Source: Roseomonas sp. E05
GTDB taxonomy: Bacteria; Pseudomonadota; Alphaproteobacteria; Acetobacterales; Acetobacteraceae
Direction: 5' to 3'
Length of the DNA: 64,000 bases
Assembly: GCF_030063475.1 (NCBI RefSeq)
Contig: NZ_JASIRT010000010.1
Span: 1-64,000, forward strand
Part shown: positions 1 through 64,000 of the stretch, piece by piece
How the letters are laid out: every line of letters starts with the position of its first letter
Position numbering within the stretch: position 1 is the first letter of the stretch
Notes under the pieces: model-generated
Databases searched by the model: none
What the model saw: the letters and a program-made list of their open reading frames with translations, nothing else
Told to the model about the DNA's origin: nothing
Position numbers and translations under genes: made by a program

Positions 1-122
1 CCTCAAGCAGTTCCGTCGCGTCGCAACCCGCTACGACAAGCTCCTCGCCAACTTCCGCGGCTTCGTTCTGCTCGCCTCAATCGCCATCCTACTCCGCTGA
101 AATCGTCACCACCGCCTAGCAC
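1..122 (+). mobile_element. Right end of an IS5-family insertion sequence (partial)
   Basis: Only the right end of the element is in the window. It consists of the transposase C-terminus followed by about 20 bases before Mrr homology resumes at about 122-130. The right boundary is inferred from where the neighbouring protein becomes recognisable. The inverted repeat and target duplication cannot be verified without the left end. A CTAG at 117-120 might belong to the junction. Confidence 0.6.
2..100 (+). CDS. IS5-family transposase, C-terminal fragment
   Basis: The frame is open from the window edge to TGA at 98-100. It encodes 32 residues ending in a stretch like RRVATRYDKLLANF followed by FVLLASIAILLR, the characteristic C-terminus of IS5/IS1182-type DDE transposases in alphaproteobacteria. 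The catalytic DDE residues lie upstream of the window, so nothing can be said about activity. The next gene on the same strand is a 5'-truncated restriction gene, which fits insertion of this element into it. Confidence 0.75.
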   Translation, partial: LKQFRRVATRYDKLLANFRGFVLLASIAILLR

Positions 123-145
123 AAAGCCCGTCATTCTTCGAACGC

Positions 146-562
146 ATGATCGTCGATCTTGTGGTGGCTATGGGCTACGGCGGGAGCCATGATCGTGCAG
201 CCCTTAAGCTTGGGCGGAGTGGCGACGGCGGCGTCGACGGCGTTATAGATGAAGATCGGCTTGGACTAGATCGTATCTACGTTCAAGCAAAGCGCTACGC
301 TTCGCACGTAAGCGTAGGCAGGCCAGAAATACAGAGCTTTGTGGGAAGCCTAGTCGGTCTAGGTGCGAATAAAGGTGTATTTGTTACAACGTCTAGCTTT
401 AGTGCACCAGCTGTCGATTACGTTCGGCATCTTCCGCAGCGCGTCATTTTGATTGATGGCGAAAGATTCTCGGAATTAATTGTAGAGTACGAAGTGGGTG
501 TGCGAATAAGTCGCAGTGTTGTAGTAAAGCGCCTTGACGAGGATTATTTCGTCGAAGAATGA
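146..562 (+). CDS. Mrr-type restriction endonuclease, 5'-truncated catalytic domain
   Basis: The protein carries the Mrr catalytic core. GDGGVDG (about residues 26-32) supplies the catalytic Asp, and YVQAKRY (about 46-52) supplies the Q-x-K of the PD-(D/E)xK variant. Full Mrr proteins are about 300 residues with an N-terminal winged-helix domain; here only about 138 remain. Upstream the same frame reads SPSFFER before the ATG at 146, which is native Mrr sequence, so the natural start lay further upstream and was removed, most simply by the adjacent IS5 element. The frame is open back to the transposase stop at 98-100. Base composition is clearly lower in GC than the rest of the window, and codon use is atypical, both signs of horizontal acquisition. 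Mrr enzymes cut modified DNA. A bare catalytic domain may be inactive, so this is probably a remnant. Confidence 0.75.
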   Translation: MIVDLVVAMGYGGSHDRAALKLGRSGDGGVDGVIDEDRLGLDRIYVQAKRYASHVSVGRPEIQSFVGSLVGLGANKGVFVTTSSFSAPAVDYVRHLPQRVILIDGERFSELIVEYEVGVRISRSVVVKRLDEDYFVEE

Positions 563-737
563 TACTGGAGTTGGTTGAGTAAAGTCCGCTGCGCTGCATG
601 TGCGCCCGGTAAGAGCAGCCGCTACAAATCCAGCCTTAATCATTGGGCGTAGATCTCGGGCGCTTGCCGCGGGTGAAGCCCGGCGGATGGCCGCGCGTAA
701 GTCCCGAAGTGCGCGTGCGGACGATGCGCCTAAGCGC

Positions 738-1151
738 TCACCCCCACCCCAATTCCTTCAACGCATAGCCAGAGTTCCAGATCTTGGTCATGTGGGCGAT
801 CCGGCCGTCCTGGAACTGCATGACATAGACGTAGTCGGTGCGGGTGGTGCGGCCGGTGGGCGGGCAGGGGCCGCCGGCCAGGTGCGTGCCGATGAAGGTG
901 GCACAGGCGCAGACGGCGTTGCGGGCGGGATCGGCGGCGAAGAACTTCAGCTCGTAGGTGCCGTCGGTCAGGGCCGCCAGGATGCCGCACATCCATTCCG
1001 TGTATTGCTGGAGGGTGTGGATCTCGGCCAGCGCGTCCGACTGGGCGGCGAAGGTGGCGTCGGGCGTGCAGTGGGGGCGGCAGGCCTCCCAGCCCTGGCC
1101 GGTTTCGCAGGCGGTGAAGAAGGCTTTGGCCGTTTCGAGTTCGGCTTGCAT
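738..1151 (-). CDS. SnoaL-like / NTF2-fold protein
   Basis: The 137-residue protein resembles the SnoaL-like polyketide-cyclase/ester-cyclase family (NTF2-fold cone). It has an N-terminal helix (QAELETAKAFF), a central block with the phrase WMCGILAALTDG, and a C-terminal strand pair (YVMQFQDGRIAHMTKIWN) typical of the fold. ATG at 1151 is chosen because GAAGGAACC lies just upstream as a ribosome binding site. The frame stays open upstream to 1259, but that part is low complexity. No enzymatic role can be assigned, because the family is functionally diverse. The gene stands alone. Confidence 0.75.
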   Translation of the reverse strand: MQAELETAKAFFTACETGQGWEACRPHCTPDATFAAQSDALAEIHTLQQYTEWMCGILAALTDGTYELKFFAADPARNAVCACATFIGTHLAGGPCPPTGRTTRTDYVYVMQFQDGRIAHMTKIWNSGYALKELGWG

Positions 1152-1392
1152 GGCGGTTCCTTCAGCGGGGCGGATGGGATGGTAAAAGTTGCTTAAGTGA
1201 AATGAATATGGACCGGCAGGGCGGGCGGGGGCAAAGGGGAGGCGCCGCACTCCCGGCATCGTGCGCCGGGCGGATGGCGGTGAGTGACGGGCGGCTCGCG
1301 GTGCTGCCCTCCATCGGGCCGGTGATGCCGATCCGGCCCATCATGGGGAGGCCGGCCCTGCACCCTGGGGCGCGGCCAAGCGGAATGGAGGT

Positions 1393-1438
1393 GCAGGAAC
1401 CTCAGGTTCCTGCCGGGGTGCAGGGGCAGAGCCCCTGC
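1393..1438. repeat. Paired palindromes of the ACCCCGCC-linked mosaic family
   Basis: Two perfect hairpins lie side by side. The first has GCAGGAACCT arms (1393-1402 and 1404-1413) around a single base. The second has GCAGGGGC/GCCCCTGC arms (1420-1427 and 1431-1438). Read on the minus strand the linker is ACCCCGGC, the same grammar as the loci near 18.7, 51.2 and 58.8 kb. It lies in the 452-base gap between the SnoaL-like gene and the methyltransferase gene. I see nothing else in that gap (1152-1603). Confidence 0.7.
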
Positions 1439-1603
1439 GCGGCGGTGGTATCAGCCTGAGGCGCGGGGCCTTCGCACAAGGGCGGCGGGCGGCGCCCAGC
1501 CCCTTGGCCCGCCGCCATGGCCGTCCCGCGCGGGGGATGGTATGAGGCGCCGGCATGATCGCGTCGGAATTCCCGCCCAGGCCGGACAGACAGGGGTGCC
1601 GCC

Positions 1604-2749
1604 GTGGGCCGCGCCTCCCGCCGGGCTGACGCGATGACGCGCGACAAGGGGTTCGAGATCTTCCTCGCGACGGTGCCGGGGCTGGAGCCGGTGCTGTGCG
1701 AGGAGGTGCGCGGCAAGGGCTTCAAGCGGCCGCGGGCGGTTCCCGGCGGCGTCGTCATCACCGGCGGCTGGCCGGAGGTTTGGCGCGCGAACCTGTGGGT
1801 CCGCGGCGCCGGGCGGGTGCTGGCGCGCATCGACGCCTTCCATGTGGTGCATCTGGCGCAGCTCGACAGCCGGGCGCGGCGGGTGCCCTGGGGCAGCGTG
1901 CTGCGGGCGGACGTGCCGTTCCGGGTGGAGGCCACCTGCGCGGGGTCGCGCATCTATCACTCCGGGGCGGCGGCGGAGCGGATCGAGGGCGCCATCCGGG
2001 AGACGCTGGGGGCGCCGCATTCGGCGGAGGCCGGGGTGGTCGTGCGGGCGCGGATCGAGCAGGACCTCTGCACGATCAGCGTCGATACCTCGGGCGAGCT
2101 GCTGCACAAGCGCGGGTACAAGGAGGCGGTCAACGCGGCGCCGATGCGGGAGACCATGGCGTCGCTGTTCCTGCGGCAATGCGGCTATGACGGCGGCGAG
2201 CCGGTGTTCGACCCGATGTGCGGGTCCGGCACCTTCGTCATCGAGGCGGCGGAGATCGCGGCGCGGCTCAATCCGGGGCGGGGGCGGCATTTCGCCTTCG
2301 AGCAGCTTGCGACCTTCGACGCGGAGGCCTGGGAGCGGATGCGGGCGGTGCGGAGCGGGCGGGTTCCGGCCGTACGGTTCCATGGCAGCGACCGGGATGC
2401 GGGGGCGGTCGCCATGAGTCGCGCGAATGCCGCGCGGGCGGGGGTCGGCGCGTGGACCGAGTTCCGGCAGGGCACGATCAGCGAGGCGGTGCCGCCGGAG
2501 GGGCCGCCGGGGCTGGTGATCGTCAATCCGCCCTATGGCACGCGCATCGGGGAGAGGGGGAAGCTCTCTGCCCTGTACCAGGCGCTCGGGCAGACGCTGA
2601 TGCGCCGTTTCGCGGGCTGGCGCGTCGGGATCATCGCGGCCGAGCCCAGGCTGGCGCAGGCGACGGGGTTGCCGTTCCTGCCGGCGGGCGCGCCGGTCCC
2701 GCATGGCGGGCTGCGGGTGTCGCTGTTCCAGACGGGGCCTCTGGCGTGA
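1604..2749 (+). CDS. THUMP-type class I SAM-dependent RNA methyltransferase
   Basis: The 381-residue protein matches the RlmL N-half/YcbY-type family that methylates guanine N2 in 23S rRNA. An N-terminal ferredoxin-like/THUMP region (about 15-170) is followed by a Rossmann methyltransferase domain. The SAM-binding motif DPMCGSGTF is at about 207-215, and the catalytic N6/N2-type motif NPPYGTR at about 308-314. GTG at 1604 is chosen because an AGGGG ribosome binding site precedes it by 7-8 bases. ATG at 1634 is an alternative 10 codons in and has no good site. The exact target base (m2G2445 in E. coli RlmL) is inferred from the family. The E. coli enzyme has a second fused RlmK domain that is absent here. 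Confidence 0.85.
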   Translation: MGRASRRADAMTRDKGFEIFLATVPGLEPVLCEEVRGKGFKRPRAVPGGVVITGGWPEVWRANLWVRGAGRVLARIDAFHVVHLAQLDSRARRVPWGSVLRADVPFRVEATCAGSRIYHSGAAAERIEGAIRETLGAPHSAEAGVVVRARIEQDLCTISVDTSGELLHKRGYKEAVNAAPMRETMASLFLRQCGYDGGEPVFDPMCGSGTFVIEAAEIAARLNPGRGRHFAFEQLATFDAEAWERMRAVRSGRVPAVRFHGSDRDAGAVAMSRANAARAGVGAWTEFRQGTISEAVPPEGPPGLVIVNPPYGTRIGERGKLSALYQALGQTLMRRFAGWRVGIIAAEPRLAQATGLPFLPAGAPVPHGGLRVSLFQTGPLA

Positions 2750-2998
2750 TGCCGCCGCAAGGTGTGGCGGTGGGGCGCCGGCGCCGGCAAGTTGTCTCGG
2801 GGGGCGGTGCCGGCCGTTGCGCCTGGGGGGGTGCCGGGAATGGGTGGCGGGCCTGCTGGCGGGCGGTCGCAGGCGCTGCTCACGGCCGGGCGGCGGGCCT
2901 CCGGGTACCGGCTGCTGGCCGGGCTTTCACCTTGGAGTGCTTAACGGGTGGCGTCTTCAGCCATTGAACCCCCCATTCAGCCCGCGTTAAGGTTGTTT

Positions 2999-3349
2999 AT
3001 GGATGAGAGCTGGACAACCCTAGACAGCCCGGACGATCTCCGCCTGGGTGAGTTGATGCCCGCATGGTTCAGCGGGCGGATGATGGCGGACGACTGGCGG
3101 TTCGGCCTGCTGCTTTCGACGGGGCAGGTCATGCTGATCCAGCGTATCGAGGCGGTGCATCTTTCCCCGCATGGGGTGGTGCTGATGGATGTGGATATGC
3201 TGCGGGAGGCCGAGGGCTTCGCCGCGCCGGGTGGGGTGCTGGTGGCGCCGACCGGGCGGGTGCGGGCGACGGTGAACCTGGCGCATATCGTCGCTGCCTT
3301 CGAGGTGGCGGATGCGCCGGGCGCGCCGGACGAGGACACGGGCTATTAG
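2999..3349 (+). CDS. Conserved hypothetical protein (116 aa)
   Basis: I do not recognise a family. The start ATG at 2999 follows AAGG with good spacing; a GTG at 2948 is in frame but has no site. The protein is soluble with no signal peptide or membrane segment. Its middle reads as alternating strands (WRFGLLLSTGQVMLIQRIEAV), suggesting a small beta-rich fold. The C-terminus is acidic. The stop codon TAG is the first three bases of a two-hairpin intergenic repeat, so the repeat appears to define the end of the protein. The 2750-2998 interval upstream is GC-rich and shows nothing I can support. Confidence 0.6.
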   Translation: MDESWTTLDSPDDLRLGELMPAWFSGRMMADDWRFGLLLSTGQVMLIQRIEAVHLSPHGVVLMDVDMLREAEGFAAPGGVLVAPTGRVRATVNLAHIVAAFEVADAPGAPDEDTGY

Positions 3350-3453
3350 AGCAGATCCCGTTCCGAGGGAAGCATCGGAACGGGTGAAGATGCTCATCAG
3401 AACAACTGGCTAGAGCGGTTTCCGTGAGCCGTAGCGAACGGAAGCCGCTCTAG
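3347..3453. repeat. Two-hairpin intergenic repeat, copy 1
   Basis: Hairpin 1 pairs CCCGTTCCG (3357-3365) with CGGAACGGG (3376-3384). Hairpin 2 pairs 16-base arms at 3410-3425 and 3438-3453, beginning CTAGAGCGG and ending CCGCTCTAG, with one G-T mismatch. A linker beginning GGGTGAAGATGCTC joins them and is nearly identical in the second copy at 8717-8824. The element begins with the TAG stop of the preceding gene. The remainder of the gap to purQ (3454-3596) shows nothing further. Confidence 0.85.
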
Positions 3454-3596
3454 CTGCCGGGAGGTGCGGGGGCGGCGCCCTGCCGGAGGGGGCCTGCATT
3501 TCGCGCTCCCCTGCAGCGCTCCAGGCGTGCCGGAAGACGCGGGAGGGGCGGGGCGCGGGGGCGCTGCGCCCTTCCGGATTCTTCCCTCCGGCGCGT

Positions 3597-4295
3597 TCAG
3601 GCGGTGGCGAAGGTCTCGGCGATGCTCTCGAAGAGGGGGAGGCCGTCGGTGCCGCCCATCAGCGGGTCCACCAGGTCCTCCGGGTGGGGCATCATGCCGA
3701 GGATGCGGCGGTTCTCCGAGACGATGCCGGCGATGTTGTTGCAGGCGCCGTTGCGGTTGGCGGCCTCGGTGGCCTCGCCCTCGGGGGTGACGTAGCGGAA
3801 GACGACGCGGCCGTCCTTCTCCAGGCGCTCCAGCGTGGCGCCGTCGGCGAAGTAGTTGCCGTCGCCATGGGCCATGGGGGCGCGGAAGACCTCGCCCTGC
3901 TGCCAGCGGTTGGTGAAGGGGGTGTCGGTCCGTTCGACGCGCAGGTGGCAGTCCATGGAAAGGAAGCGCAGCGAGGCGTTGCGGAGCAGGGCGCCGGGGA
4001 GGAGGCCGGCTTCGGCCAGGATCTGGAAGCCGTTGCAGACGCCGAGGATGTGGCCGCCGCGGGCGGCGAAATCATGGACGGCGGGCATGATGGGGGAGCG
4101 GGCGGCCATGGCGCCGCAGCGCAGGTAGTCGCCATGGGAGAAGCCGCCGGGGAGCACGACGAGGTCGGTGCCGGGGGGGAGGGCGGATTCCCGGTGGAAG
4201 AGGATGGTCGGCTTGCGGCCGGTCGCCTTTTCGAGGGCGATGGCCATGTCGCGCTCACGGTTGGTGCCGGGGAAGAGGAGGATGACGGCGTTCAT
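3597..4295 (-). CDS. purQ: Phosphoribosylformylglycinamidine synthase subunit PurQ
   Basis: PurQ is the glutamine amidotransferase subunit of FGAM synthase. It supplies ammonia to PurL for the fourth step of purine synthesis. The 232-residue length is normal. The class I amidotransferase triad is visible: Cys in GVCNGFQ (about 88) and His/Glu in MMPHPED near the C-terminus. The phrase [14 protein letters not shown] is the oxyanion region typical of PurQ. ATG at 4295 gives the canonical start [12 protein letters not shown]. It is the last gene of purC-purS-(membrane protein)-purQ on this strand. purL is not downstream in the window. Confidence 0.95.
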
Positions 4296-4353
4296 GGCTG
4301 GTGCGTCCTCGGCGGGCGGGGGGCGACGGGGCAGGAGGGGAGGGCGGGGCGGT

Positions 4354-4584
4354 TCATTCGAACCAGACGCGGAGCCAGTGCAGGCCGCCGACCAGCAGGA
4401 TGGTGCCGACGGTTGCGATGGCGGCGGCGGTGACCCAGAGGTCGATGCGGGCCTTGCCACGGGCGACGAGGCCGCTGCGGCGGCGCGCGGCGGCGACCTG
4501 GGGGAGGCGGTCCTGCCGCCAGCGGAGGCCCATGCCGATCACCACGGTGAGCAGCAGCATGATGAGGAGGGAGACCTTGATCAT
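4354..4584 (-). CDS. Small membrane protein with two predicted TM segments, inside the pur cluster
   Basis: The 76-residue product has two hydrophobic segments (about 3-19 and 52-68). A basic, Arg-rich loop between them (about residues 21-46) should lie on the cytoplasmic side. It sits between purS (42-base gap) and purQ (58-base gap) on the same strand and is presumably co-transcribed. I do not recognise the family. Position alone suggests a link to the purine genes, but the small size and ordinary twin-TM layout do not support a specific role. Start at 4584; a second Met eight codons in is possible. Confidence 0.6.
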
Positions 4585-4626
4585 GCGGCGCGGCGCTCCG
4601 GGTGGCGGGCCTCGCGGGGCGGGCGG

Positions 4627-4869
4627 TCAGGCCAGCTCGACGCGGAAGCTCTCGATGACGGTGTTGGCGAGGAGCTTGCGGGCCATTTCCTCGGCCAGGG
4701 CCTTCGCCTTGGCGGGGTCGGCCTCGGCCAGCTCCAGCTCGATGACCTTGCCGGTGCGGACCTCGCCGACGCCCTCGAAGCCGAGGGTGCCGAGGGCGTG
4801 GCCGATGGCCTTGCCCTGGGGGTCGAGCACGCCGGCCTTGGGCATGACGGTGACGAGCGCCTTGGTCAT
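4627..4869 (-). CDS. purS: Phosphoribosylformylglycinamidine synthase subunit PurS
   Basis: PurS is the small structural subunit that bridges PurL and PurQ in the three-subunit FGAM synthase. At 80 residues it is full length, with the family signature KAGVLDPQGKAIGHAL near the N-terminus and GKVIELEL in the middle. ATG at 4869 gives the usual family start and has GGAG upstream. An in-frame ATG at 4893 overlaps the purC stop and would add eight residues by coupled initiation. It follows purC by 23 bases. Confidence 0.93.
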   Translation of the reverse strand: MTKALVTVMPKAGVLDPQGKAIGHALGTLGFEGVGEVRTGKVIELELAEADPAKAKALAEEMARKLLANTVIESFRVELA

Positions 4870-4892
4870 TTTCGGCTCCGCGGAGGGGGTCA

Positions 4893-5657
4893 TCACTGCA
4901 TGGCCTCCGGGCCCTTCATGTCGCGCGCGCCGGCCTCGGGCAGGATGCCAAGGCGGCGGGCCACTTCCTGGTAGCCTTCCTCGACCTTGCCGAGGTCGCG
5001 GCGGAAGCGGTCCTTGTCCATCTTCTCGCCGGTATGGGCGTCCCAGAGGCGGCAGTTGTCGGGCGAGATCTCGTCGGCGAGGACGATGCGCATCTCGTCG
5101 TTCTCGTAGAGGCGGCCGAATTCCAGCTTGAAGTCCACGAGGATGATGCCGACGCCGAGGAACAGGCCGGAGAGGAAGTCGTTCACCCGGAGGGTGAGGG
5201 AGACGATGTCGTCCAGGTCCTGGGTGGAGGCCCAGCCGAAGCAGGTGATGTGCTCCTCGGAGACCATCGGGTCCTGCAGGGCGTCGTTCTTGTAGTAGTA
5301 CTCGATGATCGAGCGGGGGAGGCGGGTGCCTTCCTTGAGGCCGAGGCGGGTGGCGAGGGAGCCGGCGGCGACGTTGCGGACCACCACTTCGAGCGGGATG
5401 ATCTCGACCTCGCGGATCAGCTGCTCGCGCATGTTGAGGCGGCGGATGAAGTGGGTGGGGATGCCGATCTCGTTCAGCCGCGTCATCAGGTATTCGCTGA
5501 TGCGGTTGTTGAGCACGCCCTTGCCGGTGATGATGCCCTTCTTGGCGCCGTTGCCGGCGGTGGCGTCATCCTTGAAGTACTGAACCAGGGTGCCGGGCTC
5601 CGGTCCCTCGAACAGGACCTTTGCCTTACCTTCATAGAGCTGCCGGCGTCGCGCCAT
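4893..5657 (-). CDS. purC: Phosphoribosylaminoimidazole-succinocarboxamide synthase
   Basis: SAICAR synthetase joins CAIR and aspartate with ATP in purine synthesis. The 254-residue protein has the N-terminal ATP-binding start [13 protein letters not shown], the family signature around [15 protein letters not shown] (about 90-105), and the second signature [10 protein letters not shown] (about 175-185) with the metal-binding region after it ([15 protein letters not shown]). It is the first gene of the purC-purS-purQ group. The 140 bases upstream separate it from the Bug gene on the same strand. Confidence 0.97.
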
Positions 5658-5797
5658 GATTCACGAATCCCTCTCGCCGCCGAAAGCGGGGGCCGGCGGT
5701 GCCGGTGGGGCTATAGCAAAGCGAGGCGGGGGGCGCCACCGCCCAGGCCTGCATTCTACGCATGCGCGAGGCCCGGGCGGCAGGAGGAAGGCAGGCG

Positions 5798-6754
5798 TCA
5801 GCCCTCGATCTTGACGCCGGTGAGGCGGACCATCTCGGCCCAGCGGTCCACCTCCTCCTTCTGGAAGGCGGCGAAGGGGCCGGGGAGCATCGGGTCGGCG
5901 GTGAAGCCGGCGGCGCTCAGGCGCTCCTCGACGGCGGGGTCGTTCAGCCCGTCCAGCATGGCCCGGGCGATGCGCTCCACCGCCTCGGGCGCGGTGCCGG
6001 CGGGGGCGAAGAGGCCGAACCAGGCGTCCACCGCGAGATAGGGGGCGCCGGCCTCGGCGGCCGTCGGGATCTCCGGGAAGTCGGCCAGCCGGGCGGGGGC
6101 GCCGACCTCCAGCGCGCGCAGGCGGCCGTCGCGGATCAGGCTGGCGACCGAGGGGAAGGTGGCGGTGTAGAAGTCCACCACGCCGGAGACCGTGTCGGTC
6201 GCCGCCGGGGCGGCGCCGCGGTAGGGGATGTGGGTGGCGTCCAGCTTCTCGCGCCGCACCAGCGTCTCGGAGATGACGTGGCTGGCGGAGCCGGCCTGGG
6301 AGGAGGCGTAGCTCAGGTGCTCGCGCCGGCCGCGCTCGATCAGGCCGCGCAGCGTCTTCGCGGGGGAGTTGGCGGGCACCACCAGGGCATGGTGCACGGT
6401 GGCCAGCTTGGCGACGGGGGTGAAGCTCTTCACCACGTCATAGGGCAGCTGCGGCATCAGCGCCTGGTTGCTGGCATGGGTCTGGTTGTGGCCGAGCACC
6501 AGCGTGTTGCCGTCCGGGGCGGCATGGGCGGCGGCCTCGGTGCCGATGACGCCGCCGCCGCCGGCGCGGTTGTCCACCACCACGGGGCGGTCGAGCGCGG
6601 CCTGGGCCTTCTCGCCGAGGACGCGGGCCAGCATGTCGGTCGGGCCGCCGGGCGGGGCGGGGACGATGATGCGCAGCGGGGCGGCCTGGGCGCGGGCGGC
6701 GCGCGCGATCCAGGGCAGGGCGAGGGCGGTGGCGAGCAGCGGGCGACGGAGCAT
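5798..6754 (-). CDS. Tripartite tricarboxylate transporter (Bug family) substrate-binding protein
   Basis: This is a periplasmic Bug/TctC-type binding protein of 318 residues. The signal peptide begins MLRRPLLATALALPW and is probably cleaved after an ARA motif at about 22. Family phrases follow: PLRIIVPAPPGGPTD, RPVVVDNRAGGGG, and IPYRGAAPA, which forms the ligand carboxylate loop. No TctA/TctB membrane genes are nearby, which is usual for these expanded families. The ligand is unknown, most likely a carboxylate. ATG at 6754 is chosen because it opens the signal peptide. The neighbouring LysR gene is on the same strand, so common regulation is not evident. Confidence 0.9.
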   Translation of the reverse strand: MLRRPLLATALALPWIARAARAQAAPLRIIVPAPPGGPTDMLARVLGEKAQAALDRPVVVDNRAGGGGVIGTEAAAHAAPDGNTLVLGHNQTHASNQALMPQLPYDVVKSFTPVAKLATVHHALVVPANSPAKTLRGLIERGRREHLSYASSQAGSASHVISETLVRREKLDATHIPYRGAAPAATDTVSGVVDFYTATFPSVASLIRDGRLRALEVGAPARLADFPEIPTAAEAGAPYLAVDAWFGLFAPAGTAPEAVERIARAMLDGLNDPAVEERLSAAGFTADPMLPGPFAAFQKEEVDRWAEMVRLTGVKIEG

Positions 6755-6857
6755 GAGCCTGGCGTTTCCTGATGTTTGCCGTTTCGTTGCGCCGGCGCGG
6801 GGCGGTGTCAAGCGCGCCCGCCGCGGGACTGCCGCGGACGGCGGCCGAGCCGCCGGC

Positions 6858-7739
6858 TCATGCCCCGGCGGCGATCCCGGCCTCGGCCAGCAGCCAGGCG
6901 CGGAAGGCGGCCATGGCCGGGGTCTCCCGGCGGGACTTCAGGCGGGTGAGCCAGTAGGCGCCGAGCGTCACTTCAGCGGCGAAGGGGCGCACCAGCCGGC
7001 CCTGGCGCAGGTCGTGCTCGAACATCCGCGCCGGCAGCAGGGCGACGCCGGTGCCCTGCGCCGCCGCCTCGGCCATGGTCAGCGAGGAATCGAAGACGAA
7101 GCCGCGGATGGCGGGGGCGGCGAGGTCCACGGCGGCGAACCAGCGCTCCCATTCGTCGAGCCGGTAGGAGCGGAGCAGCGTCTCGCCCAGCAGGTCGGCG
7201 GGCTGGCGCAGGCGGGCGGCCAGCGCCGGGGCGCAGAGCGGCGAGAGCGGCGCGGCGAGGAGGCGGGTCGCCTCGGTGCCGTGCCAGGCGCCGTCGCCGA
7301 AGCGGATGGCGGCGTCCAGCCCCTCGCCGGCGAGGTCCACGCGGTTGTTGTTGGTCATCAGCCGCAGGTCCACGAAGGGATGCGCGGCGCGGAACTCCGG
7401 CAGGCGCGGCAGCAGCCAGCCCGTGACGAAGGTGCCGACGGCGCCGAGCGTCAGCACCTCGCGCAGGCGGCCGCCCTCGAAGCGCTCCAGCGTGCCGGCG
7501 ATGCGGCGGAAGGCGTCGGTCAGCACCGGCAGCAGGGCCTCGCCCTCCTCGGTGAGGGCGAGGCCGCGGGGGAGGCGGCGGAACAGCGGCACGCCCAAGA
7601 TTTCCTCAAGCGCCTTGACCTGGTGGCTGACCGCCGCCTGGGTGACGCGCAGTTCCAGCCCGGCGCGGGTGAAGCTGAGTTGGCGGGCCGCCGCCTCGAA
7701 GGCGCGCAGGGCGTTGAGCGGGAGGTGGCTCAGGGTCAT
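6858..7739 (-). CDS. LysR-type regulator, AmpR-like
   Basis: The 293-residue LysR protein has an N-terminal winged helix-turn-helix (LPLNALRAFEAAARQLSFT, then VTQAAVSHQVKALEE). Its effector domain carries the AmpR-like phrases LTNNNRVDLAGEGLDAAIRFGDG. AmpR-type regulators sense muropeptide intermediates and control a divergent beta-lactamase gene, and the gene facing it is exactly that, 102 bases away. ATG at 7739 matches the AmpR family start; ATG at 7751 is possible. That this protein regulates the beta-lactamase is inferred from arrangement and similarity. Confidence 0.87.
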   Translation of the reverse strand: MTLSHLPLNALRAFEAAARQLSFTRAGLELRVTQAAVSHQVKALEEILGVPLFRRLPRGLALTEEGEALLPVLTDAFRRIAGTLERFEGGRLREVLTLGAVGTFVTGWLLPRLPEFRAAHPFVDLRLMTNNNRVDLAGEGLDAAIRFGDGAWHGTEATRLLAAPLSPLCAPALAARLRQPADLLGETLLRSYRLDEWERWFAAVDLAAPAIRGFVFDSSLTMAEAAAQGTGVALLPARMFEHDLRQGRLVRPFAAEVTLGAYWLTRLKSRRETPAMAAFRAWLLAEAGIAAGA

Positions 7740-7841
7740 GCCCGCCAGCATTAGTTTTCCTGGGGGCTCTTGCGAAGGATGATCGTTTGTCCGCGCCGCC
7801 TGCGCCGCGCAGCTTGCGCCCGCCAGCAGAGGAGAGACGGC
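7740..7841. promoter_or_regulatory. Divergent regulator / beta-lactamase control region
   Basis: These 102 bases separate the AmpR-like gene from the beta-lactamase gene and must hold both promoters and any LysR operator. An A/T-rich patch at 7748-7762 (CATTAGTTTTCCT) lies next to the regulator start and is the likeliest contact region. I could not identify a convincing full dyad. AGGAGAG just before 7842 is the ribosome binding site of the beta-lactamase gene. Confidence 0.45.
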
Positions 7842-8720
7842 ATGATCGGCAGGCGGCAGTGGATGGGCGGCGCGGCGGCGGCGCTGGGCGGCTGGGCAGG
7901 GCGCGCCCGCGCGGCGGACGGCTTCGCGGAACTGGCGGAAACCTTCGCCCGCATCGAGGCGGCGCATGGCGGGCGGCTGGGCGTCGCGGTGCTCGACACC
8001 GGCAGCGGCCGGCGCGCCGGGCACCGGCAGGAGGAGCGCTTCCCGCTCACCAGCACCTTCAAGCTGCTGGCCGCCGGCGCGGTGCTGGCGCGGGTGGATG
8101 CCGGGCAGGAGCGGCTGGACCGGCGCATCCGCTTCGCGCGGGAGGCGCTGGTGACCTATTCCCCCGTCACCGGGAAACATGCCGGGGGCGCGGGGATGAC
8201 AATGGCGGAGATCTGCGAGGCGGCGATCACCCTCAGCGACAACACCGCCGGCAACCTGATGCTGAACAGCCTCGGCGGCCCGGCGGGGCTGACGAACTGG
8301 CTGCGCCGGCTGGGCGACGGCGTGACCCGGCTGGACCGGATGGAAACCGCGCTGAACGAGGCCCGCCCGGGCGACCCGCGCGACACCACCAGCCCGGCCG
8401 CCATGCTGGCGGACCTGCGGGCGCTGACATCGGGCAAGGCGCTCTCCGACGCCTCGCGGGCGCAGCTGCGGGCCTGGCTGCGCGCCAACCGGACGGGCGA
8501 TGCCTGCCTGCGCGCCCGGCTGCCGCGCGGCTGGCAGGTGGAGGACAAGACCGGCGCCGGCGCCAACGGCACGCGGAACGATGTGGGGCTGCTCTGCCCG
8601 CCGGACGGCGGCGCCCCTGTCCTGGTGGCGGCCTATCTGACGGGCAGCCCGGCGGAGAGCGCGGGGCGGGACGCGGTGCTGGCGGAGGTCGGCGCCGCCG
8701 TCGCCGTGGCGATGGGCTAG
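7842..8720 (+). CDS. Class A beta-lactamase
   Basis: This is a periplasmic serine beta-lactamase of 292 residues. All class A motifs are present: S71-T-F-K74 (active-site Ser and Lys), S132-D-N134, the omega-loop E168-T-A-L-N172, and K236-T-G. The N-terminus MIGRRQWMGGAAAALGG looks like a twin-arginine signal ending near ARA (about 24). ATG at 7842 follows AGGAGAG. The divergent AmpR-like gene suggests inducible expression. The downstream D-aminopeptidase is also a penicillin-recognising serine enzyme. The substrate spectrum cannot be read from sequence. The stop TAG overlaps a two-hairpin repeat. Confidence 0.95.
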   Translation: MIGRRQWMGGAAAALGGWAGRARAADGFAELAETFARIEAAHGGRLGVAVLDTGSGRRAGHRQEERFPLTSTFKLLAAGAVLARVDAGQERLDRRIRFAREALVTYSPVTGKHAGGAGMTMAEICEAAITLSDNTAGNLMLNSLGGPAGLTNWLRRLGDGVTRLDRMETALNEARPGDPRDTTSPAAMLADLRALTSGKALSDASRAQLRAWLRANRTGDACLRARLPRGWQVEDKTGAGANGTRNDVGLLCPPDGGAPVLVAAYLTGSPAESAGRDAVLAEVGAAVAVAMG

Positions 8721-8824
8721 AGCAGATCCCGTTCCGATGGCATCATCAGGACGGGTGAAGATGCTCGTCAAAACAAACGGCTGGAGCATTTTCTGTGAGC
8801 CAGGGCGACCGGAAAATGCGCCAG
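8717..8824. repeat. Two-hairpin intergenic repeat, copy 2
   Basis: The architecture matches copy 1 at 3347-3453: CTAGAGCAGATCCCGTT opening, a first hairpin, the linker GGGTGAAGATGCTCGTCA, then a second hairpin with arms CTGGAGCATTTTC (8781-8793) and GAAAATGCGCCAG (8812-8824). Stem bases differ from copy 1 on both sides of each helix, so pairing is kept. The stop TAG (8718-8720) of the beta-lactamase gene is inside the element. Confidence 0.85.
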
Positions 8825-8993
8825 GGCCGGCCGTGGCGCCTGCCGGCAGGGGTGCGATGGCGCGCGGGGCGGCGCTGAAGCCGGGTATCGCGCTCCCCGC
8901 CGGGGAACCGGAACGGGAGGCGGCGGAGCTTCCCCGCGAACCCGGCATGCCCGGCCATGCGCGGGGCAAGGCGGCCCATCCAGGCGAGCCGCT

Positions 8994-9005
8994 GGGGGGG
9001 GGGGG
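8994..9005. repeat. Run of 12 G
   Basis: An uninterrupted G12 tract lies 54 bases before the D-aminopeptidase start. It could vary in length by slippage or be a sequencing-sensitive homopolymer. The rest of the 8825-9058 interval shows no other structure. Confidence 0.6.
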
Positions 9006-9058
9006 CCGCGGCGCGCCGGGCTTTACGGGGCGCGGGCGGCGGAGCGAGAGTGGCGGGC

Positions 9059-10624
9059 ATGACGAAGACCCTCGCCGCCCGGCTTGAGCATGCCCTCGAA
9101 ACCCTGCCGCGCGCCTATCCCGGGCCGGGCGGCGCCGTCGCCGTGCTGCGGGAGGGGGAGGTGCTGGCCCGGCACGCCTGGGGCTGGGCGAATGCCGAGC
9201 GGCGCATCCCCTTCACGCCGCGCACGCTGTTCCGCATGTGCTCGATCACCAAGCAGTTCACCTGCGGGGTGCTGCTGGACGCTTTCCCCGATCCCACGGT
9301 GCTGGACGAGGACGTGCGCGCGCGGCTGCCGCTGCTGGAAGGGCCGGCGCCGGGGGCGCTGCACCTCGCGCACAACCAGTCCGGCCTGCGCGACTACTGG
9401 GCGGTGGCGATGCTGCACGGCTCGCCGGCGGAGGCGCCGTTTGGCGACGCGGAGGCGGCGCGGGTGATCGGCGGCACGCGGCGGCTGCATTTCGCGCCGG
9501 GCACGCGCTACTCCTACGTCAACCAGAACTTCCGCATCCTCTCGGACATCCTGCAGGAGCGCACCGGGCGCGGCTTCGGCGAGCTGCTGCGCGCGGGCAT
9601 CTTCGACCGCGCGGGAATGGAGGGCGCGCTGCTCGCCGCCGACACGCGCGCCATGCCCGACGGCACCGAGGGCTATGAGGGCAGCCTGGCCAGCGGCTTC
9701 CGCGCGGCCGAGAACCGCGTGCTCTGGACCGGCGATGCCGGGCTCGGCGCCAGCCTGGACGACATGATCGCCTGGGAGCGGCATATCGACGCCACCCGGG
9801 AGGAGGAGGGCTCGCTCTACCGGCGGCTCTCCGCGCCGGTGCGCTTCGCCGACGGGCGGCCGGCCGAGTACGGCTTCGGGCTGAACCGCGCGCGGGCGCT
9901 GGGGCGCGCCGCCAGCGGGCATGGCGGCGCGCTGCGCGGCTGGCGCAGCCACCGCTTCCACCTGCCGGGCGAGCGGATCTCGGTGGTGGTGCTGTTCAAC
10001 CACCTCGCCGACGCGCAGGAGGCAGCGCTGGACCTGCTCGCCGCCGCGCTCGGCGAGGACCGGCCGAAGCCCGCCCTGGCCGGCACGGCGCCGGGCTGGC
10101 TCGGCGCCTTCCTGGAGCCGGAGAGCGGGCTGGCGCTGCGGGCCGACTTCGCCGAGGGGCGGGTGCGGCTGCGCTACGGGCATTCGGCCGAGTGGCTGGA
10201 GCTGCGCGCCGACGGCAGCGCCGACAACGGCCGCACCCGGCTGCGGCCGGGCGAGGGCGGGCTGTGGATGGACCGGCCGCAGGAGAACCAGAGCAGCTGC
10301 CTGCGCCGGCTGGAGGGCGCGGCCGCCGGCGGCCTTGCCGGGCGCTACCGCTGCGCCGAGCTGGAGGCGGAGCTGCTCGTCACCGAGGCCGGCGGTGTGC
10401 CTTATGGCGGCTTCTCCGGCTTCCTCGGCCAGGGACGGATGGAACTGCTGGAGCCGGTCGGGCCGGATGTCTGGGCGCTGCCCTGCCCGCGCGCGCTGGA
10501 CCACACCCCGCCCGGCGACTGGACGCTGGCCTTCCGGCGCGATGCGGCGGGGCGGGTGGCGGGCGTGGAGGTCGGCTGCTGGCTGGCGCGGCGCCTGCCC
10601 TATGCCCGGATCGGGGCGGGCTGA
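9059..10624 (+). CDS. dap: D-aminopeptidase (penicillin-recognising, S12 family)
   Basis: The 521-residue protein is collinear with the Ochrobactrum anthropi D-aminopeptidase DAP, which removes D-amino acids from peptide N-termini. The catalytic pair S62-I-T-K65 and Y153-V-N155 fall at the same numbers as in DAP. The third motif appears as GHGGALRG at about 286-293. The catalytic domain occupies about 1-340. Two beta-barrel domains follow, ending with WLARRLPYARIG, as in DAP. There is no signal peptide, so a cytoplasmic site is expected. ATG at 9059 is chosen because upstream frame is low complexity. Proximity to the beta-lactamase gene suggests a local interest in D-amino-acid or cell-wall chemistry. 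Confidence 0.9.
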   Translation: MTKTLAARLEHALETLPRAYPGPGGAVAVLREGEVLARHAWGWANAERRIPFTPRTLFRMCSITKQFTCGVLLDAFPDPTVLDEDVRARLPLLEGPAPGALHLAHNQSGLRDYWAVAMLHGSPAEAPFGDAEAARVIGGTRRLHFAPGTRYSYVNQNFRILSDILQERTGRGFGELLRAGIFDRAGMEGALLAADTRAMPDGTEGYEGSLASGFRAAENRVLWTGDAGLGASLDDMIAWERHIDATREEEGSLYRRLSAPVRFADGRPAEYGFGLNRARALGRAASGHGGALRGWRSHRFHLPGERISVVVLFNHLADAQEAALDLLAAALGEDRPKPALAGTAPGWLGAFLEPESGLALRADFAEGRVRLRYGHSAEWLELRADGSADNGRTRLRPGEGGLWMDRPQENQSSCLRRLEGAAAGGLAGRYRCAELEAELLVTEAGGVPYGGFSGFLGQGRMELLEPVGPDVWALPCPRALDHTPPGDWTLAFRRDAAGRVAGVEVGCWLARRLPYARIGAG

Positions 10625-10966
10625 GCCGGCCGTTCCGCACCCGGGCGGGACGGCGAGGGGGCGGGCTCGGCCTGCCCGGGGCCCGCGGCCTGTCCTGACT
10701 TGCAAACAGGCAGAGATTAATCCCGGCCGCGGGCAACCTTAACGTGTGAAATAGCCTGGGAGCAGCGGGCGCTGCCCCTTGGCGGCTGCGCAGGGCGGGA
10801 GTGCGCCGGGCGAGGCGCGCCGTCCCTCAGGATGAACCAGCTAGTTGACTGGAATTCCAAAATTTTCCCGGTGGAAGAGGGGCTGCGGCCGGTAAGCCAT
10901 GGCCCGCGGTTAAACTTCCTCACAGAAACGTTCCAGAAAATGGCTCTTCGTATCATTAAGGATACG

Positions 10967-10995
10967 TTGACGGTGTTTTTGAGCGGATTTATCAA
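10967..10995 (+). promoter_or_regulatory. Sigma-70-like promoter upstream of the secreted protein pair
   Basis: TTGACG (10967-10972), a 17-base spacer and TATCAA (10990-10995) lie in the A/T-rich part of the 523-base gap 10625-11147. A small perfect hairpin CGTATC/GATACG (10949-10966) sits just before the -35. Transcription would begin near 11003 and give a 5' leader of about 145 bases. No other gene is supported in this gap. Confidence 0.45.
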
Positions 10996-11147
10996 CCTAT
11001 CAGACACGGCGGAGTAACGAACGGGCGCCTCAACGAACAAACCTGGCGCTTCTGTGCAGTCCCCGGTCTCGCCTTGGATTTCACCATGTCGGCGAAGGGC
11101 CGTTCATGCGGAATTCTTGGGCGCTAATAATAAATGAGGAAATAAAC

Positions 11148-11531
11148 ATGCGTAAGTTCCTGCTCGCTGCTGCCGCCATGACCATGATCGCCGGCACCGC
11201 TTCCGCCGCCGACTTCGGCGCCAACCTCGGCGCCGGCGCTTCCGGCTTCGTGGGGGGTGGCTTCCAGGAAGGCTCCGCCCATGCCGGTGGCTTCGGCAAT
11301 GCGGGCGCCACCAGCGAGACCTACGGCTCGGTGACGACGCAGTTCGGCACCCAGCAGTCCTGGGGCGTCGGCTACCAGAACGGCTCCGCCGCGGTGAACA
11401 CCCAGAGCCAGTTCGGCGCCACCGGCGAGTCCTGGGGCGGCGGCCACTTCAGCGGCACCGCCTCCGGCTTCTCCGGCCAGTTCGCCGCCGGCCTGACCGG
11501 CTTCGGCAACGGCTCGCTGTTCAGCCGCTGA
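11148..11531 (+). CDS. Secreted Gly-rich repeat protein (127 aa)
   Basis: I do not recognise the family. A clear Sec signal peptide (residues 1-20, cut after TASA) precedes 107 residues rich in Gly, Ser, Phe and Gln with no Cys. Two copies of a pattern, G-x-G-aromatic-Q-x-G-S-A followed by A-T-x-E-x-aromatic-G, are in exact register 37 residues apart (about 36-60 and 73-97). A degenerate tail rich in SGF/FG follows. Regular Gln/Gly/Ser spacing is seen in beta-solenoid and curli-like subunits, so an extracellular fibre or matrix protein is a possibility but not shown. ATG at 11148 follows TGAGGAAATAA. The next gene encodes a second secreted protein 61 bases downstream. Confidence 0.75.
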   Translation: MRKFLLAAAAMTMIAGTASAADFGANLGAGASGFVGGGFQEGSAHAGGFGNAGATSETYGSVTTQFGTQQSWGVGYQNGSAAVNTQSQFGATGESWGGGHFSGTASGFSGQFAAGLTGFGNGSLFSR

Positions 11532-11540
11532 GCCGGCCCT

Positions 11541-11562
11541 GGCGGCGGGGCGACCCGCCGCC
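11541..11562 (+). terminator. Intercistronic hairpin without a U tract
   Basis: GGCGGCGGG (11541-11549) pairs perfectly with CCCGCCGCC (11554-11562) around a four-base loop, between the two secreted-protein genes. Without a T run it is more likely an attenuator or an mRNA-stabilising stem than a full terminator. Confidence 0.5.
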
Positions 11563-11592
11563 AATCCCGCAAACCGCCAAGGGCCAAGTCAC

Positions 11593-12225
11593 ATGAAGAA
11601 GCTTCTTGCCGCCTCCCTGCTGTTGCTTGTGTCCGGCGGTTCGGCCTTCGCGCAGATGTCCAGCACCAGCACCACGCAGACGGACTCCGCCGCGCAGGCG
11701 ATCGCCGCGCCTTCGATCAACTTCAACTCCTCCAGCGCGACCCACACCAGCCAGACCGTGCGCAACACGCCGGATGCGAGCGGCCCGGGCCTGTTCGCCG
11801 GCACCAATCCCTGCGCGGTCGGCGTCTCCGGCGGCATCGGCCTGCCGGGCTTCGGCATCGGTGGCGGCGCGACCTTCTCGGATTCCGGATGCGAGCGCCG
11901 CAACATGGCCGGCGCGCTCTACACGATGGGGCTGGCTGCGGCGGCCAAGGAAGTGCTCTGCGCCAATGACGAGGTGCGCACCGCCTTCATCCGCGTGCGG
12001 CAGCCCTGCGCGATCGATCTGCCGGGCGGCGTGGTCGCCGCGGCATCGCCGCCCGCCCCGATGGCCGCGGCCGCGCCGCTCCCGCCGGCCGCCAGCAACG
12101 CCACCACCGTCATCGCCGGTCCGCGCAATGCCCGCACCGCCTTCATCCGGCCGGACTGGTGCGAGACCGTGGACGTGAACAACGCCATGGAAGTGGCGCG
12201 GACCCGGGCGGCCTGCGGCGGCTGA
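11593..12225 (+). CDS. Secreted hypothetical protein (210 aa) with an internal duplication
   Basis: A Sec signal peptide (about 1-20, ending AFA) is followed by a Ser/Thr-rich stretch and then a Cys-containing core: NPC, the Gly-rich GVSGGIGLPGFGIGGG, SGCERRNMA, then KEVLCAND. The phrase RTAFIR occurs twice, in VRTAFIRVRQPC and ARTAFIRPDWC, each followed by a Cys, which indicates an internal duplication separated by an Ala/Pro-rich linker. Six Cys in total suggest disulfides in the periplasm or outside. I do not know its function. Its position suggests it assists or anchors the repeat protein encoded upstream. Confidence 0.7.
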   Translation: MKKLLAASLLLLVSGGSAFAQMSSTSTTQTDSAAQAIAAPSINFNSSSATHTSQTVRNTPDASGPGLFAGTNPCAVGVSGGIGLPGFGIGGGATFSDSGCERRNMAGALYTMGLAAAAKEVLCANDEVRTAFIRVRQPCAIDLPGGVVAAASPPAPMAAAAPLPPAASNATTVIAGPRNARTAFIRPDWCETVDVNNAMEVARTRAACGG

Positions 12226-12246
12226 AGCCGCCGCGGCGCGCCGCGC

Positions 12247-13014
12247 TCAGGAGAGCATGCGGGTGTCGCCATCCACGCTGATCGCCTGGCCGGAGATGGT
12301 GCGGCCGCGCGGCGAGGCGAGGAAAAGGATCTGGTCCGCCAGTTGCTGCGGCGTGACGTATTCCTTGATCGAGGTGAAGGAGAAGGCCAGGCGCTCCATC
12401 TCGGCGAAGCCGACGCCGCGCTGCTGCGCCTTCGCCTCCAGCACACGGCGCTGGCGGTCCCCGGCGACCAGGCCGGGCAGGATGGCGTTGACGCGGATGC
12501 CGTCATCGCCCAGCTCGATGGCAAGCGACTTGGTCAGGCCGATGACGCCCCATTTCGCCGCCGCATAAGGCGCGCGCAGCGCGAAGCCGTGTTTCCCCGC
12601 CGCCGAGGACAGGTTGACGATGCTCGGGTTGGCGCTCTTGCGCAGATGCGGGATGGCCAGCCGGGCGCAGTTGAACTGACTGGTCAGGCAGACCGCGAGG
12701 CAGCGGTCCCAGTCCTCCGGGTTGATCTCGTCGAGCTTGCCGGTGGGGCCGGCGATGCCGGCATTGTTGACCAGCACGTCCAGGCCGCCGAGTTCCGCCA
12801 GGGCGGCATCGAAGAGCGCGGCCACCTCGGCGCGGTCGGCCACGTCGGTGCGGCGATGGCCGATGCCGGCGGGGAGGGTGGCGAGGCCCGCCGCATCCAC
12901 GTCGCAGGTGAAGACCTTGGCGCCTTCTGCGGCGAAGGCCTCGGCGATGGCGCGGCCAATGCCCGCCGCGCCGGCGGTGACGAGAACGCGCAGGCCGTTC
13001 AGCTGGAGATCCAT
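12247..13014 (-). CDS. SDR-family oxidoreductase
   Basis: This is a classical short-chain dehydrogenase of 255 residues. The nucleotide-binding motif TAGAAGIGRA is at about 12-21, NNAG at about 85-88, and the active-site Ser plus Y-A-A-A-K are in the NLSSAAGKHG...YAAAKWG region (about 135-157). The C-terminal ISGQAISVDGD is typical of the FabG-like group. An Asp after the second strand suggests NAD preference. It lies downstream of a GntR gene on the same strand and next to a LIV-type importer, so it probably oxidises or reduces an intermediate of the imported compound. Confidence 0.9.
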   Translation of the reverse strand: MDLQLNGLRVLVTAGAAGIGRAIAEAFAAEGAKVFTCDVDAAGLATLPAGIGHRRTDVADRAEVAALFDAALAELGGLDVLVNNAGIAGPTGKLDEINPEDWDRCLAVCLTSQFNCARLAIPHLRKSANPSIVNLSSAAGKHGFALRAPYAAAKWGVIGLTKSLAIELGDDGIRVNAILPGLVAGDRQRRVLEAKAQQRGVGFAEMERLAFSFTSIKEYVTPQQLADQILFLASPRGRTISGQAISVDGDTRMLS

Positions 13015-13041
13015 GACCGTCCGTTTCCTTTCCTGAAAAGA

Positions 13042-13063
13042 TCGGGGGAAGGAATTCCCCCGA
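13042..13063. repeat. Mosaic palindrome (EcoRI-type), single copy
   Basis: TCGGGGGAA (13042-13050) and TTCCCCCGA (13055-13063) flank a four-base centre. A pyrimidine-rich tail (ACCCCCCTTCTTTCTTCTG) follows on the plus strand. The same palindrome-plus-tail recurs near 18.7, 20.7, 35.7, 40.3 and 53.3 kb. It lies between two minus-strand genes. Confidence 0.75.
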
Positions 13064-13123
13064 ACCCCCCTTCTTTCTTCTGTCAGTCTGGCGCTGGGCG
13101 GGAGGTCAGCGCGGGAAAAGCGA

Positions 13124-13813
13124 TCAGCCGCGCGGCAGGCCGCCGCGCTCGATGATGAAGTCGGCGGCGCAGGTGATGTCCTCGGCGACGGCGGCACGCG
13201 CGGCCGCCGCGTCGCCGGCGCGGATGGCGGCCAGCGCGGCGGCATGGCAGCGCAGCATGTGGCCGGCCGAAAGCCGGTCGCGCGAGTGGCGCAGGTCGAG
13301 GTTGATCACCGGGCCCGCCTTCAGCCAGAGGCTGCCGATCATGGCCGCCAGCGTCGGCAGGCCGGCGGCGGCGTAGATGGCGAAATGGAAGTCGCGGTTC
13401 AGCGGCACCACTTCCCCGGCATCGGGGCCGGCGCTGGCGCGGCGCAGCACCGCCTCGGCCGCCATGATGGCCTCAAGCTGCGCCGCATTGCGGTTGGCGG
13501 CGGCAAGCGCGGCAGCCCAGCCCTCCACTTCCGCACGAACGACCGACAATTCATGGAACTGGCTGCGCGTCATGATCGGCACGCGCACGGCGCGGTTCGG
13601 CGCGACCTCCAGCGCACGGTCGGCGATCAGCCGGCTGACCGCCTCGCGCACCGGCATGACGGAGACGCCGAGCGCCTCGGACAGGTCGCGCAGGGAAAGC
13701 TTCTCGCCGGGGGCGACGCGGCCCGAGACCAGCAGGTCACAAAGATGCGCATAGGCCGCATCCGTCAGCGTGCGGCGCTCCAGCAGCGGCAGGGTGGTGA
13801 GGGCGTGGTTCAC
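13124..13813 (-). CDS. GntR-family regulator (FadR/FCD subfamily)
   Basis: The 229-residue protein has an N-terminal winged helix (LTDAAYAHLCDLLVSGRVAPGEKLSLRDLSEAL in outline, with VMPVREAVSRL as the recognition helix) and an all-helical FCD ligand domain. Metal-binding His/Asp candidates are in NRDFHFAIY and MLRCHAAAL. A GTG start at 13813 is chosen because GAGGGAA lies just upstream; the frame extends further without a site. It is divergent from the importer genes starting at 13939. The intervening DNA carries a perfect palindrome, so it likely represses that operon. Confidence 0.87.
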   Translation of the reverse strand: MNHALTTLPLLERRTLTDAAYAHLCDLLVSGRVAPGEKLSLRDLSEALGVSVMPVREAVSRLIADRALEVAPNRAVRVPIMTRSQFHELSVVRAEVEGWAAALAAANRNAAQLEAIMAAEAVLRRASAGPDAGEVVPLNRDFHFAIYAAAGLPTLAAMIGSLWLKAGPVINLDLRHSRDRLSAGHMLRCHAAALAAIRAGDAAAARAAVAEDITCAADFIIERGGLPRG

Positions 13814-13855
13814 GTATTCCCTCTGGACAATCCGGCACGGTTCGGCAAGTCTGCC

Positions 13856-13865
13856 TGTGATCACA
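13856..13865. promoter_or_regulatory. Candidate GntR operator
   Basis: TGTGATCACA is a perfect 10-base palindrome midway between the divergent GntR and importer genes. GATCAC recurs twice more in the following 25 bases. Position and symmetry fit an FCD-type GntR site; binding is inferred. Confidence 0.55.
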
Positions 13866-13938
13866 GATCACGACAAGGGATCGGATCACGGCCAAGGGGC
13901 AGAAACAGGCCCCGCCGATCGAGGAGAGGAACACGCGA

Positions 13939-15177
13939 ATGACCGAGCTTCCCCGCATCACGCGGCGCGGCGCCCTGCTGGGCGCCGCCGCGGTGCTGGC
14001 CGCCCCCGCCATTTCCCGCGCGCAGTCCGACGTGGTGCGCATCGGCCATCTGACGCCGCGCACCGGCTTCCTCGGGCCGCTCGGCGAGTTCGCCGTGCAG
14101 GCGGCGCAGCTGGCGGCGGAGGAGATCAACGCTTCGGGCGGCATCAACGGCCGCAAGCTGGAGATGCTCTACGAGGACAGCGTCAATCCGCAGACCGCCA
14201 GCTCCAAGGCGGAGCGCTATATCCGGCGCGACAACGTCTCCTGCATCGTCGGCGAGATCAACTCGGCCTCGGCGCTGGCGATCGGGCAGGTGGTGCAGCG
14301 CGAGCGTGCGCTGTTCATCAACACCGGCGCCAATTCCGACGCCCTGCGCGGCAGCGACTGCCGCAAGACCATGTTCCACGTCGAGGGCCAGAACTCGATG
14401 TATGTGAAGGCGGTCGGGCGCGCGCTGCTGGAGAAGGGGCTGCTCAAGGACAAGAAGGCCTATGCCCTGACCGCCGACTACGCCTTCGGCCACGACCTGC
14501 TGAAGGTGGCGAAGCGCTTCATCGAGCAGAACGGCGGCAGCATCGCGAACGAGGACCTCGTTCCCACCGACCTGACCGACTTCTCGCCCTTCATGCTGAA
14601 GCTGCGGCAGGCGCGGCCGGATGTGGTGGTGGTGAACCTGGCGGGCGCGCAGATCACCAACTTCCTGAAGCAGTTTTCCGAATACGGGCTGCGCTTTCCG
14701 CTGGCGGGCTTCGGCTTCGACACGGCGCTGGCCTGGGGCGCGGGCCGCGGCAACTTCCTCGGCACCTGGCCGACCATGTGGCACCACAAGATCGACAACC
14801 CGGAGGCCAAGCGGTTCACCGCCGAGTTCCGCAAGCGCTATGGCAAGCCGCCGGAGAACCAGGCCTGGGGCGACTACAACGCGGTGAAGATCATCGCGAA
14901 GTCGATGAACGACCTGAAGAGCACCGATCCGATGAAGGTGGTGGAGCACCTGGAGAAGGGCGCCAAGTTCGACGTGCTGAAGGGCCGCGAGAGCTATTTC
15001 CGCGCGCGCGACCACCAGCTGATGACGCCGATGTACGCCATCACCGCGCTGCCGGCGGACCAGCAGACGGACCCCTTCGACATCTTCACCTCCTCCGGGC
15101 CGATCCCCGGGCCGGACGAGGAGCTGGAGGCCATTGCCTCCACGCCGGAAGAGGCGACCTGCACCTTCCCGAGCTAA
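13939..15177 (+). CDS. Branched-chain-amino-acid-type ABC transporter substrate-binding protein
   Basis: This is a periplasmic binding protein of the LivJ-like (type I) fold, 412 residues. The N-terminus ITRRGALLGAAAVLAAP is a Tat-like signal, cleaved after SRA (about 28). Characteristic phrases include VRIGHLTPRTGFLGPLGEF, EEINASGGINGRKLE and the Tyr/Asp-containing ligand-site strand ALTADYAFGHD. Ligands in this family range from leucine to aromatic acids and amides, so the substrate is open. It is the first gene of a three-gene operon, with livH 90 bases downstream. The divergent GntR gene probably controls it. Confidence 0.92.
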   Translation: MTELPRITRRGALLGAAAVLAAPAISRAQSDVVRIGHLTPRTGFLGPLGEFAVQAAQLAAEEINASGGINGRKLEMLYEDSVNPQTASSKAERYIRRDNVSCIVGEINSASALAIGQVVQRERALFINTGANSDALRGSDCRKTMFHVEGQNSMYVKAVGRALLEKGLLKDKKAYALTADYAFGHDLLKVAKRFIEQNGGSIANEDLVPTDLTDFSPFMLKLRQARPDVVVVNLAGAQITNFLKQFSEYGLRFPLAGFGFDTALAWGAGRGNFLGTWPTMWHHKIDNPEAKRFTAEFRKRYGKPPENQAWGDYNAVKIIAKSMNDLKSTDPMKVVEHLEKGAKFDVLKGRESYFRARDHQLMTPMYAITALPADQQTDPFDIFTSSGPIPGPDEELEAIASTPEEATCTFPS

Positions 15178-15267
15178 GCGCGGCCTGACGCCGAACCGGT
15201 TGCGCGCGCCGCCCGTGTGGCGCGCGCCCTTTCGTACCGCGGGAGCCCTCGTCCAGGAGGTCAGGCC

Positions 15268-16143
15268 TTGGAATTCGTCTTTCTGTTCGAGCAGGTCCTG
15301 AACGGCCTGCTGATCGGCGCCTATTACCTGCTGATCGCGCTCGGGCTGTCACTGATCTTCAGCCTGGGCGGCATCGTCAACCTGGCGCATGGCGCCTTCT
15401 ATGCCATCGGCGCCTATCTGGCGGTGACGCTGGCGCCGCATATCGGCTTCGGTGGCGCCTTCGTGGTGGCGCCGGTGCTGGTCGGGCTGCTCGGCATGCT
15501 GATCGAGCGCTTCCTGCTGCGCCGCTTCTACCGCGCCGACCCGATCCTCTCGCTGCTGCTGACCTTCGGCCTCGCGATGGTGGCGGAGCAGTCGCTGCGC
15601 ATGATCTACGGCGCCGCGCCGGTGCCCTTCTCCATTCCGGCCATGCTGCGCGGGCAGATCATCATCGGCGACTTCCTGCTCTCGCAGTACCGGCTGATGA
15701 TCCTGGGCGTCGCGGCGCTCTGCGTGCTCGGGCTGTGGCTGCTGCTGCAGCGGACCTATTTCGGCCGCGTGGTGCGCGCCGGGGTGCAGAACCCGGACAT
15801 GGTGGGCGCGCTCGGCATCTCGCTCGCGCCCTACATGTCGGCGGTGGTGGCGATCGCCGTCGGGCTCGCCGCGCTGGCGGGCGTGATGCTGGCGCCGATC
15901 ACCGGCGTGCATCCGGCCATGGGCGCCGAGATCCTGACCTTCGCCTTCGTCGTCGTCGTCATCGGCGGGCTCGGCTCCTTCTGGGGCGTGGTGGTGGCGG
16001 CCATCATCGTGGGCGTGGTGCGCGGCGTCGCCGCCTTCTACTTCCCGCCGGCCACCGAGGCCTCCGTCTATCTCCTCATGCTGCTCGTCCTGCTGCTGCG
16101 CCCGCGCGGCCTGTTCGGCGAGCGCATCGCGAAGTTCGAGTGA
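15268..16143 (+). CDS. LivH-type ABC transporter permease
   Basis: The 291-residue inner-membrane permease has about eight hydrophobic segments. It carries family phrases LNGLLIGAYYLLIALGLSLIF, GIVNLAHGAFYAIGAY and VVVIGGLGSFWGVVV in outline. A TTG start at 15268 is chosen because AGGAGG (15255-15260) lies seven bases before it and it yields the usual N-terminus. A more upstream ATG at 15217 would add a charged, non-homologous stretch. The next gene begins five bases after the stop. Confidence 0.9.
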   Translation: MEFVFLFEQVLNGLLIGAYYLLIALGLSLIFSLGGIVNLAHGAFYAIGAYLAVTLAPHIGFGGAFVVAPVLVGLLGMLIERFLLRRFYRADPILSLLLTFGLAMVAEQSLRMIYGAAPVPFSIPAMLRGQIIIGDFLLSQYRLMILGVAALCVLGLWLLLQRTYFGRVVRAGVQNPDMVGALGISLAPYMSAVVAIAVGLAALAGVMLAPITGVHPAMGAEILTFAFVVVVIGGLGSFWGVVVAAIIVGVVRGVAAFYFPPATEASVYLLMLLVLLLRPRGLFGERIAKFE

Positions 16144-16148
16144 GCGCC

Positions 16149-18656
16149 ATGCGAAGCGACATCCGGCCCCTGCTCGTCGCGCTCGCGGCGGTCATCCTCC
16201 TGCCCTTCGTCCTGCCCTTCTTCGGGCTGACGCTGATCTCCGCGACCGATGTGGTGATCTACGCCATCGCGGTGATGGGGCTGAACATCCTGGTCGGGCA
16301 TACCGGCCTCGTCTCCTTCGGGCACGGCGCCTGGTTCGGCATCGGCGCCTATGCCGTGGGCATCATCCAGCGCGCCGTCTTCCCCGGCGACATGATCCTG
16401 CCGGCGATCGGCGCGGTGCTGGTGGTGGCGGCGCTCGCCGCCGTGGCGGGGGTGCTGATCCTGCGCCGCCGCGGCGTGTATTTCTCGCTGCTGACGCTGG
16501 CGCTGACGGCCATGCTCTACACCATCGCCTTCCGCTGGACGTCGCTGACCGGCGGCGAGAACGGCTTCGGCGGCATCACCCGCTACGGCTTCCTGCAGGA
16601 GACGCTGTCCTACTACATCCTGGCCGCCGCGATCGGGCTCGGCGTGGTCTTCCTGCTGTGGCGCTTCCATCATGCGCCGGCCGGCACCGTGCTGGTGGCG
16701 ATCCGCGAGAATGAGCAGCGCGCGCGCTTCATCGGCTATTCGACCGACCGCTACAAGCTGCTGGCCTTCGTGCTTTCCGCCAGCGTCACCGGCCTGGCCG
16801 GCGTGCTCTCGGCCTACAACCACCGCTTCGCCTCGGCCGAGCCGATCGCCATCGCCTTCTCGGGCGAGCTGCTGGCGATGGTGGTGATCGGCGGCATGCG
16901 CAGCTTCCTCGGGCCGGCGCTCGGGGCGCTGTTCTACATCCTGTTCCGCGAGTTCCTCTCGATCTACACGCCGAACTGGCTGCTGTTCTTCGGGCTGCTC
17001 TTCGTCGGCTTCATCGTCTTCTCGCCGGACGGGCTGGTGGGCGTCGGGCAACGGCTGCTGGCGCCCTTCCGCAAGAAGCAGGTGGAGGAGGCGGCGATGT
17101 CGGCGCGCCGGGCGACGACGCCAGCGCCGGTGCCGCCGCGCTTCATCCGCCCGGGCACGGCGAGCGGGCCGGTCCTGGCGGCGGAGGGGCTGCGCAAGAG
17201 CTTCGGGCGCATCCAGGCCGTGCAGGGCGTGAGCTTCGCCGTCGGCGACCGCACGCTGCACGCGCTGATCGGGCCGAACGGCGCAGGCAAGACCAGTGCC
17301 TTCAACCTGCTCTCCGGCATGTTCCCGCCCGATGCGGGGCGCGTGATGCTGGATGGCAAGGACGCGACGGGCTTCTCGCCGGAGCGCATCACCCGGGCGG
17401 GCATCGGGCGCTCCTTCCAGATCACCAACCTCTTCCCGGACCTTTCCATCGCCGAGAACCTGCGGCTGGCGGTCCAGGCGCGGCATCCCGCCCGCTTCGG
17501 CATCTGGCGCAGCGCCGGCAGCTACGCCGACATGGCCGACGACACCGAGGTGCTGGTGCGCTGGATGGGCCTTTCCGGCATGGAGAAGGCGGAGGCGGGG
17601 GCGCTCTCCTATGGCGGGCAGCGGCTGGTGGACATGGCCGTGGCGGTCGCCACAAGGCCGCGCGTGCTGCTGCTGGACGAGCCGCTGGCGGGGCTGGCCA
17701 CCGCCGAGCGGACGCGCGTGGGGGAGCTGATCAAGCGTGTCTCGGCCGACATTCCGGTGCTGCTGGTGGAGCATGACATCGACCGCGTCTTCGCCCTCGC
17801 CGACCGGGTGACGGTGATGAACGACGGCGAGGTTCTGGTGGACGGCAGTGTCGAGGATGCGCGCACCGATCCGCGCGTGCAGGAGGTCTATCTCGGCTCG
17901 GGGGCAAGCGCGATCGCCGCCAAGCCGCGCGCCTCGGCGGTGGTGGAGACGCCGCTGCTGAAGCTGGAGGGGATCAACACCTTCTATGGCAAGAGCCATA
18001 TCCTGCAGGGCGTGACCATGCAGGTGCGGCAGGGCGAGATCACCGCGCTGCTCGGGCGCAACGGCGCGGGCAAGTCCACGCTGCTGAAGTCCATCATGGG
18101 CATCACCCACCCGGCCAGCGGCTCGATGCAGCTGGCCGGCGAGGAGGTGGCGGGGCTGGCTTCCGACCAGATCGCGCGCCGAGGCGTCGGCTTCGCGCCG
18201 CAGGGGCGCGGGCTGTTCGCGGGCATGAGCGTGGCGGAGAACCTGGCGCTCGGCCGCCTGAAGCGGCTGACCGGCGCGGGGCAGCACTGGGACGAGGAGA
18301 AGGTGCTGGCGTTCTTCCCGCGCCTGAAGCAGCGCTGGCGCACGCCGGCGGATGCGCTCTCGGGCGGCGAGCAGCAGATGGTGGCGGTGGCGCGCGCGCT
18401 CTCGGGCGACACGCGGCTGTTGCTGCTGGACGAGCCCTTCGAAGGACTTTCGCCGGCGGTGACCGAGGAACTGTTCGAGGCCTTCGACAAGCTGCGGCAG
18501 GAGATCTCGATCATCATCGTGGACCACAACCTCGACCTCGCCCTGGCCCTTTCGGACAGCACCGTGGCGCTGGAGCGCGGGGCGGTGGCCTGGACCGGGG
18601 AATCGCGGGTGCTGCGGGAGGATCTGGAACTGCGGCGGAAGGTGCTGTGGCTTTGA
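16149..18656 (+). CDS. LivM-LivG-LivF fusion: permease plus two ATPase domains
   Basis: One 835-codon frame encodes three normally separate LIV components. Residues 1-310 are a LivM permease (about nine TM segments, with GLNILVGHTGLVSFGHGAWF). A linker with Pro/Ala-rich sequence follows. Residues about 330-575 are a LivG ATPase with Walker A GPNGAGKT (about 376) and the LivG-type signature SYGGQ. Residues about 600-835 are a LivF ATPase with Walker A GRNGAGKST (about 637), signature LSGGEQQ and Walker B LLLLDEPF. The ATG at 17097 (codon 317) is preceded by GGAGGAGG at seven-base spacing, so a separate LivG-LivF product could also be made. LivM-LivG fusions are common; all three together are less so. 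Start at 16149 is five bases after livH. Confidence 0.92.
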   Translation: MRSDIRPLLVALAAVILLPFVLPFFGLTLISATDVVIYAIAVMGLNILVGHTGLVSFGHGAWFGIGAYAVGIIQRAVFPGDMILPAIGAVLVVAALAAVAGVLILRRRGVYFSLLTLALTAMLYTIAFRWTSLTGGENGFGGITRYGFLQETLSYYILAAAIGLGVVFLLWRFHHAPAGTVLVAIRENEQRARFIGYSTDRYKLLAFVLSASVTGLAGVLSAYNHRFASAEPIAIAFSGELLAMVVIGGMRSFLGPALGALFYILFREFLSIYTPNWLLFFGLLFVGFIVFSPDGLVGVGQRLLAPFRKKQVEEAAMSARRATTPAPVPPRFIRPGTASGPVLAAEGLRKSFGRIQAVQGVSFAVGDRTLHALIGPNGAGKTSAFNLLSGMFPPDAGRVMLDGKDATGFSPERITRAGIGRSFQITNLFPDLSIAENLRLAVQARHPARFGIWRSAGSYADMADDTEVLVRWMGLSGMEKAEAGALSYGGQRLVDMAVAVATRPRVLLLDEPLAGLATAERTRVGELIKRVSADIPVLLVEHDIDRVFALADRVTVMNDGEVLVDGSVEDARTDPRVQEVYLGSGASAIAAKPRASAVVETPLLKLEGINTFYGKSHILQGVTMQVRQGEITALLGRNGAGKSTLLKSIMGITHPASGSMQLAGEEVAGLASDQIARRGVGFAPQGRGLFAGMSVAENLALGRLKRLTGAGQHWDEEKVLAFFPRLKQRWRTPADALSGGEQQMVAVARALSGDTRLLLLDEPFEGLSPAVTEELFEAFDKLRQEISIIIVDHNLDLALALSDSTVALERGAVAWTGESRVLREDLELRRKVLWL
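17084..17099 (+). promoter_or_regulatory. Internal ribosome binding site in the LivMGF fusion
   Basis: GGAGGAGG followed by CGGCG and an in-frame ATG (17097-17099) sits at the boundary between permease and first ATPase domain. It would allow initiation of a LivG-LivF polypeptide and may be the relic of a formerly separate livG start. Confidence 0.45.
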
Positions 18657-18669
18657 GCGAAGGAAAAGG

Positions 18670-18822
18670 CTGGGGGAAGGAATTCCCCCAGGCCCCCATC
18701 TATTTCTGCCGGTTTCGGCAGCGTGTGCTGCGGCGTGGCTCACCCAGGCCGTCGGTGGCGGGGTCCGGGGTGACCCTGTCACCCCGGCGGGAGGGGGCTG
18801 GGGAGGGCGGCGCCCTCCCCAG
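18670..18822. repeat. Head-to-head pair of mosaic palindromes
   Basis: The left half is a palindrome with arms CTGGGGGAA/TTCCCCCAG (18670-18691) and a pyrimidine-rich tail on the plus strand. The right half reads in the opposite direction: CCGGGGTGA/TCACCCCGG (18765-18787) and a perfect 12-base stem CTGGGGAGGGCG/CGCCCTCCCCAG around one base (18798-18822). It fills the space between the LivMGF fusion and the next gene. Confidence 0.8.
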
Positions 18823-18855
18823 GGCCGGGTCGGACAGGGGAAAGGGTGCAGGGGC

Positions 18856-19782
18856 ATGACGTCCAAGGTTGGCATTGTCGGCGCCGGGCTGATCGGCCGC
18901 GCCTGGGGCATGATCTTCGCGCGCGCGGGCTGGGATGTGGCGCTGCATGATTCGGTGGAGGGCGTGGCGCAGTCGGCGGTCGGGCTTTGCGCCGAGGGGC
19001 TGCGCGACCTCGCCGGCGAGGGGCTGTGCGACGACCCCGAAGGGGCCGCGGCGCGCATCCGCGCGGCGGCCTCGCTCGCCGAGGCGGCCGAGGGCGCCAG
19101 CCTGGTGCAGGAGAACGGCCCGGAGCGGCTGGAAGTGAAGATCGCGCTATTCAATGCGCTCGACACGCTGGCGCCGGAGGACGCGATCCTGGCTTCCTCC
19201 TCCTCGGCCATCCGCGCCTCGACCTTCACCGAGGGGCTGAAGGGGCGGGCGCGCTGCCTGGTCGCGCATCCCGTCAATCCGCCGCATCTGATCCCGCTGG
19301 TGGAGCTTTCCGGCGCGGAATGGACGGCGCCGGAGGTGATCGAGCGGGCGCGGGCGATCTATGCGGGGATCGGGCAGGTGCCGGTGACGGTGCTCAAGGA
19401 GATCGAGGGCTTCGTGCTCAACCGGCTGCAGGGCGCGCTGCTGGCGGAGGCCTTCAAGCTGGTCTCGGAAGGCTATGTCACGCCGCAGGACCTGGACAGC
19501 ACGGTGAAGGACGGGCTGGGGCTGCGCTGGTCCTTCATGGGGCCATTCGAGACCATCGAGCTGAACGCGCCGGGCGGCATCCCGGACTACTGCGCGCGCT
19601 ACACCGGCTTCTACAAGCGGCTGGCGGCGGAGCCGGCGGGGCCGGAGGTCTATGAGGCGGCGGCGGTGGGGCGCATCCTCGGTCAATGGCAGGCGGCGGA
19701 CGACCTGCCGGCGCGGATGCGCTGGCGCGACCGCCGGCTGGCGGCGCTGCGGGCGCACAAGAATTCTCAAGCAAAGGACTGA
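18856..19782 (+). CDS. 3-hydroxyacyl-CoA dehydrogenase family protein
   Basis: The 308-residue NAD-dependent dehydrogenase has the N-terminal Rossmann motif GIVGAGLIGRAWG (about 5-17). The catalytic His is in LVAHPVNPPHLIPLVEL (about 136-152), followed by a helical C-domain with EGFVLNRLQGALLAEAF. The lack of a hydratase domain and the phrase HPVNPPHLIPLVE place it with the L-gulonate/lambda-crystallin and L-carnitine dehydrogenase branch that oxidises free beta-hydroxy acids. The next gene, three bases downstream, is a beta-keto acid cleavage enzyme. The pair would therefore oxidise a beta-hydroxy acid and cleave the product. The substrate is unknown. Confidence 0.9.
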   Translation: MTSKVGIVGAGLIGRAWGMIFARAGWDVALHDSVEGVAQSAVGLCAEGLRDLAGEGLCDDPEGAAARIRAAASLAEAAEGASLVQENGPERLEVKIALFNALDTLAPEDAILASSSSAIRASTFTEGLKGRARCLVAHPVNPPHLIPLVELSGAEWTAPEVIERARAIYAGIGQVPVTVLKEIEGFVLNRLQGALLAEAFKLVSEGYVTPQDLDSTVKDGLGLRWSFMGPFETIELNAPGGIPDYCARYTGFYKRLAAEPAGPEVYEAAAVGRILGQWQAADDLPARMRWRDRRLAALRAHKNSQAKD

Positions 19783-19785
19783 ACC

Positions 19786-20712
19786 ATGGCGAAGCGGAAG
19801 GTCATCATCACCTGCGCCGTGACGGGCGCGATCCACACGCCGAGCATGTCGCCGCATCTGCCGGTGACGGCGCAGGAGATCGCCGAGGCGGCGATCGGCG
19901 CGGCGGAGGCGGGGGCGGCCATCGTGCACCTGCACGCGCGCAACCCCGAGGACGGGCGGCCGGATCAGACGCCGGAGGGCTTCGCGCCCTTCCTGCAGGT
20001 GATCAAGCAGCGCTGCGACGCGGTGGTGAACATCACCACCGGCGGCGCGCCGACCATGACCATCGAGGAGCGGGTGCGGCCCGCGGCGACGCACAAGCCG
20101 GAAGTCGCCAGCCTCAACATGGGCAGCATGAATTTCGGCCTGTTCGGGATGCTGAACCGGTTCAAGGAGTTCAAGCATCAGTGGGAGAAGGATTACCTCT
20201 CCGACAAGGGCATCATCTTCCGCAACAGCTTCGCCGACATCGAGTACATCCTGACGACCTGCGCGGAGAACGGCACGCGCTTCGAGTTCGAGTGCTATGA
20301 CACGGCGCACCTCTACAACCTGAAGTATTTCCTCGACCAGGGCATCGTGAAGGGGCCGCTCTTCGTGCAGACGGTGTTCGGGCTGCAGGGTGGCATCGGC
20401 GCGCATCCCGAGGATGTGCTGCACATGAAGCGCACGGCGGACCGGCTGTTCGGCGACGACTACCGCTGGTCGGTGCTTGGCGCCGGGCGCAACCAGTTGC
20501 CGATCGCCGCGATGGCGGCGGCGATGGGCGGCAATGTGCGCGTCGGCCTGGAGGACAGCCTCTGGGCAGGGCCGGGGAAGCTGGCGGAATCCAACGCCGA
20601 GCAGGTGCGGCTGGCGCGGCAGGTCATCGAGGGGCTGGGGCTGGAGGTCGCGACCCCCGATGAGGCGCGCGAGATGCTGGCGCTGAAGGGCGGCGACAAG
20701 GTCGGCTTCTGA
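19786..20712 (+). CDS. Beta-keto acid cleavage enzyme (BKACE family)
   Basis: This is a BKACE/3-keto-5-aminohexanoate cleavage-like protein of 308 residues. The family condenses a beta-keto acid with acetyl-CoA, giving acetoacetate and a new acyl-CoA. The TIM-barrel start KVIITCAVTGAIHTP, the Zn-binding HLHAR (about 46-50) and the catalytic Glu in VRVGLEDSLW (about 250) are all present. Coupling with the upstream hydroxy acid dehydrogenase supports a two-step route, as in carnitine degradation, but the specificity loop is not decisive. Cytosolic. Confidence 0.93.
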   Translation: MAKRKVIITCAVTGAIHTPSMSPHLPVTAQEIAEAAIGAAEAGAAIVHLHARNPEDGRPDQTPEGFAPFLQVIKQRCDAVVNITTGGAPTMTIEERVRPAATHKPEVASLNMGSMNFGLFGMLNRFKEFKHQWEKDYLSDKGIIFRNSFADIEYILTTCAENGTRFEFECYDTAHLYNLKYFLDQGIVKGPLFVQTVFGLQGGIGAHPEDVLHMKRTADRLFGDDYRWSVLGAGRNQLPIAAMAAAMGGNVRVGLEDSLWAGPGKLAESNAEQVRLARQVIEGLGLEVATPDEAREMLALKGGDKVGF

Positions 20713-20743
20713 GGCGCGGCAAGGGGGCAGGAACAAGACGGGG

Positions 20744-20770
20744 GTTCGGGGGAAGTCCCTTCCCCCGAAC
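20744..20770 (-). terminator. Mosaic palindrome acting as a probable terminator between convergent genes
   Basis: GTTCGGGGGAAG (20744-20755) and CTTCCCCCGAAC (20759-20770) form a perfect 12-base stem with a three-base loop between BKACE (+) and the GH13 gene (-). On the minus strand it is followed by the family tail ACCCCCGTCTTGTTCCTG. Function as terminator is inferred from position. Confidence 0.65.
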
Positions 20771-20785
20771 TGCTCTGCTTTCCGT

Positions 20786-22435
20786 TCAGCGCCGCTGGCC
20801 GTCGAGGCGGAACCAGCGGAAGCCGTAGGGCTCCAGTTCCAGTGGCGCGCGGGGGTCGATGGCGGTGCCGGACAGGGTCTCGCCACCGGCGCTGCTGAGC
20901 AGCGGCACCACGCGCGAGCCCGGCTTGTCGAGCGGCAGCGGGGTGGAGAGGGTCCCGGCGGTGAAGTTGTGCGCCGCCACCAGCGTGTTCTTCCGCCAGG
21001 TGTAGCGCAGCAGCAGGATGCCTTCCGGCTCCGCGGGAAGCACCTCGCAGCGGCCCCAGCCGATCTCGGGGCAGGCGCGGCGGGTGCGGATCAGACGCTG
21101 CATGTGCTGTAGCAGCGAGCCGGCCTGCTGCTGCTGCTGCATGACGTTGACCTGCTCGTGGCCGAAGGCGCCGCCGGAGATGACGGGGCGCACCACCTTG
21201 TCCGGCGGAGCCTCGGAGAAGCCGCCATTCGCCTCGTCGCTCCATTGCATGGGCGTGCGGACGGGCTGGCGATCGGGCAGGGAGAGGTCCTCGCCCATGC
21301 CGATCTCGTCGCCGTACCAGAGCACGGGCGTGCCGGGGAGGGAGAACATCAGGCTGTAGGCCATGGCGAGGCGGCGCTGGTCGCCGCCCAGCATGGCGGC
21401 CATGCGCCGGCGGATGCCACGGCCATAGAGCTGCATGCCCGGCTCCGGCCCGAAGGCGGCGAAGACCTCCTGCCGCTCGGCCTCCGAGAGACGGCCGAGG
21501 TCCACCTCGTCATGGTTGCGCAGGAAGGTGGCCCATTGCGCGGTGGCCGGGATCTCGACCGCCTTGGCAAGGCGCGCCGCGACCGGCGCCGCGCTCTGCC
21601 GGGCGAGGGCGAGGAAGGTGTTCTGGTTCAGCATGAAATCGAAGATCATGTGCAGGCGGTCGCCGTCGCCGAAATACTCGTCGATCTCCTCGTCGGGGAT
21701 ATTGGCCTCCGCCAGGATCATGGCCTCCGCCTGGCGCCAGGAGAGGAACTCGCGCATCTCGGTGAGGTAGTGGTGCGGGTCCTGCCGGCCGGGCGGTGGC
21801 TGCACGCCGCGGTACTCGATGAGGAAAGGCGCGGCATCGATGCGGAAGCCCGAGACGCCGAGCTGCAGCCAGAAGCCCATGATGCGCTCGATCTCCTCGC
21901 GCACCTCGGGATTGGTGATGTTGAGGTCCGGCTGATACTTGAAGAAGCGGTGCATGTACCAGGCGCCGGCCATCTCGTCATAGGTCCAGGTGCTCTCCTG
22001 CACGCCGGGGAAGACCATGCCTTCATCGGCATTCTCGGGCTTGGTGTCGGACCAGACATACCAGTTGCGGCGGGGCGAGTTGCGGTCGCGCCGGGCCTCC
22101 TGGAACCAGGGATGGTCGATGGAGGTGTGGTTGACCACGAGGTCCAGAATGACGCGCAGGCCGCGATCCTGCGCGGCATTCATGAACTCGACGAAGTCGC
22201 CGAGCGTGCCGAGCTTGGGATCCACGTTGTAGTAGTCGGCGACGTCGTAGCCGTTGTCACGGTTGGGCGTCGGATAGAAGGGGAGCAGCCAGATGCAGGT
22301 GGCCCCGAGGCTCTCGATATGGTCCAGCCGGTCCGCGAGGCCACGGAAGTCGCCGACGCCATCGCCGTTGGAGTCGATGAAGGTTTCAACATCGAGGCAG
22401 TAGATGACGGCGTTCTTGTACCAGAGGTTGAGCAT
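20786..22435 (-). CDS. Trehalose-synthase-like alpha-amylase family protein (GH13)
   Basis: The 549-residue protein is a single-domain GH13 enzyme resembling TreS, which interconverts maltose and trehalose. The (beta/alpha)8 barrel shows DLVVNHTS (about 97-104), GFRIDAAPF (nucleophile Asp, about 195), ILAEAN (acid/base Glu, about 240) and FLRNHDEVD (transition-state Asp). The TreS-like start LWYKNAVIYCLDVETF is present. No fused maltokinase domain. ATG at 22435 gives the canonical start. Other GH13 activities such as sucrose or alpha-glucan transglycosylation remain possible. Transcribed alone, opposite to the kelch gene. Confidence 0.88.
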   Translation of the reverse strand: MLNLWYKNAVIYCLDVETFIDSNGDGVGDFRGLADRLDHIESLGATCIWLLPFYPTPNRDNGYDVADYYNVDPKLGTLGDFVEFMNAAQDRGLRVILDLVVNHTSIDHPWFQEARRDRNSPRRNWYVWSDTKPENADEGMVFPGVQESTWTYDEMAGAWYMHRFFKYQPDLNITNPEVREEIERIMGFWLQLGVSGFRIDAAPFLIEYRGVQPPPGRQDPHHYLTEMREFLSWRQAEAMILAEANIPDEEIDEYFGDGDRLHMIFDFMLNQNTFLALARQSAAPVAARLAKAVEIPATAQWATFLRNHDEVDLGRLSEAERQEVFAAFGPEPGMQLYGRGIRRRMAAMLGGDQRRLAMAYSLMFSLPGTPVLWYGDEIGMGEDLSLPDRQPVRTPMQWSDEANGGFSEAPPDKVVRPVISGGAFGHEQVNVMQQQQQAGSLLQHMQRLIRTRRACPEIGWGRCEVLPAEPEGILLLRYTWRKNTLVAAHNFTAGTLSTPLPLDKPGSRVVPLLSSAGGETLSGTAIDPRAPLELEPYGFRWFRLDGQRR

Positions 22436-22510
22436 CGGACGCGGCTCCCTGTCTGTGCAACCGCTATAGCGCCTGAGCGGCGCAAGCGTTGTCGGAGCGG
22501 GAGGAGAGGC

Positions 22511-22527
22511 GGGGAAAAGAGTTTCCC
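22511..22527. repeat. Degenerate mosaic palindrome
   Basis: A weak GGGAAA/TTTCCC stem followed by AGGCCCGCATTTTCCCTC resembles the palindrome-plus-pyrimidine tail of the mosaic family. It lies in the divergent region between the GH13 and kelch genes (22436-22640). Confidence 0.45.
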
Positions 22528-22640
22528 AGGCCCGCATTTTCCCTCTTCGGGCCCGCCCGTGGCGTGGCGGCCGCCATCGCAGTTCCGCCAGCCCGGTGGC
22601 TGCGCTACCGTCGGCGCTTCCGTTGCGGGAGGGACACGAC

Positions 22641-23756
22641 ATGAAGCGCCGCCATCTGCTCGGTGCCGGGGCCGCCCTGTTGGGGGCGCCGGCGCCGCTC
22701 CGCGCCCAGCAGCCGGGGCTGCGGCCGCTGCCGCCCTCGCCGGACCGGTTCCACGCCCTCTCGCAAGGGGGCGCGCCGCACCACCTGACGCCGCAGCAGG
22801 AGGCCCAGCGGGTGACCGCGAGCCCGGCGCCGGCAGGGCCGCCCGGGCGCTGGGAGGCCCGGGCGGAGATGCCGATCCCGCGCAGCGAGATGGCCTGGGC
22901 CACCGCCTGGGAAGGGCGGATGCATGTGGTGGGGGGCTATGGCGAGGGGCGCGTCAACCGTGCCTACCACACGGTCTATGACCCCGGTGAGGACCGCTGG
23001 TACGACGCGGCGCCGCTGCCGCGGGGGGCCAACCATGTGGCGGTGGTGGCGCATCGGGGCGTGGTCTATGCGCTGGGCGGCTTCATCGAGCAGAACCGCG
23101 CCTGCGACGACCGCGCCTTCGCCTATGACGTGGCGGAGGACCGCTGGCGCGCCGTCGCGCCGCTGATGCGGCCGCGCGGCGCGGCGGCGGCGGTGATGCT
23201 GGGCGAGACGCTGCACCTGATCGGCGGCGCCACCGACCCGGCGGCGGAGCGCGCCAGCATCGGCTGGCACGAGGCCTACGATCCGGCGGCCGACCGGTGG
23301 GAATTGCGGCGGCCACTGCCCGGCGCGCGCGACCATGTCGGCTGCGTGGCGCATGACGGGCGGATCCATGTCGCCGGCGGGCGGTTCAACACCTTCCAGT
23401 ACAATACCGGGCTGCACCACGCCTATCTGCCGCAGCGCGACACCTGGGAGGAGCGGGCGCCGCTGCCGACAGCGCGCTCCGGCCACGGCATGGTGGTCTA
23501 TCGCGGCCGCTTCTTCTGCATGGGGGGCGAGGGCGGCATCATCGAGGGCGGACGCACCGTCGAGGCGCGGGTCCATGGCCAGATGGAGAGCTACGATCCG
23601 GCAGCCGACACCTGGCTGAGCCACGCGCCGATGCCGACGCCGCGCCATGCGGTGGCGGCGGTGGCGATCGGCGACTGGATGCATGTGGCGGGCGGCGGCG
23701 CGGTGCTGGGCGGCGCCGTGCAGTCGGCGGTGCACGAGGCCTTCACGCTCGGCTGA
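22641..23756 (+). CDS. Exported kelch-repeat protein
   Basis: The 371-residue protein has a Tat-like signal (MKRRHLLGAGAALLGAP, cleaved near RAQ at 23). About six kelch blades follow, each recognisable by double Gly and a Tyr-Asp-Pro/Trp pair, such as HVVGGYG...YDPGEDRW and HLIGGATD...YDPAADRW. Kelch propellers bind proteins or sugars or, with Cu ligands, act as galactose oxidase. I see no Tyr-Cys copper site, so a binding role is more likely. It stands alone between minus-strand genes. ATG at 22641 follows GGGAGGGAC. Confidence 0.85.
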   Translation: MKRRHLLGAGAALLGAPAPLRAQQPGLRPLPPSPDRFHALSQGGAPHHLTPQQEAQRVTASPAPAGPPGRWEARAEMPIPRSEMAWATAWEGRMHVVGGYGEGRVNRAYHTVYDPGEDRWYDAAPLPRGANHVAVVAHRGVVYALGGFIEQNRACDDRAFAYDVAEDRWRAVAPLMRPRGAAAAVMLGETLHLIGGATDPAAERASIGWHEAYDPAADRWELRRPLPGARDHVGCVAHDGRIHVAGGRFNTFQYNTGLHHAYLPQRDTWEERAPLPTARSGHGMVVYRGRFFCMGGEGGIIEGGRTVEARVHGQMESYDPAADTWLSHAPMPTPRHAVAAVAIGDWMHVAGGGAVLGGAVQSAVHEAFTLG

Positions 23757-23815
23757 GCGGGCGGGGCGCTTCTGCCCCCGGCGTTTACCCCGTGGCCGCT
23801 CACCCCGTGGGCGGC

Positions 23816-24496
23816 TTACCGGGGCCCGGTGGCCGGGGCCTGCTCCGCGACCCGCATGGTGACCGCCATCTGCGGGAGGGCCTTCGCCAGCGCCTCGCCC
23901 CAGAGGCGATAGCCCTCCGTCGTGTAATGCAGGCCATCGAAGCTGGGCCAGGCGCCGGGCTCCGACAGGGTGGTCGAGTCGAGATACCGGCAGGGGGTGA
24001 CGATCTCCTTCAGCAGCGCGGCCGCCTCGGTGGCGCGCGCATAGGTCTTGCCGTACTGGCCGCCTTCCGTCCCCCAGTGCGGGCCGACCCAGATGCAGGG
24101 GATGTCCGCCGCCCGGATGCGGGCGGTCAGCGCGGTGACCTGCTCGGTCATCCAGGCGCGGGGCAGGTCGCCGCCATAGCCCGCCATGGTGTCGCCGAGT
24201 TCCACCACGATCAGGTTCGGGCGGTGCCGGGCGATCAGGCTGTCGATGTTCCAGCTGCGCGCCCGCGGGCCGGTATGGACCGCGATGGGACCGGACTGCA
24301 CGCGCTCCGCCGTGCGGCAGGCGACCTGCTGCGGCACGACCCAGGCGCCCGCCGGCGCGCCACAGGCGGAGTAGGTCGCAACCCGGGCGCCCTGGGCCAC
24401 CAGCCTGTCCTGGAGCGAGGAGATCAGGTAGCCCGGCAGCGACAGATGGCTGTCGCCGATGATGAGCATGGCGAAGCCGGCAAGAAGTTGGTGCAT
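23816..24496 (-). CDS. SGNH/GDSL-family hydrolase
   Basis: The 226-residue protein has an N-terminal hydrophobic stretch (about 3-13) running into GDSHLS, with the nucleophile Ser at 16. Block III appears as VVELGDTMAG, where the usual Asn is not obvious. The catalytic Asp-x-x-His is in FDGLHYTTEG near the C-terminus. SGNH enzymes in this setting act as O-acetyltransferases or esterases on surface glycans. It lies 24 bases downstream of an acyltransferase-3 gene on the same strand. Together they match the two halves of OafA-type O-acetyltransferases, here encoded separately. Confidence 0.83.
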   Translation of the reverse strand: MHQLLAGFAMLIIGDSHLSLPGYLISSLQDRLVAQGARVATYSACGAPAGAWVVPQQVACRTAERVQSGPIAVHTGPRARSWNIDSLIARHRPNLIVVELGDTMAGYGGDLPRAWMTEQVTALTARIRAADIPCIWVGPHWGTEGGQYGKTYARATEAAALLKEIVTPCRYLDSTTLSEPGAWPSFDGLHYTTEGYRLWGEALAKALPQMAVTMRVAEQAPATGPR

Positions 24497-24520
24497 GACT
24501 GCTCTCCTGGGGAAGCGGCG

Positions 24521-25726
24521 CTAGGGGCGAAGGGCGGGGGTGCGGGGGAGCAGATCCGGCAGCGCGGTGCGCATCTTGCCGCGCAGCGCGTTGCGGGCGG
24601 GGATCTCGATCCCGCGGTAGAGCAGGTAGGCGACGCCGACCGAAAGCACCATTCCCGCCAGGGCCAGCGGGGGGCTGCCGATCGCGCTGGCCGGCAGGGT
24701 GATGCGCGCGAGGTTCTTCACGGCCGACCAGACCACGGCATGGCACATGTAGATGGCGAAGCTGATCTCCCCGAGCAGGACCGGGACGGGATGCGCCGCG
24801 ATGTGGCCGAGCCGATCGGCCCCGCCGGAGAGGGCGATGATGATGGCCGCGAAGGCGATGACGAAGGGCAGGGTGGCGCCCTCGGGCAGGATCCAGCATC
24901 CGGCCAGGGCGGCGGCGAGGAGGAGCATTCCCGCCCATCGCCCGAGATGGCGCGAGGGCTGCCAGAGTTCCTCGGCCTCGCGCAGGCACATGCCGAGGAA
25001 GAAGCCGCAGGCGATCCGCAGCATCGGGTTGAGCGTGATGTCGAGCAGGGCGTAAGGCAGCAGCGCCACGCCGCACAGGACCAGCCATGCGGCCGCCGGC
25101 ATGCGCAGCAAGGTGAAGCAGAGGGCCGGAAAGGCCAGGTAGGCGCCCCATTCCGCGGAGATCGACCAGGCCGGGACATTGGGCGAGCCATAGCCGAACC
25201 ATGTCTGCGTCATCAGCAGGTTATGGACCACCGCCAGGGGCTCGTAGGCGCCGGGCTCGGCAGGAACGCGCCGGAAGACCTGCACCGCGATGACGTAAAG
25301 CCCCAGGGCGCCCAGCAGGGTCACCAGGTGCAGCGGCCAGATGCGGGCAAAGCGATACCACACGAAGCGGAGCCAGCTTCCCGCGGAGAGTCCCTCCGCG
25401 AAGCTCGTCCGGTGGGCGTGATGGATGATGAAGCCGCTGAGCAGGAAGAAGAAGTCGACGCCGAGGCTGCCGCGGGCGAAGACCGTGTCCAGGCCCAGCC
25501 AGGCCTGCGGCTGGGCGACCGAAGGGTCCATCGCGGTGTGGTAGGCCATGACCGCCAGGGCCGCGGGGCCGCGGGCACCGGTGAGGGCGGGGATGTTTCC
25601 GCGCAAGGACGGCGCGGCGTCAGCCCTGCCTGATCCGTACCGCCCTTCTGCGGCCATGCAGCCGGGCGAGGGCGCCTGTCCAACATGATTCATCGAAACG
25701 AACCGATCCGAAATGCCTCGGTTCAT
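24521..25726 (-). CDS. Acyltransferase 3 family membrane protein (OafA/YrhL-like)
   Basis: The 401-residue membrane protein has about ten TM segments of the acyltransferase-3 fold. The catalytic-type His is at MAYHTAM (about 60-66), and the family phrases VDFFFLLSGFIIHH and RFARIWPLHL are present. It would carry an acetyl group across the membrane to a surface polysaccharide or lipid. Start at 25726 is the most upstream in-frame ATG. The N-terminal 40 residues are poorly conserved in character, so a later start (25693) is possible. The 25727-26016 interval upstream is A/T-rich near the gene and probably holds its promoter; I found no clear boxes. Confidence 0.88.
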   Translation of the reverse strand: MNRGISDRFVSMNHVGQAPSPGCMAAEGRYGSGRADAAPSLRGNIPALTGARGPAALAVMAYHTAMDPSVAQPQAWLGLDTVFARGSLGVDFFFLLSGFIIHHAHRTSFAEGLSAGSWLRFVWYRFARIWPLHLVTLLGALGLYVIAVQVFRRVPAEPGAYEPLAVVHNLLMTQTWFGYGSPNVPAWSISAEWGAYLAFPALCFTLLRMPAAAWLVLCGVALLPYALLDITLNPMLRIACGFFLGMCLREAEELWQPSRHLGRWAGMLLLAAALAGCWILPEGATLPFVIAFAAIIIALSGGADRLGHIAAHPVPVLLGEISFAIYMCHAVVWSAVKNLARITLPASAIGSPPLALAGMVLSVGVAYLLYRGIEIPARNALRGKMRTALPDLLPRTPALRP

Positions 25727-26016
25727 GTTCGTACCAAAAATGAAAACCAGTCAATTTTATGCTGAAGTAGTAATGATATTGAGGCATTCTGGATGATACC
25801 AAAGGGCCGCTCCAAGACGCCGGTACCTGCAGGCTTGCGGCTTCCCGGCTGTTCTGCCCCGGAATTGCCCTGGAAACCGCGCGGAGGCGCCCGGGCAGGA
25901 AATTTCCGCGCCTGGCCTGCCTGGAACCATGGGTTGATTGCGCGGCGGGCATCATTCTGCCACGCGCGCGCTGATCCAGGGCCGGAAAGGCAGGCGCCGG
26001 GAAGCGCGGCGGGCGC

Positions 26017-26811
26017 TCAGGCCCGGCGAAGGAGCCCGGCTCGGGTTCGGGCTTCCGGCAGCAGGACGGGAGCGGCCGCGCGCAGCATGGCCAGCATGTC
26101 CTCGGCGGCGCGGCGCACATGGGCGGCATGGACGCGCTGCGCCGCCGCCCCGTCGCCACGCTCCAGCGCCTCGATCAGCGCCCAGTGCTCCTGCCGGATG
26201 GTGGCGAGGCGCCCGGGCGCGTAGCCGGCGCGCCCGCGCAGCGCGGCGATCAGCGCCGTGTGCTGGTTGAGCAGACGGATCGCCTCGTGATTGCCGGTGG
26301 CGCGCAGGATGGCCTCGTGGAACTCGCGGTTCAGCGGGCTGCAGGCGCGCAGGTCGCCCGATTCCACGGCGGCGTCGTAGCGGCGCTGCAGGCCGCGCAA
26401 CTGCTCGATCAGTGCCGGCGTGAGGCAGGCGGCCGCCTGCCGCGTCAGGAAGCCCTCCAGCGCCTCGCGGATGTCGAAGAGGCTGCGGATGAAGGCGGCG
26501 TCCATCGCCCGCACGCGGGCGCCACGGTTGGGGGAGAGGATGACGAGGCCCTCCCCCTGGAGCTGTTGCAGCGCCTCGCGCACCGGCATCTGGCTGAGGC
26601 CGTGGCGGCGGGCGATATCGGCGATCTTCAGCCGCCCGCCGGGCGGGATGCGCCCGGCCAGGATGTCGTTGCGCAGGCGCTCATGGACGCGCTGGTAGAT
26701 GGTGCGGCCGAGGGCGAGGTCGGTTTCCGCGGCCTCGGGCGGGGGCGCGCTGGACACGGGGGCGTCCTTCCTGCTCGGACCGGGGCGCGGCCTCCCGCGC
26801 GGCGGGGTCAT
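26017..26811 (-). CDS. GntR-family regulator (FadR/FCD subfamily)
   Basis: The 264-residue protein has a winged helix (IYQRVHERLRNDILAG, recognition helix LSQMPVREALQQLQ) followed by an FCD ligand domain (NREFHEAIL, RQEHWALIEAL) and an additional N-terminal Pro-rich tail of about 40 residues. ATG at 26811 follows AAGG. It is divergent from a sugar ABC operon starting at 27052, with a palindrome between them, so it is the likely regulator of that operon. The effector is probably a sugar acid from the pathway. Confidence 0.88.
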   Translation of the reverse strand: MTPPRGRPRPGPSRKDAPVSSAPPPEAAETDLALGRTIYQRVHERLRNDILAGRIPPGGRLKIADIARRHGLSQMPVREALQQLQGEGLVILSPNRGARVRAMDAAFIRSLFDIREALEGFLTRQAAACLTPALIEQLRGLQRRYDAAVESGDLRACSPLNREFHEAILRATGNHEAIRLLNQHTALIAALRGRAGYAPGRLATIRQEHWALIEALERGDGAAAQRVHAAHVRRAAEDMLAMLRAAAPVLLPEARTRAGLLRRA

Positions 26812-26832
26812 TCCGGCCTTGACCCGATCGTC

Positions 26833-26846
26833 GATATGATCAAATC
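26833..26846. promoter_or_regulatory. Candidate GntR operator of the sugar operon
   Basis: GATATGATCAAATC is a 14-base dyad centred on TGATCA with one mismatched pair. It lies just upstream of the GntR gene in a local A/T-rich patch. An autoregulatory site is inferred. Confidence 0.5.
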
Positions 26847-27051
26847 TATCCCGTAACAAACCAAGAAACAAGGACCGCCGCGGCGCAAGGCCGCCGCGGG
26901 GCCATCAGGGAGACGGAACGGCCATGCCCGGCAGCGCCCCCGATACGTGACCACCCCGGACCCGCCGGGCCGGCTTCGTGCCGGCTGGCGGGCCGCTCTG
27001 CGCGACCAGCACCGCCGGCCGCAAGGCAGGCCGGCTGAAGGGGAGGGAAGC

Positions 27052-28365
27052 ATGATCACCATCCATCGCCGCGGCCTGCTCGCCGGCGCCGCCACGCTGC
27101 TGGCCGCACCGCATCTGGCGCGCGCCCAGGGGGATAAGGGCCAGGGGGACAAGAGCCAGGGAGGCGGCCCGAAGCCGCGCCTGACGCTGATCTCGCAATG
27201 GAGCGCGGGCAGCGACGGCGCCGCCATCACCGCGCTTGGGCGCGTCTTCGAGGAGGAGGGCGGCGTCTGGCAGCACAGCCCGGTGCCCGGCTTCACCACC
27301 GAGATGATGAACAAGCTGCGGGCCGACATCCTGGCCGGCAACCCGCCGGCGGCCTCGCAGCTCAAGGGGCCGGAGATCGCGGCCTGGTCGCGCATCGCGC
27401 CGACGGTGGACCTGACGGAGCTGGTGGACGCGGCGGGCTACGAGACGGTGGTGGCGCCGGACCTGGCGAGGCTGCACAAGCCCCAGGGCAAGTGGATCGC
27501 GCTGCCGCTGCAGATCTACCGCACCAACACGCTCTTCGTCTCCAGCAAGGCGATGGCCAAGGTGGGTGCCACCGAGCTGCCGACGACCTGGGAGGCGTTC
27601 AACACGCTCGCCGGCAAGATGCAGGCCGCCGGCATCACGCCCGTCGCCAATGGCGGCATCCGCTGGGATGACGGGATGAAGTTCGAGATCGCGCTGGCCG
27701 GCATCAGCCCCGCCGCCTATCGCCGCGCAATCATGGAGCTGGACGACGACGCGCTGCGCGGGCCGGAGGTGCTGGCCGCCTTCCGGCAGCTCCGCCGCTT
27801 CGCCGACTGGATGGACCCGGCCGTCGCCGGCCAGCACTACAGCGTGTTCCTGCCGCGCTTCATCAAGGGCGAGATGGGCATGCTCATGATGGGCGGCTGG
27901 GCGCAGGGCGTCATCCGGCATAACGGCTTCGACGCCGGGGACTACATGATCGGGCAGGCGCCGGTGGACAACGGCAGGCCCTGCTTCGTGCTGAACGCCG
28001 ACGCCTTCATCTTCTGGCGCAGCAAGGAGCCGGACCTGCAGGCGGGGCAGCGGCTCTTCGCCAACCTGGTGATGAGCAAGCGGGTGCAGGAGATGTACTC
28101 CAAGCATACCGGCTCCATCCCCGTGCGCACCGATATGGATCTCTCGGGCGAGGGCTGGTCGGAGGGGCAGCGGGAAGCCTCGCGCTCGCTCGGGGAGGCG
28201 GTGAAGGCCAACCAGGCGGTGCTCAGCCTCGCCCACAACATGGCGCAGTCGAACCAGCTCAGCGCGGCGATGATCGACGTGCTGACGGAGTTCGTGCACA
28301 ACAAGGCCATCACGCCCGAGCAGGGCCGGCAGCGCCTCGCCGAGGCGGTGGAAGGCGCGCGCTGA
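27052..28365 (+). CDS. Carbohydrate ABC transporter substrate-binding protein
   Basis: This is a family 1 (sugar) extracellular binding protein of 437 residues. A Tat-like signal (HRRGLLAGAATLLAAPHLARA) is followed by a short Gly/Asp/Lys repeat (GDKGQGDKSQGG), then the mature domain starting LTLISQWSAGSDG. Family features include NPPAASQL, TWEAFNTLAGKMQAAGITPVA in outline, and MMMGGWAQG near the hinge. ATG at 27052 follows GGGAGGGAA. It is the first of seven genes of an apparently single operon; the first permease gene starts three bases after its stop. Substrate unknown, probably a sugar or sugar acid. Confidence 0.92.
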   Translation: MITIHRRGLLAGAATLLAAPHLARAQGDKGQGDKSQGGGPKPRLTLISQWSAGSDGAAITALGRVFEEEGGVWQHSPVPGFTTEMMNKLRADILAGNPPAASQLKGPEIAAWSRIAPTVDLTELVDAAGYETVVAPDLARLHKPQGKWIALPLQIYRTNTLFVSSKAMAKVGATELPTTWEAFNTLAGKMQAAGITPVANGGIRWDDGMKFEIALAGISPAAYRRAIMELDDDALRGPEVLAAFRQLRRFADWMDPAVAGQHYSVFLPRFIKGEMGMLMMGGWAQGVIRHNGFDAGDYMIGQAPVDNGRPCFVLNADAFIFWRSKEPDLQAGQRLFANLVMSKRVQEMYSKHTGSIPVRTDMDLSGEGWSEGQREASRSLGEAVKANQAVLSLAHNMAQSNQLSAAMIDVLTEFVHNKAITPEQGRQRLAEAVEGAR

Positions 28366-28368
28366 GCC

Positions 28369-29370
28369 ATGCGGGCGGAAGCCGAACCCCTGGCGCGGCG
28401 CCCGGGCGTGGGGGCGGCGGCGATGCCGGCCGGCACCGCCTCCGCCCTGCCTCGCCCGGCGGCGCGCGCCACGCCCGCGCGATGGCGCGGCGCGCTGGGC
28501 CGCTGGGCGCCGCATCTGGTGCTCTGGCCGCCGCTGCTGGTCAGCGTGCTGCATGTGGTGAGCTTCACGCTCTACACCACATGGATCTCCTTCACCCCCT
28601 CGACCCTGCTGCCGCAGTACGACTGGGTGGGGGTGCAGAACTACGTCTCCGTGCTGAACTCGCGGAACTGGAAGATCGCCTACACGAACCTCGTGATCTA
28701 CGGCTGCGGCTTCGTGCTGCTGACCACGGCGCTCGGGCTGCTGCTGGCGGTGCTGATCGACCAGCGCATCCGCGCGGAGAACCTGTTCCGCACCATCTTC
28801 CTCTACCCGATGGCGGTGTCCTTCGTGGTCACCGGCACGGTCTGGGCCTGGCTGCTCAATCCCGGCATCGGCATCCAGCACCTGGTGCGGGGCTTCGGCT
28901 GGGAGGGCTTCCGCTTCGACTGGCTGGTGGACCGGGAGATGGCGATCTACACCATCGTCATCGCGGGCGCCTGGCAGGCCTCGGGCTTCGCCATGGCGCT
29001 GTTCCTGGCCGGCATCCGCGCGGTGGACGCCGACCTCTACAAGGCGGCGCAGATCGACGGCGCCGGGCCTTGGCGGATCTACCGGCGGGTGGTGCTGCCC
29101 TGCATCGGGCCGATCTTCATCGCCGTGCTGGTGATCCTGCTGCAATTCGCCATCAAGACCTTCGACCTGGTGCGGGCGCTGACCGGCGGCGGGCCGGGGC
29201 TGGCGACGCAGCTGCCGACGCTTGTCGTCTATGACCTGATGTTCCAGCGCGGGCTGCTCGGGCGCGGCGCGGCGGCGGCGGTGATGCTGCTGCTCTCGCT
29301 GCTGGTCGTGCTGCTGCCCTATTTCGCCTATGCGCGCTGGCGCAGGCGGAAGGAGGCGCGGCATGGCTGA
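28369..29370 (+). CDS. Sugar ABC transporter permease 1 (MalF/UgpA type)
   Basis: The 333-residue permease has six core TM segments after an Ala/Pro-rich N-terminal tail of about 45 residues. The EAA loop that contacts the ATPase is DLYKAAQIDGAGPWRIYRRV (about 223-242). It overlaps the next permease by eight bases, indicating translational coupling. ATG at 28369 is accepted, although the long N-tail leaves a later start possible. Confidence 0.9.
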   Translation: MRAEAEPLARRPGVGAAAMPAGTASALPRPAARATPARWRGALGRWAPHLVLWPPLLVSVLHVVSFTLYTTWISFTPSTLLPQYDWVGVQNYVSVLNSRNWKIAYTNLVIYGCGFVLLTTALGLLLAVLIDQRIRAENLFRTIFLYPMAVSFVVTGTVWAWLLNPGIGIQHLVRGFGWEGFRFDWLVDREMAIYTIVIAGAWQASGFAMALFLAGIRAVDADLYKAAQIDGAGPWRIYRRVVLPCIGPIFIAVLVILLQFAIKTFDLVRALTGGGPGLATQLPTLVVYDLMFQRGLLGRGAAAAVMLLLSLLVVLLPYFAYARWRRRKEARHG

Positions 29371-30247
29371 GGCGAATGCGGCCGCCCTGGCGCCGGGGGT
29401 GCGCAGCCGGCTCGGGCGCGCGGTGGTCTATGCGCTGCTGGCGGGTTTCGCCGCCTTCTACCTGGCGCCGCTGGTGGTGGTGGCGCTGAACTCGGTACGT
29501 ACGGCGCAGGACATCGGCGCCACCTCCGTCATCGGCTGGCCCCGCGCGCTGGCGTTGGACAATTTCAGCCGTGCCTGGGGCAGCTACTGCATCGCGCAGA
29601 GCTGCGCGGGCATCGCGCCCTATATGTGGAACTCCTTCCTGCTGGTGGTGCCGGCAACCATCATTTCCACGCTGCTGGGCGCGCTGAACGGCTATTCCAT
29701 CGCGCTGTGGCGCTTCCGCGGGGACAACTGGGTCTTCGGGCTGGTGACGCTCGGCGTCTTCCTGCCGGAGCAGATGAAGCTGATCCCCTGGGTGCTGGTG
29801 CTGCGCGAGCTCGGGCTGACCAACAGCATCGGCGGCCTGGTGCTGATCCATGTGGTGCAGGGCATCAGCTTCACCACGCTGTTCTGCCGCAACTACTACG
29901 TCGCCATTCCGCCCGAGCTGCTGAAGGCGGCGCGGATCGACGGCGCCGGCTATTTCCGCATCTTCTGGCGCATCGTGCTGCCGCTCTCGCCGCCGATCCT
30001 GATCGTCACGGTGATCTGGCAGTTCACGCATATCTGGAACGAGTTCCTCTACGGCGTGACCTTCACCTCCGGCACGCAGCAGCCGGTGACGGCGGCGCTG
30101 ATCGCGCTCAGCGTCTCGGTCAGCGAGGCGCCGCAATACGGGGTGCAGAGCGCGGCGGTGCTGCTGGCGGCGCTGCCGACGCTGCTCGTCTATCTCTTCG
30201 GCGGGAAGTACTTCCTGCGCGGGCTGACGGCCGGCGCGGTGAAGTAG
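29363..30247 (+). CDS. Sugar ABC transporter permease 2 (MalG/UgpE type)
   Basis: The 294-residue inner-membrane permease has about six TM segments and the EAA motif ELLKAARIDGAGYFRIFWRI (about 185-204). The C-terminal YFLRGLTAGAVK ending is typical of MalG-like partners. ATG at 29363 lies inside the end of the preceding gene. With permease 1 it forms the translocation pore served by the downstream ATPase. Confidence 0.92.
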   Translation: MAEANAAALAPGVRSRLGRAVVYALLAGFAAFYLAPLVVVALNSVRTAQDIGATSVIGWPRALALDNFSRAWGSYCIAQSCAGIAPYMWNSFLLVVPATIISTLLGALNGYSIALWRFRGDNWVFGLVTLGVFLPEQMKLIPWVLVLRELGLTNSIGGLVLIHVVQGISFTTLFCRNYYVAIPPELLKAARIDGAGYFRIFWRIVLPLSPPILIVTVIWQFTHIWNEFLYGVTFTSGTQQPVTAALIALSVSVSEAPQYGVQSAAVLLAALPTLLVYLFGGKYFLRGLTAGAVK

Positions 30248-30315
30248 TGGCCCGATCGGCGGCGCCGGCTTCGGCGTCGCCGTGAATCGGTCCACCAGAG
30301 AACAGGGGGGGCGGA

Positions 30316-31431
30316 ATGTCCGCGCTGGTGATCCGGGGGGTGCGAAAACGCTTCGGCGCACAGGAGGTGCTGAAGGGCATCGACATCGAGGCCGGGAGCG
30401 GCGAGTTCATCGTGCTGGTCGGGCCTTCCGGCTGCGGCAAGTCCACGCTGCTCAACATCGTCGCCGGGCTGGAGCAGCCGGATGCGGGGGAGGTGGAGAT
30501 CGCCGGGCGGGTGGTGACGCAGGTGCCGCCGAAGGACCGGGACATCGCCATGGTGTTCCAGTCCTACGCGCTCTACCCGACCATGACGGTGCGGCAGAAC
30601 ATCACCTTCGGCATGGAGTGCCGCGGCGTGCCGAAGCGGCAGCAGGCGGAGGCGGTGGCGCGCACGGCGCGGCTGCTGCAGATCGAGGCGCTGCTGGAGC
30701 GCAGGCCTTCGCAGCTTTCGGGCGGGCAGCGGCAGCGCGTGGCGATGGGCCGCGCGCTGGTGCGCGATCCGCTGCTGTTCCTGTTCGACGAGCCGCTCTC
30801 CAACCTCGACGCCAAGCTGCGCGTCGAGATGCGGATGGAGATCAAACAGCTCCACCGGCGGATCGGCGCCACCATGGTCTATGTCACGCATGACCAGATC
30901 GAGGCGATGACGATGGCGACGCGCATCGCGGTGATGCACCAGGGGGCGGTGCAGCAGTTCGCCGACCCGGACACGGTGTACAACCGGCCGGCCAACCTCT
31001 TCGTCGCGCGCTTCATGGGGGCGCCGCCGATGAACACGGTGGCCGCGCGGCTGGTGGGGGGTGAGCGGCCGGTGGCGGTGATCGGGGCGGGACGGCCGGA
31101 CGAGATCCGCCTGCCGCTGCCGCTCCAGGGCGGTCCGCCGCCGGGCTGGCGGGACCGCGAGGTGGTGCTGGGCATCCGGCCCGAGGCCATCGCCGAGGCC
31201 GGGCGGCGCTTCGGGGAGGAGGCGGGAAGCTTCTCCACCCTGGAGGCGCCAGTGGAGATGACCGAGCCGACCGGGGCGGAGACGATCGTGATGATGCGGC
31301 TCGGCGGCGAGCCGGTGCTCGGCCGGGTGGCGCCGGATGTGCGGCCGGCGGTGGGGGGCGCCGCGCGCTTCGCGGTGGACACGCGCCGCATCTGCCTCTT
31401 CGACCCAGCGACGGAGCAGTTGATCGCATGA
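30316..31431 (+). CDS. Sugar ABC transporter ATPase (UgpC/MalK type)
   Basis: The 371-residue ATPase has Walker A GPSGCGKST (about 37-45), Q-loop MVFQSYALYPTMTV, signature LSGGQRQRVAMGRAL (about 134-148), Walker B LFLFDEPLSNLDAK and switch His YVTHDQIEAM. A C-terminal TOBE-type domain from about 235 is the regulatory extension of the MalK group. It overlaps the next gene by four bases (ATGA). It powers the permease pair upstream. Confidence 0.95.
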   Translation: MSALVIRGVRKRFGAQEVLKGIDIEAGSGEFIVLVGPSGCGKSTLLNIVAGLEQPDAGEVEIAGRVVTQVPPKDRDIAMVFQSYALYPTMTVRQNITFGMECRGVPKRQQAEAVARTARLLQIEALLERRPSQLSGGQRQRVAMGRALVRDPLLFLFDEPLSNLDAKLRVEMRMEIKQLHRRIGATMVYVTHDQIEAMTMATRIAVMHQGAVQQFADPDTVYNRPANLFVARFMGAPPMNTVAARLVGGERPVAVIGAGRPDEIRLPLPLQGGPPPGWRDREVVLGIRPEAIAEAGRRFGEEAGSFSTLEAPVEMTEPTGAETIVMMRLGGEPVLGRVAPDVRPAVGGAARFAVDTRRICLFDPATEQLIA

Positions 31432-32204
31432 CCGGGGTGAGCGCCTCGCGCTACGCGGGGATCGAGGGAAAGCTCGTCATCGTGACGGGCGGGGCGAGCG
31501 GCATCGGAGCCGCCTTCGTGCGCGGCTTCGCGGAGCAGGGGGCAAGGGTGGCCTTCCTGGACTGGCAGGCGGAGGAGGGAGCGGCGCTGGCCGCCGAACT
31601 GGCGGCCGAGGGGGCGGCGGAGCCGCTCTTCGTGGCCTGCGACCTGACGGACATTCCGGCGCTGAAGGCGGCCATGGCGCGCATCCGCGAGGCGCGGGGG
31701 CCGGCCGCCGTGCTGGTGAACAACGCCGCCAACGACCAGCGGCAGGACTTCGCCGAGGTGACGGAAGAGAGCTTCGACTGGATGATGGCGGTGAACTTCC
31801 GCCACGCCTTCTTCGCCGCGCAGGCGGTGGTGCCGCAGATGCGCGAGCTCGGCGGCGGGGCGATCGTCAACATGTCCTCCGTCGCCTGGATGAACGGGGC
31901 GGCCGAGATGCAGGCCTACAGCGCGGCCAAGGCGGCGGTGGTGGGCTTCACCAACTCGCTGGCACGGCAGGTGGGGCCGGACCGCATCCGGGTGAACGCC
32001 ATCGCGCCCGGCATGGTCATCACGCCGCGGCAGCGGGCGCTGTGGTACCCGGACGAGCGGCGGATCACCGAGATGCGGGCGCGGCAATGCCTGCCCGACG
32101 GCATAACGCCGGAGGATATCGCCCGGCTCGCGCTGTTCCTCGCCTCGGATGACAGCCGGCTGATCACCAAGCAATGCTTCATGGTCAATGGCGGCTCGCG
32201 CTGA
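31428..32204 (+). CDS. SDR-family oxidoreductase in the sugar operon
   Basis: The 258-residue classical SDR has TGGASGIGAAF (about 18-28), NNAANDQRQDF (about 95-105), and the active-site region NMSSVAWMNG...YSAAKAAV. NAD-type preference is suggested by LDWQ after the second strand. In sugar-acid operons such an enzyme oxidises an aldose/lactol or a 3-deoxy intermediate. Translationally coupled to the ATPase gene by ATGA. Confidence 0.92.
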   Translation: MTGVSASRYAGIEGKLVIVTGGASGIGAAFVRGFAEQGARVAFLDWQAEEGAALAAELAAEGAAEPLFVACDLTDIPALKAAMARIREARGPAAVLVNNAANDQRQDFAEVTEESFDWMMAVNFRHAFFAAQAVVPQMRELGGGAIVNMSSVAWMNGAAEMQAYSAAKAAVVGFTNSLARQVGPDRIRVNAIAPGMVITPRQRALWYPDERRITEMRARQCLPDGITPEDIARLALFLASDDSRLITKQCFMVNGGSR

Positions 32205-32235
32205 GCGGGCGCCGGCCGGAAGAAAGGGACGAGCG

Positions 32236-33174
32236 ATGAAGTGTGAGGTGCTGCTGACCGGCGCGATGATGCCGGAGCTGGAGGCGCGGCTGGACGCCGA
32301 TTACACGGTGCATCGCCTGGCCCAGGCAAAGGACAGGGAGGCCTTCCTGGCCGAGGTGGGACCACGCATTCGCGGCATCGTGACCGGCGGCGTCACCGGG
32401 GCCAGCCGGGCGCTGATGGAGAAGCTGCCGCAGCTCGGCATCGTCGCGGTGAACGGCATCGGCACGGATGCGGTGGACCTGGGCTATGCCCGCGCCCAGG
32501 GCATCCGCGTCACCACCACGCCGAACGTGCTGACCGACGACGTGGCGGACATGGCCATGGCGCTGCTGCTGGCGGCCTCGCGGCAGATCTGCCAGGGCGA
32601 CCGCTATGTGCGCGAAGGGCTCTGGGGCAGGCAGGGCCTGCCGCTGGCGCGCAAGGTGACGGGGAAGAAGCTCGGCATCGTCGGGCTGGGGCGGATCGGC
32701 CGGGCCGTCGCCAGGCGCGCCGAGGGCTTCGGCATGCCGATCGCCTATACCGACGTGACCGAGATCCCGGGCGTGCACTACCGGCGCATTCCCGATCTCC
32801 TCGCGCTGGCGGAGTGGGCGGAAATCCTGGTGGTGGCGGCGGCTGGCGGGCCGCAGTCGCGCGGGATCATCAACGCGGCGGTGCTGGAGGCGCTGGGGCC
32901 GGAGGGCATCCTGGTGAACGTGGCGCGCGGCAGCATCGTGGACGAGGCGGCGCTGGTGGCGGCGCTGGAGGGCAGGCGCATCGGCGCCGCGGGCCTCGAC
33001 GTCTTCGTGGACGAGCCGCATGTGCCGGAGGCGCTGTGGCGGATGGACCATGTCGTGCTGCAGCCGCACCGCGCCAGCGCCACGGTGGAGACGCGCATCG
33101 CCATGGGCGAGCTGGTGCTGGCCAACCTCGCCGCGCATTTCGACGGGCGGGAGCCGCCGACCGCCGTGGTCTGA
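32236..33174 (+). CDS. 2-hydroxyacid dehydrogenase (glyoxylate/hydroxypyruvate reductase type)
   Basis: The 312-residue D-isomer-type dehydrogenase has a coenzyme motif GLGRIGRAVARR (about 154-165). The catalytic trio is Arg in VNVARGSIVDE, Glu in VFVDEPHVPE and His in LQPHRAS. The family reduces 2-keto acids to D-2-hydroxy acids or the reverse. Position between the SDR and the dehydratase suggests it acts on the 2-keto product released from the sugar acid. ATG at 32236 is preceded by AAAGGGACGAGCG. Confidence 0.93.
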   Translation: MKCEVLLTGAMMPELEARLDADYTVHRLAQAKDREAFLAEVGPRIRGIVTGGVTGASRALMEKLPQLGIVAVNGIGTDAVDLGYARAQGIRVTTTPNVLTDDVADMAMALLLAASRQICQGDRYVREGLWGRQGLPLARKVTGKKLGIVGLGRIGRAVARRAEGFGMPIAYTDVTEIPGVHYRRIPDLLALAEWAEILVVAAAGGPQSRGIINAAVLEALGPEGILVNVARGSIVDEAALVAALEGRRIGAAGLDVFVDEPHVPEALWRMDHVVLQPHRASATVETRIAMGELVLANLAAHFDGREPPTAVV

Positions 33175-33205
33175 CGGCGCCACAACAACGAAGGGGGAGG
33201 AAAGC

Positions 33206-34387
33206 ATGAGGATCGAGCGCGTGGAGACGATGTCCTGCGATGCGGGATGGCGGACCTTCTCCTTCCTGAAGATCACCACCGCGGACGGCATCGTGGGCTG
33301 GTCGGAGTACAACCAGGACTTCGGCAGCGCCGGGCTGAGCCAGGTGATCGAGGCGCTGGCGCCGGCGATCATCGGCCTGGACCCGATGCGGGTGGAGTGG
33401 ATCGGCCGCACGCTGCATGTGAAGACCGTGCAGTCGCGTGGCGGGCTGAACCGGCAGGCCCTGGCGGCGATCGAGAACGCGCTGCTCGACATCAAGGGCA
33501 AGGCGCTGGGGGTGCCGGTCCATGCCCTGTTCGGGGGCGCGGTGCGGGAGCGGATTCCGGTCTACTGGTCGCATTGCGGCAGCTACCGCGCGCGCTGGCC
33601 CGAGGCCATGACGGGGGTGCCGCAGGTGCGCAGCTATGACGACCTCGCGCGGCTGGGGGAGGAGGTGCGGCGGCGCGGCTTCCGTGGCCTCAAGACCAAC
33701 ACGCTGATGCCGGACGGGCAGGGAGGCATGGCCAGCTACCGGCCGGGCTTCGGGCACGGGCCTGGCTTCCCGGAGCTGAACTGGGACCCGCGCGTGGTGC
33801 GCGCCGCCTATGACACGGCCATGGCGCTGCGCGAGGGCGCCGGGCCGGAGATGGGCGTGATGCTGGACGTCAACTTCCACTTCAAGACCGAGGGCGTGCT
33901 GCGCATCGCCGAGGCGCTGGGGCCCGTGCGCCTCGCCTGGCTGGAGGTGGACACGCATGACCCGGCCTCGCTGGCGCTGATCCGCCGCGCCGCGCCCTGC
34001 CCCGTGGCCTCCTGCGAGACGCTCTGCGAGCGGCGCGACTTCAAGCCCTTCTTCGAGGCCTATGCGATGGACGTGGCGATCATCGACGTGGTCTGGAACG
34101 GCTTCTGGGAGTCGCTGAAGATCGCCGCCATGGCCGATGTCTATGAGATGAACGTGGCGCCGCACAACTTCTACGGACATCTCTCCAGCGTCATGAGCGC
34201 GCATTTCTGCGCCGCCGTGCCGAATTTCCGGGTGATGGAGATCGACATCGACAGCGTGGCCTGGCGGGACGAGTTCTTCACCAGCGCACCGGTGATCGAG
34301 GATGGCGCCATGCTGCTGCCCAGCGGGCCGGGCTGGGGGATGGAGGTGAACGAGGCGGCGGTGAAGGCGCGGCCGCCGCGGCACTGA
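33206..34387 (+). CDS. Mandelate racemase/muconate lactonizing family (enolase superfamily) protein
   Basis: The 393-residue protein has an enolase capping domain (1-125) and a TIM barrel. Metal ligands are D221 (LMLDVNF), E247 (WLEVD) and E271 (CETLC). The D294/H320 dyad (IIDVV, APHNF) acts as the general base. The usual K-x-K on the second strand reads K163-T-N165, so only one Lys is present. A Gly/Pro-rich insertion (about 170-192) follows. Most family members with this dyad dehydrate acid sugars. The operon context supports an acid-sugar dehydratase, but the exact sugar is not readable. Last gene of the operon. Confidence 0.88.
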   Translation: MRIERVETMSCDAGWRTFSFLKITTADGIVGWSEYNQDFGSAGLSQVIEALAPAIIGLDPMRVEWIGRTLHVKTVQSRGGLNRQALAAIENALLDIKGKALGVPVHALFGGAVRERIPVYWSHCGSYRARWPEAMTGVPQVRSYDDLARLGEEVRRRGFRGLKTNTLMPDGQGGMASYRPGFGHGPGFPELNWDPRVVRAAYDTAMALREGAGPEMGVMLDVNFHFKTEGVLRIAEALGPVRLAWLEVDTHDPASLALIRRAAPCPVASCETLCERRDFKPFFEAYAMDVAIIDVVWNGFWESLKIAAMADVYEMNVAPHNFYGHLSSVMSAHFCAAVPNFRVMEIDIDSVAWRDEFFTSAPVIEDGAMLLPSGPGWGMEVNEAAVKARPPRH

Positions 34388-34553
34388 GGCGCCGCCCGGC
34401 GGGGACGCCGCCCCCGCCTGCTGCAACCGGCAGCAAGGCTGACCTATCAGAACCAGGGCGCATGGGTGGAATGTTAAGTGCGAGGGCTCCAAGGCGAACG
34501 GCTGTTGCGGTAGGATAGGGTCAACGCGCAACAAAACTGCGAGCCCGAGCGCA

Positions 34554-35651
34554 ATGACCGCACCGACCGAAACGCCGATCAGCGTGACCCCGACCCGGAC
34601 GCCCAATACGCGGCCGGCGGATGCCTCGCTCTCCTTCGGCAAGGTCTTCACCGACCACATGTTCGTCATGGACTATATCGAGGGGAAGGGCTGGCACGAC
34701 CCGCGCGTGGTGCCCTATGGGCCGCTGACGCTCGACCCGGCAACCTCGGTGCTGCATTACGGCCAGGCGATCTTTGACGGGCTGAAGGCCTTCCGCGGCG
34801 CCGACGGCACCATCCGCCTGTTCCGCGCCCAGCGCCATGCCGAGCGGCTGAACAAGTCCGCCCGCGCGCTCTGCATCCCCGAGATGGACGCCGATCTGGT
34901 GCGCCGCTCCTTCGAGGCGATCGTCGCGGCCGACCATGAATGGGTGCCCTCCAGCCCCGGCACCTCGCTCTACATCCGCCCGACGGTGATCGCGACGGAC
35001 GTGATGCTCGGCGTGCACCCGGCGCACAGCTACACCTATTTCGTGATCTGCTCGCCGGTGGGTGCCTACTACAAGGAGGGCGTGAAGCCGGTGCGCATCC
35101 TCGCCACCGACACGCATGTCCGCGCGGTGCAGGGCGGGCTCGGCGAGGCCAAGACGGCGGCCAACTACGCGGCCTCGCTCTCGGCGCAGCAGGAGGCGGA
35201 GCGGCTCGGCTACACCCAGGTGCTGTGGCTGGACGGCGTCGAGCGGAAGTGGATCGACGAGGTCGGCACCATGAACATCATGATGCAGATCGGCGACGAG
35301 GTGATCACGCCGCCGCTGGCCGGCACCATCCTGGACGGCGTGACCCGCAACTCCATCCTGCAACTGCTGCGCGACTGGGGGATGAAGGTTTCCGAGCGCA
35401 AGATCAGCATCGACGAGGTGATGCAGGCCGGGCGCGACGGCACGCTGCGCGAGATGTGGGGCACGGGCACGGCGGCGGTGGTCTCGCCGGTGGGCGAACT
35501 GGGCTACAAGGGCGAGACGATCCGCATCGGCCAGGGGCAGACCGGCGCGCTGACGCAGAAGCTCTATGACGCCATCACCGCCATCCAGTATGGCCGCGCG
35601 CCGGACCCGCATGGCTGGACCAGTGTGGTGAAGACGCCGGTCACGGCCTGA
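34554..35651 (+). CDS. ilvE: Branched-chain amino acid aminotransferase
   Basis: This fold-type IV PLP aminotransferase of 365 residues catalyses the last step in Leu, Ile and Val synthesis and the first in their breakdown. The PLP lysine is K200 in GLGEAKTAANYA. Also present are the substrate-loop phrase FDGLKAFR (about 75-82) and the C-terminal MWGTGTAAVVSPVG, which binds the cofactor phosphate. Length and the YGPLTLDPA start match the long (eukaryote-like) BCAT subgroup rather than E. coli IlvE. ATG at 34554 is the only sensible start. A strong hairpin with T-rich tail follows the gene. Confidence 0.95.
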   Translation: MTAPTETPISVTPTRTPNTRPADASLSFGKVFTDHMFVMDYIEGKGWHDPRVVPYGPLTLDPATSVLHYGQAIFDGLKAFRGADGTIRLFRAQRHAERLNKSARALCIPEMDADLVRRSFEAIVAADHEWVPSSPGTSLYIRPTVIATDVMLGVHPAHSYTYFVICSPVGAYYKEGVKPVRILATDTHVRAVQGGLGEAKTAANYAASLSAQQEAERLGYTQVLWLDGVERKWIDEVGTMNIMMQIGDEVITPPLAGTILDGVTRNSILQLLRDWGMKVSERKISIDEVMQAGRDGTLREMWGTGTAAVVSPVGELGYKGETIRIGQGQTGALTQKLYDAITAIQYGRAPDPHGWTSVVKTPVTA

Positions 35652-35666
35652 GCAGGCAGGGCTGAA

Positions 35667-35872
35667 GCAAGGTCGGGGGAATGAATTCCCCCGACCTTGC
35701 TTCTTTTTTCTGTTGGGTTTCGGTTCCGCCTGGGGCCATGTCCGTCCCGGGCGGCCTTGCGGGTTGCAGTCTCCGGGGCTGCTTCAGCCCCGGCGTGAGC
35801 GCCTGCGGTCAGCGCGACAAAACGGATAGAAAAGAAGAAGAGGGGGCCGGGGGAGAATTCATTCTCCCCCGG
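35667..35872. repeat. Composite mosaic element between convergent genes, with terminators at both ends
   Basis: At the left a perfect 16-base stem (35667-35682 and 35685-35700, arm GCAAGGTCGGGGGAAT) is followed by TTCTTTTTTCTG, an intrinsic-terminator layout for ilvE. At the right a 12-base stem (arms CCGGGGGAGAAT, 35847-35858, and ATTCTCCCCCGG, 35861-35872), read on the minus strand, is followed by a C/T-rich tail facing the deoR-like gene. A hairpin CCGGGGCTG/CAGCCCCGG (35773-35793) lies between them. The right-end palindrome is identical to that at 40304-40329. Confidence 0.85.
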
Positions 35873-35876
35873 TTCC

Positions 35877-36635
35877 TCAGCAGGCCACCACCACGCGGAT
35901 ACCGGCGGCGGCGAAGGGGGCGAGCTGCGCCTCGGTCGCCCCGGCATCGGTGACCAGCGTGTAGGGGCGCGCCGGCCGCGCCCAGTTGGCCTGCGAGGCG
36001 CGGCCCAGCTTGGAGGCGTCGGCCAGCACGAAGACCTCGGCGCCCTGCTCCATCATCAGGCGCTTCAGCGCGATCTGCGGCAGGGTGGCCTCGCACAGGC
36101 CGCGCTCGGCCACCACGCCGTCGGCGCCCATGAAGGCCTTGTCAGCGGTCATGCAGCGCAGGGCCTGCTCGGCGAGCGGGCCGGTGGTGCTCATGCTGAT
36201 GGGGCGCAGCTCGCCGCCCAGCAGCACCAGCTCGATGCCGGGGGCGCCGGCCAGCGTCGCGATCAGCGGCAGGTTGCTGGTGATCACACGGTGCTGGCCG
36301 CCACGCAGCAGCGGGCCGAGGGCGGCGACGGTGGAGCCGCCGTCCAGGATCAGCGTGTCCTCCGCGTGGATCAGCGCGGCGGCGGCGCGGGCGATGGCCG
36401 CCTTGGCCGCGCCGTGCCGCTGGGTGCGGGCGTCCAGGCTTTCCTCGGGCTCCGGATGGGCCAGCAGGGCGCCGCCGTAGGTGCGGGTGATGGCCCGCTC
36501 GCGCGAGAGCGCCTGCAGGTCGCGCCGGATGGTGGAGGCGGAGACGCCGAAGCGGGCGGCCAGCGCGTCCACATCCGCCGCGCCGCCGGCGAGCGCCTCC
36601 AGCATGGCGTCGCGGCGGCTCCGGCTCTGCCGCAT
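35877..36635 (-). CDS. DeoR-family transcriptional regulator
   Basis: The 252-residue repressor has an N-terminal DeoR helix-turn-helix (DALAARFGVSASTIRRDLQAL, about 22-42) and a sugar-phosphate-binding DeoR C-domain (ILDGGSTVAALGPLL, VITSNLPLIATL, KAFMGADGV). The effector is expected to be a phosphorylated intermediate, consistent with the kinase encoded in the same operon. It is the last gene, eight bases after pdxA2. It probably controls the promoter upstream of the permease gene near 40.0 kb. Confidence 0.92.
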   Translation of the reverse strand: MRQSRSRRDAMLEALAGGAADVDALAARFGVSASTIRRDLQALSRERAITRTYGGALLAHPEPEESLDARTQRHGAAKAAIARAAAALIHAEDTLILDGGSTVAALGPLLRGGQHRVITSNLPLIATLAGAPGIELVLLGGELRPISMSTTGPLAEQALRCMTADKAFMGADGVVAERGLCEATLPQIALKRLMMEQGAEVFVLADASKLGRASQANWARPARPYTLVTDAGATEAQLAPFAAAGIRVVVAC

Positions 36636-36643
36636 GGGGCGGC

Positions 36644-37654
36644 TCAGCCGCGCCTGGGGGCGAGGTCGGCGGCCTGCTTCAGCGCCTCGATCAGGCTGCC
36701 GTCGTCGGCGATGCCCTTGCCGGCGATGTCGAAGGCGGTGCCATGGTCCACTGAGGTGCGGATCACCGGCAGGCCGACGGTGATGTTCACGCCGGCCTCC
36801 AGCCCCATCACCTTCACCGGGCCGTGGCCCTGGTCGTGGTACATGGCCACCACCAGGTCGAAGTCGCCGCGGGCGGCGCGGAAGAAGAGGGTGTCGGCGG
36901 GGAGGGGGCCTTCCACCTTCCAGCCCTTCGCGCGGCAGGCCTGCACGGCGGGAATGATCTTCTCCTCCTCCTCGCCCTGGCCGAAGAGGCCGTTCTCGCC
37001 GGCATGCGGGTTGATGCCACAGACGCCGATGCGCGGATCGGCGATGCCGGATTTCTGCAGCGTGGCGTGGCCGCGGGCGATGACGCGCTCCACCAGCCCC
37101 GGCTCGATCTTCCGGATGGCGTCCATCAGGCCGATATGCGTGGTGACGTGGATGACGCGCAGCTTGGGCGCCACCAGCATCATCGAAACCTCGGGCGTGC
37201 CGGTCAGGTGGGCCAGCAACTCGGTATGGCCGGGATACTTGTGGCCGGCGGCGTGCAGCGCCTCCTTGGAGAGCGGCGCGGTACAGATGGCGTCGGCCTC
37301 GCCGGCCTGGACGAGCTGCGTCGCGCGCTCGATGAAGCGGTAGGCGCCCTCGCCAGAGACCGGGGAGAGCTTGCCCCAGGGATGGCCGGCGGGGATCAGG
37401 CCGAGGTCGATGCAGTCCACCGTGCCGAGGGTGAAAGCCGCCTCGGCGGGGGTGGCGCGGGCGGCCACCGCCAGCTTGCCGCCGGTGATGGCGCCGGCCT
37501 CGCGCAGGCGGTTGGCGTCGCCGACCACCAGCGGGCGGCAGAGGTCGTAGACCTCCGGGCGGGCCAGGGCCTTCATGATGATCTCGGGGCCGATGCCGGA
37601 GGCGTCGCCCATGGTGATGGCCACGATGGGGCGATGGTCGGGGGTGGCGGTCAT
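36644..37654 (-). CDS. PdxA-family 4-phospho-acid-sugar dehydrogenase (PdxA2-like)
   Basis: The 336-residue enzyme is homologous to 4-hydroxythreonine-4-phosphate dehydrogenase. The Zn ligands are His in YPGHTELL, His in NPHAGENG and His in MYHDQGHG. Next to a DUF1537 kinase, PdxA-like proteins act as PdxA2, oxidising 4-phospho-D-threonate or D-erythronate and decarboxylating to dihydroxyacetone phosphate. That is the assignment here, rather than vitamin B6 synthesis. It overlaps the kinase gene by four bases. Confidence 0.9.
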   Translation of the reverse strand: MTATPDHRPIVAITMGDASGIGPEIIMKALARPEVYDLCRPLVVGDANRLREAGAITGGKLAVAARATPAEAAFTLGTVDCIDLGLIPAGHPWGKLSPVSGEGAYRFIERATQLVQAGEADAICTAPLSKEALHAAGHKYPGHTELLAHLTGTPEVSMMLVAPKLRVIHVTTHIGLMDAIRKIEPGLVERVIARGHATLQKSGIADPRIGVCGINPHAGENGLFGQGEEEEKIIPAVQACRAKGWKVEGPLPADTLFFRAARGDFDLVVAMYHDQGHGPVKVMGLEAGVNITVGLPVIRTSVDHGTAFDIAGKGIADDGSLIEALKQAADLAPRRG

Positions 37655-38925
37655 GGGGTGGCTCCAGGAAGCGGGTGCGGGGCGGGCATCGCGTGCAGGC
37701 GGGCCAGGCTGCGCAGCAGGGTGCCCTCGTCACCGAAGGCGCCGGCCTTGGTCATCACGGGCAGGCACAGCGCACCCTGGGTGAGGCCGAGCGGCACGCC
37801 GGGCTCGACCTCCTCGATCAGGCGGATGCCGTGCACGCCGAGATGGGTCAGCAGGGCGCAGGCGGTTTCGCCGCCGGTGGCGAAGAGGCCGCCCATGCGC
37901 CCGGCGGCGGGGGCGAGCAGGGCAGCCAGCCGTCCGGCCAGGGCGGCGCCCTGGGCAAGGTCGGCGGCGGGGTCGTCGGCGATCTCGGCCAGCGTGTCCC
38001 GCCCGGCGGCGAGGGAGGCGGCGATCTCGGCGGCGAGCGACGCCCAGCGCGGGTCGGCCGGGCCAGCGCGCAGCAACTCGGGCGGGATCAGGAAGGGGTG
38101 GGCCGCGCCCTCGGCCACCAGGCGGGCGGCGGCGGCACGGGAGGCCTCGGCGACGCTGCCGACCACGACCAGCACGCCGCCGGCCGCGGCGGGGAGGGCG
38201 GGGGCGGCGTGCTCCGGGGCGGCTTCGGGCAGGGCGGCGGCCAGGGCGGCGGCGATGCCGCCGGAGCCCACCCAGAAGACACGGCCGGCGAGCGGCAGGC
38301 TGGCGCGGGCCAGCAGGGCGAGGTCCTCGGCCGTGGTGGCGTCGCAGACCAGGGCCTCGGTGCCATCGGTCAGGGCGGCGAGGGCGGCACCCACCGCCGG
38401 CTCGCCGGCGCGCAGGGCCTCCAGCGGCAGCAGGCGGGTGGCGAGGCCGGCTTCCGCCAGCACCGTGGGCAGGTGGGCGGAGGCGTAGCTGTGGTCGCGC
38501 GCCCAGAGGGGAGTGGCCTCCAGTGGCGTGCCGTTCAGGTGGATGCGGCCGCCCTCGGTGGTGCGGCCGGTGGCCGGGAAGGCGGGGGCGACGATGGCCA
38601 GCGCCGGCTGGCCGGCCGCGCGCAAGGCGCGGCAGGTGGCGGCCAGCTCCGCCGCCGGCTGGCCGCGGAGGGTGGAGTCGATCTTCTTGATCAGGCCCTG
38701 GCCGGGCCGGTGCCGCGCCCGCAGCAGGGCGACATGGCGCGCCGCGGCGGCCTCGGGCGGCAGGCGGCGGCTGTCGGCGTCGATCGCCAGCACCGCGCCC
38801 GCTTCCTCCGCCATCGGCGCGCCGTGCCAGCCGACCGAGGCCGAGAGCCCGCGCCGCGCGAAGGCGATGCCGCAATCGGCGGCGCCGGTCAGGTCATCGG
38901 CCAGGATCAGCCAGCGGGAGGACAT
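37651..38925 (-). CDS. Four-carbon acid sugar kinase (DUF1537 family)
   Basis: The 424-residue kinase has the N-terminal substrate-binding motif LILADDLTGAADCGIAF (Asp-Asp dyad). A C-terminal nucleotide-binding domain includes GGETACALL. The family (DtnK/DenK/OtnK) phosphorylates threonate, erythronate or 3-oxo-tetronate at O4. Here the neighbour is a PdxA2-type dehydrogenase, so threonate or D-erythronate is most likely. The oxidative OtnI/OtnC partners are absent. Ten bases downstream of the permease gene. Confidence 0.9.
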   Translation of the reverse strand: MSSRWLILADDLTGAADCGIAFARRGLSASVGWHGAPMAEEAGAVLAIDADSRRLPPEAAAARHVALLRARHRPGQGLIKKIDSTLRGQPAAELAATCRALRAAGQPALAIVAPAFPATGRTTEGGRIHLNGTPLEATPLWARDHSYASAHLPTVLAEAGLATRLLPLEALRAGEPAVGAALAALTDGTEALVCDATTAEDLALLARASLPLAGRVFWVGSGGIAAALAAALPEAAPEHAAPALPAAAGGVLVVVGSVAEASRAAAARLVAEGAAHPFLIPPELLRAGPADPRWASLAAEIAASLAAGRDTLAEIADDPAADLAQGAALAGRLAALLAPAAGRMGGLFATGGETACALLTHLGVHGIRLIEEVEPGVPLGLTQGALCLPVMTKAGAFGDEGTLLRSLARLHAMPAPHPLPGATP

Positions 38926-38935
38926 AGCGGACCTT

Positions 38936-39952
38936 TCAGCCCTGCCGCGCGGGGGCGGTGGCCGGATGGGGGGACGCGGGCACCGGCGCGGGCTGGGGAG
39001 CAGGGCCGCCGGTGCGGCGGGACACCCAGGCGGTCAGCAGCGGCACCAGCACCGTGGTGACGATGACGGCGGCGGCGACGAGGATGGTGGCCGGGGCGGC
39101 GGCGGCCGCATAGGCCGGGTTGGCGGCCGCCACGATGGCCGGCACCGCCGCCGCATTGCCCGCGGTGGAGGCCGCGGCGACGCCGGCGACGCCGCTGCCG
39201 CCGATGGCACGGTCGGCCAGGAAGAGCGGAATGCCGGTGACCACCACCACCGCCACGCCGAGGCCGAGGCCCAGCAGGCCGGCCTGCCACACCTTGCTGA
39301 GATCCAGCCCGCTGCCCAGCGCGAAGGCGAAGAAGGGGATCATCACCGGGATGGCGCGGCTGAGGAAGGCGCGCATCTCGCGGTCCAGGTTGCCGAGGAG
39401 CATGCCCACCAGCAGCGGCAGGATGGAGCCCACCAGCGTCGGCCAGGGGAAGGCCGAGAGGCCGGCCACGCCCAGCGTCACCATGGTCAGGAAGGGGCCG
39501 GATTCCAGCGTCATCACGGTATAGGCGCCGACGTCCCGCGCGTCGCCGTACTGGCCCATCAGCGCCATGTAGAGGCCGCCATTGGTGTCGTTCATCGCGG
39601 CGACGATGGCCAGGGTGGAAAGGCCGGCGAAGGCGCCGGCGGTGACCGGGGCCTCGCCCAGGATCTGGCCGAAGACGACGCCCAGCAGGATCGCCATGCC
39701 GATCTTCACGCCGAACAGCGTGCCGCCCTTCTTCAGGATGTAGGGCGTCGCGCGGAAATCGATGCTGGCGCCCATGCAGACATAGAACACCGCCAGGATG
39801 GTCAGCGCCCCGCTGAACAGCGCGCCGGTGAAGGAGCCGAAGAACTTCGGGGTGTCCGGGAAGAAGGTGGCGATGAGCGCGCCCAGGGCCAGGGGCACGA
39901 CCATCATCCCGCCCGGCACCCGCTCGATGGCGCGCTTGATGGGGAGCTGCAT
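38936..39952 (-). CDS. kdgT: 2-keto-3-deoxygluconate permease family transporter (KdgT)
   Basis: The 338-residue inner-membrane protein has about ten TM segments and the KdgT family phrases [17 protein letters not shown] and [18 protein letters not shown]. The known substrate is 2-keto-3-deoxygluconate by proton symport. Beside four-carbon acid sugar genes it more likely imports threonate/erythronate-type acids. ATG at 39952 follows GAGGAAG. It is the first gene of the permease-kinase-dehydrogenase-regulator operon. The C-terminus carries a Pro/Ala tail. Confidence 0.9.
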
Positions 39953-40026
39953 GAAGGCTTCCTCGCTTCGCACCGGGGGGTGCGGGTCTTTCGGACTGCG
40001 CGGAATGCGCAGATTTCGGCGCTTAA

Positions 40027-40068
40027 TTCGCGCAAATACGCCGGAAAGCAATCGCAATTTTGCGCGAA
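40027..40068. promoter_or_regulatory. Inverted-repeat operator upstream of the kdgT operon
   Basis: TTCGCGCAAA (40027-40036) and TTTGCGCGAA (40059-40068) are perfect inverted repeats 22 bases apart in the A/T-richer leader of kdgT. This fits a DeoR-type dimer-of-dimers site; the regulator is encoded by the last gene of the operon. Confidence 0.55.
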
Positions 40069-40087
40069 ATGCGCGTGTTTCAGGCAT

Positions 40088-40329
40088 GTGGGAGGGGCGC
40101 CGCCCCTCCCACGCCCTCCCTGCTGGGGGAACTGAGTTCCCCCAGGCCCCCGCCTTCCGTGCGGCCCCGCAGAAAGCACCAGGGGGCCGGACGCAGCGCG
40201 CCGGCCCCCTTGGTGCTTCCTGTCGCAGTCGCCGGGGCGGTTTCGGCCCTGGCGCGCGCGCTTCATCCGCGCTGGAAAACCGGCAGAGAAAAGAAGAGGG
40301 GGTCCGGGGGAGAATTCATTCTCCCCCGG
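40088..40329. repeat. Composite mosaic element, 242 bp, five hairpins
   Basis: In order: a perfect 12-base stem GTGGGAGGGGCG (40088-40112); an 11-base stem CTGGGGGAACT (40123-40145); a long central hairpin with arms AAGCACCA-GGGGGCCGG (40174-40190) and its complement (40201-40218, one bulge); an imperfect CGCCGGGGC/GCCCTGGCG stem (about 40230-40254); and, inverted, a 12-base stem CCGGGGGAGAAT (40304-40329). With the kdgT leader it accounts for the whole gap 39953-40336. Confidence 0.85.
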
Positions 40330-40336
40330 CCTTGGC

Positions 40337-41233
40337 CTACTTCGCTTCCCGCGCCGCGATGGCCCGTGCCCGGGCGAGCAGCGCCTCGGCGCGGCGGACG
40401 ATCGGGATGTCGATCATCTTGCCGTCGAGCGCGAAGGAGCCGCGCCCCTGGGCGGCGGCTTCGCGGTCGGCGGTGACGATGCGCTCGGCCTTTGCCACCG
40501 CCTCCGGCGAGGGGCTGAAGCCGGCGTTCAGCGCGGGCACCTGCGCGGGGTGGATGGCCGAGGCGCCGACAAAGCCGAAGGCGGCGGAGCGGCGCACCAC
40601 CTCGGTATAGGCGGCGATGTCGGAATAGTCGGCCACGGTGCTGATGGTGCCGAGCGGCATCAGGCCGGCGGCGGTGGCGGCCTGCAGGATCTGCTGCTTG
40701 GGCATCAGCAGCACGTCGGGGGTGGGCTCGCCGCCGATGGCGGTGGCGTAGTCCTCGGCGCCGAGCGAGAGGCCCACGGTGCGCGGCGTGGCGCGGGCGA
40801 TGGCATGGGCCTGGGCGAGCGGGCCGGGGGCCTCGATCAGCGCGACGAAACGGATGCCGCCTTCGGGCAGGCCGCGCTTCTGTTCGAGGCGGGCGACCAG
40901 CTCGTCCAGCAGGCGGAGGTGGTCGGGGCCTTCGACCTTGGTGACCATGATGGCGGCGACGCCGGGCAGCACGGCGGCCTCCAGGTCGCGCACCGCGTCC
41001 TCCAGCGGCTGGTTGATGCGCACCAGGATGTCCGAGCGGGCCTCGCGGCGCAGGCGCTCGACGGCGGCCTCCACCTTGCGCCGGGCCTCGGGCTTGTCGG
41101 CTGGGGCGATGCTGTCCTCCAGGTCGAGTTGGATGGCATCGGCGCCGCGCTCGCCGGCCTTGGCCAGGAAGCGCTCGACATTGACGGGGACGAAAAGGCC
41201 GGAACGCCAGACGGGGTGCGGGGCGGGATTCAT
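40337..41233 (-). CDS. HpcH/HpaI-type CoA ester lyase (CitE-like)
   Basis: The 298-residue TIM-barrel lyase is of the CitE/malyl-CoA lyase group. Mg2+ ligands are Glu in ALIEAPG and Asp in LGAEDYA. The start SGLFVPVNVERFLAKA and the Q-L-D-L-E-D-S block bind the CoA ester. It would cleave a 3-hydroxyacyl-CoA such as malyl- or citramalyl-CoA to acetyl-CoA or propionyl-CoA plus a 2-keto acid. It overlaps the CoA-transferase gene by four bases, so the transferase product is its probable substrate. Confidence 0.92.
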   Translation of the reverse strand: MNPAPHPVWRSGLFVPVNVERFLAKAGERGADAIQLDLEDSIAPADKPEARRKVEAAVERLRREARSDILVRINQPLEDAVRDLEAAVLPGVAAIMVTKVEGPDHLRLLDELVARLEQKRGLPEGGIRFVALIEAPGPLAQAHAIARATPRTVGLSLGAEDYATAIGGEPTPDVLLMPKQQILQAATAAGLMPLGTISTVADYSDIAAYTEVVRRSAAFGFVGASAIHPAQVPALNAGFSPSPEAVAKAERIVTADREAAAQGRGSFALDGKMIDIPIVRRAEALLARARAIAAREAK

Positions 41234-42492
41234 CGCGTGGCCTCCTGGGGGGTGGTGACAAGGCCGGAGGCGAGGGCGGCCTCGATCTCGGCGGTGGCGA
41301 GGCCGTGCTCGGCCAGGATCTCGCGGCTGTGCTGGCCGAGGCGGGGCGCCGGGCCGCGGATGGCGCCGGGCGTGCCGGAGAGGCGGGAGGAGACGGCGTG
41401 CATGGGGAAGCTGCCCATGTCCTCGTCGGGGTAGTCGGCGAGCAGGGCGCGCGCCTTGACGTGGCGGTCGGCCATGAAGCGGGTGATGTCGTTCACCGGG
41501 CCGATGGTGACCTCGGCGGCCTCGAAGAAGGCGACGTTCTCCGCCAGCGTGCGCTGGCCGACGAAGGCGCCGATGATGCCGTCCAGCTCCTCGCCATGCG
41601 CCACGCGCTGCTCGTTGGTGCGGAAGCGCGGGTCGTCCACCAGGTCGCCGCGGCCGATGGAGCGCAGCACGCGCTCGGCCATGCCCTGGGTGGAGGCGGA
41701 GAGGCAGACCCAGCCATCGTCGGAGGTGCGGTAGACGTTGCGCGGCGCGGCGCCGGTGGAGCGGCTGCCGGTGCGCGGCTTGGTCTTGCCGGTGAGGCGG
41801 TAGTTGGCCGCCTGGGGGCCGAGGGCGGTGAAGAGCGGGTCGAGCAGGGGCAGGTCGATCACCTGGCCCTGGCCGCCATTGATCTCCACCTCGCGCAGCG
41901 CGGCCATGGCGGCGAAGGCGCCGGTGAGACCGGCGATGGTATCGGCCAGGTACATCGGCGGCAGCACCGGCTCGCGATCGGCGAAGCCGTTCATCTCGGC
42001 GAAGCCGGCGAAGCCTTCCACCAGCGTGCCGAAGCCGGGGCGGCGGGAATAGGGGCCGTCCTGGCCCCAGCCGGAGATGCGCACGATGATCAGGCTGGGC
42101 TCGATGCGCAGCAGCTCCTCGGGGGTGAGGCCCATCGCCTCCAGCGTGCCGGGGCGGAAGCTCTCCACCAGCATCGCCGCGCCGGGGACGAGGCGGCGGA
42201 TCAGCGGGATGGCGTCCTTGTGGCGGAAATCGAGGCAGAGGCTGCGCTTGCCGCGGCCATGCACCTTCCAGGCGGTTTCCACGCCCTTGACGCGCCAGCC
42301 GCGCAGCGTGTCGCCGTCGCGCGGCTCCACCTTGTCCACCGTGGCGCCGAAATCGGCGAGGTGCTGGGTCAGCGTGTTGCCGGCGACGAGGCGGGAGAGG
42401 TCCAGCACGCGCAGGCCGGTGAGCGGGCCACGGAGGCCGGGGGTGTAGTCGGCGCGGGGCAGGCCCTCGCCGGGGGTATCAAGCGGCGACAT
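41230..42492 (-). CDS. CaiB/BaiF-type (family III) CoA-transferase
   Basis: The 420-residue protein has the family III fold. It opens with LTGLRVLDLSRLVAGNTLTQHLADFG and contains the YLADTIAGL segment with the catalytic Asp. The RGKRSLCLDFRHKDA region is also typical. It would move CoA from a donor such as succinyl-CoA to a carboxylic acid. ATG at 42492 overlaps the ATPase gene by 14 bases. Coupled to an importer upstream and a lyase downstream, it probably activates the imported acid. Confidence 0.93.
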   Translation of the reverse strand: MSPLDTPGEGLPRADYTPGLRGPLTGLRVLDLSRLVAGNTLTQHLADFGATVDKVEPRDGDTLRGWRVKGVETAWKVHGRGKRSLCLDFRHKDAIPLIRRLVPGAAMLVESFRPGTLEAMGLTPEELLRIEPSLIIVRISGWGQDGPYSRRPGFGTLVEGFAGFAEMNGFADREPVLPPMYLADTIAGLTGAFAAMAALREVEINGGQGQVIDLPLLDPLFTALGPQAANYRLTGKTKPRTGSRSTGAAPRNVYRTSDDGWVCLSASTQGMAERVLRSIGRGDLVDDPRFRTNEQRVAHGEELDGIIGAFVGQRTLAENVAFFEAAEVTIGPVNDITRFMADRHVKARALLADYPDEDMGSFPMHAVSSRLSGTPGAIRGPAPRLGQHSREILAEHGLATAEIEAALASGLVTTPQEATR

Positions 42493-43573
42493 CGGCGCCT
42501 CCTCGGAACAGGATGCCGCCCGCCTGGGGCAGCCACAGGTGCAACTCCTCGCCGCGCGGCGGCTGGCGGGTCTCCAGGCGCAGCGACGCGCCGGCAAGGT
42601 CGAGCCCGACCTGCCAGAGGCCGCCGACATAGGCGCGGCTGGTGATGCGCGTCCTCAGCACCGCGCCGCCCTCCGTCACGCCATCAGCGATGCGCATCTG
42701 CTCCGGGCGGTAGGCCAGGGTGACGCGGCTGCCGGCGCTGGCGGCGCGCTCGGCCTGGACTTCCAGGCGCTGGCCATCGGCCAGTTCCAGCAGGGCGCGA
42801 CCGCCTTCCGGAGCGCCATCGACGACGCGGGCGGGGAGGAAGTTGGTGGTGCCGATGAAGTCGGCGACGAAAGGGTCGGCGGGATGGTCGTAGATCTCCT
42901 GCGGTGCGCCGACCTGGGCGATGCGGCCGCCATTCATCACCACGATGCGATCGGAGAGCGCAAGCGCCTCGATCTGGTCGTGGGTGACGTAGATGGTGGT
43001 CAGCTTGAGGCGTGTGCGCAGCTCGCCGAGCCAGGCGCGGGCGCGGTCGCGCAGCTTGGCGTCGAGGTTGGAGAGCGGCTCGTCGAGCAGCAGGATGGCG
43101 GGGTGATAGACCAGCGTGCGGGCGAGGGCGACGCGCTGCTGCTGGCCGCCCGAAAGCTCGTGCGGGTAGCGCGCGGCGTAGGGCTCCATCTCGACCAGCG
43201 CCAGCACCTCCTCGATGCGGCGCTTGCGCTCGGGGCCGGGCACCTTCCGCAGGGAGAGCGGGAAGGCGACGTTGTCAGCCACCGTCATGTGCGGCCAGAG
43301 CGCGTAGCTCTGGAAGACGAGGCCGCAGCTGCGCGCCTCGGGCGGGCGATAGATGCCGCGCGCGGCGTCGAAATAGACCGTGCCGCCCACCTGGATGCGG
43401 CCGCCATCGGCGCGGTCGAGACCGGCGACGGCGGCGAGGGTGGTGGACTTGCCGCAGCCGGAGGGGCCGAGCAGCGTGACGAACTCGCCGTCGGCCACGT
43501 GGAGGTTGACGTCGTCCACGGCGGTGACGCCGCCGAAGCGCTTCGTCAGGCCCTCGATCACCAGGTCAGCCAT
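42479..43573 (-). CDS. ABC transporter ATPase, FbpC/PotA type
   Basis: The 364-residue ATPase has Walker A GPSGCGKST (about 37-45), Q-loop FQSYALWPHMTV, signature LSGGQQQRVALARTL, Walker B ILLLDEPLSNLDAK, switch His YVTHDQ, and a C-terminal TOBE region from about 240. This group serves Fe3+, polyamines, sulfate, molybdate, phosphonates and organic acids. The permease is the single large fused type, as in FbpB and PhnU/PhnV-like systems. Overlaps its permease gene by eight bases. Confidence 0.93.
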   Translation of the reverse strand: MADLVIEGLTKRFGGVTAVDDVNLHVADGEFVTLLGPSGCGKSTTLAAVAGLDRADGGRIQVGGTVYFDAARGIYRPPEARSCGLVFQSYALWPHMTVADNVAFPLSLRKVPGPERKRRIEEVLALVEMEPYAARYPHELSGGQQQRVALARTLVYHPAILLLDEPLSNLDAKLRDRARAWLGELRTRLKLTTIYVTHDQIEALALSDRIVVMNGGRIAQVGAPQEIYDHPADPFVADFIGTTNFLPARVVDGAPEGGRALLELADGQRLEVQAERAASAGSRVTLAYRPEQMRIADGVTEGGAVLRTRITSRAYVGGLWQVGLDLAGASLRLETRQPPRGEELHLWLPQAGGILFRGGADVAA

Positions 43574-45296
43574 GCAGTTTTACCCCGAAGAGGCCGCGCA
43601 CGGCGGCGACGCAGACGGCGATGACCACCACCTGGATGGTGGCGAGCGCCGCGACCATGCCGACCTCGCCCTGTACCCAGAGCTGCAGCAGCGCGGTGCC
43701 GATGACCTCGCTGCCGGGCGCGAAGAGGAAGATCGCCGTGGAATACTCCTTGAAGAAGGAGATGAAGAGGACGGTGAAGCAGCCGACCAGCGCCGGGCGC
43801 ATCAGCGGCAGCACGATGCGGCGGCTGGTGGTCCACCAGTCCGCGCCCTGCACGCGGGCGGCGCGGTCGAGATCCGGGCTCACCTGCAGCAGCATGGGCG
43901 CGACGGCGCCGATGCCGGTCGGGATGAAGCGCATGGTGAAGGCGATCACCAGGATCCAGATGGAGTTGCGGATGGCGCCCAGGCCGGGCAGCAGCGCGAA
44001 GGCGTAGAAGAAGCCGATGCCGGCGACCACGCCGGGCACCGCGCGCGGGAAGAGCGCGAGGTAGTGCAGCGCGCCGCGGAAGCGGAACTCCGAGCGGTGG
44101 ACGATGACGGCGACGAGGCCGATCAGAGCCGTCGCCAGCGCGCCGCCGACGAGGCTGACGACGAAGGAGTTCCACACTGCGCGGGAATAGACGGGATAGT
44201 CGAAGATGCTGGCGAAGTTGCCGAGCGTCAGCACCTCGGAGACCGGGATCATCGGCGAGAGGAAGCTGGTGAAGGCGCGCAGCACCAGCATGCCGATCGG
44301 CGCGATGACGGTGGCGAAGATGTAGAGCGCGGCGAGCGCGAAGAGCGGCCAGCGCAGCGCGCCGAGGCGGAAGGGGCGCGGGCGCGTCGCCTTGCCGCCG
44401 AGGGTGATGAAGCGCCGCGTGTTGCCGAGCATGCGGTTCTGCAGCCAGACGAGGCCGCAGACCACGATCAGCATCAGCCCGGCGGCGGTGGCGACGAGGC
44501 CGTGGTCCGGCCGCGGCGAGGAGACGCCGTTGTTGAACAGGAAGGTGGTGAGCACGGTGATGCCCGCCGGGTCGCCGAAGATCAGCGGCACGGAGAGCAG
44601 CTCCAGGCCGATGGTGAAGTTCAGCACGGCGCTGTAGGCGATGGCCGGCTTCATCAGCGGCAGGGTGACGCGCCAGAGCGTGCGCCCGGTGCCGGCGCCG
44701 GAGACGCGCGCGGCCTCCTCCAGCGTCGGGTCGGTGAGGGTGGCGGAGGAGAGGCAGTAGATATAGGCCAGCGGCGCCTGCGAGACGCCGGCGATGGCCG
44801 CCATGCCGCCGAGGGAATAGAGGTTCCAGGGCGCGTCGCCGAACCAGTCCGAGGGCCAGAGCAGCGTCAGGTAGCCCGAGGGGCCATAGACCGAGTACCA
44901 GCCGAAGGAGAGCACCAACGCCGAGAGGTAGAGCGGCCAGAGGAAGAACTCGCCGAGCAGGCGGGCGAAGGGCAGGTCGGTGCGGCCGAACAGGATGGCC
45001 GCGACGGTGCCGAAGCCCTGCGCCACCAGTGTGGTGAGCCCGGCGAGGATGACCGTGTTGAGCAGCACCAGGCCGAAGCCGTCGGTCCGGGCGAGGCGGA
45101 TGAAGTTGCCGAGGGTGAGGTTGTAGTGCTCCTCGTAGAGGGCGCCGTCGAGCAGCGACTGCAGCAGCACCGGCAGCAGCGGCGCCACCACCAGCACGAG
45201 CACCAGCAGCGCGGTGCCGTACTGGATCGGCATCTCGCGCGGGAAGGCGGGCGGCGGGGCGGGAGCCGCCTCCACCCGCGGCACGGCGGCGTCCAT
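43566..45296 (-). CDS. ABC transporter permease, fused FbpB-type
   Basis: The 576-residue inner-membrane protein is two permease domains in one chain, about twelve TM segments. Each half has an EAA-type loop: EEAARVSGAGTGRTLWRVTL (about 217-236) and DRAARVQGADWWTTSRRIVL near the C-terminal half. This is the FbpB arrangement. The start is four bases after the binding-protein gene. Length is normal for fused members. Confidence 0.93.
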   Translation of the reverse strand: MDAAVPRVEAAPAPPPAFPREMPIQYGTALLVLVLVVAPLLPVLLQSLLDGALYEEHYNLTLGNFIRLARTDGFGLVLLNTVILAGLTTLVAQGFGTVAAILFGRTDLPFARLLGEFFLWPLYLSALVLSFGWYSVYGPSGYLTLLWPSDWFGDAPWNLYSLGGMAAIAGVSQAPLAYIYCLSSATLTDPTLEEAARVSGAGTGRTLWRVTLPLMKPAIAYSAVLNFTIGLELLSVPLIFGDPAGITVLTTFLFNNGVSSPRPDHGLVATAAGLMLIVVCGLVWLQNRMLGNTRRFITLGGKATRPRPFRLGALRWPLFALAALYIFATVIAPIGMLVLRAFTSFLSPMIPVSEVLTLGNFASIFDYPVYSRAVWNSFVVSLVGGALATALIGLVAVIVHRSEFRFRGALHYLALFPRAVPGVVAGIGFFYAFALLPGLGAIRNSIWILVIAFTMRFIPTGIGAVAPMLLQVSPDLDRAARVQGADWWTTSRRIVLPLMRPALVGCFTVLFISFFKEYSTAIFLFAPGSEVIGTALLQLWVQGEVGMVAALATIQVVVIAVCVAAVRGLFGVKLHG

Positions 45297-45300
45297 CGGC

Positions 45301-46431
45301 TCAGCTCACCCCGTAGACCTGCTTCCAGCGGTCGATGAAGGCGTCGTAGCCGCTGAGCATCTCCGGCTTGTAGTCGATGAAGGCGATGTTCTGCTCGCCG
45401 CCCACCGCCTTGGCGATCGAGCTGTAGGTGTGGCGGATGCCGTTGCCCGGCTCCACCTTCGGATGCGCCGGGGTGAGGCCGCCGCGGCCGAAGGCGGCGG
45501 AGCCCTCGGGCGAGGCGAGATAGTCCAGCATCAGCTTGGCGGCGTTGACGTTCCGGGCGCCCTTCGGGATGGCCATGCCGCGCAGGATGACGAGCTGGCC
45601 GTCATTCATGAAGTTCCAGCCGAGGATGCGGGCGCGCGCCGGGTCATCCAGGCGCGGCCAGAAGGTGATGGCGGAGACGAACCAGCCGGCGACGTATTCG
45701 CCCGAGGTGACCTTCTCCGTCATCGGGCCGCCGGAGCGCTCCCAGCGCGGCTGCACGGGGGCGAGCTGCTTGAACCAGTCCCAGGCCTGGTCGCCGTGCT
45801 TCTGCACGAAGCCGAAATTGGCCGAGTAGCCGAAGCCGCCGTTGTGCGCGCCGTAGCTGGTGATCTTGTTGCGCCAGCGGCTCTTGTTCTCCTGCGCGAG
45901 CTGGACGAACTGCGCGAAGCTCTTGGGCTGCTGCGCCTCGGGCACCAGCATCTTGTTGAAGATGAAGACCAGCGGATCGGCCGAGATGGTGTAGACGCCG
46001 GGCCAGGGCTTGGCCCAGGCGGGCCAGGCGGCGGCCTCGGGGGATTCGTAGGGCATCACCTCGCCGCGCCGCTGGAACTCGATCCAGCCCGAGGGATCGG
46101 CGGTGGCGAGCAGGTCGGCGCTGCGGCTGTTGGTGCCGCGCTCGGCGAGATACCGCTCGAAGACCTCGCGCGAGTTCGGCAGGTCCAGCGTCTCCACCTT
46201 GATCTTCGGGTAGCGGCGGTTGAAGCCTTCCAGCACCGGCCGCCAGTTCTCGGCGGACATGATGGAATAGACGAGAAGGCTGCCCTCCTTCTCGGCGGCG
46301 CTGACGACCTCCTGGTAGCCCTGCGGGTAGTTGGCGGGCGCACCTTGCCCGCCATTTCCCTGTGCGAAGGCGCGGTCCGCCAGGATGAGGCCAGGAATGG
46401 CCAAGGCGGAGCGGCGACCGATCCGGATCAT
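45301..46431 (-). CDS. Extracellular solute-binding protein of the Fbp-type importer
   Basis: The 376-residue periplasmic binding protein begins MIRIGRRSALAIPGLIL, a Tat-like signal cleaved near AFA (about 24). The fold is family 1/FbpA-like, with QEVVSAAEKEGSLLVYS at the start of the mature domain and WKQVYG at the end. I do not see the paired Tyr motif that binds Fe3+ in FbpA. With CoA-enzyme genes in the same operon, an organic acid is the more likely ligand. ATG at 46431 is chosen because it opens the signal peptide. Confidence 0.9.
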   Translation of the reverse strand: MIRIGRRSALAIPGLILADRAFAQGNGGQGAPANYPQGYQEVVSAAEKEGSLLVYSIMSAENWRPVLEGFNRRYPKIKVETLDLPNSREVFERYLAERGTNSRSADLLATADPSGWIEFQRRGEVMPYESPEAAAWPAWAKPWPGVYTISADPLVFIFNKMLVPEAQQPKSFAQFVQLAQENKSRWRNKITSYGAHNGGFGYSANFGFVQKHGDQAWDWFKQLAPVQPRWERSGGPMTEKVTSGEYVAGWFVSAITFWPRLDDPARARILGWNFMNDGQLVILRGMAIPKGARNVNAAKLMLDYLASPEGSAAFGRGGLTPAHPKVEPGNGIRHTYSSIAKAVGGEQNIAFIDYKPEMLSGYDAFIDRWKQVYGVS

Positions 46432-46490
46432 GCTGCGTTTCCTTCCCCGATGGAGGCCGGCGGCGCTTCCTGCCCTCGACCCCGGCGCGC

Positions 46491-46514
46491 TTTGGCGCAA
46501 TTATTGGCGCCAAT
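46491..46514. promoter_or_regulatory. Tandem dyad operator in the divergent GntR / importer promoter
   Basis: ATTGGCGCCAAT (46503-46514) is a perfect 12-base palindrome. TTTGGCGCAATT (46491-46502) is a second, near-palindromic copy immediately beside it. Both lie between the divergent binding-protein and GntR genes. Confidence 0.6.
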
Positions 46515-46573
46515 ACGCTAGGCTGGGGTCCGGTCCCGGCGCAACCCCTTTTCAGCCGGGGAACGATCATCGC

Positions 46574-47242
46574 ATGGCCCGTCCCGCCCGCCCCAAGCGC
46601 CACCTCGCCACCGAGATCGCCGCCGCCATCCGCGCCGGCGCCCATCGCTCGGGCGAGTGGCTGCGGCAGGTGGACCTGGAGGAGCGGCTGGGCGCCACGC
46701 GCTTCGACGTGCGCGCGGCGCTGGCCGAGCTGGCGCTGCGCGGGACGGTGGAGCATGTGCCGAACCGCGGCTTCCGCGTCGCCACGCCCGACCGGGAACG
46801 GCTGCGCGGCATGCTGGAGGTGCGCGCGCTGCTGGAGGCGGAGGCGGCGGTGAGCGCGCTGCCGCGCATCGACGCCGCCGCGCTGCGCCTGCTGGAGGGG
46901 AAGGCCGATGCCTTCGACCACGCCGTGGCCGAGGGCACGATGACCGAGCAGAGCGCCACCAACCTCGACTTCCATGACACGCTCTACGGCTTCGCGCCCA
47001 ACCGCGCGCTGGTGGAGGTGGCGACCGAGACGCGCGACCGCGCCCGGCTCTGGCCGCTGGTGCTCTGGCCCTCAATGCGCGCGCTGCGGCGCAGTGCGGA
47101 GGGGCACCGGGAGATCCTGGCCGCGCTGCGGGCGCGCGACGCGGCGGCGCTGAGGGAGAGCGTGCGGGCGCATATCCTGGGCTCGGCGGCGAATGATCCG
47201 GCGCTCGACACGGCGGAAGGGGAAGGGGTGGCCTCGCGCTGA
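46574..47242 (+). CDS. GntR-family regulator
   Basis: The 222-residue protein has an N-terminal winged helix (HLATEIAAAIRAG, recognition helix TRFDVRAALAEL) and an FCD domain (LDFHDTLY, GHREILAALRA). It is divergent from the five-gene importer/CoA-enzyme operon, with a tandem dyad between. It is the presumed regulator of that operon. ATG at 46574 is accepted; no strong ribosome binding site is visible. Confidence 0.87.
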   Translation: MARPARPKRHLATEIAAAIRAGAHRSGEWLRQVDLEERLGATRFDVRAALAELALRGTVEHVPNRGFRVATPDRERLRGMLEVRALLEAEAAVSALPRIDAAALRLLEGKADAFDHAVAEGTMTEQSATNLDFHDTLYGFAPNRALVEVATETRDRARLWPLVLWPSMRALRRSAEGHREILAALRARDAAALRESVRAHILGSAANDPALDTAEGEGVASR

Positions 47243-47329
47243 GGCGCGGCCTATCCTGCCCGTGCGCCCCGCAGGCCGTCGCGCCAAGAGCGGCCAGGGG
47301 CGCGAGGAAACCGCCCGAGGAGACGCGCC

Positions 47330-49048
47330 ATGCATCCGCGCCCCGTCGTCACCGCCGCGCCCACCGGTGCGGAGGCCATCCCTGATAGCCAGGGCCTCGA
47401 CCTCTATCGCGCCGACCCGATGCTGGGCGCGCTGCTCGGCCTCTATCTGCCGCCGGCGCTGCGGGCGCATCTGGAGCCGCATCTGGCAAGGCTGGGAAAG
47501 CTGGCGGGCGGCGAGCTGGCGGCGCTGGCGGCCGAGGCGGACCGCAACCCGCCGGTGCTGCACCACCGCAGCCGGCGCGGCGAGGACATCCAGCGCATCG
47601 CCTATCACCCGGCCTATCGCGCCATGGAGCAACTGGCCTTCGGCGAGTTCGGGCTGGCGGCGATGTCGCATCGCGGCGGCGTGCTGGGCTGGCCGGAGCC
47701 GCTGCCGGCGGCGGCGAAGTATGCGCTGACCTATCTTTTCGTGCAGGCCGAGTTCGGGCTGTGCTGCCCGGTCAGCATGACGGACAGCCTGACGCGCACG
47801 CTGCGCCGCTTCGGGGATGAGGCGCTGGTGGCGCGCTATCGCGACGCGCTGACCACGCAGGACCTCGACGCGCTGGCGCAGGGCGCGATGTTCATGACCG
47901 AGCAGGGGGCGGGCAGCGACATCGCCGCCACCAGCGTGACCGCCGCGCGGCAACCGGACGGAAGCTGGGCGCTGACGGGGCAGAAATGGTTCTGCAGCAA
48001 CCCCGACGCGGCGCTGGCCATGGTGCTGGCGCGGCCGGAGGATGCGCCGCCGGGCATCAAGGGCGTTTCCCTGTTCCTCCTGCCGCGCGACCTGCCGGAT
48101 GGAAGCCGCAACCGCTACCGGATCGTCCGGCTGAAGGACAAGCTCGGCACGAAGTCCATGGCCAGCGGCGAGATCGCGCTGGAGGGCGCCACTGCCTGGC
48201 TGGTCGGCGAGCCGGGCGCCGGCATGCGGCAGATGGCCGACATGGTGAACAACTCGCGCCTCTCCAACGGCGTGCGCGCCGCCGGCATGATGCGCCGCGC
48301 GACGACGGAGGCGCTGTTCATCGCGCATCGGCGCGTCGCCTTCGGGAAGAAGCTTGTCGAGATGCCGCTGATGCGGCGGCAGCTGGCAAAGATGCTGGTG
48401 CGCGCGGAGGCGGCGCGCAGCATGGTGTTCCAGACGGCGGCGGCGCTGACGCGCAGCGATGCCGGGGAGCCCGGCGCCTATGCGCTGCTGCGCATCCTGA
48501 CGCCGCTGCTGAAGTTCCGCGCCTGCCGCGACGCGCGGGTGGTCACCGGCGACGCCATGGAGGTGCGCGGCGGCTGCGGCTACATCGAGGAGTTCGCCGA
48601 CGCGCGGCTGCTGCGCGACGCGCATCTCGGCTCGATCTGGGAGGGCACCAGCAACATCGTCGCGCTCGACGTGCTGCGCGCGGCGCGGCGGGAGGGCTCG
48701 CTGGCGGCGTTGGAAGAGCACCTGCAGGGGCTGGAGGGCGTGGCGCAGGCGCTGCCGGAGCTGCCTTCCGCGCTGCAGCGGGCGCTGCGGCTGGCCGAGG
48801 CGGCGGAAGGCGATGCGGCCCTGGCGCGGCAGGCGGCGACGGCCCTCTACAACCTCACCGCCGCCGCCGCGATGGCCTGGGAGGCGGCGCAACTGCCGCC
48901 TGCACTCGGCGCGGCGCGGCTGGCGCTGGCCGGGATGGTGATGCGCCACCGCGTGCTGCCGCGCGACCCGCTGGCGGTGGAGGAGGAGGCGCCCCTGCCG
49001 CCCGCCCTGCTGGCCGATCCGGCGGCGGGGCAGGCGGGCTTCGCCTGA
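47330..49048 (+). CDS. Acyl-CoA dehydrogenase family protein (AidB-like)
   Basis: The 572-residue flavoprotein has the central acyl-CoA dehydrogenase motif FMTEQGAGSDIAAT (about 185-198), the substrate-loop TGQKWFCSNPDA, and the C-terminal block GGCGYIEEFADARLLRDA followed by WEGTSNI, whose Glu is the catalytic base. The longer N-terminal region with RSRRGEDIQRIAYHPAYRAME is typical of AidB and related proteins rather than the beta-oxidation enzymes. Those proteins bind FAD and DNA or act on unusual acyl-CoAs. ATG at 47330 follows a run ending in GAGGAGACGC. Confidence 0.92.
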   Translation: MHPRPVVTAAPTGAEAIPDSQGLDLYRADPMLGALLGLYLPPALRAHLEPHLARLGKLAGGELAALAAEADRNPPVLHHRSRRGEDIQRIAYHPAYRAMEQLAFGEFGLAAMSHRGGVLGWPEPLPAAAKYALTYLFVQAEFGLCCPVSMTDSLTRTLRRFGDEALVARYRDALTTQDLDALAQGAMFMTEQGAGSDIAATSVTAARQPDGSWALTGQKWFCSNPDAALAMVLARPEDAPPGIKGVSLFLLPRDLPDGSRNRYRIVRLKDKLGTKSMASGEIALEGATAWLVGEPGAGMRQMADMVNNSRLSNGVRAAGMMRRATTEALFIAHRRVAFGKKLVEMPLMRRQLAKMLVRAEAARSMVFQTAAALTRSDAGEPGAYALLRILTPLLKFRACRDARVVTGDAMEVRGGCGYIEEFADARLLRDAHLGSIWEGTSNIVALDVLRAARREGSLAALEEHLQGLEGVAQALPELPSALQRALRLAEAAEGDAALARQAATALYNLTAAAAMAWEAAQLPPALGAARLALAGMVMRHRVLPRDPLAVEEEAPLPPALLADPAAGQAGFA

Positions 49049-49098
49049 GGCCCGCGCGACAGGCAGCCCAGCGCGACAGGCAACAAGGAAGCGCCGGG

Positions 49099-49905
49099 AT
49101 GTCCTTTCCCGAGGTGGCCGAGACGGAGGCGGATGGCGAGACCGCCCGCATCTATGCCGCGTTGCGCGCGGCGGCCGGCATTCCCGTGGTCAACCTGATC
49201 TGGCGGCATTTCGCGGCGCTGCCGGGCGTGCTGCCCTGGGCCTGGGCGACGGTGCGGCCGGTCGCCGGCTCGGCGCTGCTGGCGGAGGGCATCGCCCGGC
49301 TGGAAGCGGCGGCGCTCGGCGCGGGCGGCGCCGCCGCCGTGGCCCTGCCGGTGCTGCCGGTGCTGCCGGACGAGGCGCTGGCGGTGGTCGAGATCTACAA
49401 CCGCGGGAACTGCACCAATCTGCAACTGCTCACCGCGCTGCGCCGGGTCCTCGCCGGGGAAGCGGCGGGCGGGGGCAGCCCGCCGGAGGCCGCGCCGCCG
49501 CCACCGCCGCTGCCGCCGACGCCCGCCATGCCACGGCTGGAGGCGCTGGAGCCGGCGGTCCGCGCGCAGGTCCGGAACCTCGCGGCGCTGCATGGAGCCG
49601 CCGTCGCCGCCGCGGTGCCGAGCCTCTATCGCCACCTGGCGCTCTGGCCCGAACTGCTGGCGCCGCTGCACGCGGCCTGCGCCGCGCTGATGGCCGACGG
49701 CACCCTGCCGCGCGGGCGTGACGCGCTGCTGGCCGAGGCGCAGGCCCTCTCCGGCCGGATGCTGCCGGCGCTGCGCCCGCCGGCCGCCTTTCCGGCAGAG
49801 CAGCGGCAGGCCGTGCTGGCGGCGCTCGACACCTTCGCCGGGCAGTTGATCGCGGAGATGGCGGTGCTCGGCCTGCTCCTGCGCGCCGCCGGCCGGCAGG
49901 GCTGA
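49099..49905 (+). CDS. DehI-like (halocarboxylic acid dehalogenase family) protein
   Basis: The 268-residue all-helical protein resembles the DehI family, which hydrolyses D- and L-2-haloacids. The internal-repeat layout is visible: each half has an aromatic block (VVNLIWRHFAALPGVLPWAWA and VPSLYRHLALWPELLAP), separated by a Pro/Ala-rich linker (about 125-150). I cannot confirm the catalytic Asp. Many relatives are uncharacterised, so dehalogenase activity is a possibility, not an assignment. ATG at 49099 is 50 bases after the acyl-CoA dehydrogenase gene and may be co-transcribed. Confidence 0.65.
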   Translation: MSFPEVAETEADGETARIYAALRAAAGIPVVNLIWRHFAALPGVLPWAWATVRPVAGSALLAEGIARLEAAALGAGGAAAVALPVLPVLPDEALAVVEIYNRGNCTNLQLLTALRRVLAGEAAGGGSPPEAAPPPPPLPPTPAMPRLEALEPAVRAQVRNLAALHGAAVAAAVPSLYRHLALWPELLAPLHAACAALMADGTLPRGRDALLAEAQALSGRMLPALRPPAAFPAEQRQAVLAALDTFAGQLIAEMAVLGLLLRAAGRQG

Positions 49906-50035
49906 GGCGGGGCGCAGCCGGCAAGGTTTGCGTTTGACACCGGCGCCGCAATCCGGAAGCCTGCCGCGCGGGGCGACGAAGGTCGCAGATGCCCGGAAAA
50001 CTTTGCAAAAAAGTAACAATTGGGAGCAGTCCGAG

Positions 50036-51190
50036 ATGATCACCCGACGCCAGAGCCTTGCCCTGGGCGGCGCCGCGCTGCTCGCGCGCCCGGCGCTGAT
50101 CAGCAGCGCCGCCGCGCAGACGAAGAAGATCGACCACCTGCCGGCGACGCAGATCTGGTCGGTCTATGACGTCGGCTCCACCGGCTATGTCGAGGCCTCG
50201 GCCATCGCCGACGCGATGGGCAAGGCCTATGGCACGCGCGTGCGGCTGCAGCCCTCCGGCACCTCGATCGGGCGCGTGCTGCCGCTGAAGCAGCGCCGCG
50301 CCAGCCATGCCTGGCTCGCCAACGAACTCTACTTCGCCGTCGAAGGCCTCTACGAATACGCCGACCCGCAATGGGGACCACAGGATTTCCGCACGCTGTG
50401 CGGCCGCAAGAACGCCTTCTCCGTCGTCGCCACCAAGGAGAGCGGCATCACCAGGCCCGAGGACCTGAAGGGCAAGCGGCTCGCCTATGTGCCGGCCAAT
50501 ACCTCGGTGAACCTCAAGGTGGAGCCGATCCTGGCCTTCGCCGGGCTGACGCTGAACGACGTGGAGATCGTGCAGTTCCCCTCCTACGGCGCCAGCCTGC
50601 GCGCGCTGATCGAGGGGCGCGCCGACGCTGCCGGCGCCGCCCCCGCCGCCGCCGTGCTGCGCGAGCTGGATGCCAGCCCCCGCGGCATCTCCTGGGTGCA
50701 GCTCGACCCCGACAACGCCAAGGGCTGGGAGGCGGCACGCAAGGCGGTGCCCTTCGTCGATCCCTTCGCGGAGACCGTCGGCGCCGGCATGTCCGAGCAG
50801 AACCCGGCCAATGTCATGGGCTACCGCTACCCGATGGTGACGGTGAACGCCGACGCCGACCCGGACGAGGTCTTTGCCATGATGCAGGCGCTCGACCAGA
50901 GCTACGACCTCTACAAGGACGTCAGCGGCATCATGACCCGCTGGAAGATGAAGGACGCCGGCACGCCGCCGATGGACGCCGCCTTCCACGACGGCGCCAT
51001 CCGCTACCTGAAGAAGGCGGGCATCTGGTCCGACGCGCACCAGCAGTGGCAGGACAGGACGCTGAAGCGGCACCAGGCGCTGCAGGCGGCCTGGAAGGAG
51101 TTCATGGGCGGCCCCGGCGGGAAGGAAAGCGGCGAAGCGCTAGAGAAGGCCTGGATGCCGGTGCGCGCCAAGGCGATCGCGGCGCTCTGA
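50036..51190 (+). CDS. TAXI-family TRAP transporter solute-binding protein
   Basis: The 384-residue periplasmic protein has a Tat-like signal (ITRRQSLALGGAALLARP, cleaved after AAA at about 28). TAXI-family features include the GTSIGRVLPLKQ loop, KESGITRPEDLKGKRLAYVP in outline, and the ASLRALIEGRADAAGA block. TAXI proteins bind carboxylates such as glutamate or 2-oxoglutarate and pair with fused TRAP membrane subunits, here the next gene. Start at 50036 opens the signal peptide. Confidence 0.92.
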   Translation: MITRRQSLALGGAALLARPALISSAAAQTKKIDHLPATQIWSVYDVGSTGYVEASAIADAMGKAYGTRVRLQPSGTSIGRVLPLKQRRASHAWLANELYFAVEGLYEYADPQWGPQDFRTLCGRKNAFSVVATKESGITRPEDLKGKRLAYVPANTSVNLKVEPILAFAGLTLNDVEIVQFPSYGASLRALIEGRADAAGAAPAAAVLRELDASPRGISWVQLDPDNAKGWEAARKAVPFVDPFAETVGAGMSEQNPANVMGYRYPMVTVNADADPDEVFAMMQALDQSYDLYKDVSGIMTRWKMKDAGTPPMDAAFHDGAIRYLKKAGIWSDAHQQWQDRTLKRHQALQAAWKEFMGGPGGKESGEALEKAWMPVRAKAIAAL

Positions 51191-51203
51191 GGCCCAGGCG
51201 CGG

Positions 51204-51260
51204 CCAGGAGGGGCGCCGCCCCTCCTGGACCACCCCGCCGGGGGGACCGTGTCCCCCCGG
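51204..51260. repeat. Paired mosaic palindromes between the TAXI and TRAP genes
   Basis: A perfect 12-base stem CCAGGAGGGGCG (51204-51215 and 51217-51228) and a 10-base stem CCGGGGGGAC (51238-51247 and 51251-51260) are joined by the ACCACCCCG linker and followed by GGACCCCGCC. The orientation follows the upstream gene. Confidence 0.8.
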
Positions 51261-51287
51261 ACCCCGCCATTCCCGGGAGCCCATCCC

Positions 51288-53258
51288 ATGAGCGCCGCCG
51301 CGCTGCCCGATACCCCGCCGCCGCCGCAGGAGCCCGAGGCGCAATCCGGAAGGCTCGCCAGCGGCGCAGCCTTCTGGGCTGCCTTCGGCCTTTCCGCCAC
51401 CGGCCTGCTGATGTCGGTGAACCAGATCTTCAACCTCGGCCTGTTCGGCTTCCGGCCGATCAGCACGGCTTACTACTACGCGCTGATCGGCCTGTTCGGC
51501 GCCCTCGCCTTCCTCGCCTTTCCCGGCAGCCGGGGCCAGAAGGCGCGGGTGCCGTGGTATGACTGGGGGCTGGCCGCCGCCATCCTGGCCCTCGGCCTCT
51601 GGCTCGGCAGCGAGGCGCTCACCATCCAGCTGCGTGGCTGGAGCGCCACCGCGCCGGACTGGGCGGCGGCCCTGGCCGGCCTGTTCGTGCTGCTGGTGCT
51701 GGAATGCACGCGGCGCACGGGCGAGGCCATCCTCTTCATCGCCTGCATCGTCTTCGGCGCCTTCCCGCTCTTCGCCGGGCACATGCCGGGCTTCCTCTGG
51801 GGCGTCGAGCTGGACCTGCCGGCCACCATCCAGGAGCATGTCTTCGGCACCGAGAGCATCATCGGCATCCCCATGCAGGTGGTGGCGGATACGCTGATCG
51901 GCTTCCTCGTCTTCGGCGTGGTGCTGGCGGCGACCGGCGGCGCCGGCTTCTTCATGGACTTCGCGCTCTCGCTGATGGGCACCAGCCGCGGCGGGCCGGC
52001 CAAGGTGGCGGTGGTCTCCTCGGCGCTGTTCGGCATGCTCTCGGGCAGCCCGACCTCCAACGTGCTGACGACCGGCACGCTGACCATCCCGACCATGAAG
52101 CGCTGCGGCTACGCGCCGCACTATGCCGGCGCCGTGGAGGCCTGCGCCTCGACCGGCGGCGCGCTGATGCCGCCGGTGATGGGCGCCGCCGCCTTCATCA
52201 TGGCGAACTTCCTCAATGTTCCCTATTCCGAGGTGGTCATTGCCGCGGCGCTGCCCTCGCTGCTCTACTACCTCGCGCTGTTCGTGCAGACCGACCTCTA
52301 CGCCGTGGCGCACAACCTGCGCGGCGTGCCGCGCGAGGAGGTGCCGGCCCTGCTGCCGACGTTGAAGGGCGGCTGGTACTACCTGCTGGCCATCGTCGGG
52401 CTGACGCTGATGCTGCTGATGTTCCGCATCGAGGCGGAGGCGCCCTTCTGGGTGGCGCTGTTCCTGCTCGCCGTCGCGGTGATCAGGCGGAAGCAGACCG
52501 GCTTCGGCTGGAGCCGCTTCGCCGGGCTGGTGGTGGAGGCGGGGCGCACCGTCGCGCATCTCGTCGCGCTGATCGCCGGCATCGGGCTGATCATCGGCGC
52601 GCTCTCCGTCACCGGCGTGGCCAACTCCTTCTCGCGCGAGCTGGTGCTCTATGCCGGCGGCAATGTCGGGCTGCTGCTGTTCTTCGGCGCCGTGACGAGC
52701 TTCGTGCTGGGCATGGGGATGACCGCCTCGGCCTGCTACATCTTCCTCGCCATCACCCTGGCGCCGGCGCTGGTGCAGGCCGGGCTCGACCCGATGGCCT
52801 CGCATCTCTACGTGCTCTACTGGGGCGTGGTCTCCTTCATCACGCCGCCTGTCGCGCTGGCCGCCATCGCCGCCGCCTCGATCGCCAAGTCGAGCCCGAT
52901 GGTCACGGGGATGACGGCGCTGCGCATCGGCATCCTGCTGATGCTGCTGCCCGTGCTCTTCGTGTTCCAGCCGGCGCTGATCCTGAAGGGCGACCTGCCA
53001 ACCATCCTGCAGGCCGTGGCGACGGCGCTGGCCGCCATCCTGCTGCTGGCTTCCTCCTTCGAGGGGCATCTCTACGGGATGGGGCGGCTGCCGGCCTGGG
53101 CACGGGTCGGGCTCGGCGCCGCCGGGCTGCTGCTGCTGGTGCCGGAAGGCCGGACGGACCTGGTGGGGATTGCGCTGGCGGGCGTGACAGTGGTTGCGAT
53201 GCTGCTGCTGCGTCCGGTGGCGGCGCCGGTGGCGGGCGGGAAAAGGCTGGGAGAATGA
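51288..53258 (+). CDS. TRAP transporter fused permease (TAXI type)
   Basis: The 656-residue inner-membrane protein fuses the small (four-TM) and large (about twelve-TM) TRAP subunits, as usual for TAXI systems. The large-subunit signature regions GMLSGSPTSNVLTTGTLTIP, GGALMPPVMGAAAFIMA in outline and FITPPVALAAIAAA are clear. Driven by an ion gradient, it takes substrate from the TAXI binding protein encoded just upstream. ATG at 51288 follows a GGGAG site. The 97-base gap between the two genes is filled by a palindromic repeat. Confidence 0.94.
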   Translation: MSAAALPDTPPPPQEPEAQSGRLASGAAFWAAFGLSATGLLMSVNQIFNLGLFGFRPISTAYYYALIGLFGALAFLAFPGSRGQKARVPWYDWGLAAAILALGLWLGSEALTIQLRGWSATAPDWAAALAGLFVLLVLECTRRTGEAILFIACIVFGAFPLFAGHMPGFLWGVELDLPATIQEHVFGTESIIGIPMQVVADTLIGFLVFGVVLAATGGAGFFMDFALSLMGTSRGGPAKVAVVSSALFGMLSGSPTSNVLTTGTLTIPTMKRCGYAPHYAGAVEACASTGGALMPPVMGAAAFIMANFLNVPYSEVVIAAALPSLLYYLALFVQTDLYAVAHNLRGVPREEVPALLPTLKGGWYYLLAIVGLTLMLLMFRIEAEAPFWVALFLLAVAVIRRKQTGFGWSRFAGLVVEAGRTVAHLVALIAGIGLIIGALSVTGVANSFSRELVLYAGGNVGLLLFFGAVTSFVLGMGMTASACYIFLAITLAPALVQAGLDPMASHLYVLYWGVVSFITPPVALAAIAAASIAKSSPMVTGMTALRIGILLMLLPVLFVFQPALILKGDLPTILQAVATALAAILLLASSFEGHLYGMGRLPAWARVGLGAAGLLLLVPEGRTDLVGIALAGVTVVAMLLLRPVAAPVAGGKRLGE

Positions 53259-53292
53259 AGGGCCGTGCCGCGATCCGGCCGGCGGGCAAAGC

Positions 53293-53481
53293 CGGGGGAG
53301 AATGAATTCTCCCCCGCACCCCCTCATCTTTTTCCTGCCAGTTCCGCAGCGTGGGTGGAGCGCGCCCGCGCCGGGGCTGTTTCAGCCCCGGCGACCATGG
53401 CCCGTGAGCCGTCCTGGTCACGGGCCTGACCCGAACTGACAGAGAAAAGATGGGGGTCCGGGGGAATTCCTTCCCCCGGAC
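53293..53481. repeat. Composite mosaic element between convergent genes
   Basis: Left stem CGGGGGAGAAT/ATTCTCCCCCG (53293-53316) with the plus-strand tail ACCCCCTCATCTTTTTCCTG; central stems CGCCGGGGCTG/CAGCCCCGGCG (53369-53393) and GGCCCGTGA/TCACGGGCC (about 53398-53425); right stem GTCCGGGGGAA/TTCCCCCGGAC (53456-53481) with the same tail inverted. It sits between the TRAP gene (+) and the PrpD gene (-), each end facing its gene as a terminator would. Confidence 0.85.
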
Positions 53482-53494
53482 TTTTCCTGTGGCG

Positions 53495-54832
53495 TCAGCC
53501 CGGCAGCGCGGTGCCGTGCCAGAGCGCCTCCAGCCGCGCCGCCGTCTCCGCGCTGCCCAGCACAGGCGTGACCAGTTCGCGGAACTTGTCGGACAGCTCG
53601 GCGTCGGAGAGCGGGTCTTCCGGGTCGCCCTTGCGGTTGGGCTGGGTATGGGTGAGCACCCGCCCGTCGCGCAGCACCACGCGCAGATGGGCGGCGCGGC
53701 GGCGGGGATAGGCGTCGGCGAGATCGGGCGCGATGCTGACGCTCACCTTCGGCATGGTGGCGCGCAGGGCGGGGTCGGCCAGGGCCTCGGGCGTGAAGGC
53801 GGCGAGGCGGACGCCGCCCCGATGCAGCAGCGCCGCCACGCAGTACTGCACGCTGAAGCGCGCCTCCTGCTCGCTGGCGGCCTGCGGGCGGTCGCACAGC
53901 TCCTGGGTGGCGCGGTAGCCGCCGACATGGATGCTTTCGACCTCGCCCGGGCCGAAGCCGTGCGCGGCGCGCAGCGCGCCGAGCCCGTCAAGCGCCGGGA
54001 AGATATGGCCGCAGCAGCCATGGTTCTTGAAGGTGATGGCGGCGATGGCGAAGTCGCGGTCCAGCCCGTCCAGCGCCTTCGCCCAGTCGCCGGTGCTGTC
54101 GCTGGTGGCGGCGGCGAAGCCGACCGGGCCGTGCAGCACGTCCGGCGCACCGGTGACGCCGGCCATGGCGATGCGCGCGGCCAGCAGCCCGGCATCGGCG
54201 GCGTGGCCGGGGTGCAGCGGCTTGCTCATGCCCTCGCCACGGAAGGCCTGCTGAAGGCCGCTGGCCATGGTGGCGGCGGTGGCGAGGGCGTTGCCCATCT
54301 GCGCCGCGTCCGCGCCCAGCAGCAGCGCGCCGGCGGCGGCGGCGCCGAAGGTGCCGACGGTGCCGGTGGTGTGCCAGTGGCGGTAGTGGCTGGGCTGCAC
54401 GGCGAGGGCGATGCGGCAGCCCACCTCGTAGCCGGCGATGACGGCGCGCAGCAGTGGCTCCATCGCGAGGCCCCGGTCCTGCGCCACGGCGAGCGCGGCG
54501 GCGATGGTGGGGGCGCCGGGGTGCAGGCCGGAATCGCGGTGGATGTCGTCGAACTCCACCGTATGCGCGGCGGTGGCGTTCAGCAGGGCGGCATGGCGCG
54601 GGGCGCCGCGCTTGCCGTCCGTGTAGCAGAGGGCGCCGCCCTCGCCGCGCTCGGCGGCCAGGGCGGCGGCCATCAGGCTGGCCGGGGCCTGGCGGGCACC
54701 GGGGAGCAGGGCGGCGAACCAGTCCACCAGGGCGCGGCGGGCGTGGTGCGCCAGATCGGGCGGCAGCGGCCGGTCGCGCCAGCTCGCGGCATGTCCGGCC
54801 AGGGCCAGGAGAGGGTTCGCCGTCGCGCTCAT
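53495..54832 (-). CDS. MmgE/PrpD family protein
   Basis: The 445-residue protein belongs to the PrpD/MmgE/cis-aconitate decarboxylase fold family, with an all-helical first domain and a C-terminal alpha/beta lid. Marker phrases are HTVEFDDIHRDSGLHPGAP (about 94-112, the active-site region), KPLHPGHAADAGLLAA and FKNHGCCGHIFPALDG. Members dehydrate 2-methylcitrate or decarboxylate aconitate. The Cys pair in the NHGCCGH phrase is unusual to note. It overlaps the CoA ligase gene by ATGA and is the last gene of the cluster. Confidence 0.92.
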   Translation of the reverse strand: MSATANPLLALAGHAASWRDRPLPPDLAHHARRALVDWFAALLPGARQAPASLMAAALAAERGEGGALCYTDGKRGAPRHAALLNATAAHTVEFDDIHRDSGLHPGAPTIAAALAVAQDRGLAMEPLLRAVIAGYEVGCRIALAVQPSHYRHWHTTGTVGTFGAAAAGALLLGADAAQMGNALATAATMASGLQQAFRGEGMSKPLHPGHAADAGLLAARIAMAGVTGAPDVLHGPVGFAAATSDSTGDWAKALDGLDRDFAIAAITFKNHGCCGHIFPALDGLGALRAAHGFGPGEVESIHVGGYRATQELCDRPQAASEQEARFSVQYCVAALLHRGGVRLAAFTPEALADPALRATMPKVSVSIAPDLADAYPRRRAAHLRVVLRDGRVLTHTQPNRKGDPEDPLSDAELSDKFRELVTPVLGSAETAARLEALWHGTALPG

Positions 54833-56925
54833 GCCAGTACCGCCAGCCCGTCGGCGGCGCGCACGCCCTGGCCCGCGGGCAGCACGAAGAGCGGGTTGAT
54901 CTCCGCCTCCTGCAGCCGCTCGCCGGCGGCCATCGCCATGGCGGCGAAGGCCAGCACGGCGTCGATCAGTGCCGGGATGTCGGCCGGCGGGGCGCCGCGG
55001 AAGCCGCGCAGCAGCTTCGCCGCGCGCAACTCCTCCAGCATCGCCTCCACCTCCGGGCGGGTGACGGGAAGGGGGCGCAGCGCGGTGTCCTCGAACAGCT
55101 CGGCGGTGACGCCGCCGAGGCCGAGCAGCAGCATCGGGCCGAGCTGCGGGTCGCGGTGCACGCCAAGGATCATCTCGACGCCGCCGCGAACGCGCTCCTG
55201 CATCAGGAAGCCCTCGGGAGGCGGCAGGCCCGCTTCCGCGACGCGCGCCTGCATGGCGGCGCAGGCGGCGGGAACCTCCTCCGGCGTGAGGCCGACGCGG
55301 ACGCCGCCCAGCTCGCTCTTGTGGGCGATGTGGCGGGCCAGGATCTTCAGCACCAGCTCGCCACCCAGGGTCCGTGCCGCCTGGGCGGCCCCCCCGGCAT
55401 CGGCCACCGCGATCTCGCGCGCGACGGGGACGCCGAAGGCGGCGAAGAGCGCCTTGCTCTCGGCCTCGTTCAGCGGGCCGGGGGGGGGGGAGGTCAGCAA
55501 TTCGGCGGCCCCGGGCGGCGGCGCGGCGGGGGTGGCCACCTCCGGCAGGACGCGCGGCTGCAATGCGGCGAGCACGGCGGCGCAGCTTTCCGGGGTGGCG
55601 AAGGCGGGAATGCCCTGCTGGTTCAGCAGCCGCACGATATGCGGCGCATGCGGGCTGACATAGGCGAGGATCGGCTTCTCGCTCGTCCGCTGGCATTCCA
55701 GCATGGCCTCGGCGACGATGTCCGGCCGCGCCAGGGCGGAGGAGCCGACGACGGTGATCAGCGCGTCGTAGCCCGGGCTTTCCAGCAGGGCGGTGATGGC
55801 GCCGCGGAAGAGGTCGGGGCGCAGGCCGGCGAGCGTCACGTCCACCGGGTTGCGGCCGGCGGCGGTCTGGTCGCCGTCGAGCAGGGCGGCGAGGCGGGCG
55901 TCGGTGGCGGCGTCGGGCACGGGAAGGCTGAAGCCGGCGAGGCCGAGATTGTCGGCCAGCAGCGTGCCGGCGCCGCCCGACGAGGTCAGCACGGCGACGC
56001 GGCGGCCCCGGGCGCGGCGGCCAGGGGCCAGGGCGGCGGGGATGTCGAGCAGGTCGTTGAAGCTCTCGGCGCGGATCACGCCGCATTGCCGGAACAGCGC
56101 GTCATAGGCGCGGTCGGCGCCGGCCAGGGCGCCGGTATGCGAGGCGGCGGAACGGGCGCCGGATTCCGAGCGGCCGACCTTGTAGACCACGATCGACTTG
56201 CCGAGCGCCGCCGCCCGGCGCGCCGCCGCGCGGAAGGCCTGCGGGCGACGCAGCCCTTCGAGATAGAGGGCGACGGTGTCGGTCTCGGGATCGTCCAGCA
56301 GGGCGTCCAGGAAGTCGGTGCTGTCGAGGTCGGCCTCGTTGCCGGTGGCGACCAGCTTGGCGAAGCCGATGCCGCGGTCGGCGGCGCGGGAGAGCAGCGA
56401 GCCCAGGATGCCGCCGCTCTGCGAGATGACGGAGAGGCGGCCGCGCGGCAGGCCGCCGATCTCCAGCGCGCCGGTCGCCGAGAGGGTGATGGCGTCGGTC
56501 AGGTTGACCAGGCCGATGGTGTTGGGGCCGAGGAGGCGCATGCCCCCCGCCGCCTGCTTCAGCGCGGCCTGGCGCGCGGCGCCCTCGGGCGAGGCCTCGC
56601 CATAGCCGCTGGCCAGCACGATGGCGGCGGCGCAGCCGCGCGCGGCGAGGTCGCGCACCGCCGCCTCCGCCCGCTCGGGGCCGAGCAGCACGATGGCGGC
56701 GTCCGGCGCGTCGGGGAGCGCGGCGACATCCGGAAAGCAGGGCAGGCCGCCGATTTCCGTCGCGCGCGGGTTCACCGGCCAGATGGCGCCGGTGAAGCCG
56801 TGCTTCTGCAGGTAGGCGACGGGGCGGCCGGTCATCTTGGACGGGTCGGCCGAGGCGCCGATGACGGCGACGCTTTTCGGGCGCAGCAGCTTCTGCAACG
56901 CGCCCGTGTCGGTGGCGGCGTTCAT
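54829..56925 (-). CDS. ADP-forming-type acyl-CoA ligase (acetate-CoA ligase family)
   Basis: The 698-residue protein has the full ACD layout in one chain: a CoA-binding domain (SVAVIGASADPSKMTGRPV), a succinyl-CoA-ligase-like domain with the phosphohistidine-type SHTGALAG motif, a second SSGGAGTLLADN region, and a C-terminal ATP-grasp domain (LVLKILARHIAHKSELGGV in outline). It would form an acyl-CoA from a free acid with ATP giving ADP. A run of 11 C (coding sense) lies in the linker before the ATP-grasp domain. Overlaps its neighbours by four bases on each side. Confidence 0.92.
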   Translation of the reverse strand: MNAATDTGALQKLLRPKSVAVIGASADPSKMTGRPVAYLQKHGFTGAIWPVNPRATEIGGLPCFPDVAALPDAPDAAIVLLGPERAEAAVRDLAARGCAAAIVLASGYGEASPEGAARQAALKQAAGGMRLLGPNTIGLVNLTDAITLSATGALEIGGLPRGRLSVISQSGGILGSLLSRAADRGIGFAKLVATGNEADLDSTDFLDALLDDPETDTVALYLEGLRRPQAFRAAARRAAALGKSIVVYKVGRSESGARSAASHTGALAGADRAYDALFRQCGVIRAESFNDLLDIPAALAPGRRARGRRVAVLTSSGGAGTLLADNLGLAGFSLPVPDAATDARLAALLDGDQTAAGRNPVDVTLAGLRPDLFRGAITALLESPGYDALITVVGSSALARPDIVAEAMLECQRTSEKPILAYVSPHAPHIVRLLNQQGIPAFATPESCAAVLAALQPRVLPEVATPAAPPPGAAELLTSPPPGPLNEAESKALFAAFGVPVAREIAVADAGGAAQAARTLGGELVLKILARHIAHKSELGGVRVGLTPEEVPAACAAMQARVAEAGLPPPEGFLMQERVRGGVEMILGVHRDPQLGPMLLLGLGGVTAELFEDTALRPLPVTRPEVEAMLEELRAAKLLRGFRGAPPADIPALIDAVLAFAAMAMAAGERLQEAEINPLFVLPAGQGVRAADGLAVLA
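55480..55490. repeat. Run of 11 G inside the acyl-CoA ligase gene
   Basis: On the coding strand this is C11, encoding part of SPPPGP in the linker before the ATP-grasp domain. A one-base slip would remove the C-terminal domain, so length variation would act as an on/off switch or reveal a sequencing error. Confidence 0.7.
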
Positions 56926-57740
56926 GCGCGGCCGGCCTTTTTCGCTTCGCTGCGGGCGAGGAAGGCGGCGACCGAGTCCAGGTGCTCCTGGGTGCTGTAG
57001 CAGATCGCCTGCGCCTGGCTGCCCATGGCGAAGACCTGTTCCACCGAAAGCTCGAAGCTCTGGTCGAGGATGGACTTGGCCAGCGCCAGCGAGGCGGGGG
57101 CGCCCTGGCTCAGTTCGGCGGCCCAGGCGCGGGCATCGCCGAGCAGGGCTTCGTCGCTGGTGACGCGGTCGGCGACGCCGAGCTTCAGCGCCTCCTCCGG
57201 CTTCAGCGTGCGGCCGGTGAAGATCAGCTCCTTGGCGCGCACGAGGCCGACGCGGCGCGGCAGGAAATACATGCCGCCGCCATCCGGGATCAGGCCGCGC
57301 TGCACATAGCTCATGGCGAAGCGCGCCGAGGCGCCGGCCATGACGAAGTCGCAGCACAGCGCGACGTCGCAGCCGAGGCCGGTGGCGGCGCCGTTCACCG
57401 CGGCGATGGTGGGCTTGGGCAAAGCGTGCAGCATGGCGATGGCGTGGTGCGTGCGCTGCTGCCGGCGCCAGCCGTTCAGCGCCACCTGGCCATGCGGCGC
57501 GGCGAGGCGCTCCTTCATGCCGCGCACGTCGCCGCCGGCGCAGAAGCCTTTTCCCGCACCGGTGACGACGAGGGCGCGGATGGCGTCGTCGCGCGAGACA
57601 CGGTCGAGGGCGGCCATCAGGTCGCCGCGCATGGCGTCGTCGATGGCGTTGCGGCGCTCGGGGCGGTTCAGCGTCAGGGTGGCGACGGGGCCGTCCACGG
57701 TCAGCAGGATGGTGTCGCTCGCCGGCTGGTCGGGGGTCAT
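56922..57740 (-). CDS. Enoyl-CoA hydratase/isomerase family protein
   Basis: The 272-residue crotonase-fold protein has the oxyanion-hole motifs GFCAGGDVRGM (about 66-76) and NGAATGLGCDVALCCDF (about 115-131), and the second catalytic region GLIPDGGGMYFLPRRVG. Asp replaces the usual Glu there, as in many isomerase-like members. It acts on an acyl-CoA made by the ligase encoded downstream. Overlaps both neighbours by ATGA. Confidence 0.93.
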   Translation of the reverse strand: MTPDQPASDTILLTVDGPVATLTLNRPERRNAIDDAMRGDLMAALDRVSRDDAIRALVVTGAGKGFCAGGDVRGMKERLAAPHGQVALNGWRRQQRTHHAIAMLHALPKPTIAAVNGAATGLGCDVALCCDFVMAGASARFAMSYVQRGLIPDGGGMYFLPRRVGLVRAKELIFTGRTLKPEEALKLGVADRVTSDEALLGDARAWAAELSQGAPASLALAKSILDQSFELSVEQVFAMGSQAQAICYSTQEHLDSVAAFLARSEAKKAGRA

Positions 57741-58735
57741 GCGTGGGGGTCCTGTGCGGTTGTGGCGCCGGCGGCCGCGTTCAGCGGGTTGGGCAGCGCG
57801 GCGCCGGCATTCCAGGCGCGCAGGCAGGCCGTGGCGCCCTCGAAATAGGCGCGGTAGTTGCGCGCCGAGACGTAGCCGAGATGCGGCGTCAGCAGGGTGT
57901 TGGGGGCTGCCAGCAGCGGGTGGCCGGGCGGCAGCGGCTCCTCCTCGAAGACGTCGATGGCGGCGCCGCCGAGCCGGCCCTCGTGCAGCGCGGCGAGCAG
58001 CGCCGCCTCATCCACCAGGGCGCCGCGGGCGGTGTTCACCAGCAGCGCGCCGGGCCGCATCGCCGCCAGCTCCGCCGCGCCGACGATACCCCGCGTGGTG
58101 GGGCCGAGGCCGAGATGCAGGCTGACGATGTCCGAGCGGGCGAAGAGGTCCTGCTTGGAGACCAGCTCGGCGCCGGCGGCGGCAGCACGCTCAAGCGTCA
58201 TGTTGGGGCTCCAGGCCAGCACCTTCATGCCGAAGGCCAGCGCGATGGCCGTCACCCGCACGCCGATGCGGCCGAGGCCGGCGACGCCGAGGGTGGCGCC
58301 TTCCAGCTCAAGCCCTGGCGGCTGCGCCTGCCAGCGGCCCTGGCGCAGCGCGGCCTCCTGCGCGGGGATGCGGCGGGCGAGGCCGAGGATCAGGCCCCAG
58401 GCCAGTTCCACCGTCGGCGCGGCCGCGGAGGGCGTGCCGCAGACGGCGATGCCGCGCGCCTGGCAGGCGGCGAGGTCCAGCACGCGGTTGCGCATGCCCG
58501 TCGTCACCATCAGGCGCAGGTCGGGCAGCGCCTCGACTAGCTCGGCGGGGAAGGGGCTGCGCTCGCGGATCAGCACCACGGCGTCGAAGCCGCGCAGGCG
58601 CTCCGTCAGGGCGGAGCCGGTGACGTGGTCGGTGAAGACCTCGACCGGCAGGCCGGACCAGTCGGCGGCGGCGCGGGCGGCATCGCCGAAATCGTCCAGC
58701 AGGGCGATGCGGCGGAGGGGTGGGCGGGCGGTCAT
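57737..58735 (-). CDS. D-2-hydroxyacid dehydrogenase family protein
   Basis: The 332-residue protein has the NAD motif GVAGLGRIGVRV (about 149-160). The catalytic Arg is in VNTARGALVDE, Glu in VFEEEPLPPGHPL and His in LTPHLGYVS. It is the first gene of the four-gene cluster, overlapping the hydratase by four bases. It likely interconverts a 2-hydroxy and 2-keto acid entering the CoA-linked route. Confidence 0.93.
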   Translation of the reverse strand: MTARPPLRRIALLDDFGDAARAAADWSGLPVEVFTDHVTGSALTERLRGFDAVVLIRERSPFPAELVEALPDLRLMVTTGMRNRVLDLAACQARGIAVCGTPSAAAPTVELAWGLILGLARRIPAQEAALRQGRWQAQPPGLELEGATLGVAGLGRIGVRVTAIALAFGMKVLAWSPNMTLERAAAAGAELVSKQDLFARSDIVSLHLGLGPTTRGIVGAAELAAMRPGALLVNTARGALVDEAALLAALHEGRLGGAAIDVFEEEPLPPGHPLLAAPNTLLTPHLGYVSARNYRAYFEGATACLRAWNAGAALPNPLNAAAGATTAQDPHA

Positions 58736-58756
58736 GCGCGGTACTCCGGGGACGGG

Positions 58757-58884
58757 CCAGGGGCGCCGCCCCTGGACCCCGCCGGGGTGACAGTGTCACC
58801 CCGGACCCCGCCGACGGATGCAGGGGTCCGGGGAGGCTCAGCCTCCCCGGCGGGGAGGTCCAGGAGGGGCAGCGCCCCGCCTGG
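58757..58884. repeat. Head-to-head pair of mosaic palindromes
   Basis: Left half, plus-oriented: CCAGGGGCG (58757-58775) and CCGGGGTGACA/TGTCACCCCGG (58782-58804) joined by ACCCCG. Right half, reading oppositely: CCGGGGAGGCT/AGCCTCCCCGG (58828-58850) and GGGGC/GCCCC within CCAG...CTGG (about 58860-58884). It occupies the gap between the hydroxyacid dehydrogenase and Bug genes. Confidence 0.8.
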
Positions 58885-58913
58885 CCGCGTTGCGTCATTC
58901 CGGCGCATCGCGC

Positions 58914-59888
58914 TCATTCGACCTTCATGCCGGCGCGGTCCACCACCTGCTTCCAGCGCTCGCGGTCCTCCAGCAGGAACCTGCCGAAATCGGCGGGCGT
59001 GGGGCTCGGCTCGATCTCGACGCCTTCCTCGATCATCCGCTTCTGGACGGCCTTGTCGGCGAGGGTGGTGTTCAGCGCGGCGTGCAGCTTGGCCACCCGC
59101 TCCTGCGGCATGCCGGCGGGGCCGAGCAGCGCGTACCAGGTAGCGGACTGAACGCCGGGGAAGCCCTGCTCCACGGTGGTCGGCAGGTCGGGCAGGATCT
59201 CGGAGCGCTTCGGCGCCGCGAGCGCGATGGCGCGCAGCCGGCCGGCCTCGATATGCGGCTTCAGCGGCGCGGCGGCGTTGGTGATCATGTCCACGCGGCC
59301 GGCCAGCACGTCGGTCAGCGCCGGGCCGGTGCCGCGATAGGGGACGAACTCCATCGGCACGTCCAGCACCTGCGCGATCATCGCGCCCAGCGCATGGCCG
59401 GTGGTGCCGACGCCCGGCGTGGCGAAGGACATCGGCGGCTTCGCCTGGCGGGCATGGGCCTGCAGCTCCTTCATGTCGCGCACCGGCACCTTGGGGTTCA
59501 CGGTGATGACGTTGGGCGCGTTGCCGATGAAGCCGACCGGCGTGAAGTCCTTGATGATGTCGTAGGGGACGTTCGGCTGCACCAGCGAGGAGATCAGGAA
59601 GCTGCCGCTGCCGCCGAGCAGGAAGGTGTAGCCGTCCGGGTCGGCCTTGGCGACCAGGTCGGTGCCGATCAGGCCGCCGGCGCCGCCCTTGTTCTCCACC
59701 ACGATGGTCTGGCCCAGCTGCTCGGACATGCGCTCGGCCACCAGCCGGCCGACGATGTCGTTGCTGCCGCCGGCGGTGAAGGGAATGATCATGCGCAGCG
59801 GGCGGTCGGGGAAGGCCGCCGCGCGCGCCGGCCGGGCAAGCGCGGGCAGCAGCAGGGATGGCAGCATCAGGGCGGTGCGGCGGCGCAT
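58914..59888 (-). CDS. Tripartite tricarboxylate transporter (Bug family) substrate-binding protein
   Basis: The 324-residue periplasmic Bug protein has a Tat-like signal peptide (MRRRTALMLPSLLLPALARP, cut after ARA at about 22). Family phrases RPLRMIIPFTAGGSNDIVG, QTIVVENKGGAGG and FVPYRGTGPALTD are present. No membrane partners are nearby. The divergent LysR gene and the downstream CoA-enzyme cluster on the same strand suggest that it captures the acid processed by those enzymes. ATG at 59888 opens the signal peptide. Confidence 0.92.
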   Translation of the reverse strand: MRRRTALMLPSLLLPALARPARAAAFPDRPLRMIIPFTAGGSNDIVGRLVAERMSEQLGQTIVVENKGGAGGLIGTDLVAKADPDGYTFLLGGSGSFLISSLVQPNVPYDIIKDFTPVGFIGNAPNVITVNPKVPVRDMKELQAHARQAKPPMSFATPGVGTTGHALGAMIAQVLDVPMEFVPYRGTGPALTDVLAGRVDMITNAAAPLKPHIEAGRLRAIALAAPKRSEILPDLPTTVEQGFPGVQSATWYALLGPAGMPQERVAKLHAALNTTLADKAVQKRMIEEGVEIEPSPTPADFGRFLLEDRERWKQVVDRAGMKVE

Positions 59889-59977
59889 GGGCGTGTTTCC
59901 TCCATTGGGCCGGCCTCGTGGCGGGCCGGTCGCTCGTCGGCGCGGAGGATGCGGCCGATGCGGGCGGCGGCCCAGAG

Positions 59978-60008
59978 AAGAATTCTTGCACCACCCCAAC
60001 CTCAGGTT
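59978..60008. promoter_or_regulatory. Candidate LysR operator in the divergent Bug / LysR region
   Basis: AAGAATTCTT (59978-59987, perfect) and AACCTCAGGTT (59998-60008, dyad with one central base) lie 11 bases apart, just before the LysR start. This fits a LysR recognition plus activation site arrangement. Confidence 0.5.
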
Positions 60009-60019
60009 AGTCTGCCGGC

Positions 60020-60895
60020 ATGGAGGGAACCCTGCCCCCGCTCGGGGCGCTGCGCGCCTTCGCGCTGGTCGCCGAAACCGGCAGCCTGACCGCGGCGGCG
60101 GCGGCGCTGAACGTCACGCAGCCCGCCATCAGCAAGCGCCTGCGCCTGCTGGAGGCGACGCTCGGCGTGGCGCTGCTGCGGCGCGGCGCCAATGCGGTGG
60201 CGCTGACCGAGGCGGGCGAGCGCTACGCGGCCGAGGTGACCGCCGCCTTTGCCCGTTTGCGCGCGGCGACGGCGGCGCTGGATGCGCGTCCGGCGCCGCT
60301 GCGGCTGCGCGCCTACACCACCTGGGCGCTGCGCTGGCTGATCCCGCGACTGCCGGATTTCCGCGCCCGCCATCCCGGCCTGGAGGTGGAACTGGCGACC
60401 TCCACCGCGCTGGTGGACTTCGCCCGTGAGGGAATGGACGCCGCCGTGCGCAGCGCCCCGGCGGAGAGCCCGCCAGCGCCCGGCGCGCTGCGGCTGCAGC
60501 CGTTGCTGGTGGCGCCCTTCGCCGCCCCGGCGCTGGCCGGGCCGGCGCGGCACCGGCGGGACCTCGGGGAGATGCGGCTTCTCGGCAGCCGGGTGCGGCC
60601 GCAGGACTGGGCCGTCTGGCTGGCGGCCCAGGGGCGCGCCGCTGCCACGCCACCGCTGCTCTTCGAGAGCACCAGCCTGGCGATCCAGGCGGCGCTGGAG
60701 GGGCTGGGGGCGGTGATCTGCGCGCCGGCCTTCGTGGCGGAGGACGTGCGGCGCCGGCGGCTGGTGCCGTTGGCCCCCGGAACGACGCACGGCGCCGTGC
60801 CGAGCGGCGACCACTACTGGCTGATCCTGCCGCCGGCGCCGCGGCCGGAGGCGCTGGCCTTCCGCGACTGGCTGCGCGCGGCGGTGGCGGAGTAG
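60020..60895 (+). CDS. LysR-family transcriptional regulator (GcvA-like)
   Basis: The 291-residue LysR protein has a winged helix (LGALRAFALVAETGSLTAAAAALNVTQPAISKRLRLLE in outline, about 8-46) and a periplasmic-binding-like effector domain from about 90. The effector domain carries GcvA-type phrases RWLIPRLPDFRARHPGLEVEL and LALQPLL-like segments. It is divergent from the Bug/CoA-enzyme cluster and probably controls it. ATG at 60020 is the only reasonable start; the ribosome binding site is weak. Confidence 0.9.
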   Translation: MEGTLPPLGALRAFALVAETGSLTAAAAALNVTQPAISKRLRLLEATLGVALLRRGANAVALTEAGERYAAEVTAAFARLRAATAALDARPAPLRLRAYTTWALRWLIPRLPDFRARHPGLEVELATSTALVDFAREGMDAAVRSAPAESPPAPGALRLQPLLVAPFAAPALAGPARHRRDLGEMRLLGSRVRPQDWAVWLAAQGRAAATPPLLFESTSLAIQAALEGLGAVICAPAFVAEDVRRRRLVPLAPGTTHGAVPSGDHYWLILPPAPRPEALAFRDWLRAAVAE

Positions 60896-60984
60896 CGGGA
60901 GCGGCCAGGCGCCGCGACACATCCGGGGCGAACCTGAAGGGCGGCCTGCTGTTCTACAGGCTCACCCGAATGAGGAGAGAACTG

Positions 60985-62046
60985 ATGCCGGCAAATCGCA
61001 CCGTCCTGGTCGCCGGCGCGCAGGGCGTCATCGGCCGTGCGGCCGCAAGCCGCCTCGCCGCGCAGGCCGGCACCAGGGTCTATGGCCTCTCCCGCCGCGC
61101 CGGCGGCGACCTGCCGGGTGTCGAGGCGATCCCGGTGGATCTGCTGAAGCCCCAGGATGTCCGCGACAAGCTCGGGGGCATCCGCGACGTCACGCATGTC
61201 GTGTTCGGCGCCTATATCGAGAGGCCGACGGCGGCCGAGAAGAGCGAGGTCAACCTGGCCCTGCTGCGGAACCTGCTGGACGTGGTCGAGGAGCGCGCGC
61301 CGGGGCTGCGGCACATCACCTTCTACCAGGGCGGCAAGGCCTATGGCGCCGATCTCGGGCCGTTCAAGACGCCCGCGCGGGAGGATGACCCCCGGCTGAT
61401 GCCGCCGAACTTCTACTACGACCAGGAGGACCTGCTGTGCGAGCGCAGCGCGGGGAAGGCCTGGAGCTTCACGGGCCTGCGGCCGGAGGCGGTCTGCGGC
61501 TTCGCGCTCGGCAACCCGATGAACCTCACCATGGTCATCGCCGTCTATGCCGCCATCTCGAAGGAGCTTGGCCTGCCGCTGCGCTTCCCCGGCACCGAGG
61601 CCGCCTATCGCGCGCTCTATCAGGTGACCTCGGCCGAGATCCTCGCGGAGGCCGCCGACTGGGCCGGGCAGAGCGAGGCGGCGCGCAACGAGATCTTCAA
61701 CATCACCAACGGCGATTACTTCCGCTGGCAGCATATGTGGCCGCGGATCGCCCGCGCCTTCGGGATGGAGACCGCCGAGCCGGTGCCGATGCCGCTCGTG
61801 ACCTACATGGCCGACAAGGGCCCGCTCTGGGCGCGCATGACGGAGAAGTACGGCCTGCGCCCGATCCCCTACGAGGCGCTCGTCTCCTGGGCCTTCGGCG
61901 ACTTCATCTTCAACAGCGGCTTCGACAACATCAGCAGCACGATCAAGGCGCGGCGCGCGGGCTTCCAGGCCTGCATCGACACCGAGGACATGTTCACCGC
62001 CTTCTTCGAGCGGCTCCGCCGGGAGCGGGTCATCCCACCGCTCTGA
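60985..62046 (+). CDS. PRISE-like SDR reductase (progesterone 5-beta-reductase/iridoid synthase type)
   Basis: The 353-residue extended SDR has the NAD(P) motif GAQGVIGRAAA (about 11-21), Lys118 in FYQGGKAYG and Tyr145 in PPNFYYDQED. This is the atypical Lys/Tyr catalytic pair of the PRISE group instead of the Y-x-x-x-K motif. PRISE enzymes reduce activated double bonds such as enones. ATG at 60985 follows TGAGGAGAGAAC. The substrate is unknown. It stands alone downstream of the LysR gene. Confidence 0.85.
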   Translation: MPANRTVLVAGAQGVIGRAAASRLAAQAGTRVYGLSRRAGGDLPGVEAIPVDLLKPQDVRDKLGGIRDVTHVVFGAYIERPTAAEKSEVNLALLRNLLDVVEERAPGLRHITFYQGGKAYGADLGPFKTPAREDDPRLMPPNFYYDQEDLLCERSAGKAWSFTGLRPEAVCGFALGNPMNLTMVIAVYAAISKELGLPLRFPGTEAAYRALYQVTSAEILAEAADWAGQSEAARNEIFNITNGDYFRWQHMWPRIARAFGMETAEPVPMPLVTYMADKGPLWARMTEKYGLRPIPYEALVSWAFGDFIFNSGFDNISSTIKARRAGFQACIDTEDMFTAFFERLRRERVIPPL

Positions 62047-62118
62047 GGAGGCCGGGCGGCGGCGCCTGCCCGCCGCGCCGCCTTCCTCAGCGCGGGGGGA
62101 GGGCGGCCGGCCGGGCGC

Positions 62119-62322
62119 TCACGGCTCGACGACGGCGAAGGAATAGCTCTGGAACTGCGGCTCGCGGCGCAGCTGGGACAGGGCTTCCTCGGCGACCTTG
62201 CGGGAGACGAAGTGCTCGGCGGCCGTGGGGCTGCCCACCCCGGCGCGCCGTCCCTCCGGCTCGCGGCGGGCACCGTAGAGCACGGCCCCGTTGGGGGAGA
62301 TGAGCTTGATCAGATAGGGCAT
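62119..62322 (-). CDS. Small conserved protein (67 aa)
   Basis: I do not recognise the family. The product starts MPYLIKLISPNGAVLYG and has alternating hydrophobic strands plus one Lys/Arg-rich helix (SRKVAEEALSQL), which suggests a small alpha/beta domain. There is no signal peptide. ATG at 62322 follows GAGAGGGAGG. The frame extends upstream to 62418 but is low complexity there. Isolated between the PRISE and PAP2 genes. Confidence 0.55.
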   Translation of the reverse strand: MPYLIKLISPNGAVLYGARREPEGRRAGVGSPTAAEHFVSRKVAEEALSQLRREPQFQSYSFAVVEP

Positions 62323-62392
62323 GGCCTCCCTCTCCTCTGCGGTGACACCAAGGCAACCCCCGCCGCCCCCGGCGGGTTGCGTGCTTCCCGGG

Positions 62393-63112
62393 TCAGCCCT
62401 GCTTCTGGCGCGGGGCATGGTAGCTGATCCAGGCGCGCAGCAGCAGCCAGCAGGCCATGGCCCAGGCGGCGCCGAGGGACCAGCCGGCCAGCACGTCGGT
62501 CGGCCAGTGCACGCCGAGATAGACGCGGCTGAGGCCCACCACCAGGACGATGACGATGGCGCAGCCCAGGATATAGGCCTTCAGCCGGCGAGGATGCGTC
62601 ACGCCGGCCAGCAGCGTGCCGAGCGTCAGGTAGCAGGTGGCGGAGAGCATGGCGTGGCCGCTCGGGAAGCTGGCCGTGTAGACATCCGCGAGGTGGGAGA
62701 CCAGCTCGGGCCGGGGGCGCTCGAAGCCCTGCTTCAGCAGGTTGTTCAGCAGCATGCTGCCGCTGAAGGAGCCCGCCAGCAGCAGCGCCGAGAGCCATTT
62801 CCGCAGCATCAGGATGTAGCCGAGCGCCAGCAGCCCGATCAGCAGCAGCACGGCGTAGCTGCCAAGCGAGGTGAAATCGCGCATCATGATCTTCAGCCAA
62901 AGAGGGCCGATCGGCTCGGCGGCGTCGCCGGGACGACGCAGCGCCAGCAGCACGGCCTCGTCGAAGGCGCGGGTCTCGCCCTCCATGGTCTCGTCCACCA
63001 GGGCCGCGAAGGCCCAGAGCCCGCCGGCGCAGACCGAGACGGCGGCCAGGGTGGCGAACTGGCCCCAGCTGAAGCGGGCCGCGAGGCGGGAGAGGAAGAG
63101 AGGGAGCATCAT
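62393..63112 (-). CDS. PAP2-family phosphatase (membrane)
   Basis: The 239-residue protein has about six TM segments and all three PAP2 motifs: K-x6-RP in KQGFERPRPE (about 127-135), PSGH in SFPSGHAM (about 148-155) and SR-x5-H in SRVYLGVHWPTD (about 195-206). It probably dephosphorylates phosphatidate, undecaprenyl pyrophosphate or a related lipid at the membrane surface. The divergent neighbour is a lipid kinase gene, so the two may counteract each other. Start at 63112 (Met-Met). Confidence 0.92.
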   Translation of the reverse strand: MMLPLFLSRLAARFSWGQFATLAAVSVCAGGLWAFAALVDETMEGETRAFDEAVLLALRRPGDAAEPIGPLWLKIMMRDFTSLGSYAVLLLIGLLALGYILMLRKWLSALLLAGSFSGSMLLNNLLKQGFERPRPELVSHLADVYTASFPSGHAMLSATCYLTLGTLLAGVTHPRRLKAYILGCAIVIVLVVGLSRVYLGVHWPTDVLAGWSLGAAWAMACWLLLRAWISYHAPRQKQG

Positions 63113-63238
63113 GCCGGGTTCCGTGCGCAATAGGGCAGAGACGCAGCTTTTTCGCCGGGGTTGCGGGCGGCCGCGCATCTCTCCGGCCCTTCATGTGTTT
63201 CACAGCGGCGCGACTGCCGGAAGGGAGAGAGGGGCCGG

Positions 63239-64000
63239 ATGAACGACAGGGCGGGCGAGATAGTCATCGCGGCGGAGCCGGTGTCCCAGGGCGCCGCGCG
63301 CCGTGCCCTGCTGGTCGTCAACGGCCGGGCGCGCAACGGCAATGCGGGCATCGAGATGGCGCTGGAGGTGTTGCGCGGCGCCGGCTGGATCCTGGTCGAG
63401 CACCGCTGCTCGCCCGAGCAGAACGCGGCCGACGTGATCCGCGCCCGCGCGGCGGAGGGCTTCGCCGCCGTCATCCTCGGCGGTGGCGACGGCACGCTGA
63501 ACGGCGCCGCGCCGGCGCTGATGGAAACCGGCCTGCCCTTCGGCATCCTGCCGCTCGGCACCGCCAACGACCTGGCGCGCAGCCTGGGCATCGAGCCCGA
63601 CCTGGTGACGGCGGCGGGCGTGATCGCCGCCGGGCATGTGCGACCGATCGATCTTGGGGAGGTGAACGGCTTGCCCTTCTTCAACGTGGCCAGTATCGGC
63701 TTCAGCGCCACGCTGGCGCAACGACTGGGGCGCAAGGAGAAGCGCCGCTGGGGCAAGCTGGGCTATGCCCTGGCCGCCTTCCGGCTGCTGCGCGAGGTGC
63801 GCCCCTTCACCGCCTGGCTCACGCATGACGGCGTGACCGAGAAGGTGCGGACCATCCAGGTGGCGGTGGGCAACGGGCGGCATTACGGCGGCGGCATGAC
63901 GGTGGAGAGCACGGCCCGCCCGGACGACGGCAAGCTCGACGTCTACAGCCTGGAGCTGGACCACCGCTGGCGGCTGCTGGCGCTGGTGCCCTATCTGCGG
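63239..64000 (+). CDS. Diacylglycerol/lipid kinase family protein (partial, runs off the window)
   Basis: The frame is open from ATG at 63239 to the end of the window (254 codons), so the C-terminus is missing. The DAGK catalytic domain shows VILGGGDGTLNGAA (nucleotide-binding GGDGT, about 79-92), PLGTANDLARSLG (about 106-118) and VGNGRHYGGGM, typical of YegS/DgkB-type lipid kinases. Full members are about 300 residues, so most of the protein is present. It is divergent from the PAP2 gene, 126 bases apart. The lipid substrate is not defined. Confidence 0.9.
   Translation, partial: MNDRAGEIVIAAEPVSQGAARRALLVVNGRARNGNAGIEMALEVLRGAGWILVEHRCSPEQNAADVIRARAAEGFAAVILGGGDGTLNGAAPALMETGLPFGILPLGTANDLARSLGIEPDLVTAAGVIAAGHVRPIDLGEVNGLPFFNVASIGFSATLAQRLGRKEKRRWGKLGYALAAFRLLREVRPFTAWLTHDGVTEKVRTIQVAVGNGRHYGGGMTVESTARPDDGKLDVYSLELDHRWRLLALVPYLR

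What the first reader, a model, noticed from the sequence alone, without database searches (positions are those of the whole stretch)
1393..58884. A mosaic family of perfect GC-rich palindromes with a conserved ACCCC-rich linker
At about ten intergenic loci (1393-1438, 13042-13063, 18670-18822, 20744-20770, 22511-22527, 35667-35872, 40088-40329, 51204-51260, 53293-53481, 58757-58884) I see near-perfect stems of 9-16 bp. Where two stems lie side by side they are joined by ACCCCGCC-like linkers, and the centre palindrome is often followed by a pyrimidine-rich tail. Stem sequences change at matched positions between loci (for example TCGGGGG/CCCCCGA against CTGGGGG/CCCCCAG), so pairing rather than sequence is conserved. 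All copies are outside genes, many directly after a stop codon. This looks like a dispersed REP-like or non-autonomous mobile family that has been adopted as terminators.
Basis: partly seen in the sequence, partly recalled or inferred. Interest (0 to 1): 0.7.

Follow-up and report, generated by a model that had tools for sequence, protein, structure and literature searches.

The report
Triplex-like paired hairpins behind genes
A bacterium related to Roseomonas carries many short, near-identical DNA hairpins placed mostly just behind its genes, and the flank of each hairpin tends to have changed in step with its stem, as if the DNA were kept able to fold into a three-stranded structure.

Summary
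The palindromes are real and not chance. The window belongs to a Pseudoroseomonas-type genome with at least 150 copies of the main module ("A"): a GGGGGAAKGAATTCCCCC-type hairpin, about 3 nt, then CCCCCWTCTTTTTTCTG. It usually stands about 10 nt behind a stop codon, is nearly absent from divergent gaps, and about half the copies form facing pairs with quantised spacing. Copies are gained, lost or swapped between relatives. Fifteen of 16 congeners carry it. RAYT genes are essentially absent (PF01797 in 1 of 17 genomes, partial), so the proposed RAYT link fails.

The new point: the "ACCCC linker" is not a fixed sequence. It tends to be the mirror image of the hairpin's 3' arm and to follow it when it changes (GGAGGGG/CCTCCCC or CCACCCC, GGGGAGG/CCCCTCC, GAGAGGGG/CTCTCCCC, GGGGGAG/CCCCCTC). 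In class-B hairpins 40 of 142 readings fit, against 12.6 +- 2.8 with shuffled flanks; the matching direct-repeat control shows no excess. Such mirror symmetry is the signature of an intrastrand triple helix, as in PIT/BoxC/TM-ECO repeats, here with the third strand at the other end.

Best reading: a REP-like, triplex-capable repeat family adopted as 3'-end boundaries. Position, pairing and mirror covariation are shown. Triplex formation, termination and the means of spread are inferred.

The parts
1393..1438 (.). class-B pair: GCAGGAACC/GGTTCCTGC hairpin and GCAGGGGC/GCCCCTGC hairpin joined by CGGGGT (ACCCCG on the - strand); in a gap called divergent, so an exception to the stop-codon rule
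13032..13091 (+). module A: hairpin 13042-13063 plus mirror tract CCCCCCTT and T-rich tail; nearest relative G012 has a second, facing module here that is missing from the window
18660..18719 (+). module A behind the stop of 16149-18656: hairpin 18670-18691, spacer, CCCCCAT; orthologous copy in G012 has loop G->T and tail A->T
18765..18787 (.). class-B hairpin P2 (CCGGGGTGAC/GTCACCCCGG)
18789..18822 (-). class-B hairpin P1 (GGGGAGGG stem, 18798-18822) with mirror tract CCCCTCCC (18789-18796, read on the - strand)
20718..20778 (-). module A variant, hairpin 20744-20770, between convergent stops; the relative G012 has a 2.4-kb gap without an A palindrome here instead
35664..35703 (+). 19-bp hairpin with the A-family centre directly followed by TTTTTT: looks like an ordinary intrinsic terminator, no C-tract
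35773..35793 (.). central hairpin CCGGGGCTG/CAGCCCCGG of the long composite
35819..35882 (-). facing module A (GGGGGAGAA stem; C-run then TCTTC on the - strand)
40088..40120 (+). class-B P1 hairpin (GGGAGGGGC stem, 40088-40112) with tract CCCTCCC 40114-40120
40123..40145 (+). A/B intermediate hairpin CTGGGGGAAC/GTTCCCCCAG followed by GCCCCCGCC
40276..40339 (-). facing module A (GGGGGAGAA stem, CCCCCTCTTC tract)
51204..51236 (+). class-B P1 hairpin (GGAGGGG stem, 51204-51228) with third-strand tract CCACCCC 51230-51236
51238..51260 (+). class-B P2 hairpin CCGGGGGGAC/GTCCCCCCGG followed by ACCCCGCC
53282..53345 (+). left module A of a composite between convergent genes: hairpin 53293-53316, tract CCCCCTC 53319-53325
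53369..53393 (.). central hairpin CGCCGGGGCTG/CAGCCCCGGCG of the composite
53430..53489 (-). right, facing module A: hairpin 53456-53481, followed outward (+ strand) by TTTTCC
58757..58884 (.). class-B array: P1 58757-58775 with ACCCC, P2-type hairpins 58782-58804 and 58828-58850, inverted imperfect P1 58860-58884 with GGGGAGG (58852-58858, = CCTCCCC on the - strand)

Best explanation
This is a dispersed, non-autonomous, REP-like family of triplex-capable palindromes adopted as 3'-end boundary elements. Each unit is a purine arm, a loop, a pyrimidine arm, 3-5 nt, and then a pyrimidine tract that in many copies is the mirror image of the pyrimidine arm. The other strand therefore reads third strand - spacer - purine arm - loop - pyrimidine arm and could fold into an intrastrand triplex (G over G-C, A or T over A-T). 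About half of the A-modules seen are in recognised facing pairs, which together form a long inverted repeat, mostly behind stop codons. Proposed action: (1) SHOWN: pairing and mirror relations co-vary, position is at 3' ends, copies turn over between species. (2) INFERRED: when the duplex opens (supercoiling behind RNA polymerase, replication) the strand folds into hairpin or triplex, and the RNA copy forms a hairpin with a U tract. Together these stop or insulate converging transcription. (3) INFERRED: copies spread as facing pairs by an unlinked enzyme or by recombination between copies, not by a RAYT.
For: Mirror covariation: 40 of 142 class-B readings fit, shuffled flanks 12.6 +- 2.8 (max 23 of 2000); direct-repeat control 12 against 12.3; one per distinct arm 9.7 against 2.2 +- 1.3. 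Per hairpin, 28 of 52 have a full fit in one reading. Observed value above every one of 200 shuffles in four genomes taken alone: own 28 against 7.1, G012 8 against 1.4, G014 9 against 1.6, G007 6 against 2.1. With the register set on C positions only, the flank base opposite A-T pairs is T 42, A 6, G 7, C 3 of 58. Class A: stem run equals tail run in 0.80 against 0.58 expected (own plus relatives, n=133); stem AG goes with tail TC in 17 of 17 own and 3 of 5 other modules. Orthologous gap C1:153059: own GGGGAGG/CCCCTCC, G014 GGAGGGG/CCACCCC, G016 GGAGGGG/CCTCCCC. Position: 57 of 84 modules behind a stop on the same strand, 5-70 nt, medians 10-10.5; module-bearing gaps 51 of 185 convergent, 63 of 670 tandem, 4 of 307 divergent. 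Pairs: 72 facing, none tandem or outward within 260 nt, spacing clusters near 97, 160-166 and 207-221. Turnover. Triplex folding of a comparable E. coli motif in vitro: PMC4666352.
Against: No structure or activity was measured. The E. coli PIT/BoxC elements showed no terminator activity and no in vivo footprint (PMC4666352). Within one genome the A copies are too alike to test (own 74 fits against 66.4 +- 3.2 shuffled, max 77), and subfamily descent explains part of the A correlations. 102 of 142 class-B readings do not fit; in G016, G003, G009, G001, G002 and G008 the class-B excess does not beat the best shuffle. In the first, free-run form of the test direct repeats also exceeded shuffles, less than mirror ones (3.07 against 2.80 +- 0.07; mirror 3.44 against 2.95 +- 0.07). 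Own A modules with 4-G stems have 5 or more C in the tail in 7 of 9. G016 has an AGAA stem with a CCCCTTTT tail, and the G003 hairpin in the C1:153059 gap has no mirror tract. No transposase or target-site duplication was found. Synteny loss is not enriched at A sites (9 of 28 against 14 of 55). In class B, T leads A opposite A-T pairs 42 to 6, so purine and pyrimidine motifs are not told apart there.
Confidence: 0.5

Rival explanations
1. Ordinary bidirectional intrinsic terminators (hairpin plus T tract) that share sequence because they are copied or gene-converted; the mirror tract is a side effect of C-rich composition and subfamily descent.
For: Position behind stops and avoidance of divergent gaps; T-rich flanks on both sides; 35664-35703 looks like a plain terminator; loop and tail subtypes are linked.
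Against: Mirror fit far exceeds shuffled pyrimidine-bearing flanks and survives reduction to one copy per distinct arm, while direct repeats show no excess in the same test. On the tail side the T tract is separated from the stem by the C tract.
Confidence: 0.22
2. Selfish MITE-like element mobilised by an unlinked transposase that recognises the paired ends (perhaps as single-stranded structure); location behind genes merely reflects removal of harmful insertions.
For: Same ends with species-specific cores and quantised length; presence/absence at orthologous gaps, e.g. C10:129973 empty in G012, C1:121675 nearly empty in G003; facing pairs only within 260 nt.
Against: No transposase recognised between ends (4 long facing pairs listed; only the G012 ORF was searched further), no target duplication recognised by eye, RAYT family absent; placement near 10 nt from stops is tighter than avoidance of genes needs.
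Confidence: 0.2
3. RNA-level element: the transcript 3' end folds into a hairpin with a pyrimidine-motif RNA triplex or a long duplex between the facing halves, protecting mRNA.
For: The transcript of the upstream gene has the order purine-pyrimidine-Hoogsteen, a motif type that can form in RNA according to PMC4666352; the whole 53285-53490 composite folds as RNA at -129 kcal/mol, z -9.3; T leads A opposite A-T pairs in class B.
Against: Tails of partner modules are no more alike than shuffled ones (12.17 against 11.88 +- 0.28), so tail-tail pairing is not visibly selected; A is common opposite the first A-T pair in class A (53 of 89 own AA-stem modules), which the pyrimidine motif does not allow; C+ triplets favour acid.
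Confidence: 0.12
4. REP/BIME family mobilised by a RAYT.
For: Palindromic, intergenic, paired, high copy.
Against: PF01797 absent from 16 of 17 genus genomes, one partial match (own); GTAG beside 12 of 306 modules and CGTC beside none.
Confidence: 0.03

Closest known systems
PIT / BoxC / TM-ECO intrastrand triplex repeats (Holder et al. 2015, PMC4666352; the earlier Hoyne and Maher work seen only through it)
   Same: Intergenic, dispersed, hairpin plus third strand with a short second loop (3 nt there, mostly 3 nt in class A), G-rich purine-motif potential, sometimes in inverted pairs, patchy among close relatives.
   Different: Third strand lies 5' of the purine arm (RH-R-Y) rather than 3' (Y-R-RH); different sequence; placement behind stop codons and in facing pairs of set spacing; T-rich tails; third strand co-varies with the stem.
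REP/BIME and CGTC-tagged palindromes (PMC3733652)
   Same: Short palindromes, high copy, mostly downstream of genes, dimers; CGTC families also lack a dedicated transposase.
   Different: No GTAG or CGTC tag as a rule, no RAYT, long conserved pyrimidine tail with mirror tract.
MITEs (definition recalled and as in PMC4666352)
   Same: Conserved inverted ends, variable core, roughly 120-240 bp, non-coding.
   Different: No matching transposase or target duplication found; ends are themselves hairpins with a mirror tract.
Rhizobial RIME/ABC intergenic mosaic elements (recalled; papers seen only in a search listing)
   Same: Mosaic of palindromes in alphaproteobacterial gaps.
   Different: Sequences not compared here.
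Intrinsic terminators (recalled)
   Same: Hairpin plus T tract behind stops.
   Different: Shared sequence across very many loci, C tract between hairpin and T tract on the tail side, facing pairs.

Membership tests
PIT/BoxC-type intrastrand triplex repeats | hairpin arm with homopurine/homopyrimidine core of 6 or more and a third tract fitting triplet rules, short loops | tested here: met
   met by many but not all copies
PIT/BoxC-type intrastrand triplex repeats | TM-ECO pattern and order Y-R-RH | tested here: not met
   Order is RH-R-Y on the purine strand and the sequence differs, by reading; so kin in kind, not a TM-ECO member
PIT/BoxC-type intrastrand triplex repeats | folds into a triplex as isolated strand | not testable with these tools
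   needs CD, NMR or footprinting
REP (GTAG/CGTC superfamilies) | GTAG or CGTC tag at the foot of the palindrome | tested here: not met
   within 8 nt: GTAG at 12 of 306, CGTC at 0 of 306 modules, its complement GACG at 1
REP (GTAG/CGTC superfamilies) | RAYT in the genome (GTAG REPs) | tested here: not met
   absent from 16 of 17 genus genomes, one partial match
MITE | terminal inverted repeats with related transposase and target duplication | tested here: inconclusive
   inverted ends yes; no transposase recognised between 4 long pairs; no duplication recognised
Intrinsic terminator | hairpin followed by T tract behind stop codons | tested here: met
   sequence and position only
Intrinsic terminator | terminates transcription | not testable with these tools
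   needs Term-seq or reporter
Any Rfam family | match at gathering score | tested here: not met
   (E up to 1): two matches in the window, both below their gathering scores

The most novel reading that the evidence does not exclude
Natural selection maintains DNA intrastrand triplexes in living bacteria: the third strand of these stop-codon elements has changed together with its stem many times, and purine-motif triplets (which do not form in RNA) are the unit of selection, acting as transcription or replication roadblocks at gene ends.
Probability: 0.35. Interest if true: 0.82.

Novelty: new variant of a known kind. Interest (0 to 1): 0.6.

Why it matters
Whether natural triplex-forming repeats fold or do anything in cells is open: the E. 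coli motif folds in vitro, but no in vivo footprint or terminator activity was found (PMC4666352). Here the comparative record offers something that paper, as far as I read it, does not report: a third strand that follows its stem through different sequences, at a consistent genomic position. That gives a natural mutation series for testing triplex function, and a candidate bidirectional gene-boundary element. If the mirror tract proves dispensable, the family is still a large set of genus-specific terminator-like repeats, not found described in the searches made, with visible gain and loss.

Tried and rejected
Rfam scan of the window: nothing above a gathering score. RAYT: rejected. Tail-tail pairing of facing modules: not supported, partners no more alike than shuffled (the 76 pairs used there include 4 spurious zero-distance pairs, the same palindrome read twice, so 72 are real). 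Cargo ORF between facing modules in G012 as a family transposase: rejected, no Pfam match and found only in G012 among 17 genomes; the ORFs of the other three long pairs were only translated. Elements as general rearrangement hot spots: not supported overall (9 of 28 against 14 of 55, p = 0.61); length changes over 300 nt were 5 of 24 against 1 of 42 among syntenic gaps (one-sided p about 0.02 worked by hand, post hoc). Orthologous empty sites: looked at by eye for target duplications, none clear. GAGAGGGG-type unit outside the genus: none in 384 other class genomes, which included no congener.

The mirror test was run in several forms, all reported: free runs, where direct repeats also showed a smaller excess, anchored register, a register that missed outer T bases and gave 20 full fits of 163 against 5.6 +- 2.1, corrected register 28 of 103 against 11.6, max 20, per genome, C-only register, restricted shuffle with direct-repeat control. 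Orthologous copies in own and G012 were not removed, except through the one-per-arm test. Class A alone is not significant within a genome. Named loci were chosen by a pattern demanding 5 C in stem and tail; and the A part carry that bias, and removes it (n=74: 0.78 equal against 0.47).

The C2 and C3 stretches, the regions, and several were chosen near known hits, so densities are not unbiased; one search uses only C1 (1-400,000) and C10.

Full report
WHAT IS THERE. The window (71.6% GC) holds 33 perfect hairpins of 9 bp or more, against 8.95 +- 3.5 in shuffles, and 12 of 11 bp or more, against 0.5. Module A is AAAAGRYY-GGGGGAA(K)GAATTCCCCC-RRA-CCCCC(W)TCTTTTTTCTGTCAGTT, with a longer-stem form GGGGGAGAATGAATTCTCCCCC (62 copies aligned). 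Class B is a chain of GC-rich hairpins of the type CCAGGGGC-GCC-GCCCCTGG (P1) and CCGGGGTGAC-AGT-GTCACCCCGG (P2) joined by ACCCCGCC-like linkers. Rfam has no match above a gathering score.

COPY NUMBER AND RANGE. The strict palindrome CGGGGGAN{2,14}TCCCCCG has 204 sites in the 5.73-Mb genome and the reversed control pattern 1. A covariance model of module A gives 150 hits, the scoring cap. In 37 other genomes, 15 of 16 of the same genus, 1 of 5 from other genera of the family (G019, 47 hits, best E 2.5e-12, against about 1e-20 within the genus) and 1 of 16 from elsewhere in the class (one hit, E = 2e-4) are positive. A strict hairpin-plus-tail pattern occurs in 15 of 17 genus genomes (own included), from 0 to 110 copies, with no control hit. 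The 80 listed named hits all belong to Pseudoroseomonas, Roseomonas sp. or unnamed Acetobacteraceae (80 of 97 stretches listed, scan stopped at its limit). So the family is nearly genus-restricted with large copy differences; G008 has none by either test.

POSITION. Among 84 oriented modules in the first own-genome sample, 57 stand behind a stop codon of the same strand with the tail pointing away (5-70 nt, medians 10-10.5), 19 have a gene start behind them and face a convergent stop (13 of these are by eye one half of a pair), and 8 overlap a called gene. In the larger own sample 69 of 109 modules, and over twelve genomes 109 of 178, have a stop within 45 nt. Gaps of 60 nt or more on C1 and C10 that hold class A: convergent 24 of 53, tandem 21 of 176, divergent 1 of 73; GC-rich non-A hairpins: 12, 32 and 1. 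Over twelve genomes, module-bearing gaps are 51 of 185, 63 of 670 and 4 of 307 (three of the twelve have no module; many stretches were chosen near hits). This is a 3'-end distribution, from either function or purging. Gene calls are from my own codon-usage script; Pfam supports nine of ten frames tested, and the tenth was the losing alternative frame opposite an RlmL-like gene.

PAIRS. Modules close together face each other: 72 facing pairs and no tandem or outward pair within 260 nt (after dropping 4 zero-distance artefacts); these pairs hold about half of the modules in that set. Spacing is quantised, about 97-101 nt in this genome, about 160-173 with a central CCGGGGCTG/CAGCCCCGG-like hairpin, and about 203-228 in other species, whose cores are alike within a species but differ between species while the ends stay the same (by eye). 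The tails of partners are no more alike than shuffled, so the two halves look like independent units rather than arms kept to pair.

TURNOVER. The relative G012 (85-94% identical in aligned blocks) is syntenic over most of the window. Some elements are shared with changes, some replaced by another subtype, and some absent: C10:129973 has a composite where G012 has adjoining start and stop codons; C1:121675 has 150 nt where G003 has 7. At 53258 G012 carries a 240-codon ORF between two facing modules; it has no Pfam match and no relative in the other 16 genus genomes. Synteny loss as such is not enriched at A sites.

STEM COVARIATION. The two outer pairs of the module-A stem are Watson-Crick in 83 and 89 of 97 own modules (of 106; those with unequal arm runs left out), against 53.4 +- 4.3 and 47.9 +- 4.2 shuffled, through C-G, T-A and in other species A-T and G-C.

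THE MIRROR TRACT. Behind the 3' arm, after 3-5 nt, comes a tract that in many copies repeats the arm backwards. In class B, where stems vary, the tract varies with them: GGAGGGG with CCACCCC or CCTCCCC, GGGAGGG with CCCTCCC or CCCACCC, GGGGAGG with CCCCTCC, GGGGAGGG with CCCCTCCC, GAGAGGGG with CTCTCCCC, GAGGGGG with CTCCCCC, GAAGGGG with CTTCCCC. Of 142 class-B readings that have an internal A-T pair and a pyrimidine tract, 40 fit, against 12.6 +- 2.8 (max 23) when flanks are shuffled among these same readings; direct repeats show 12 against 12.3; one copy per distinct arm gives 9.7 against 2.2 +- 1.3. The other 102 readings do not fit. Each hairpin is read on both sides; per hairpin, 28 of 52 had a full fit. 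Taken per genome, the counts are 28 against 7.1 (own), 8 against 1.4 (G012), 9 against 1.6 (G014), 2 against 0.9 (G016), 3 against 0.5 (G003), 6 against 2.1 (G007), 1 against 0.2 (G009), 0 against 0 (G001), 2 against 0.3 (G002) and 1 against 0.2 (G008); own, G012, G014 and G007 exceed every one of 200 shuffles, the others do not; two genomes had too few hairpins. With the register fixed on C positions only, the flank base opposite an A-T pair is T 42, A 6, G 7, C 3, where shuffles give T 0.38, G 0.42, C 0.15, A 0.05. In the first, free-run test the direct-repeat measure was also above shuffles, though less. In class A the stem G-run equals the tail C-run in 80% against 58% expected (own and relatives, n=133) and 78% against 47% in other species after removing scan-selected modules (n=74), and an AG at that place in the stem goes with TC in the tail in 17 of 17 own and 3 of 5 other modules. 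Own modules with 4-G stems break the run rule (7 of 9 have a longer tail run). Subfamily descent accounts for part of class A, and within one genome class A shows no excess. At the orthologous gap C1:153059 own, G014 and G016 carry different stems or tracts, each pair matching; G003 has a hairpin there without a mirror tract.

WHAT THE MIRROR MEANS. Antiparallel pairing does not demand a mirror repeat, and polymerase errors at palindromes yield inverted or direct copies, not mirror ones (established knowledge). Base triplets do: C and T over the purine arm on one strand (pyrimidine motif), or G over G-C and A or T over A-T on the other (purine motif). The first base after the C-run in class A, opposite the first A-T pair, is A in 53 and T in 35 of 89 own AA-stem modules, which the purine motif allows and the pyrimidine motif does not; PMC4666352 states that purine-motif triplexes do not form in RNA. 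That favours DNA as the folded molecule, but in class B T clearly leads (42 to 6), so the motif is not settled.

MECHANISM. Shown: hairpin and mirror covariation, 3'-end placement, facing pairs, turnover. Inferred: that an opened strand folds into hairpin or triplex; that the far module, whose outward side tends to read hairpin then T-rich (at least 4 T in 10 nt in 70 of 106 own modules), ends transcripts; that spread is by an unlinked enzyme or recombination.

COMPARISON. Holder et al. 2015 (PMC4666352; abstract, introduction part 1 and sections 15-18 read, passages elsewhere) describe TM-ECO/BoxC/PIT: order Y-R-RH, 3-nt second loop, 3610 copies in 262 genomes, five inverted pairs in E. coli K-12, no set distance to genes, no terminator activity in earlier work, folding in vitro but no in vivo footprint. 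Roseomonas and Acetobacter do not occur in its main text. PMC3733652 (abstract and passages seen) defines REPs by GTAG or CGTC tags; ours lack both as a rule. My searches (the last showed 12 of 558) list no description of this family in the open-access library searched; subscription journals are not covered, and the ITxF database could not be queried.

Noticed in passing
L216:6149-6871 (G012:C76): A 240-codon ORF of unknown family sits between two facing A-modules at the site where the window has only the composite 53293-53481; not found in the other 16 genus genomes.
   Followed up: yes
L034:4090-4133 (C1:364.1k) and G000:C10:123327-123407: Another palindrome, GGTCAAACCTATAGGTTTGACC (one mismatch in the second copy), stands where the G-tract next to an A hairpin is expected at two loci; C10:129973 has an ATCGAACG/CGTTCGAT hairpin in a similar place.
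   Followed up: no
module A loop and tail, e.g. window 18670 against G012: Loop G goes with tail A and loop T with tail T (30:5 and 7:18), and both changed together at the orthologous 18670 site; no pairing or triplet rule that I know explains it.
   Followed up: partly
window 35664-40336: A block of four called genes (one DeoR-like) bounded by elements on both sides; G012 has about 1.3 kb of other DNA there that did not align.
   Followed up: partly
G008 (same genus): One congener listed as 100% complete has no A-module by model or strict pattern; useful as a natural null.
   Followed up: no
composite cores in P. deserti and Roseomonas sp. 18066 loci (e.g. L126:164-380): About 207-bp composites with a core shared by eye within these species between the same ends; possibly a recent amplification.
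   Followed up: no
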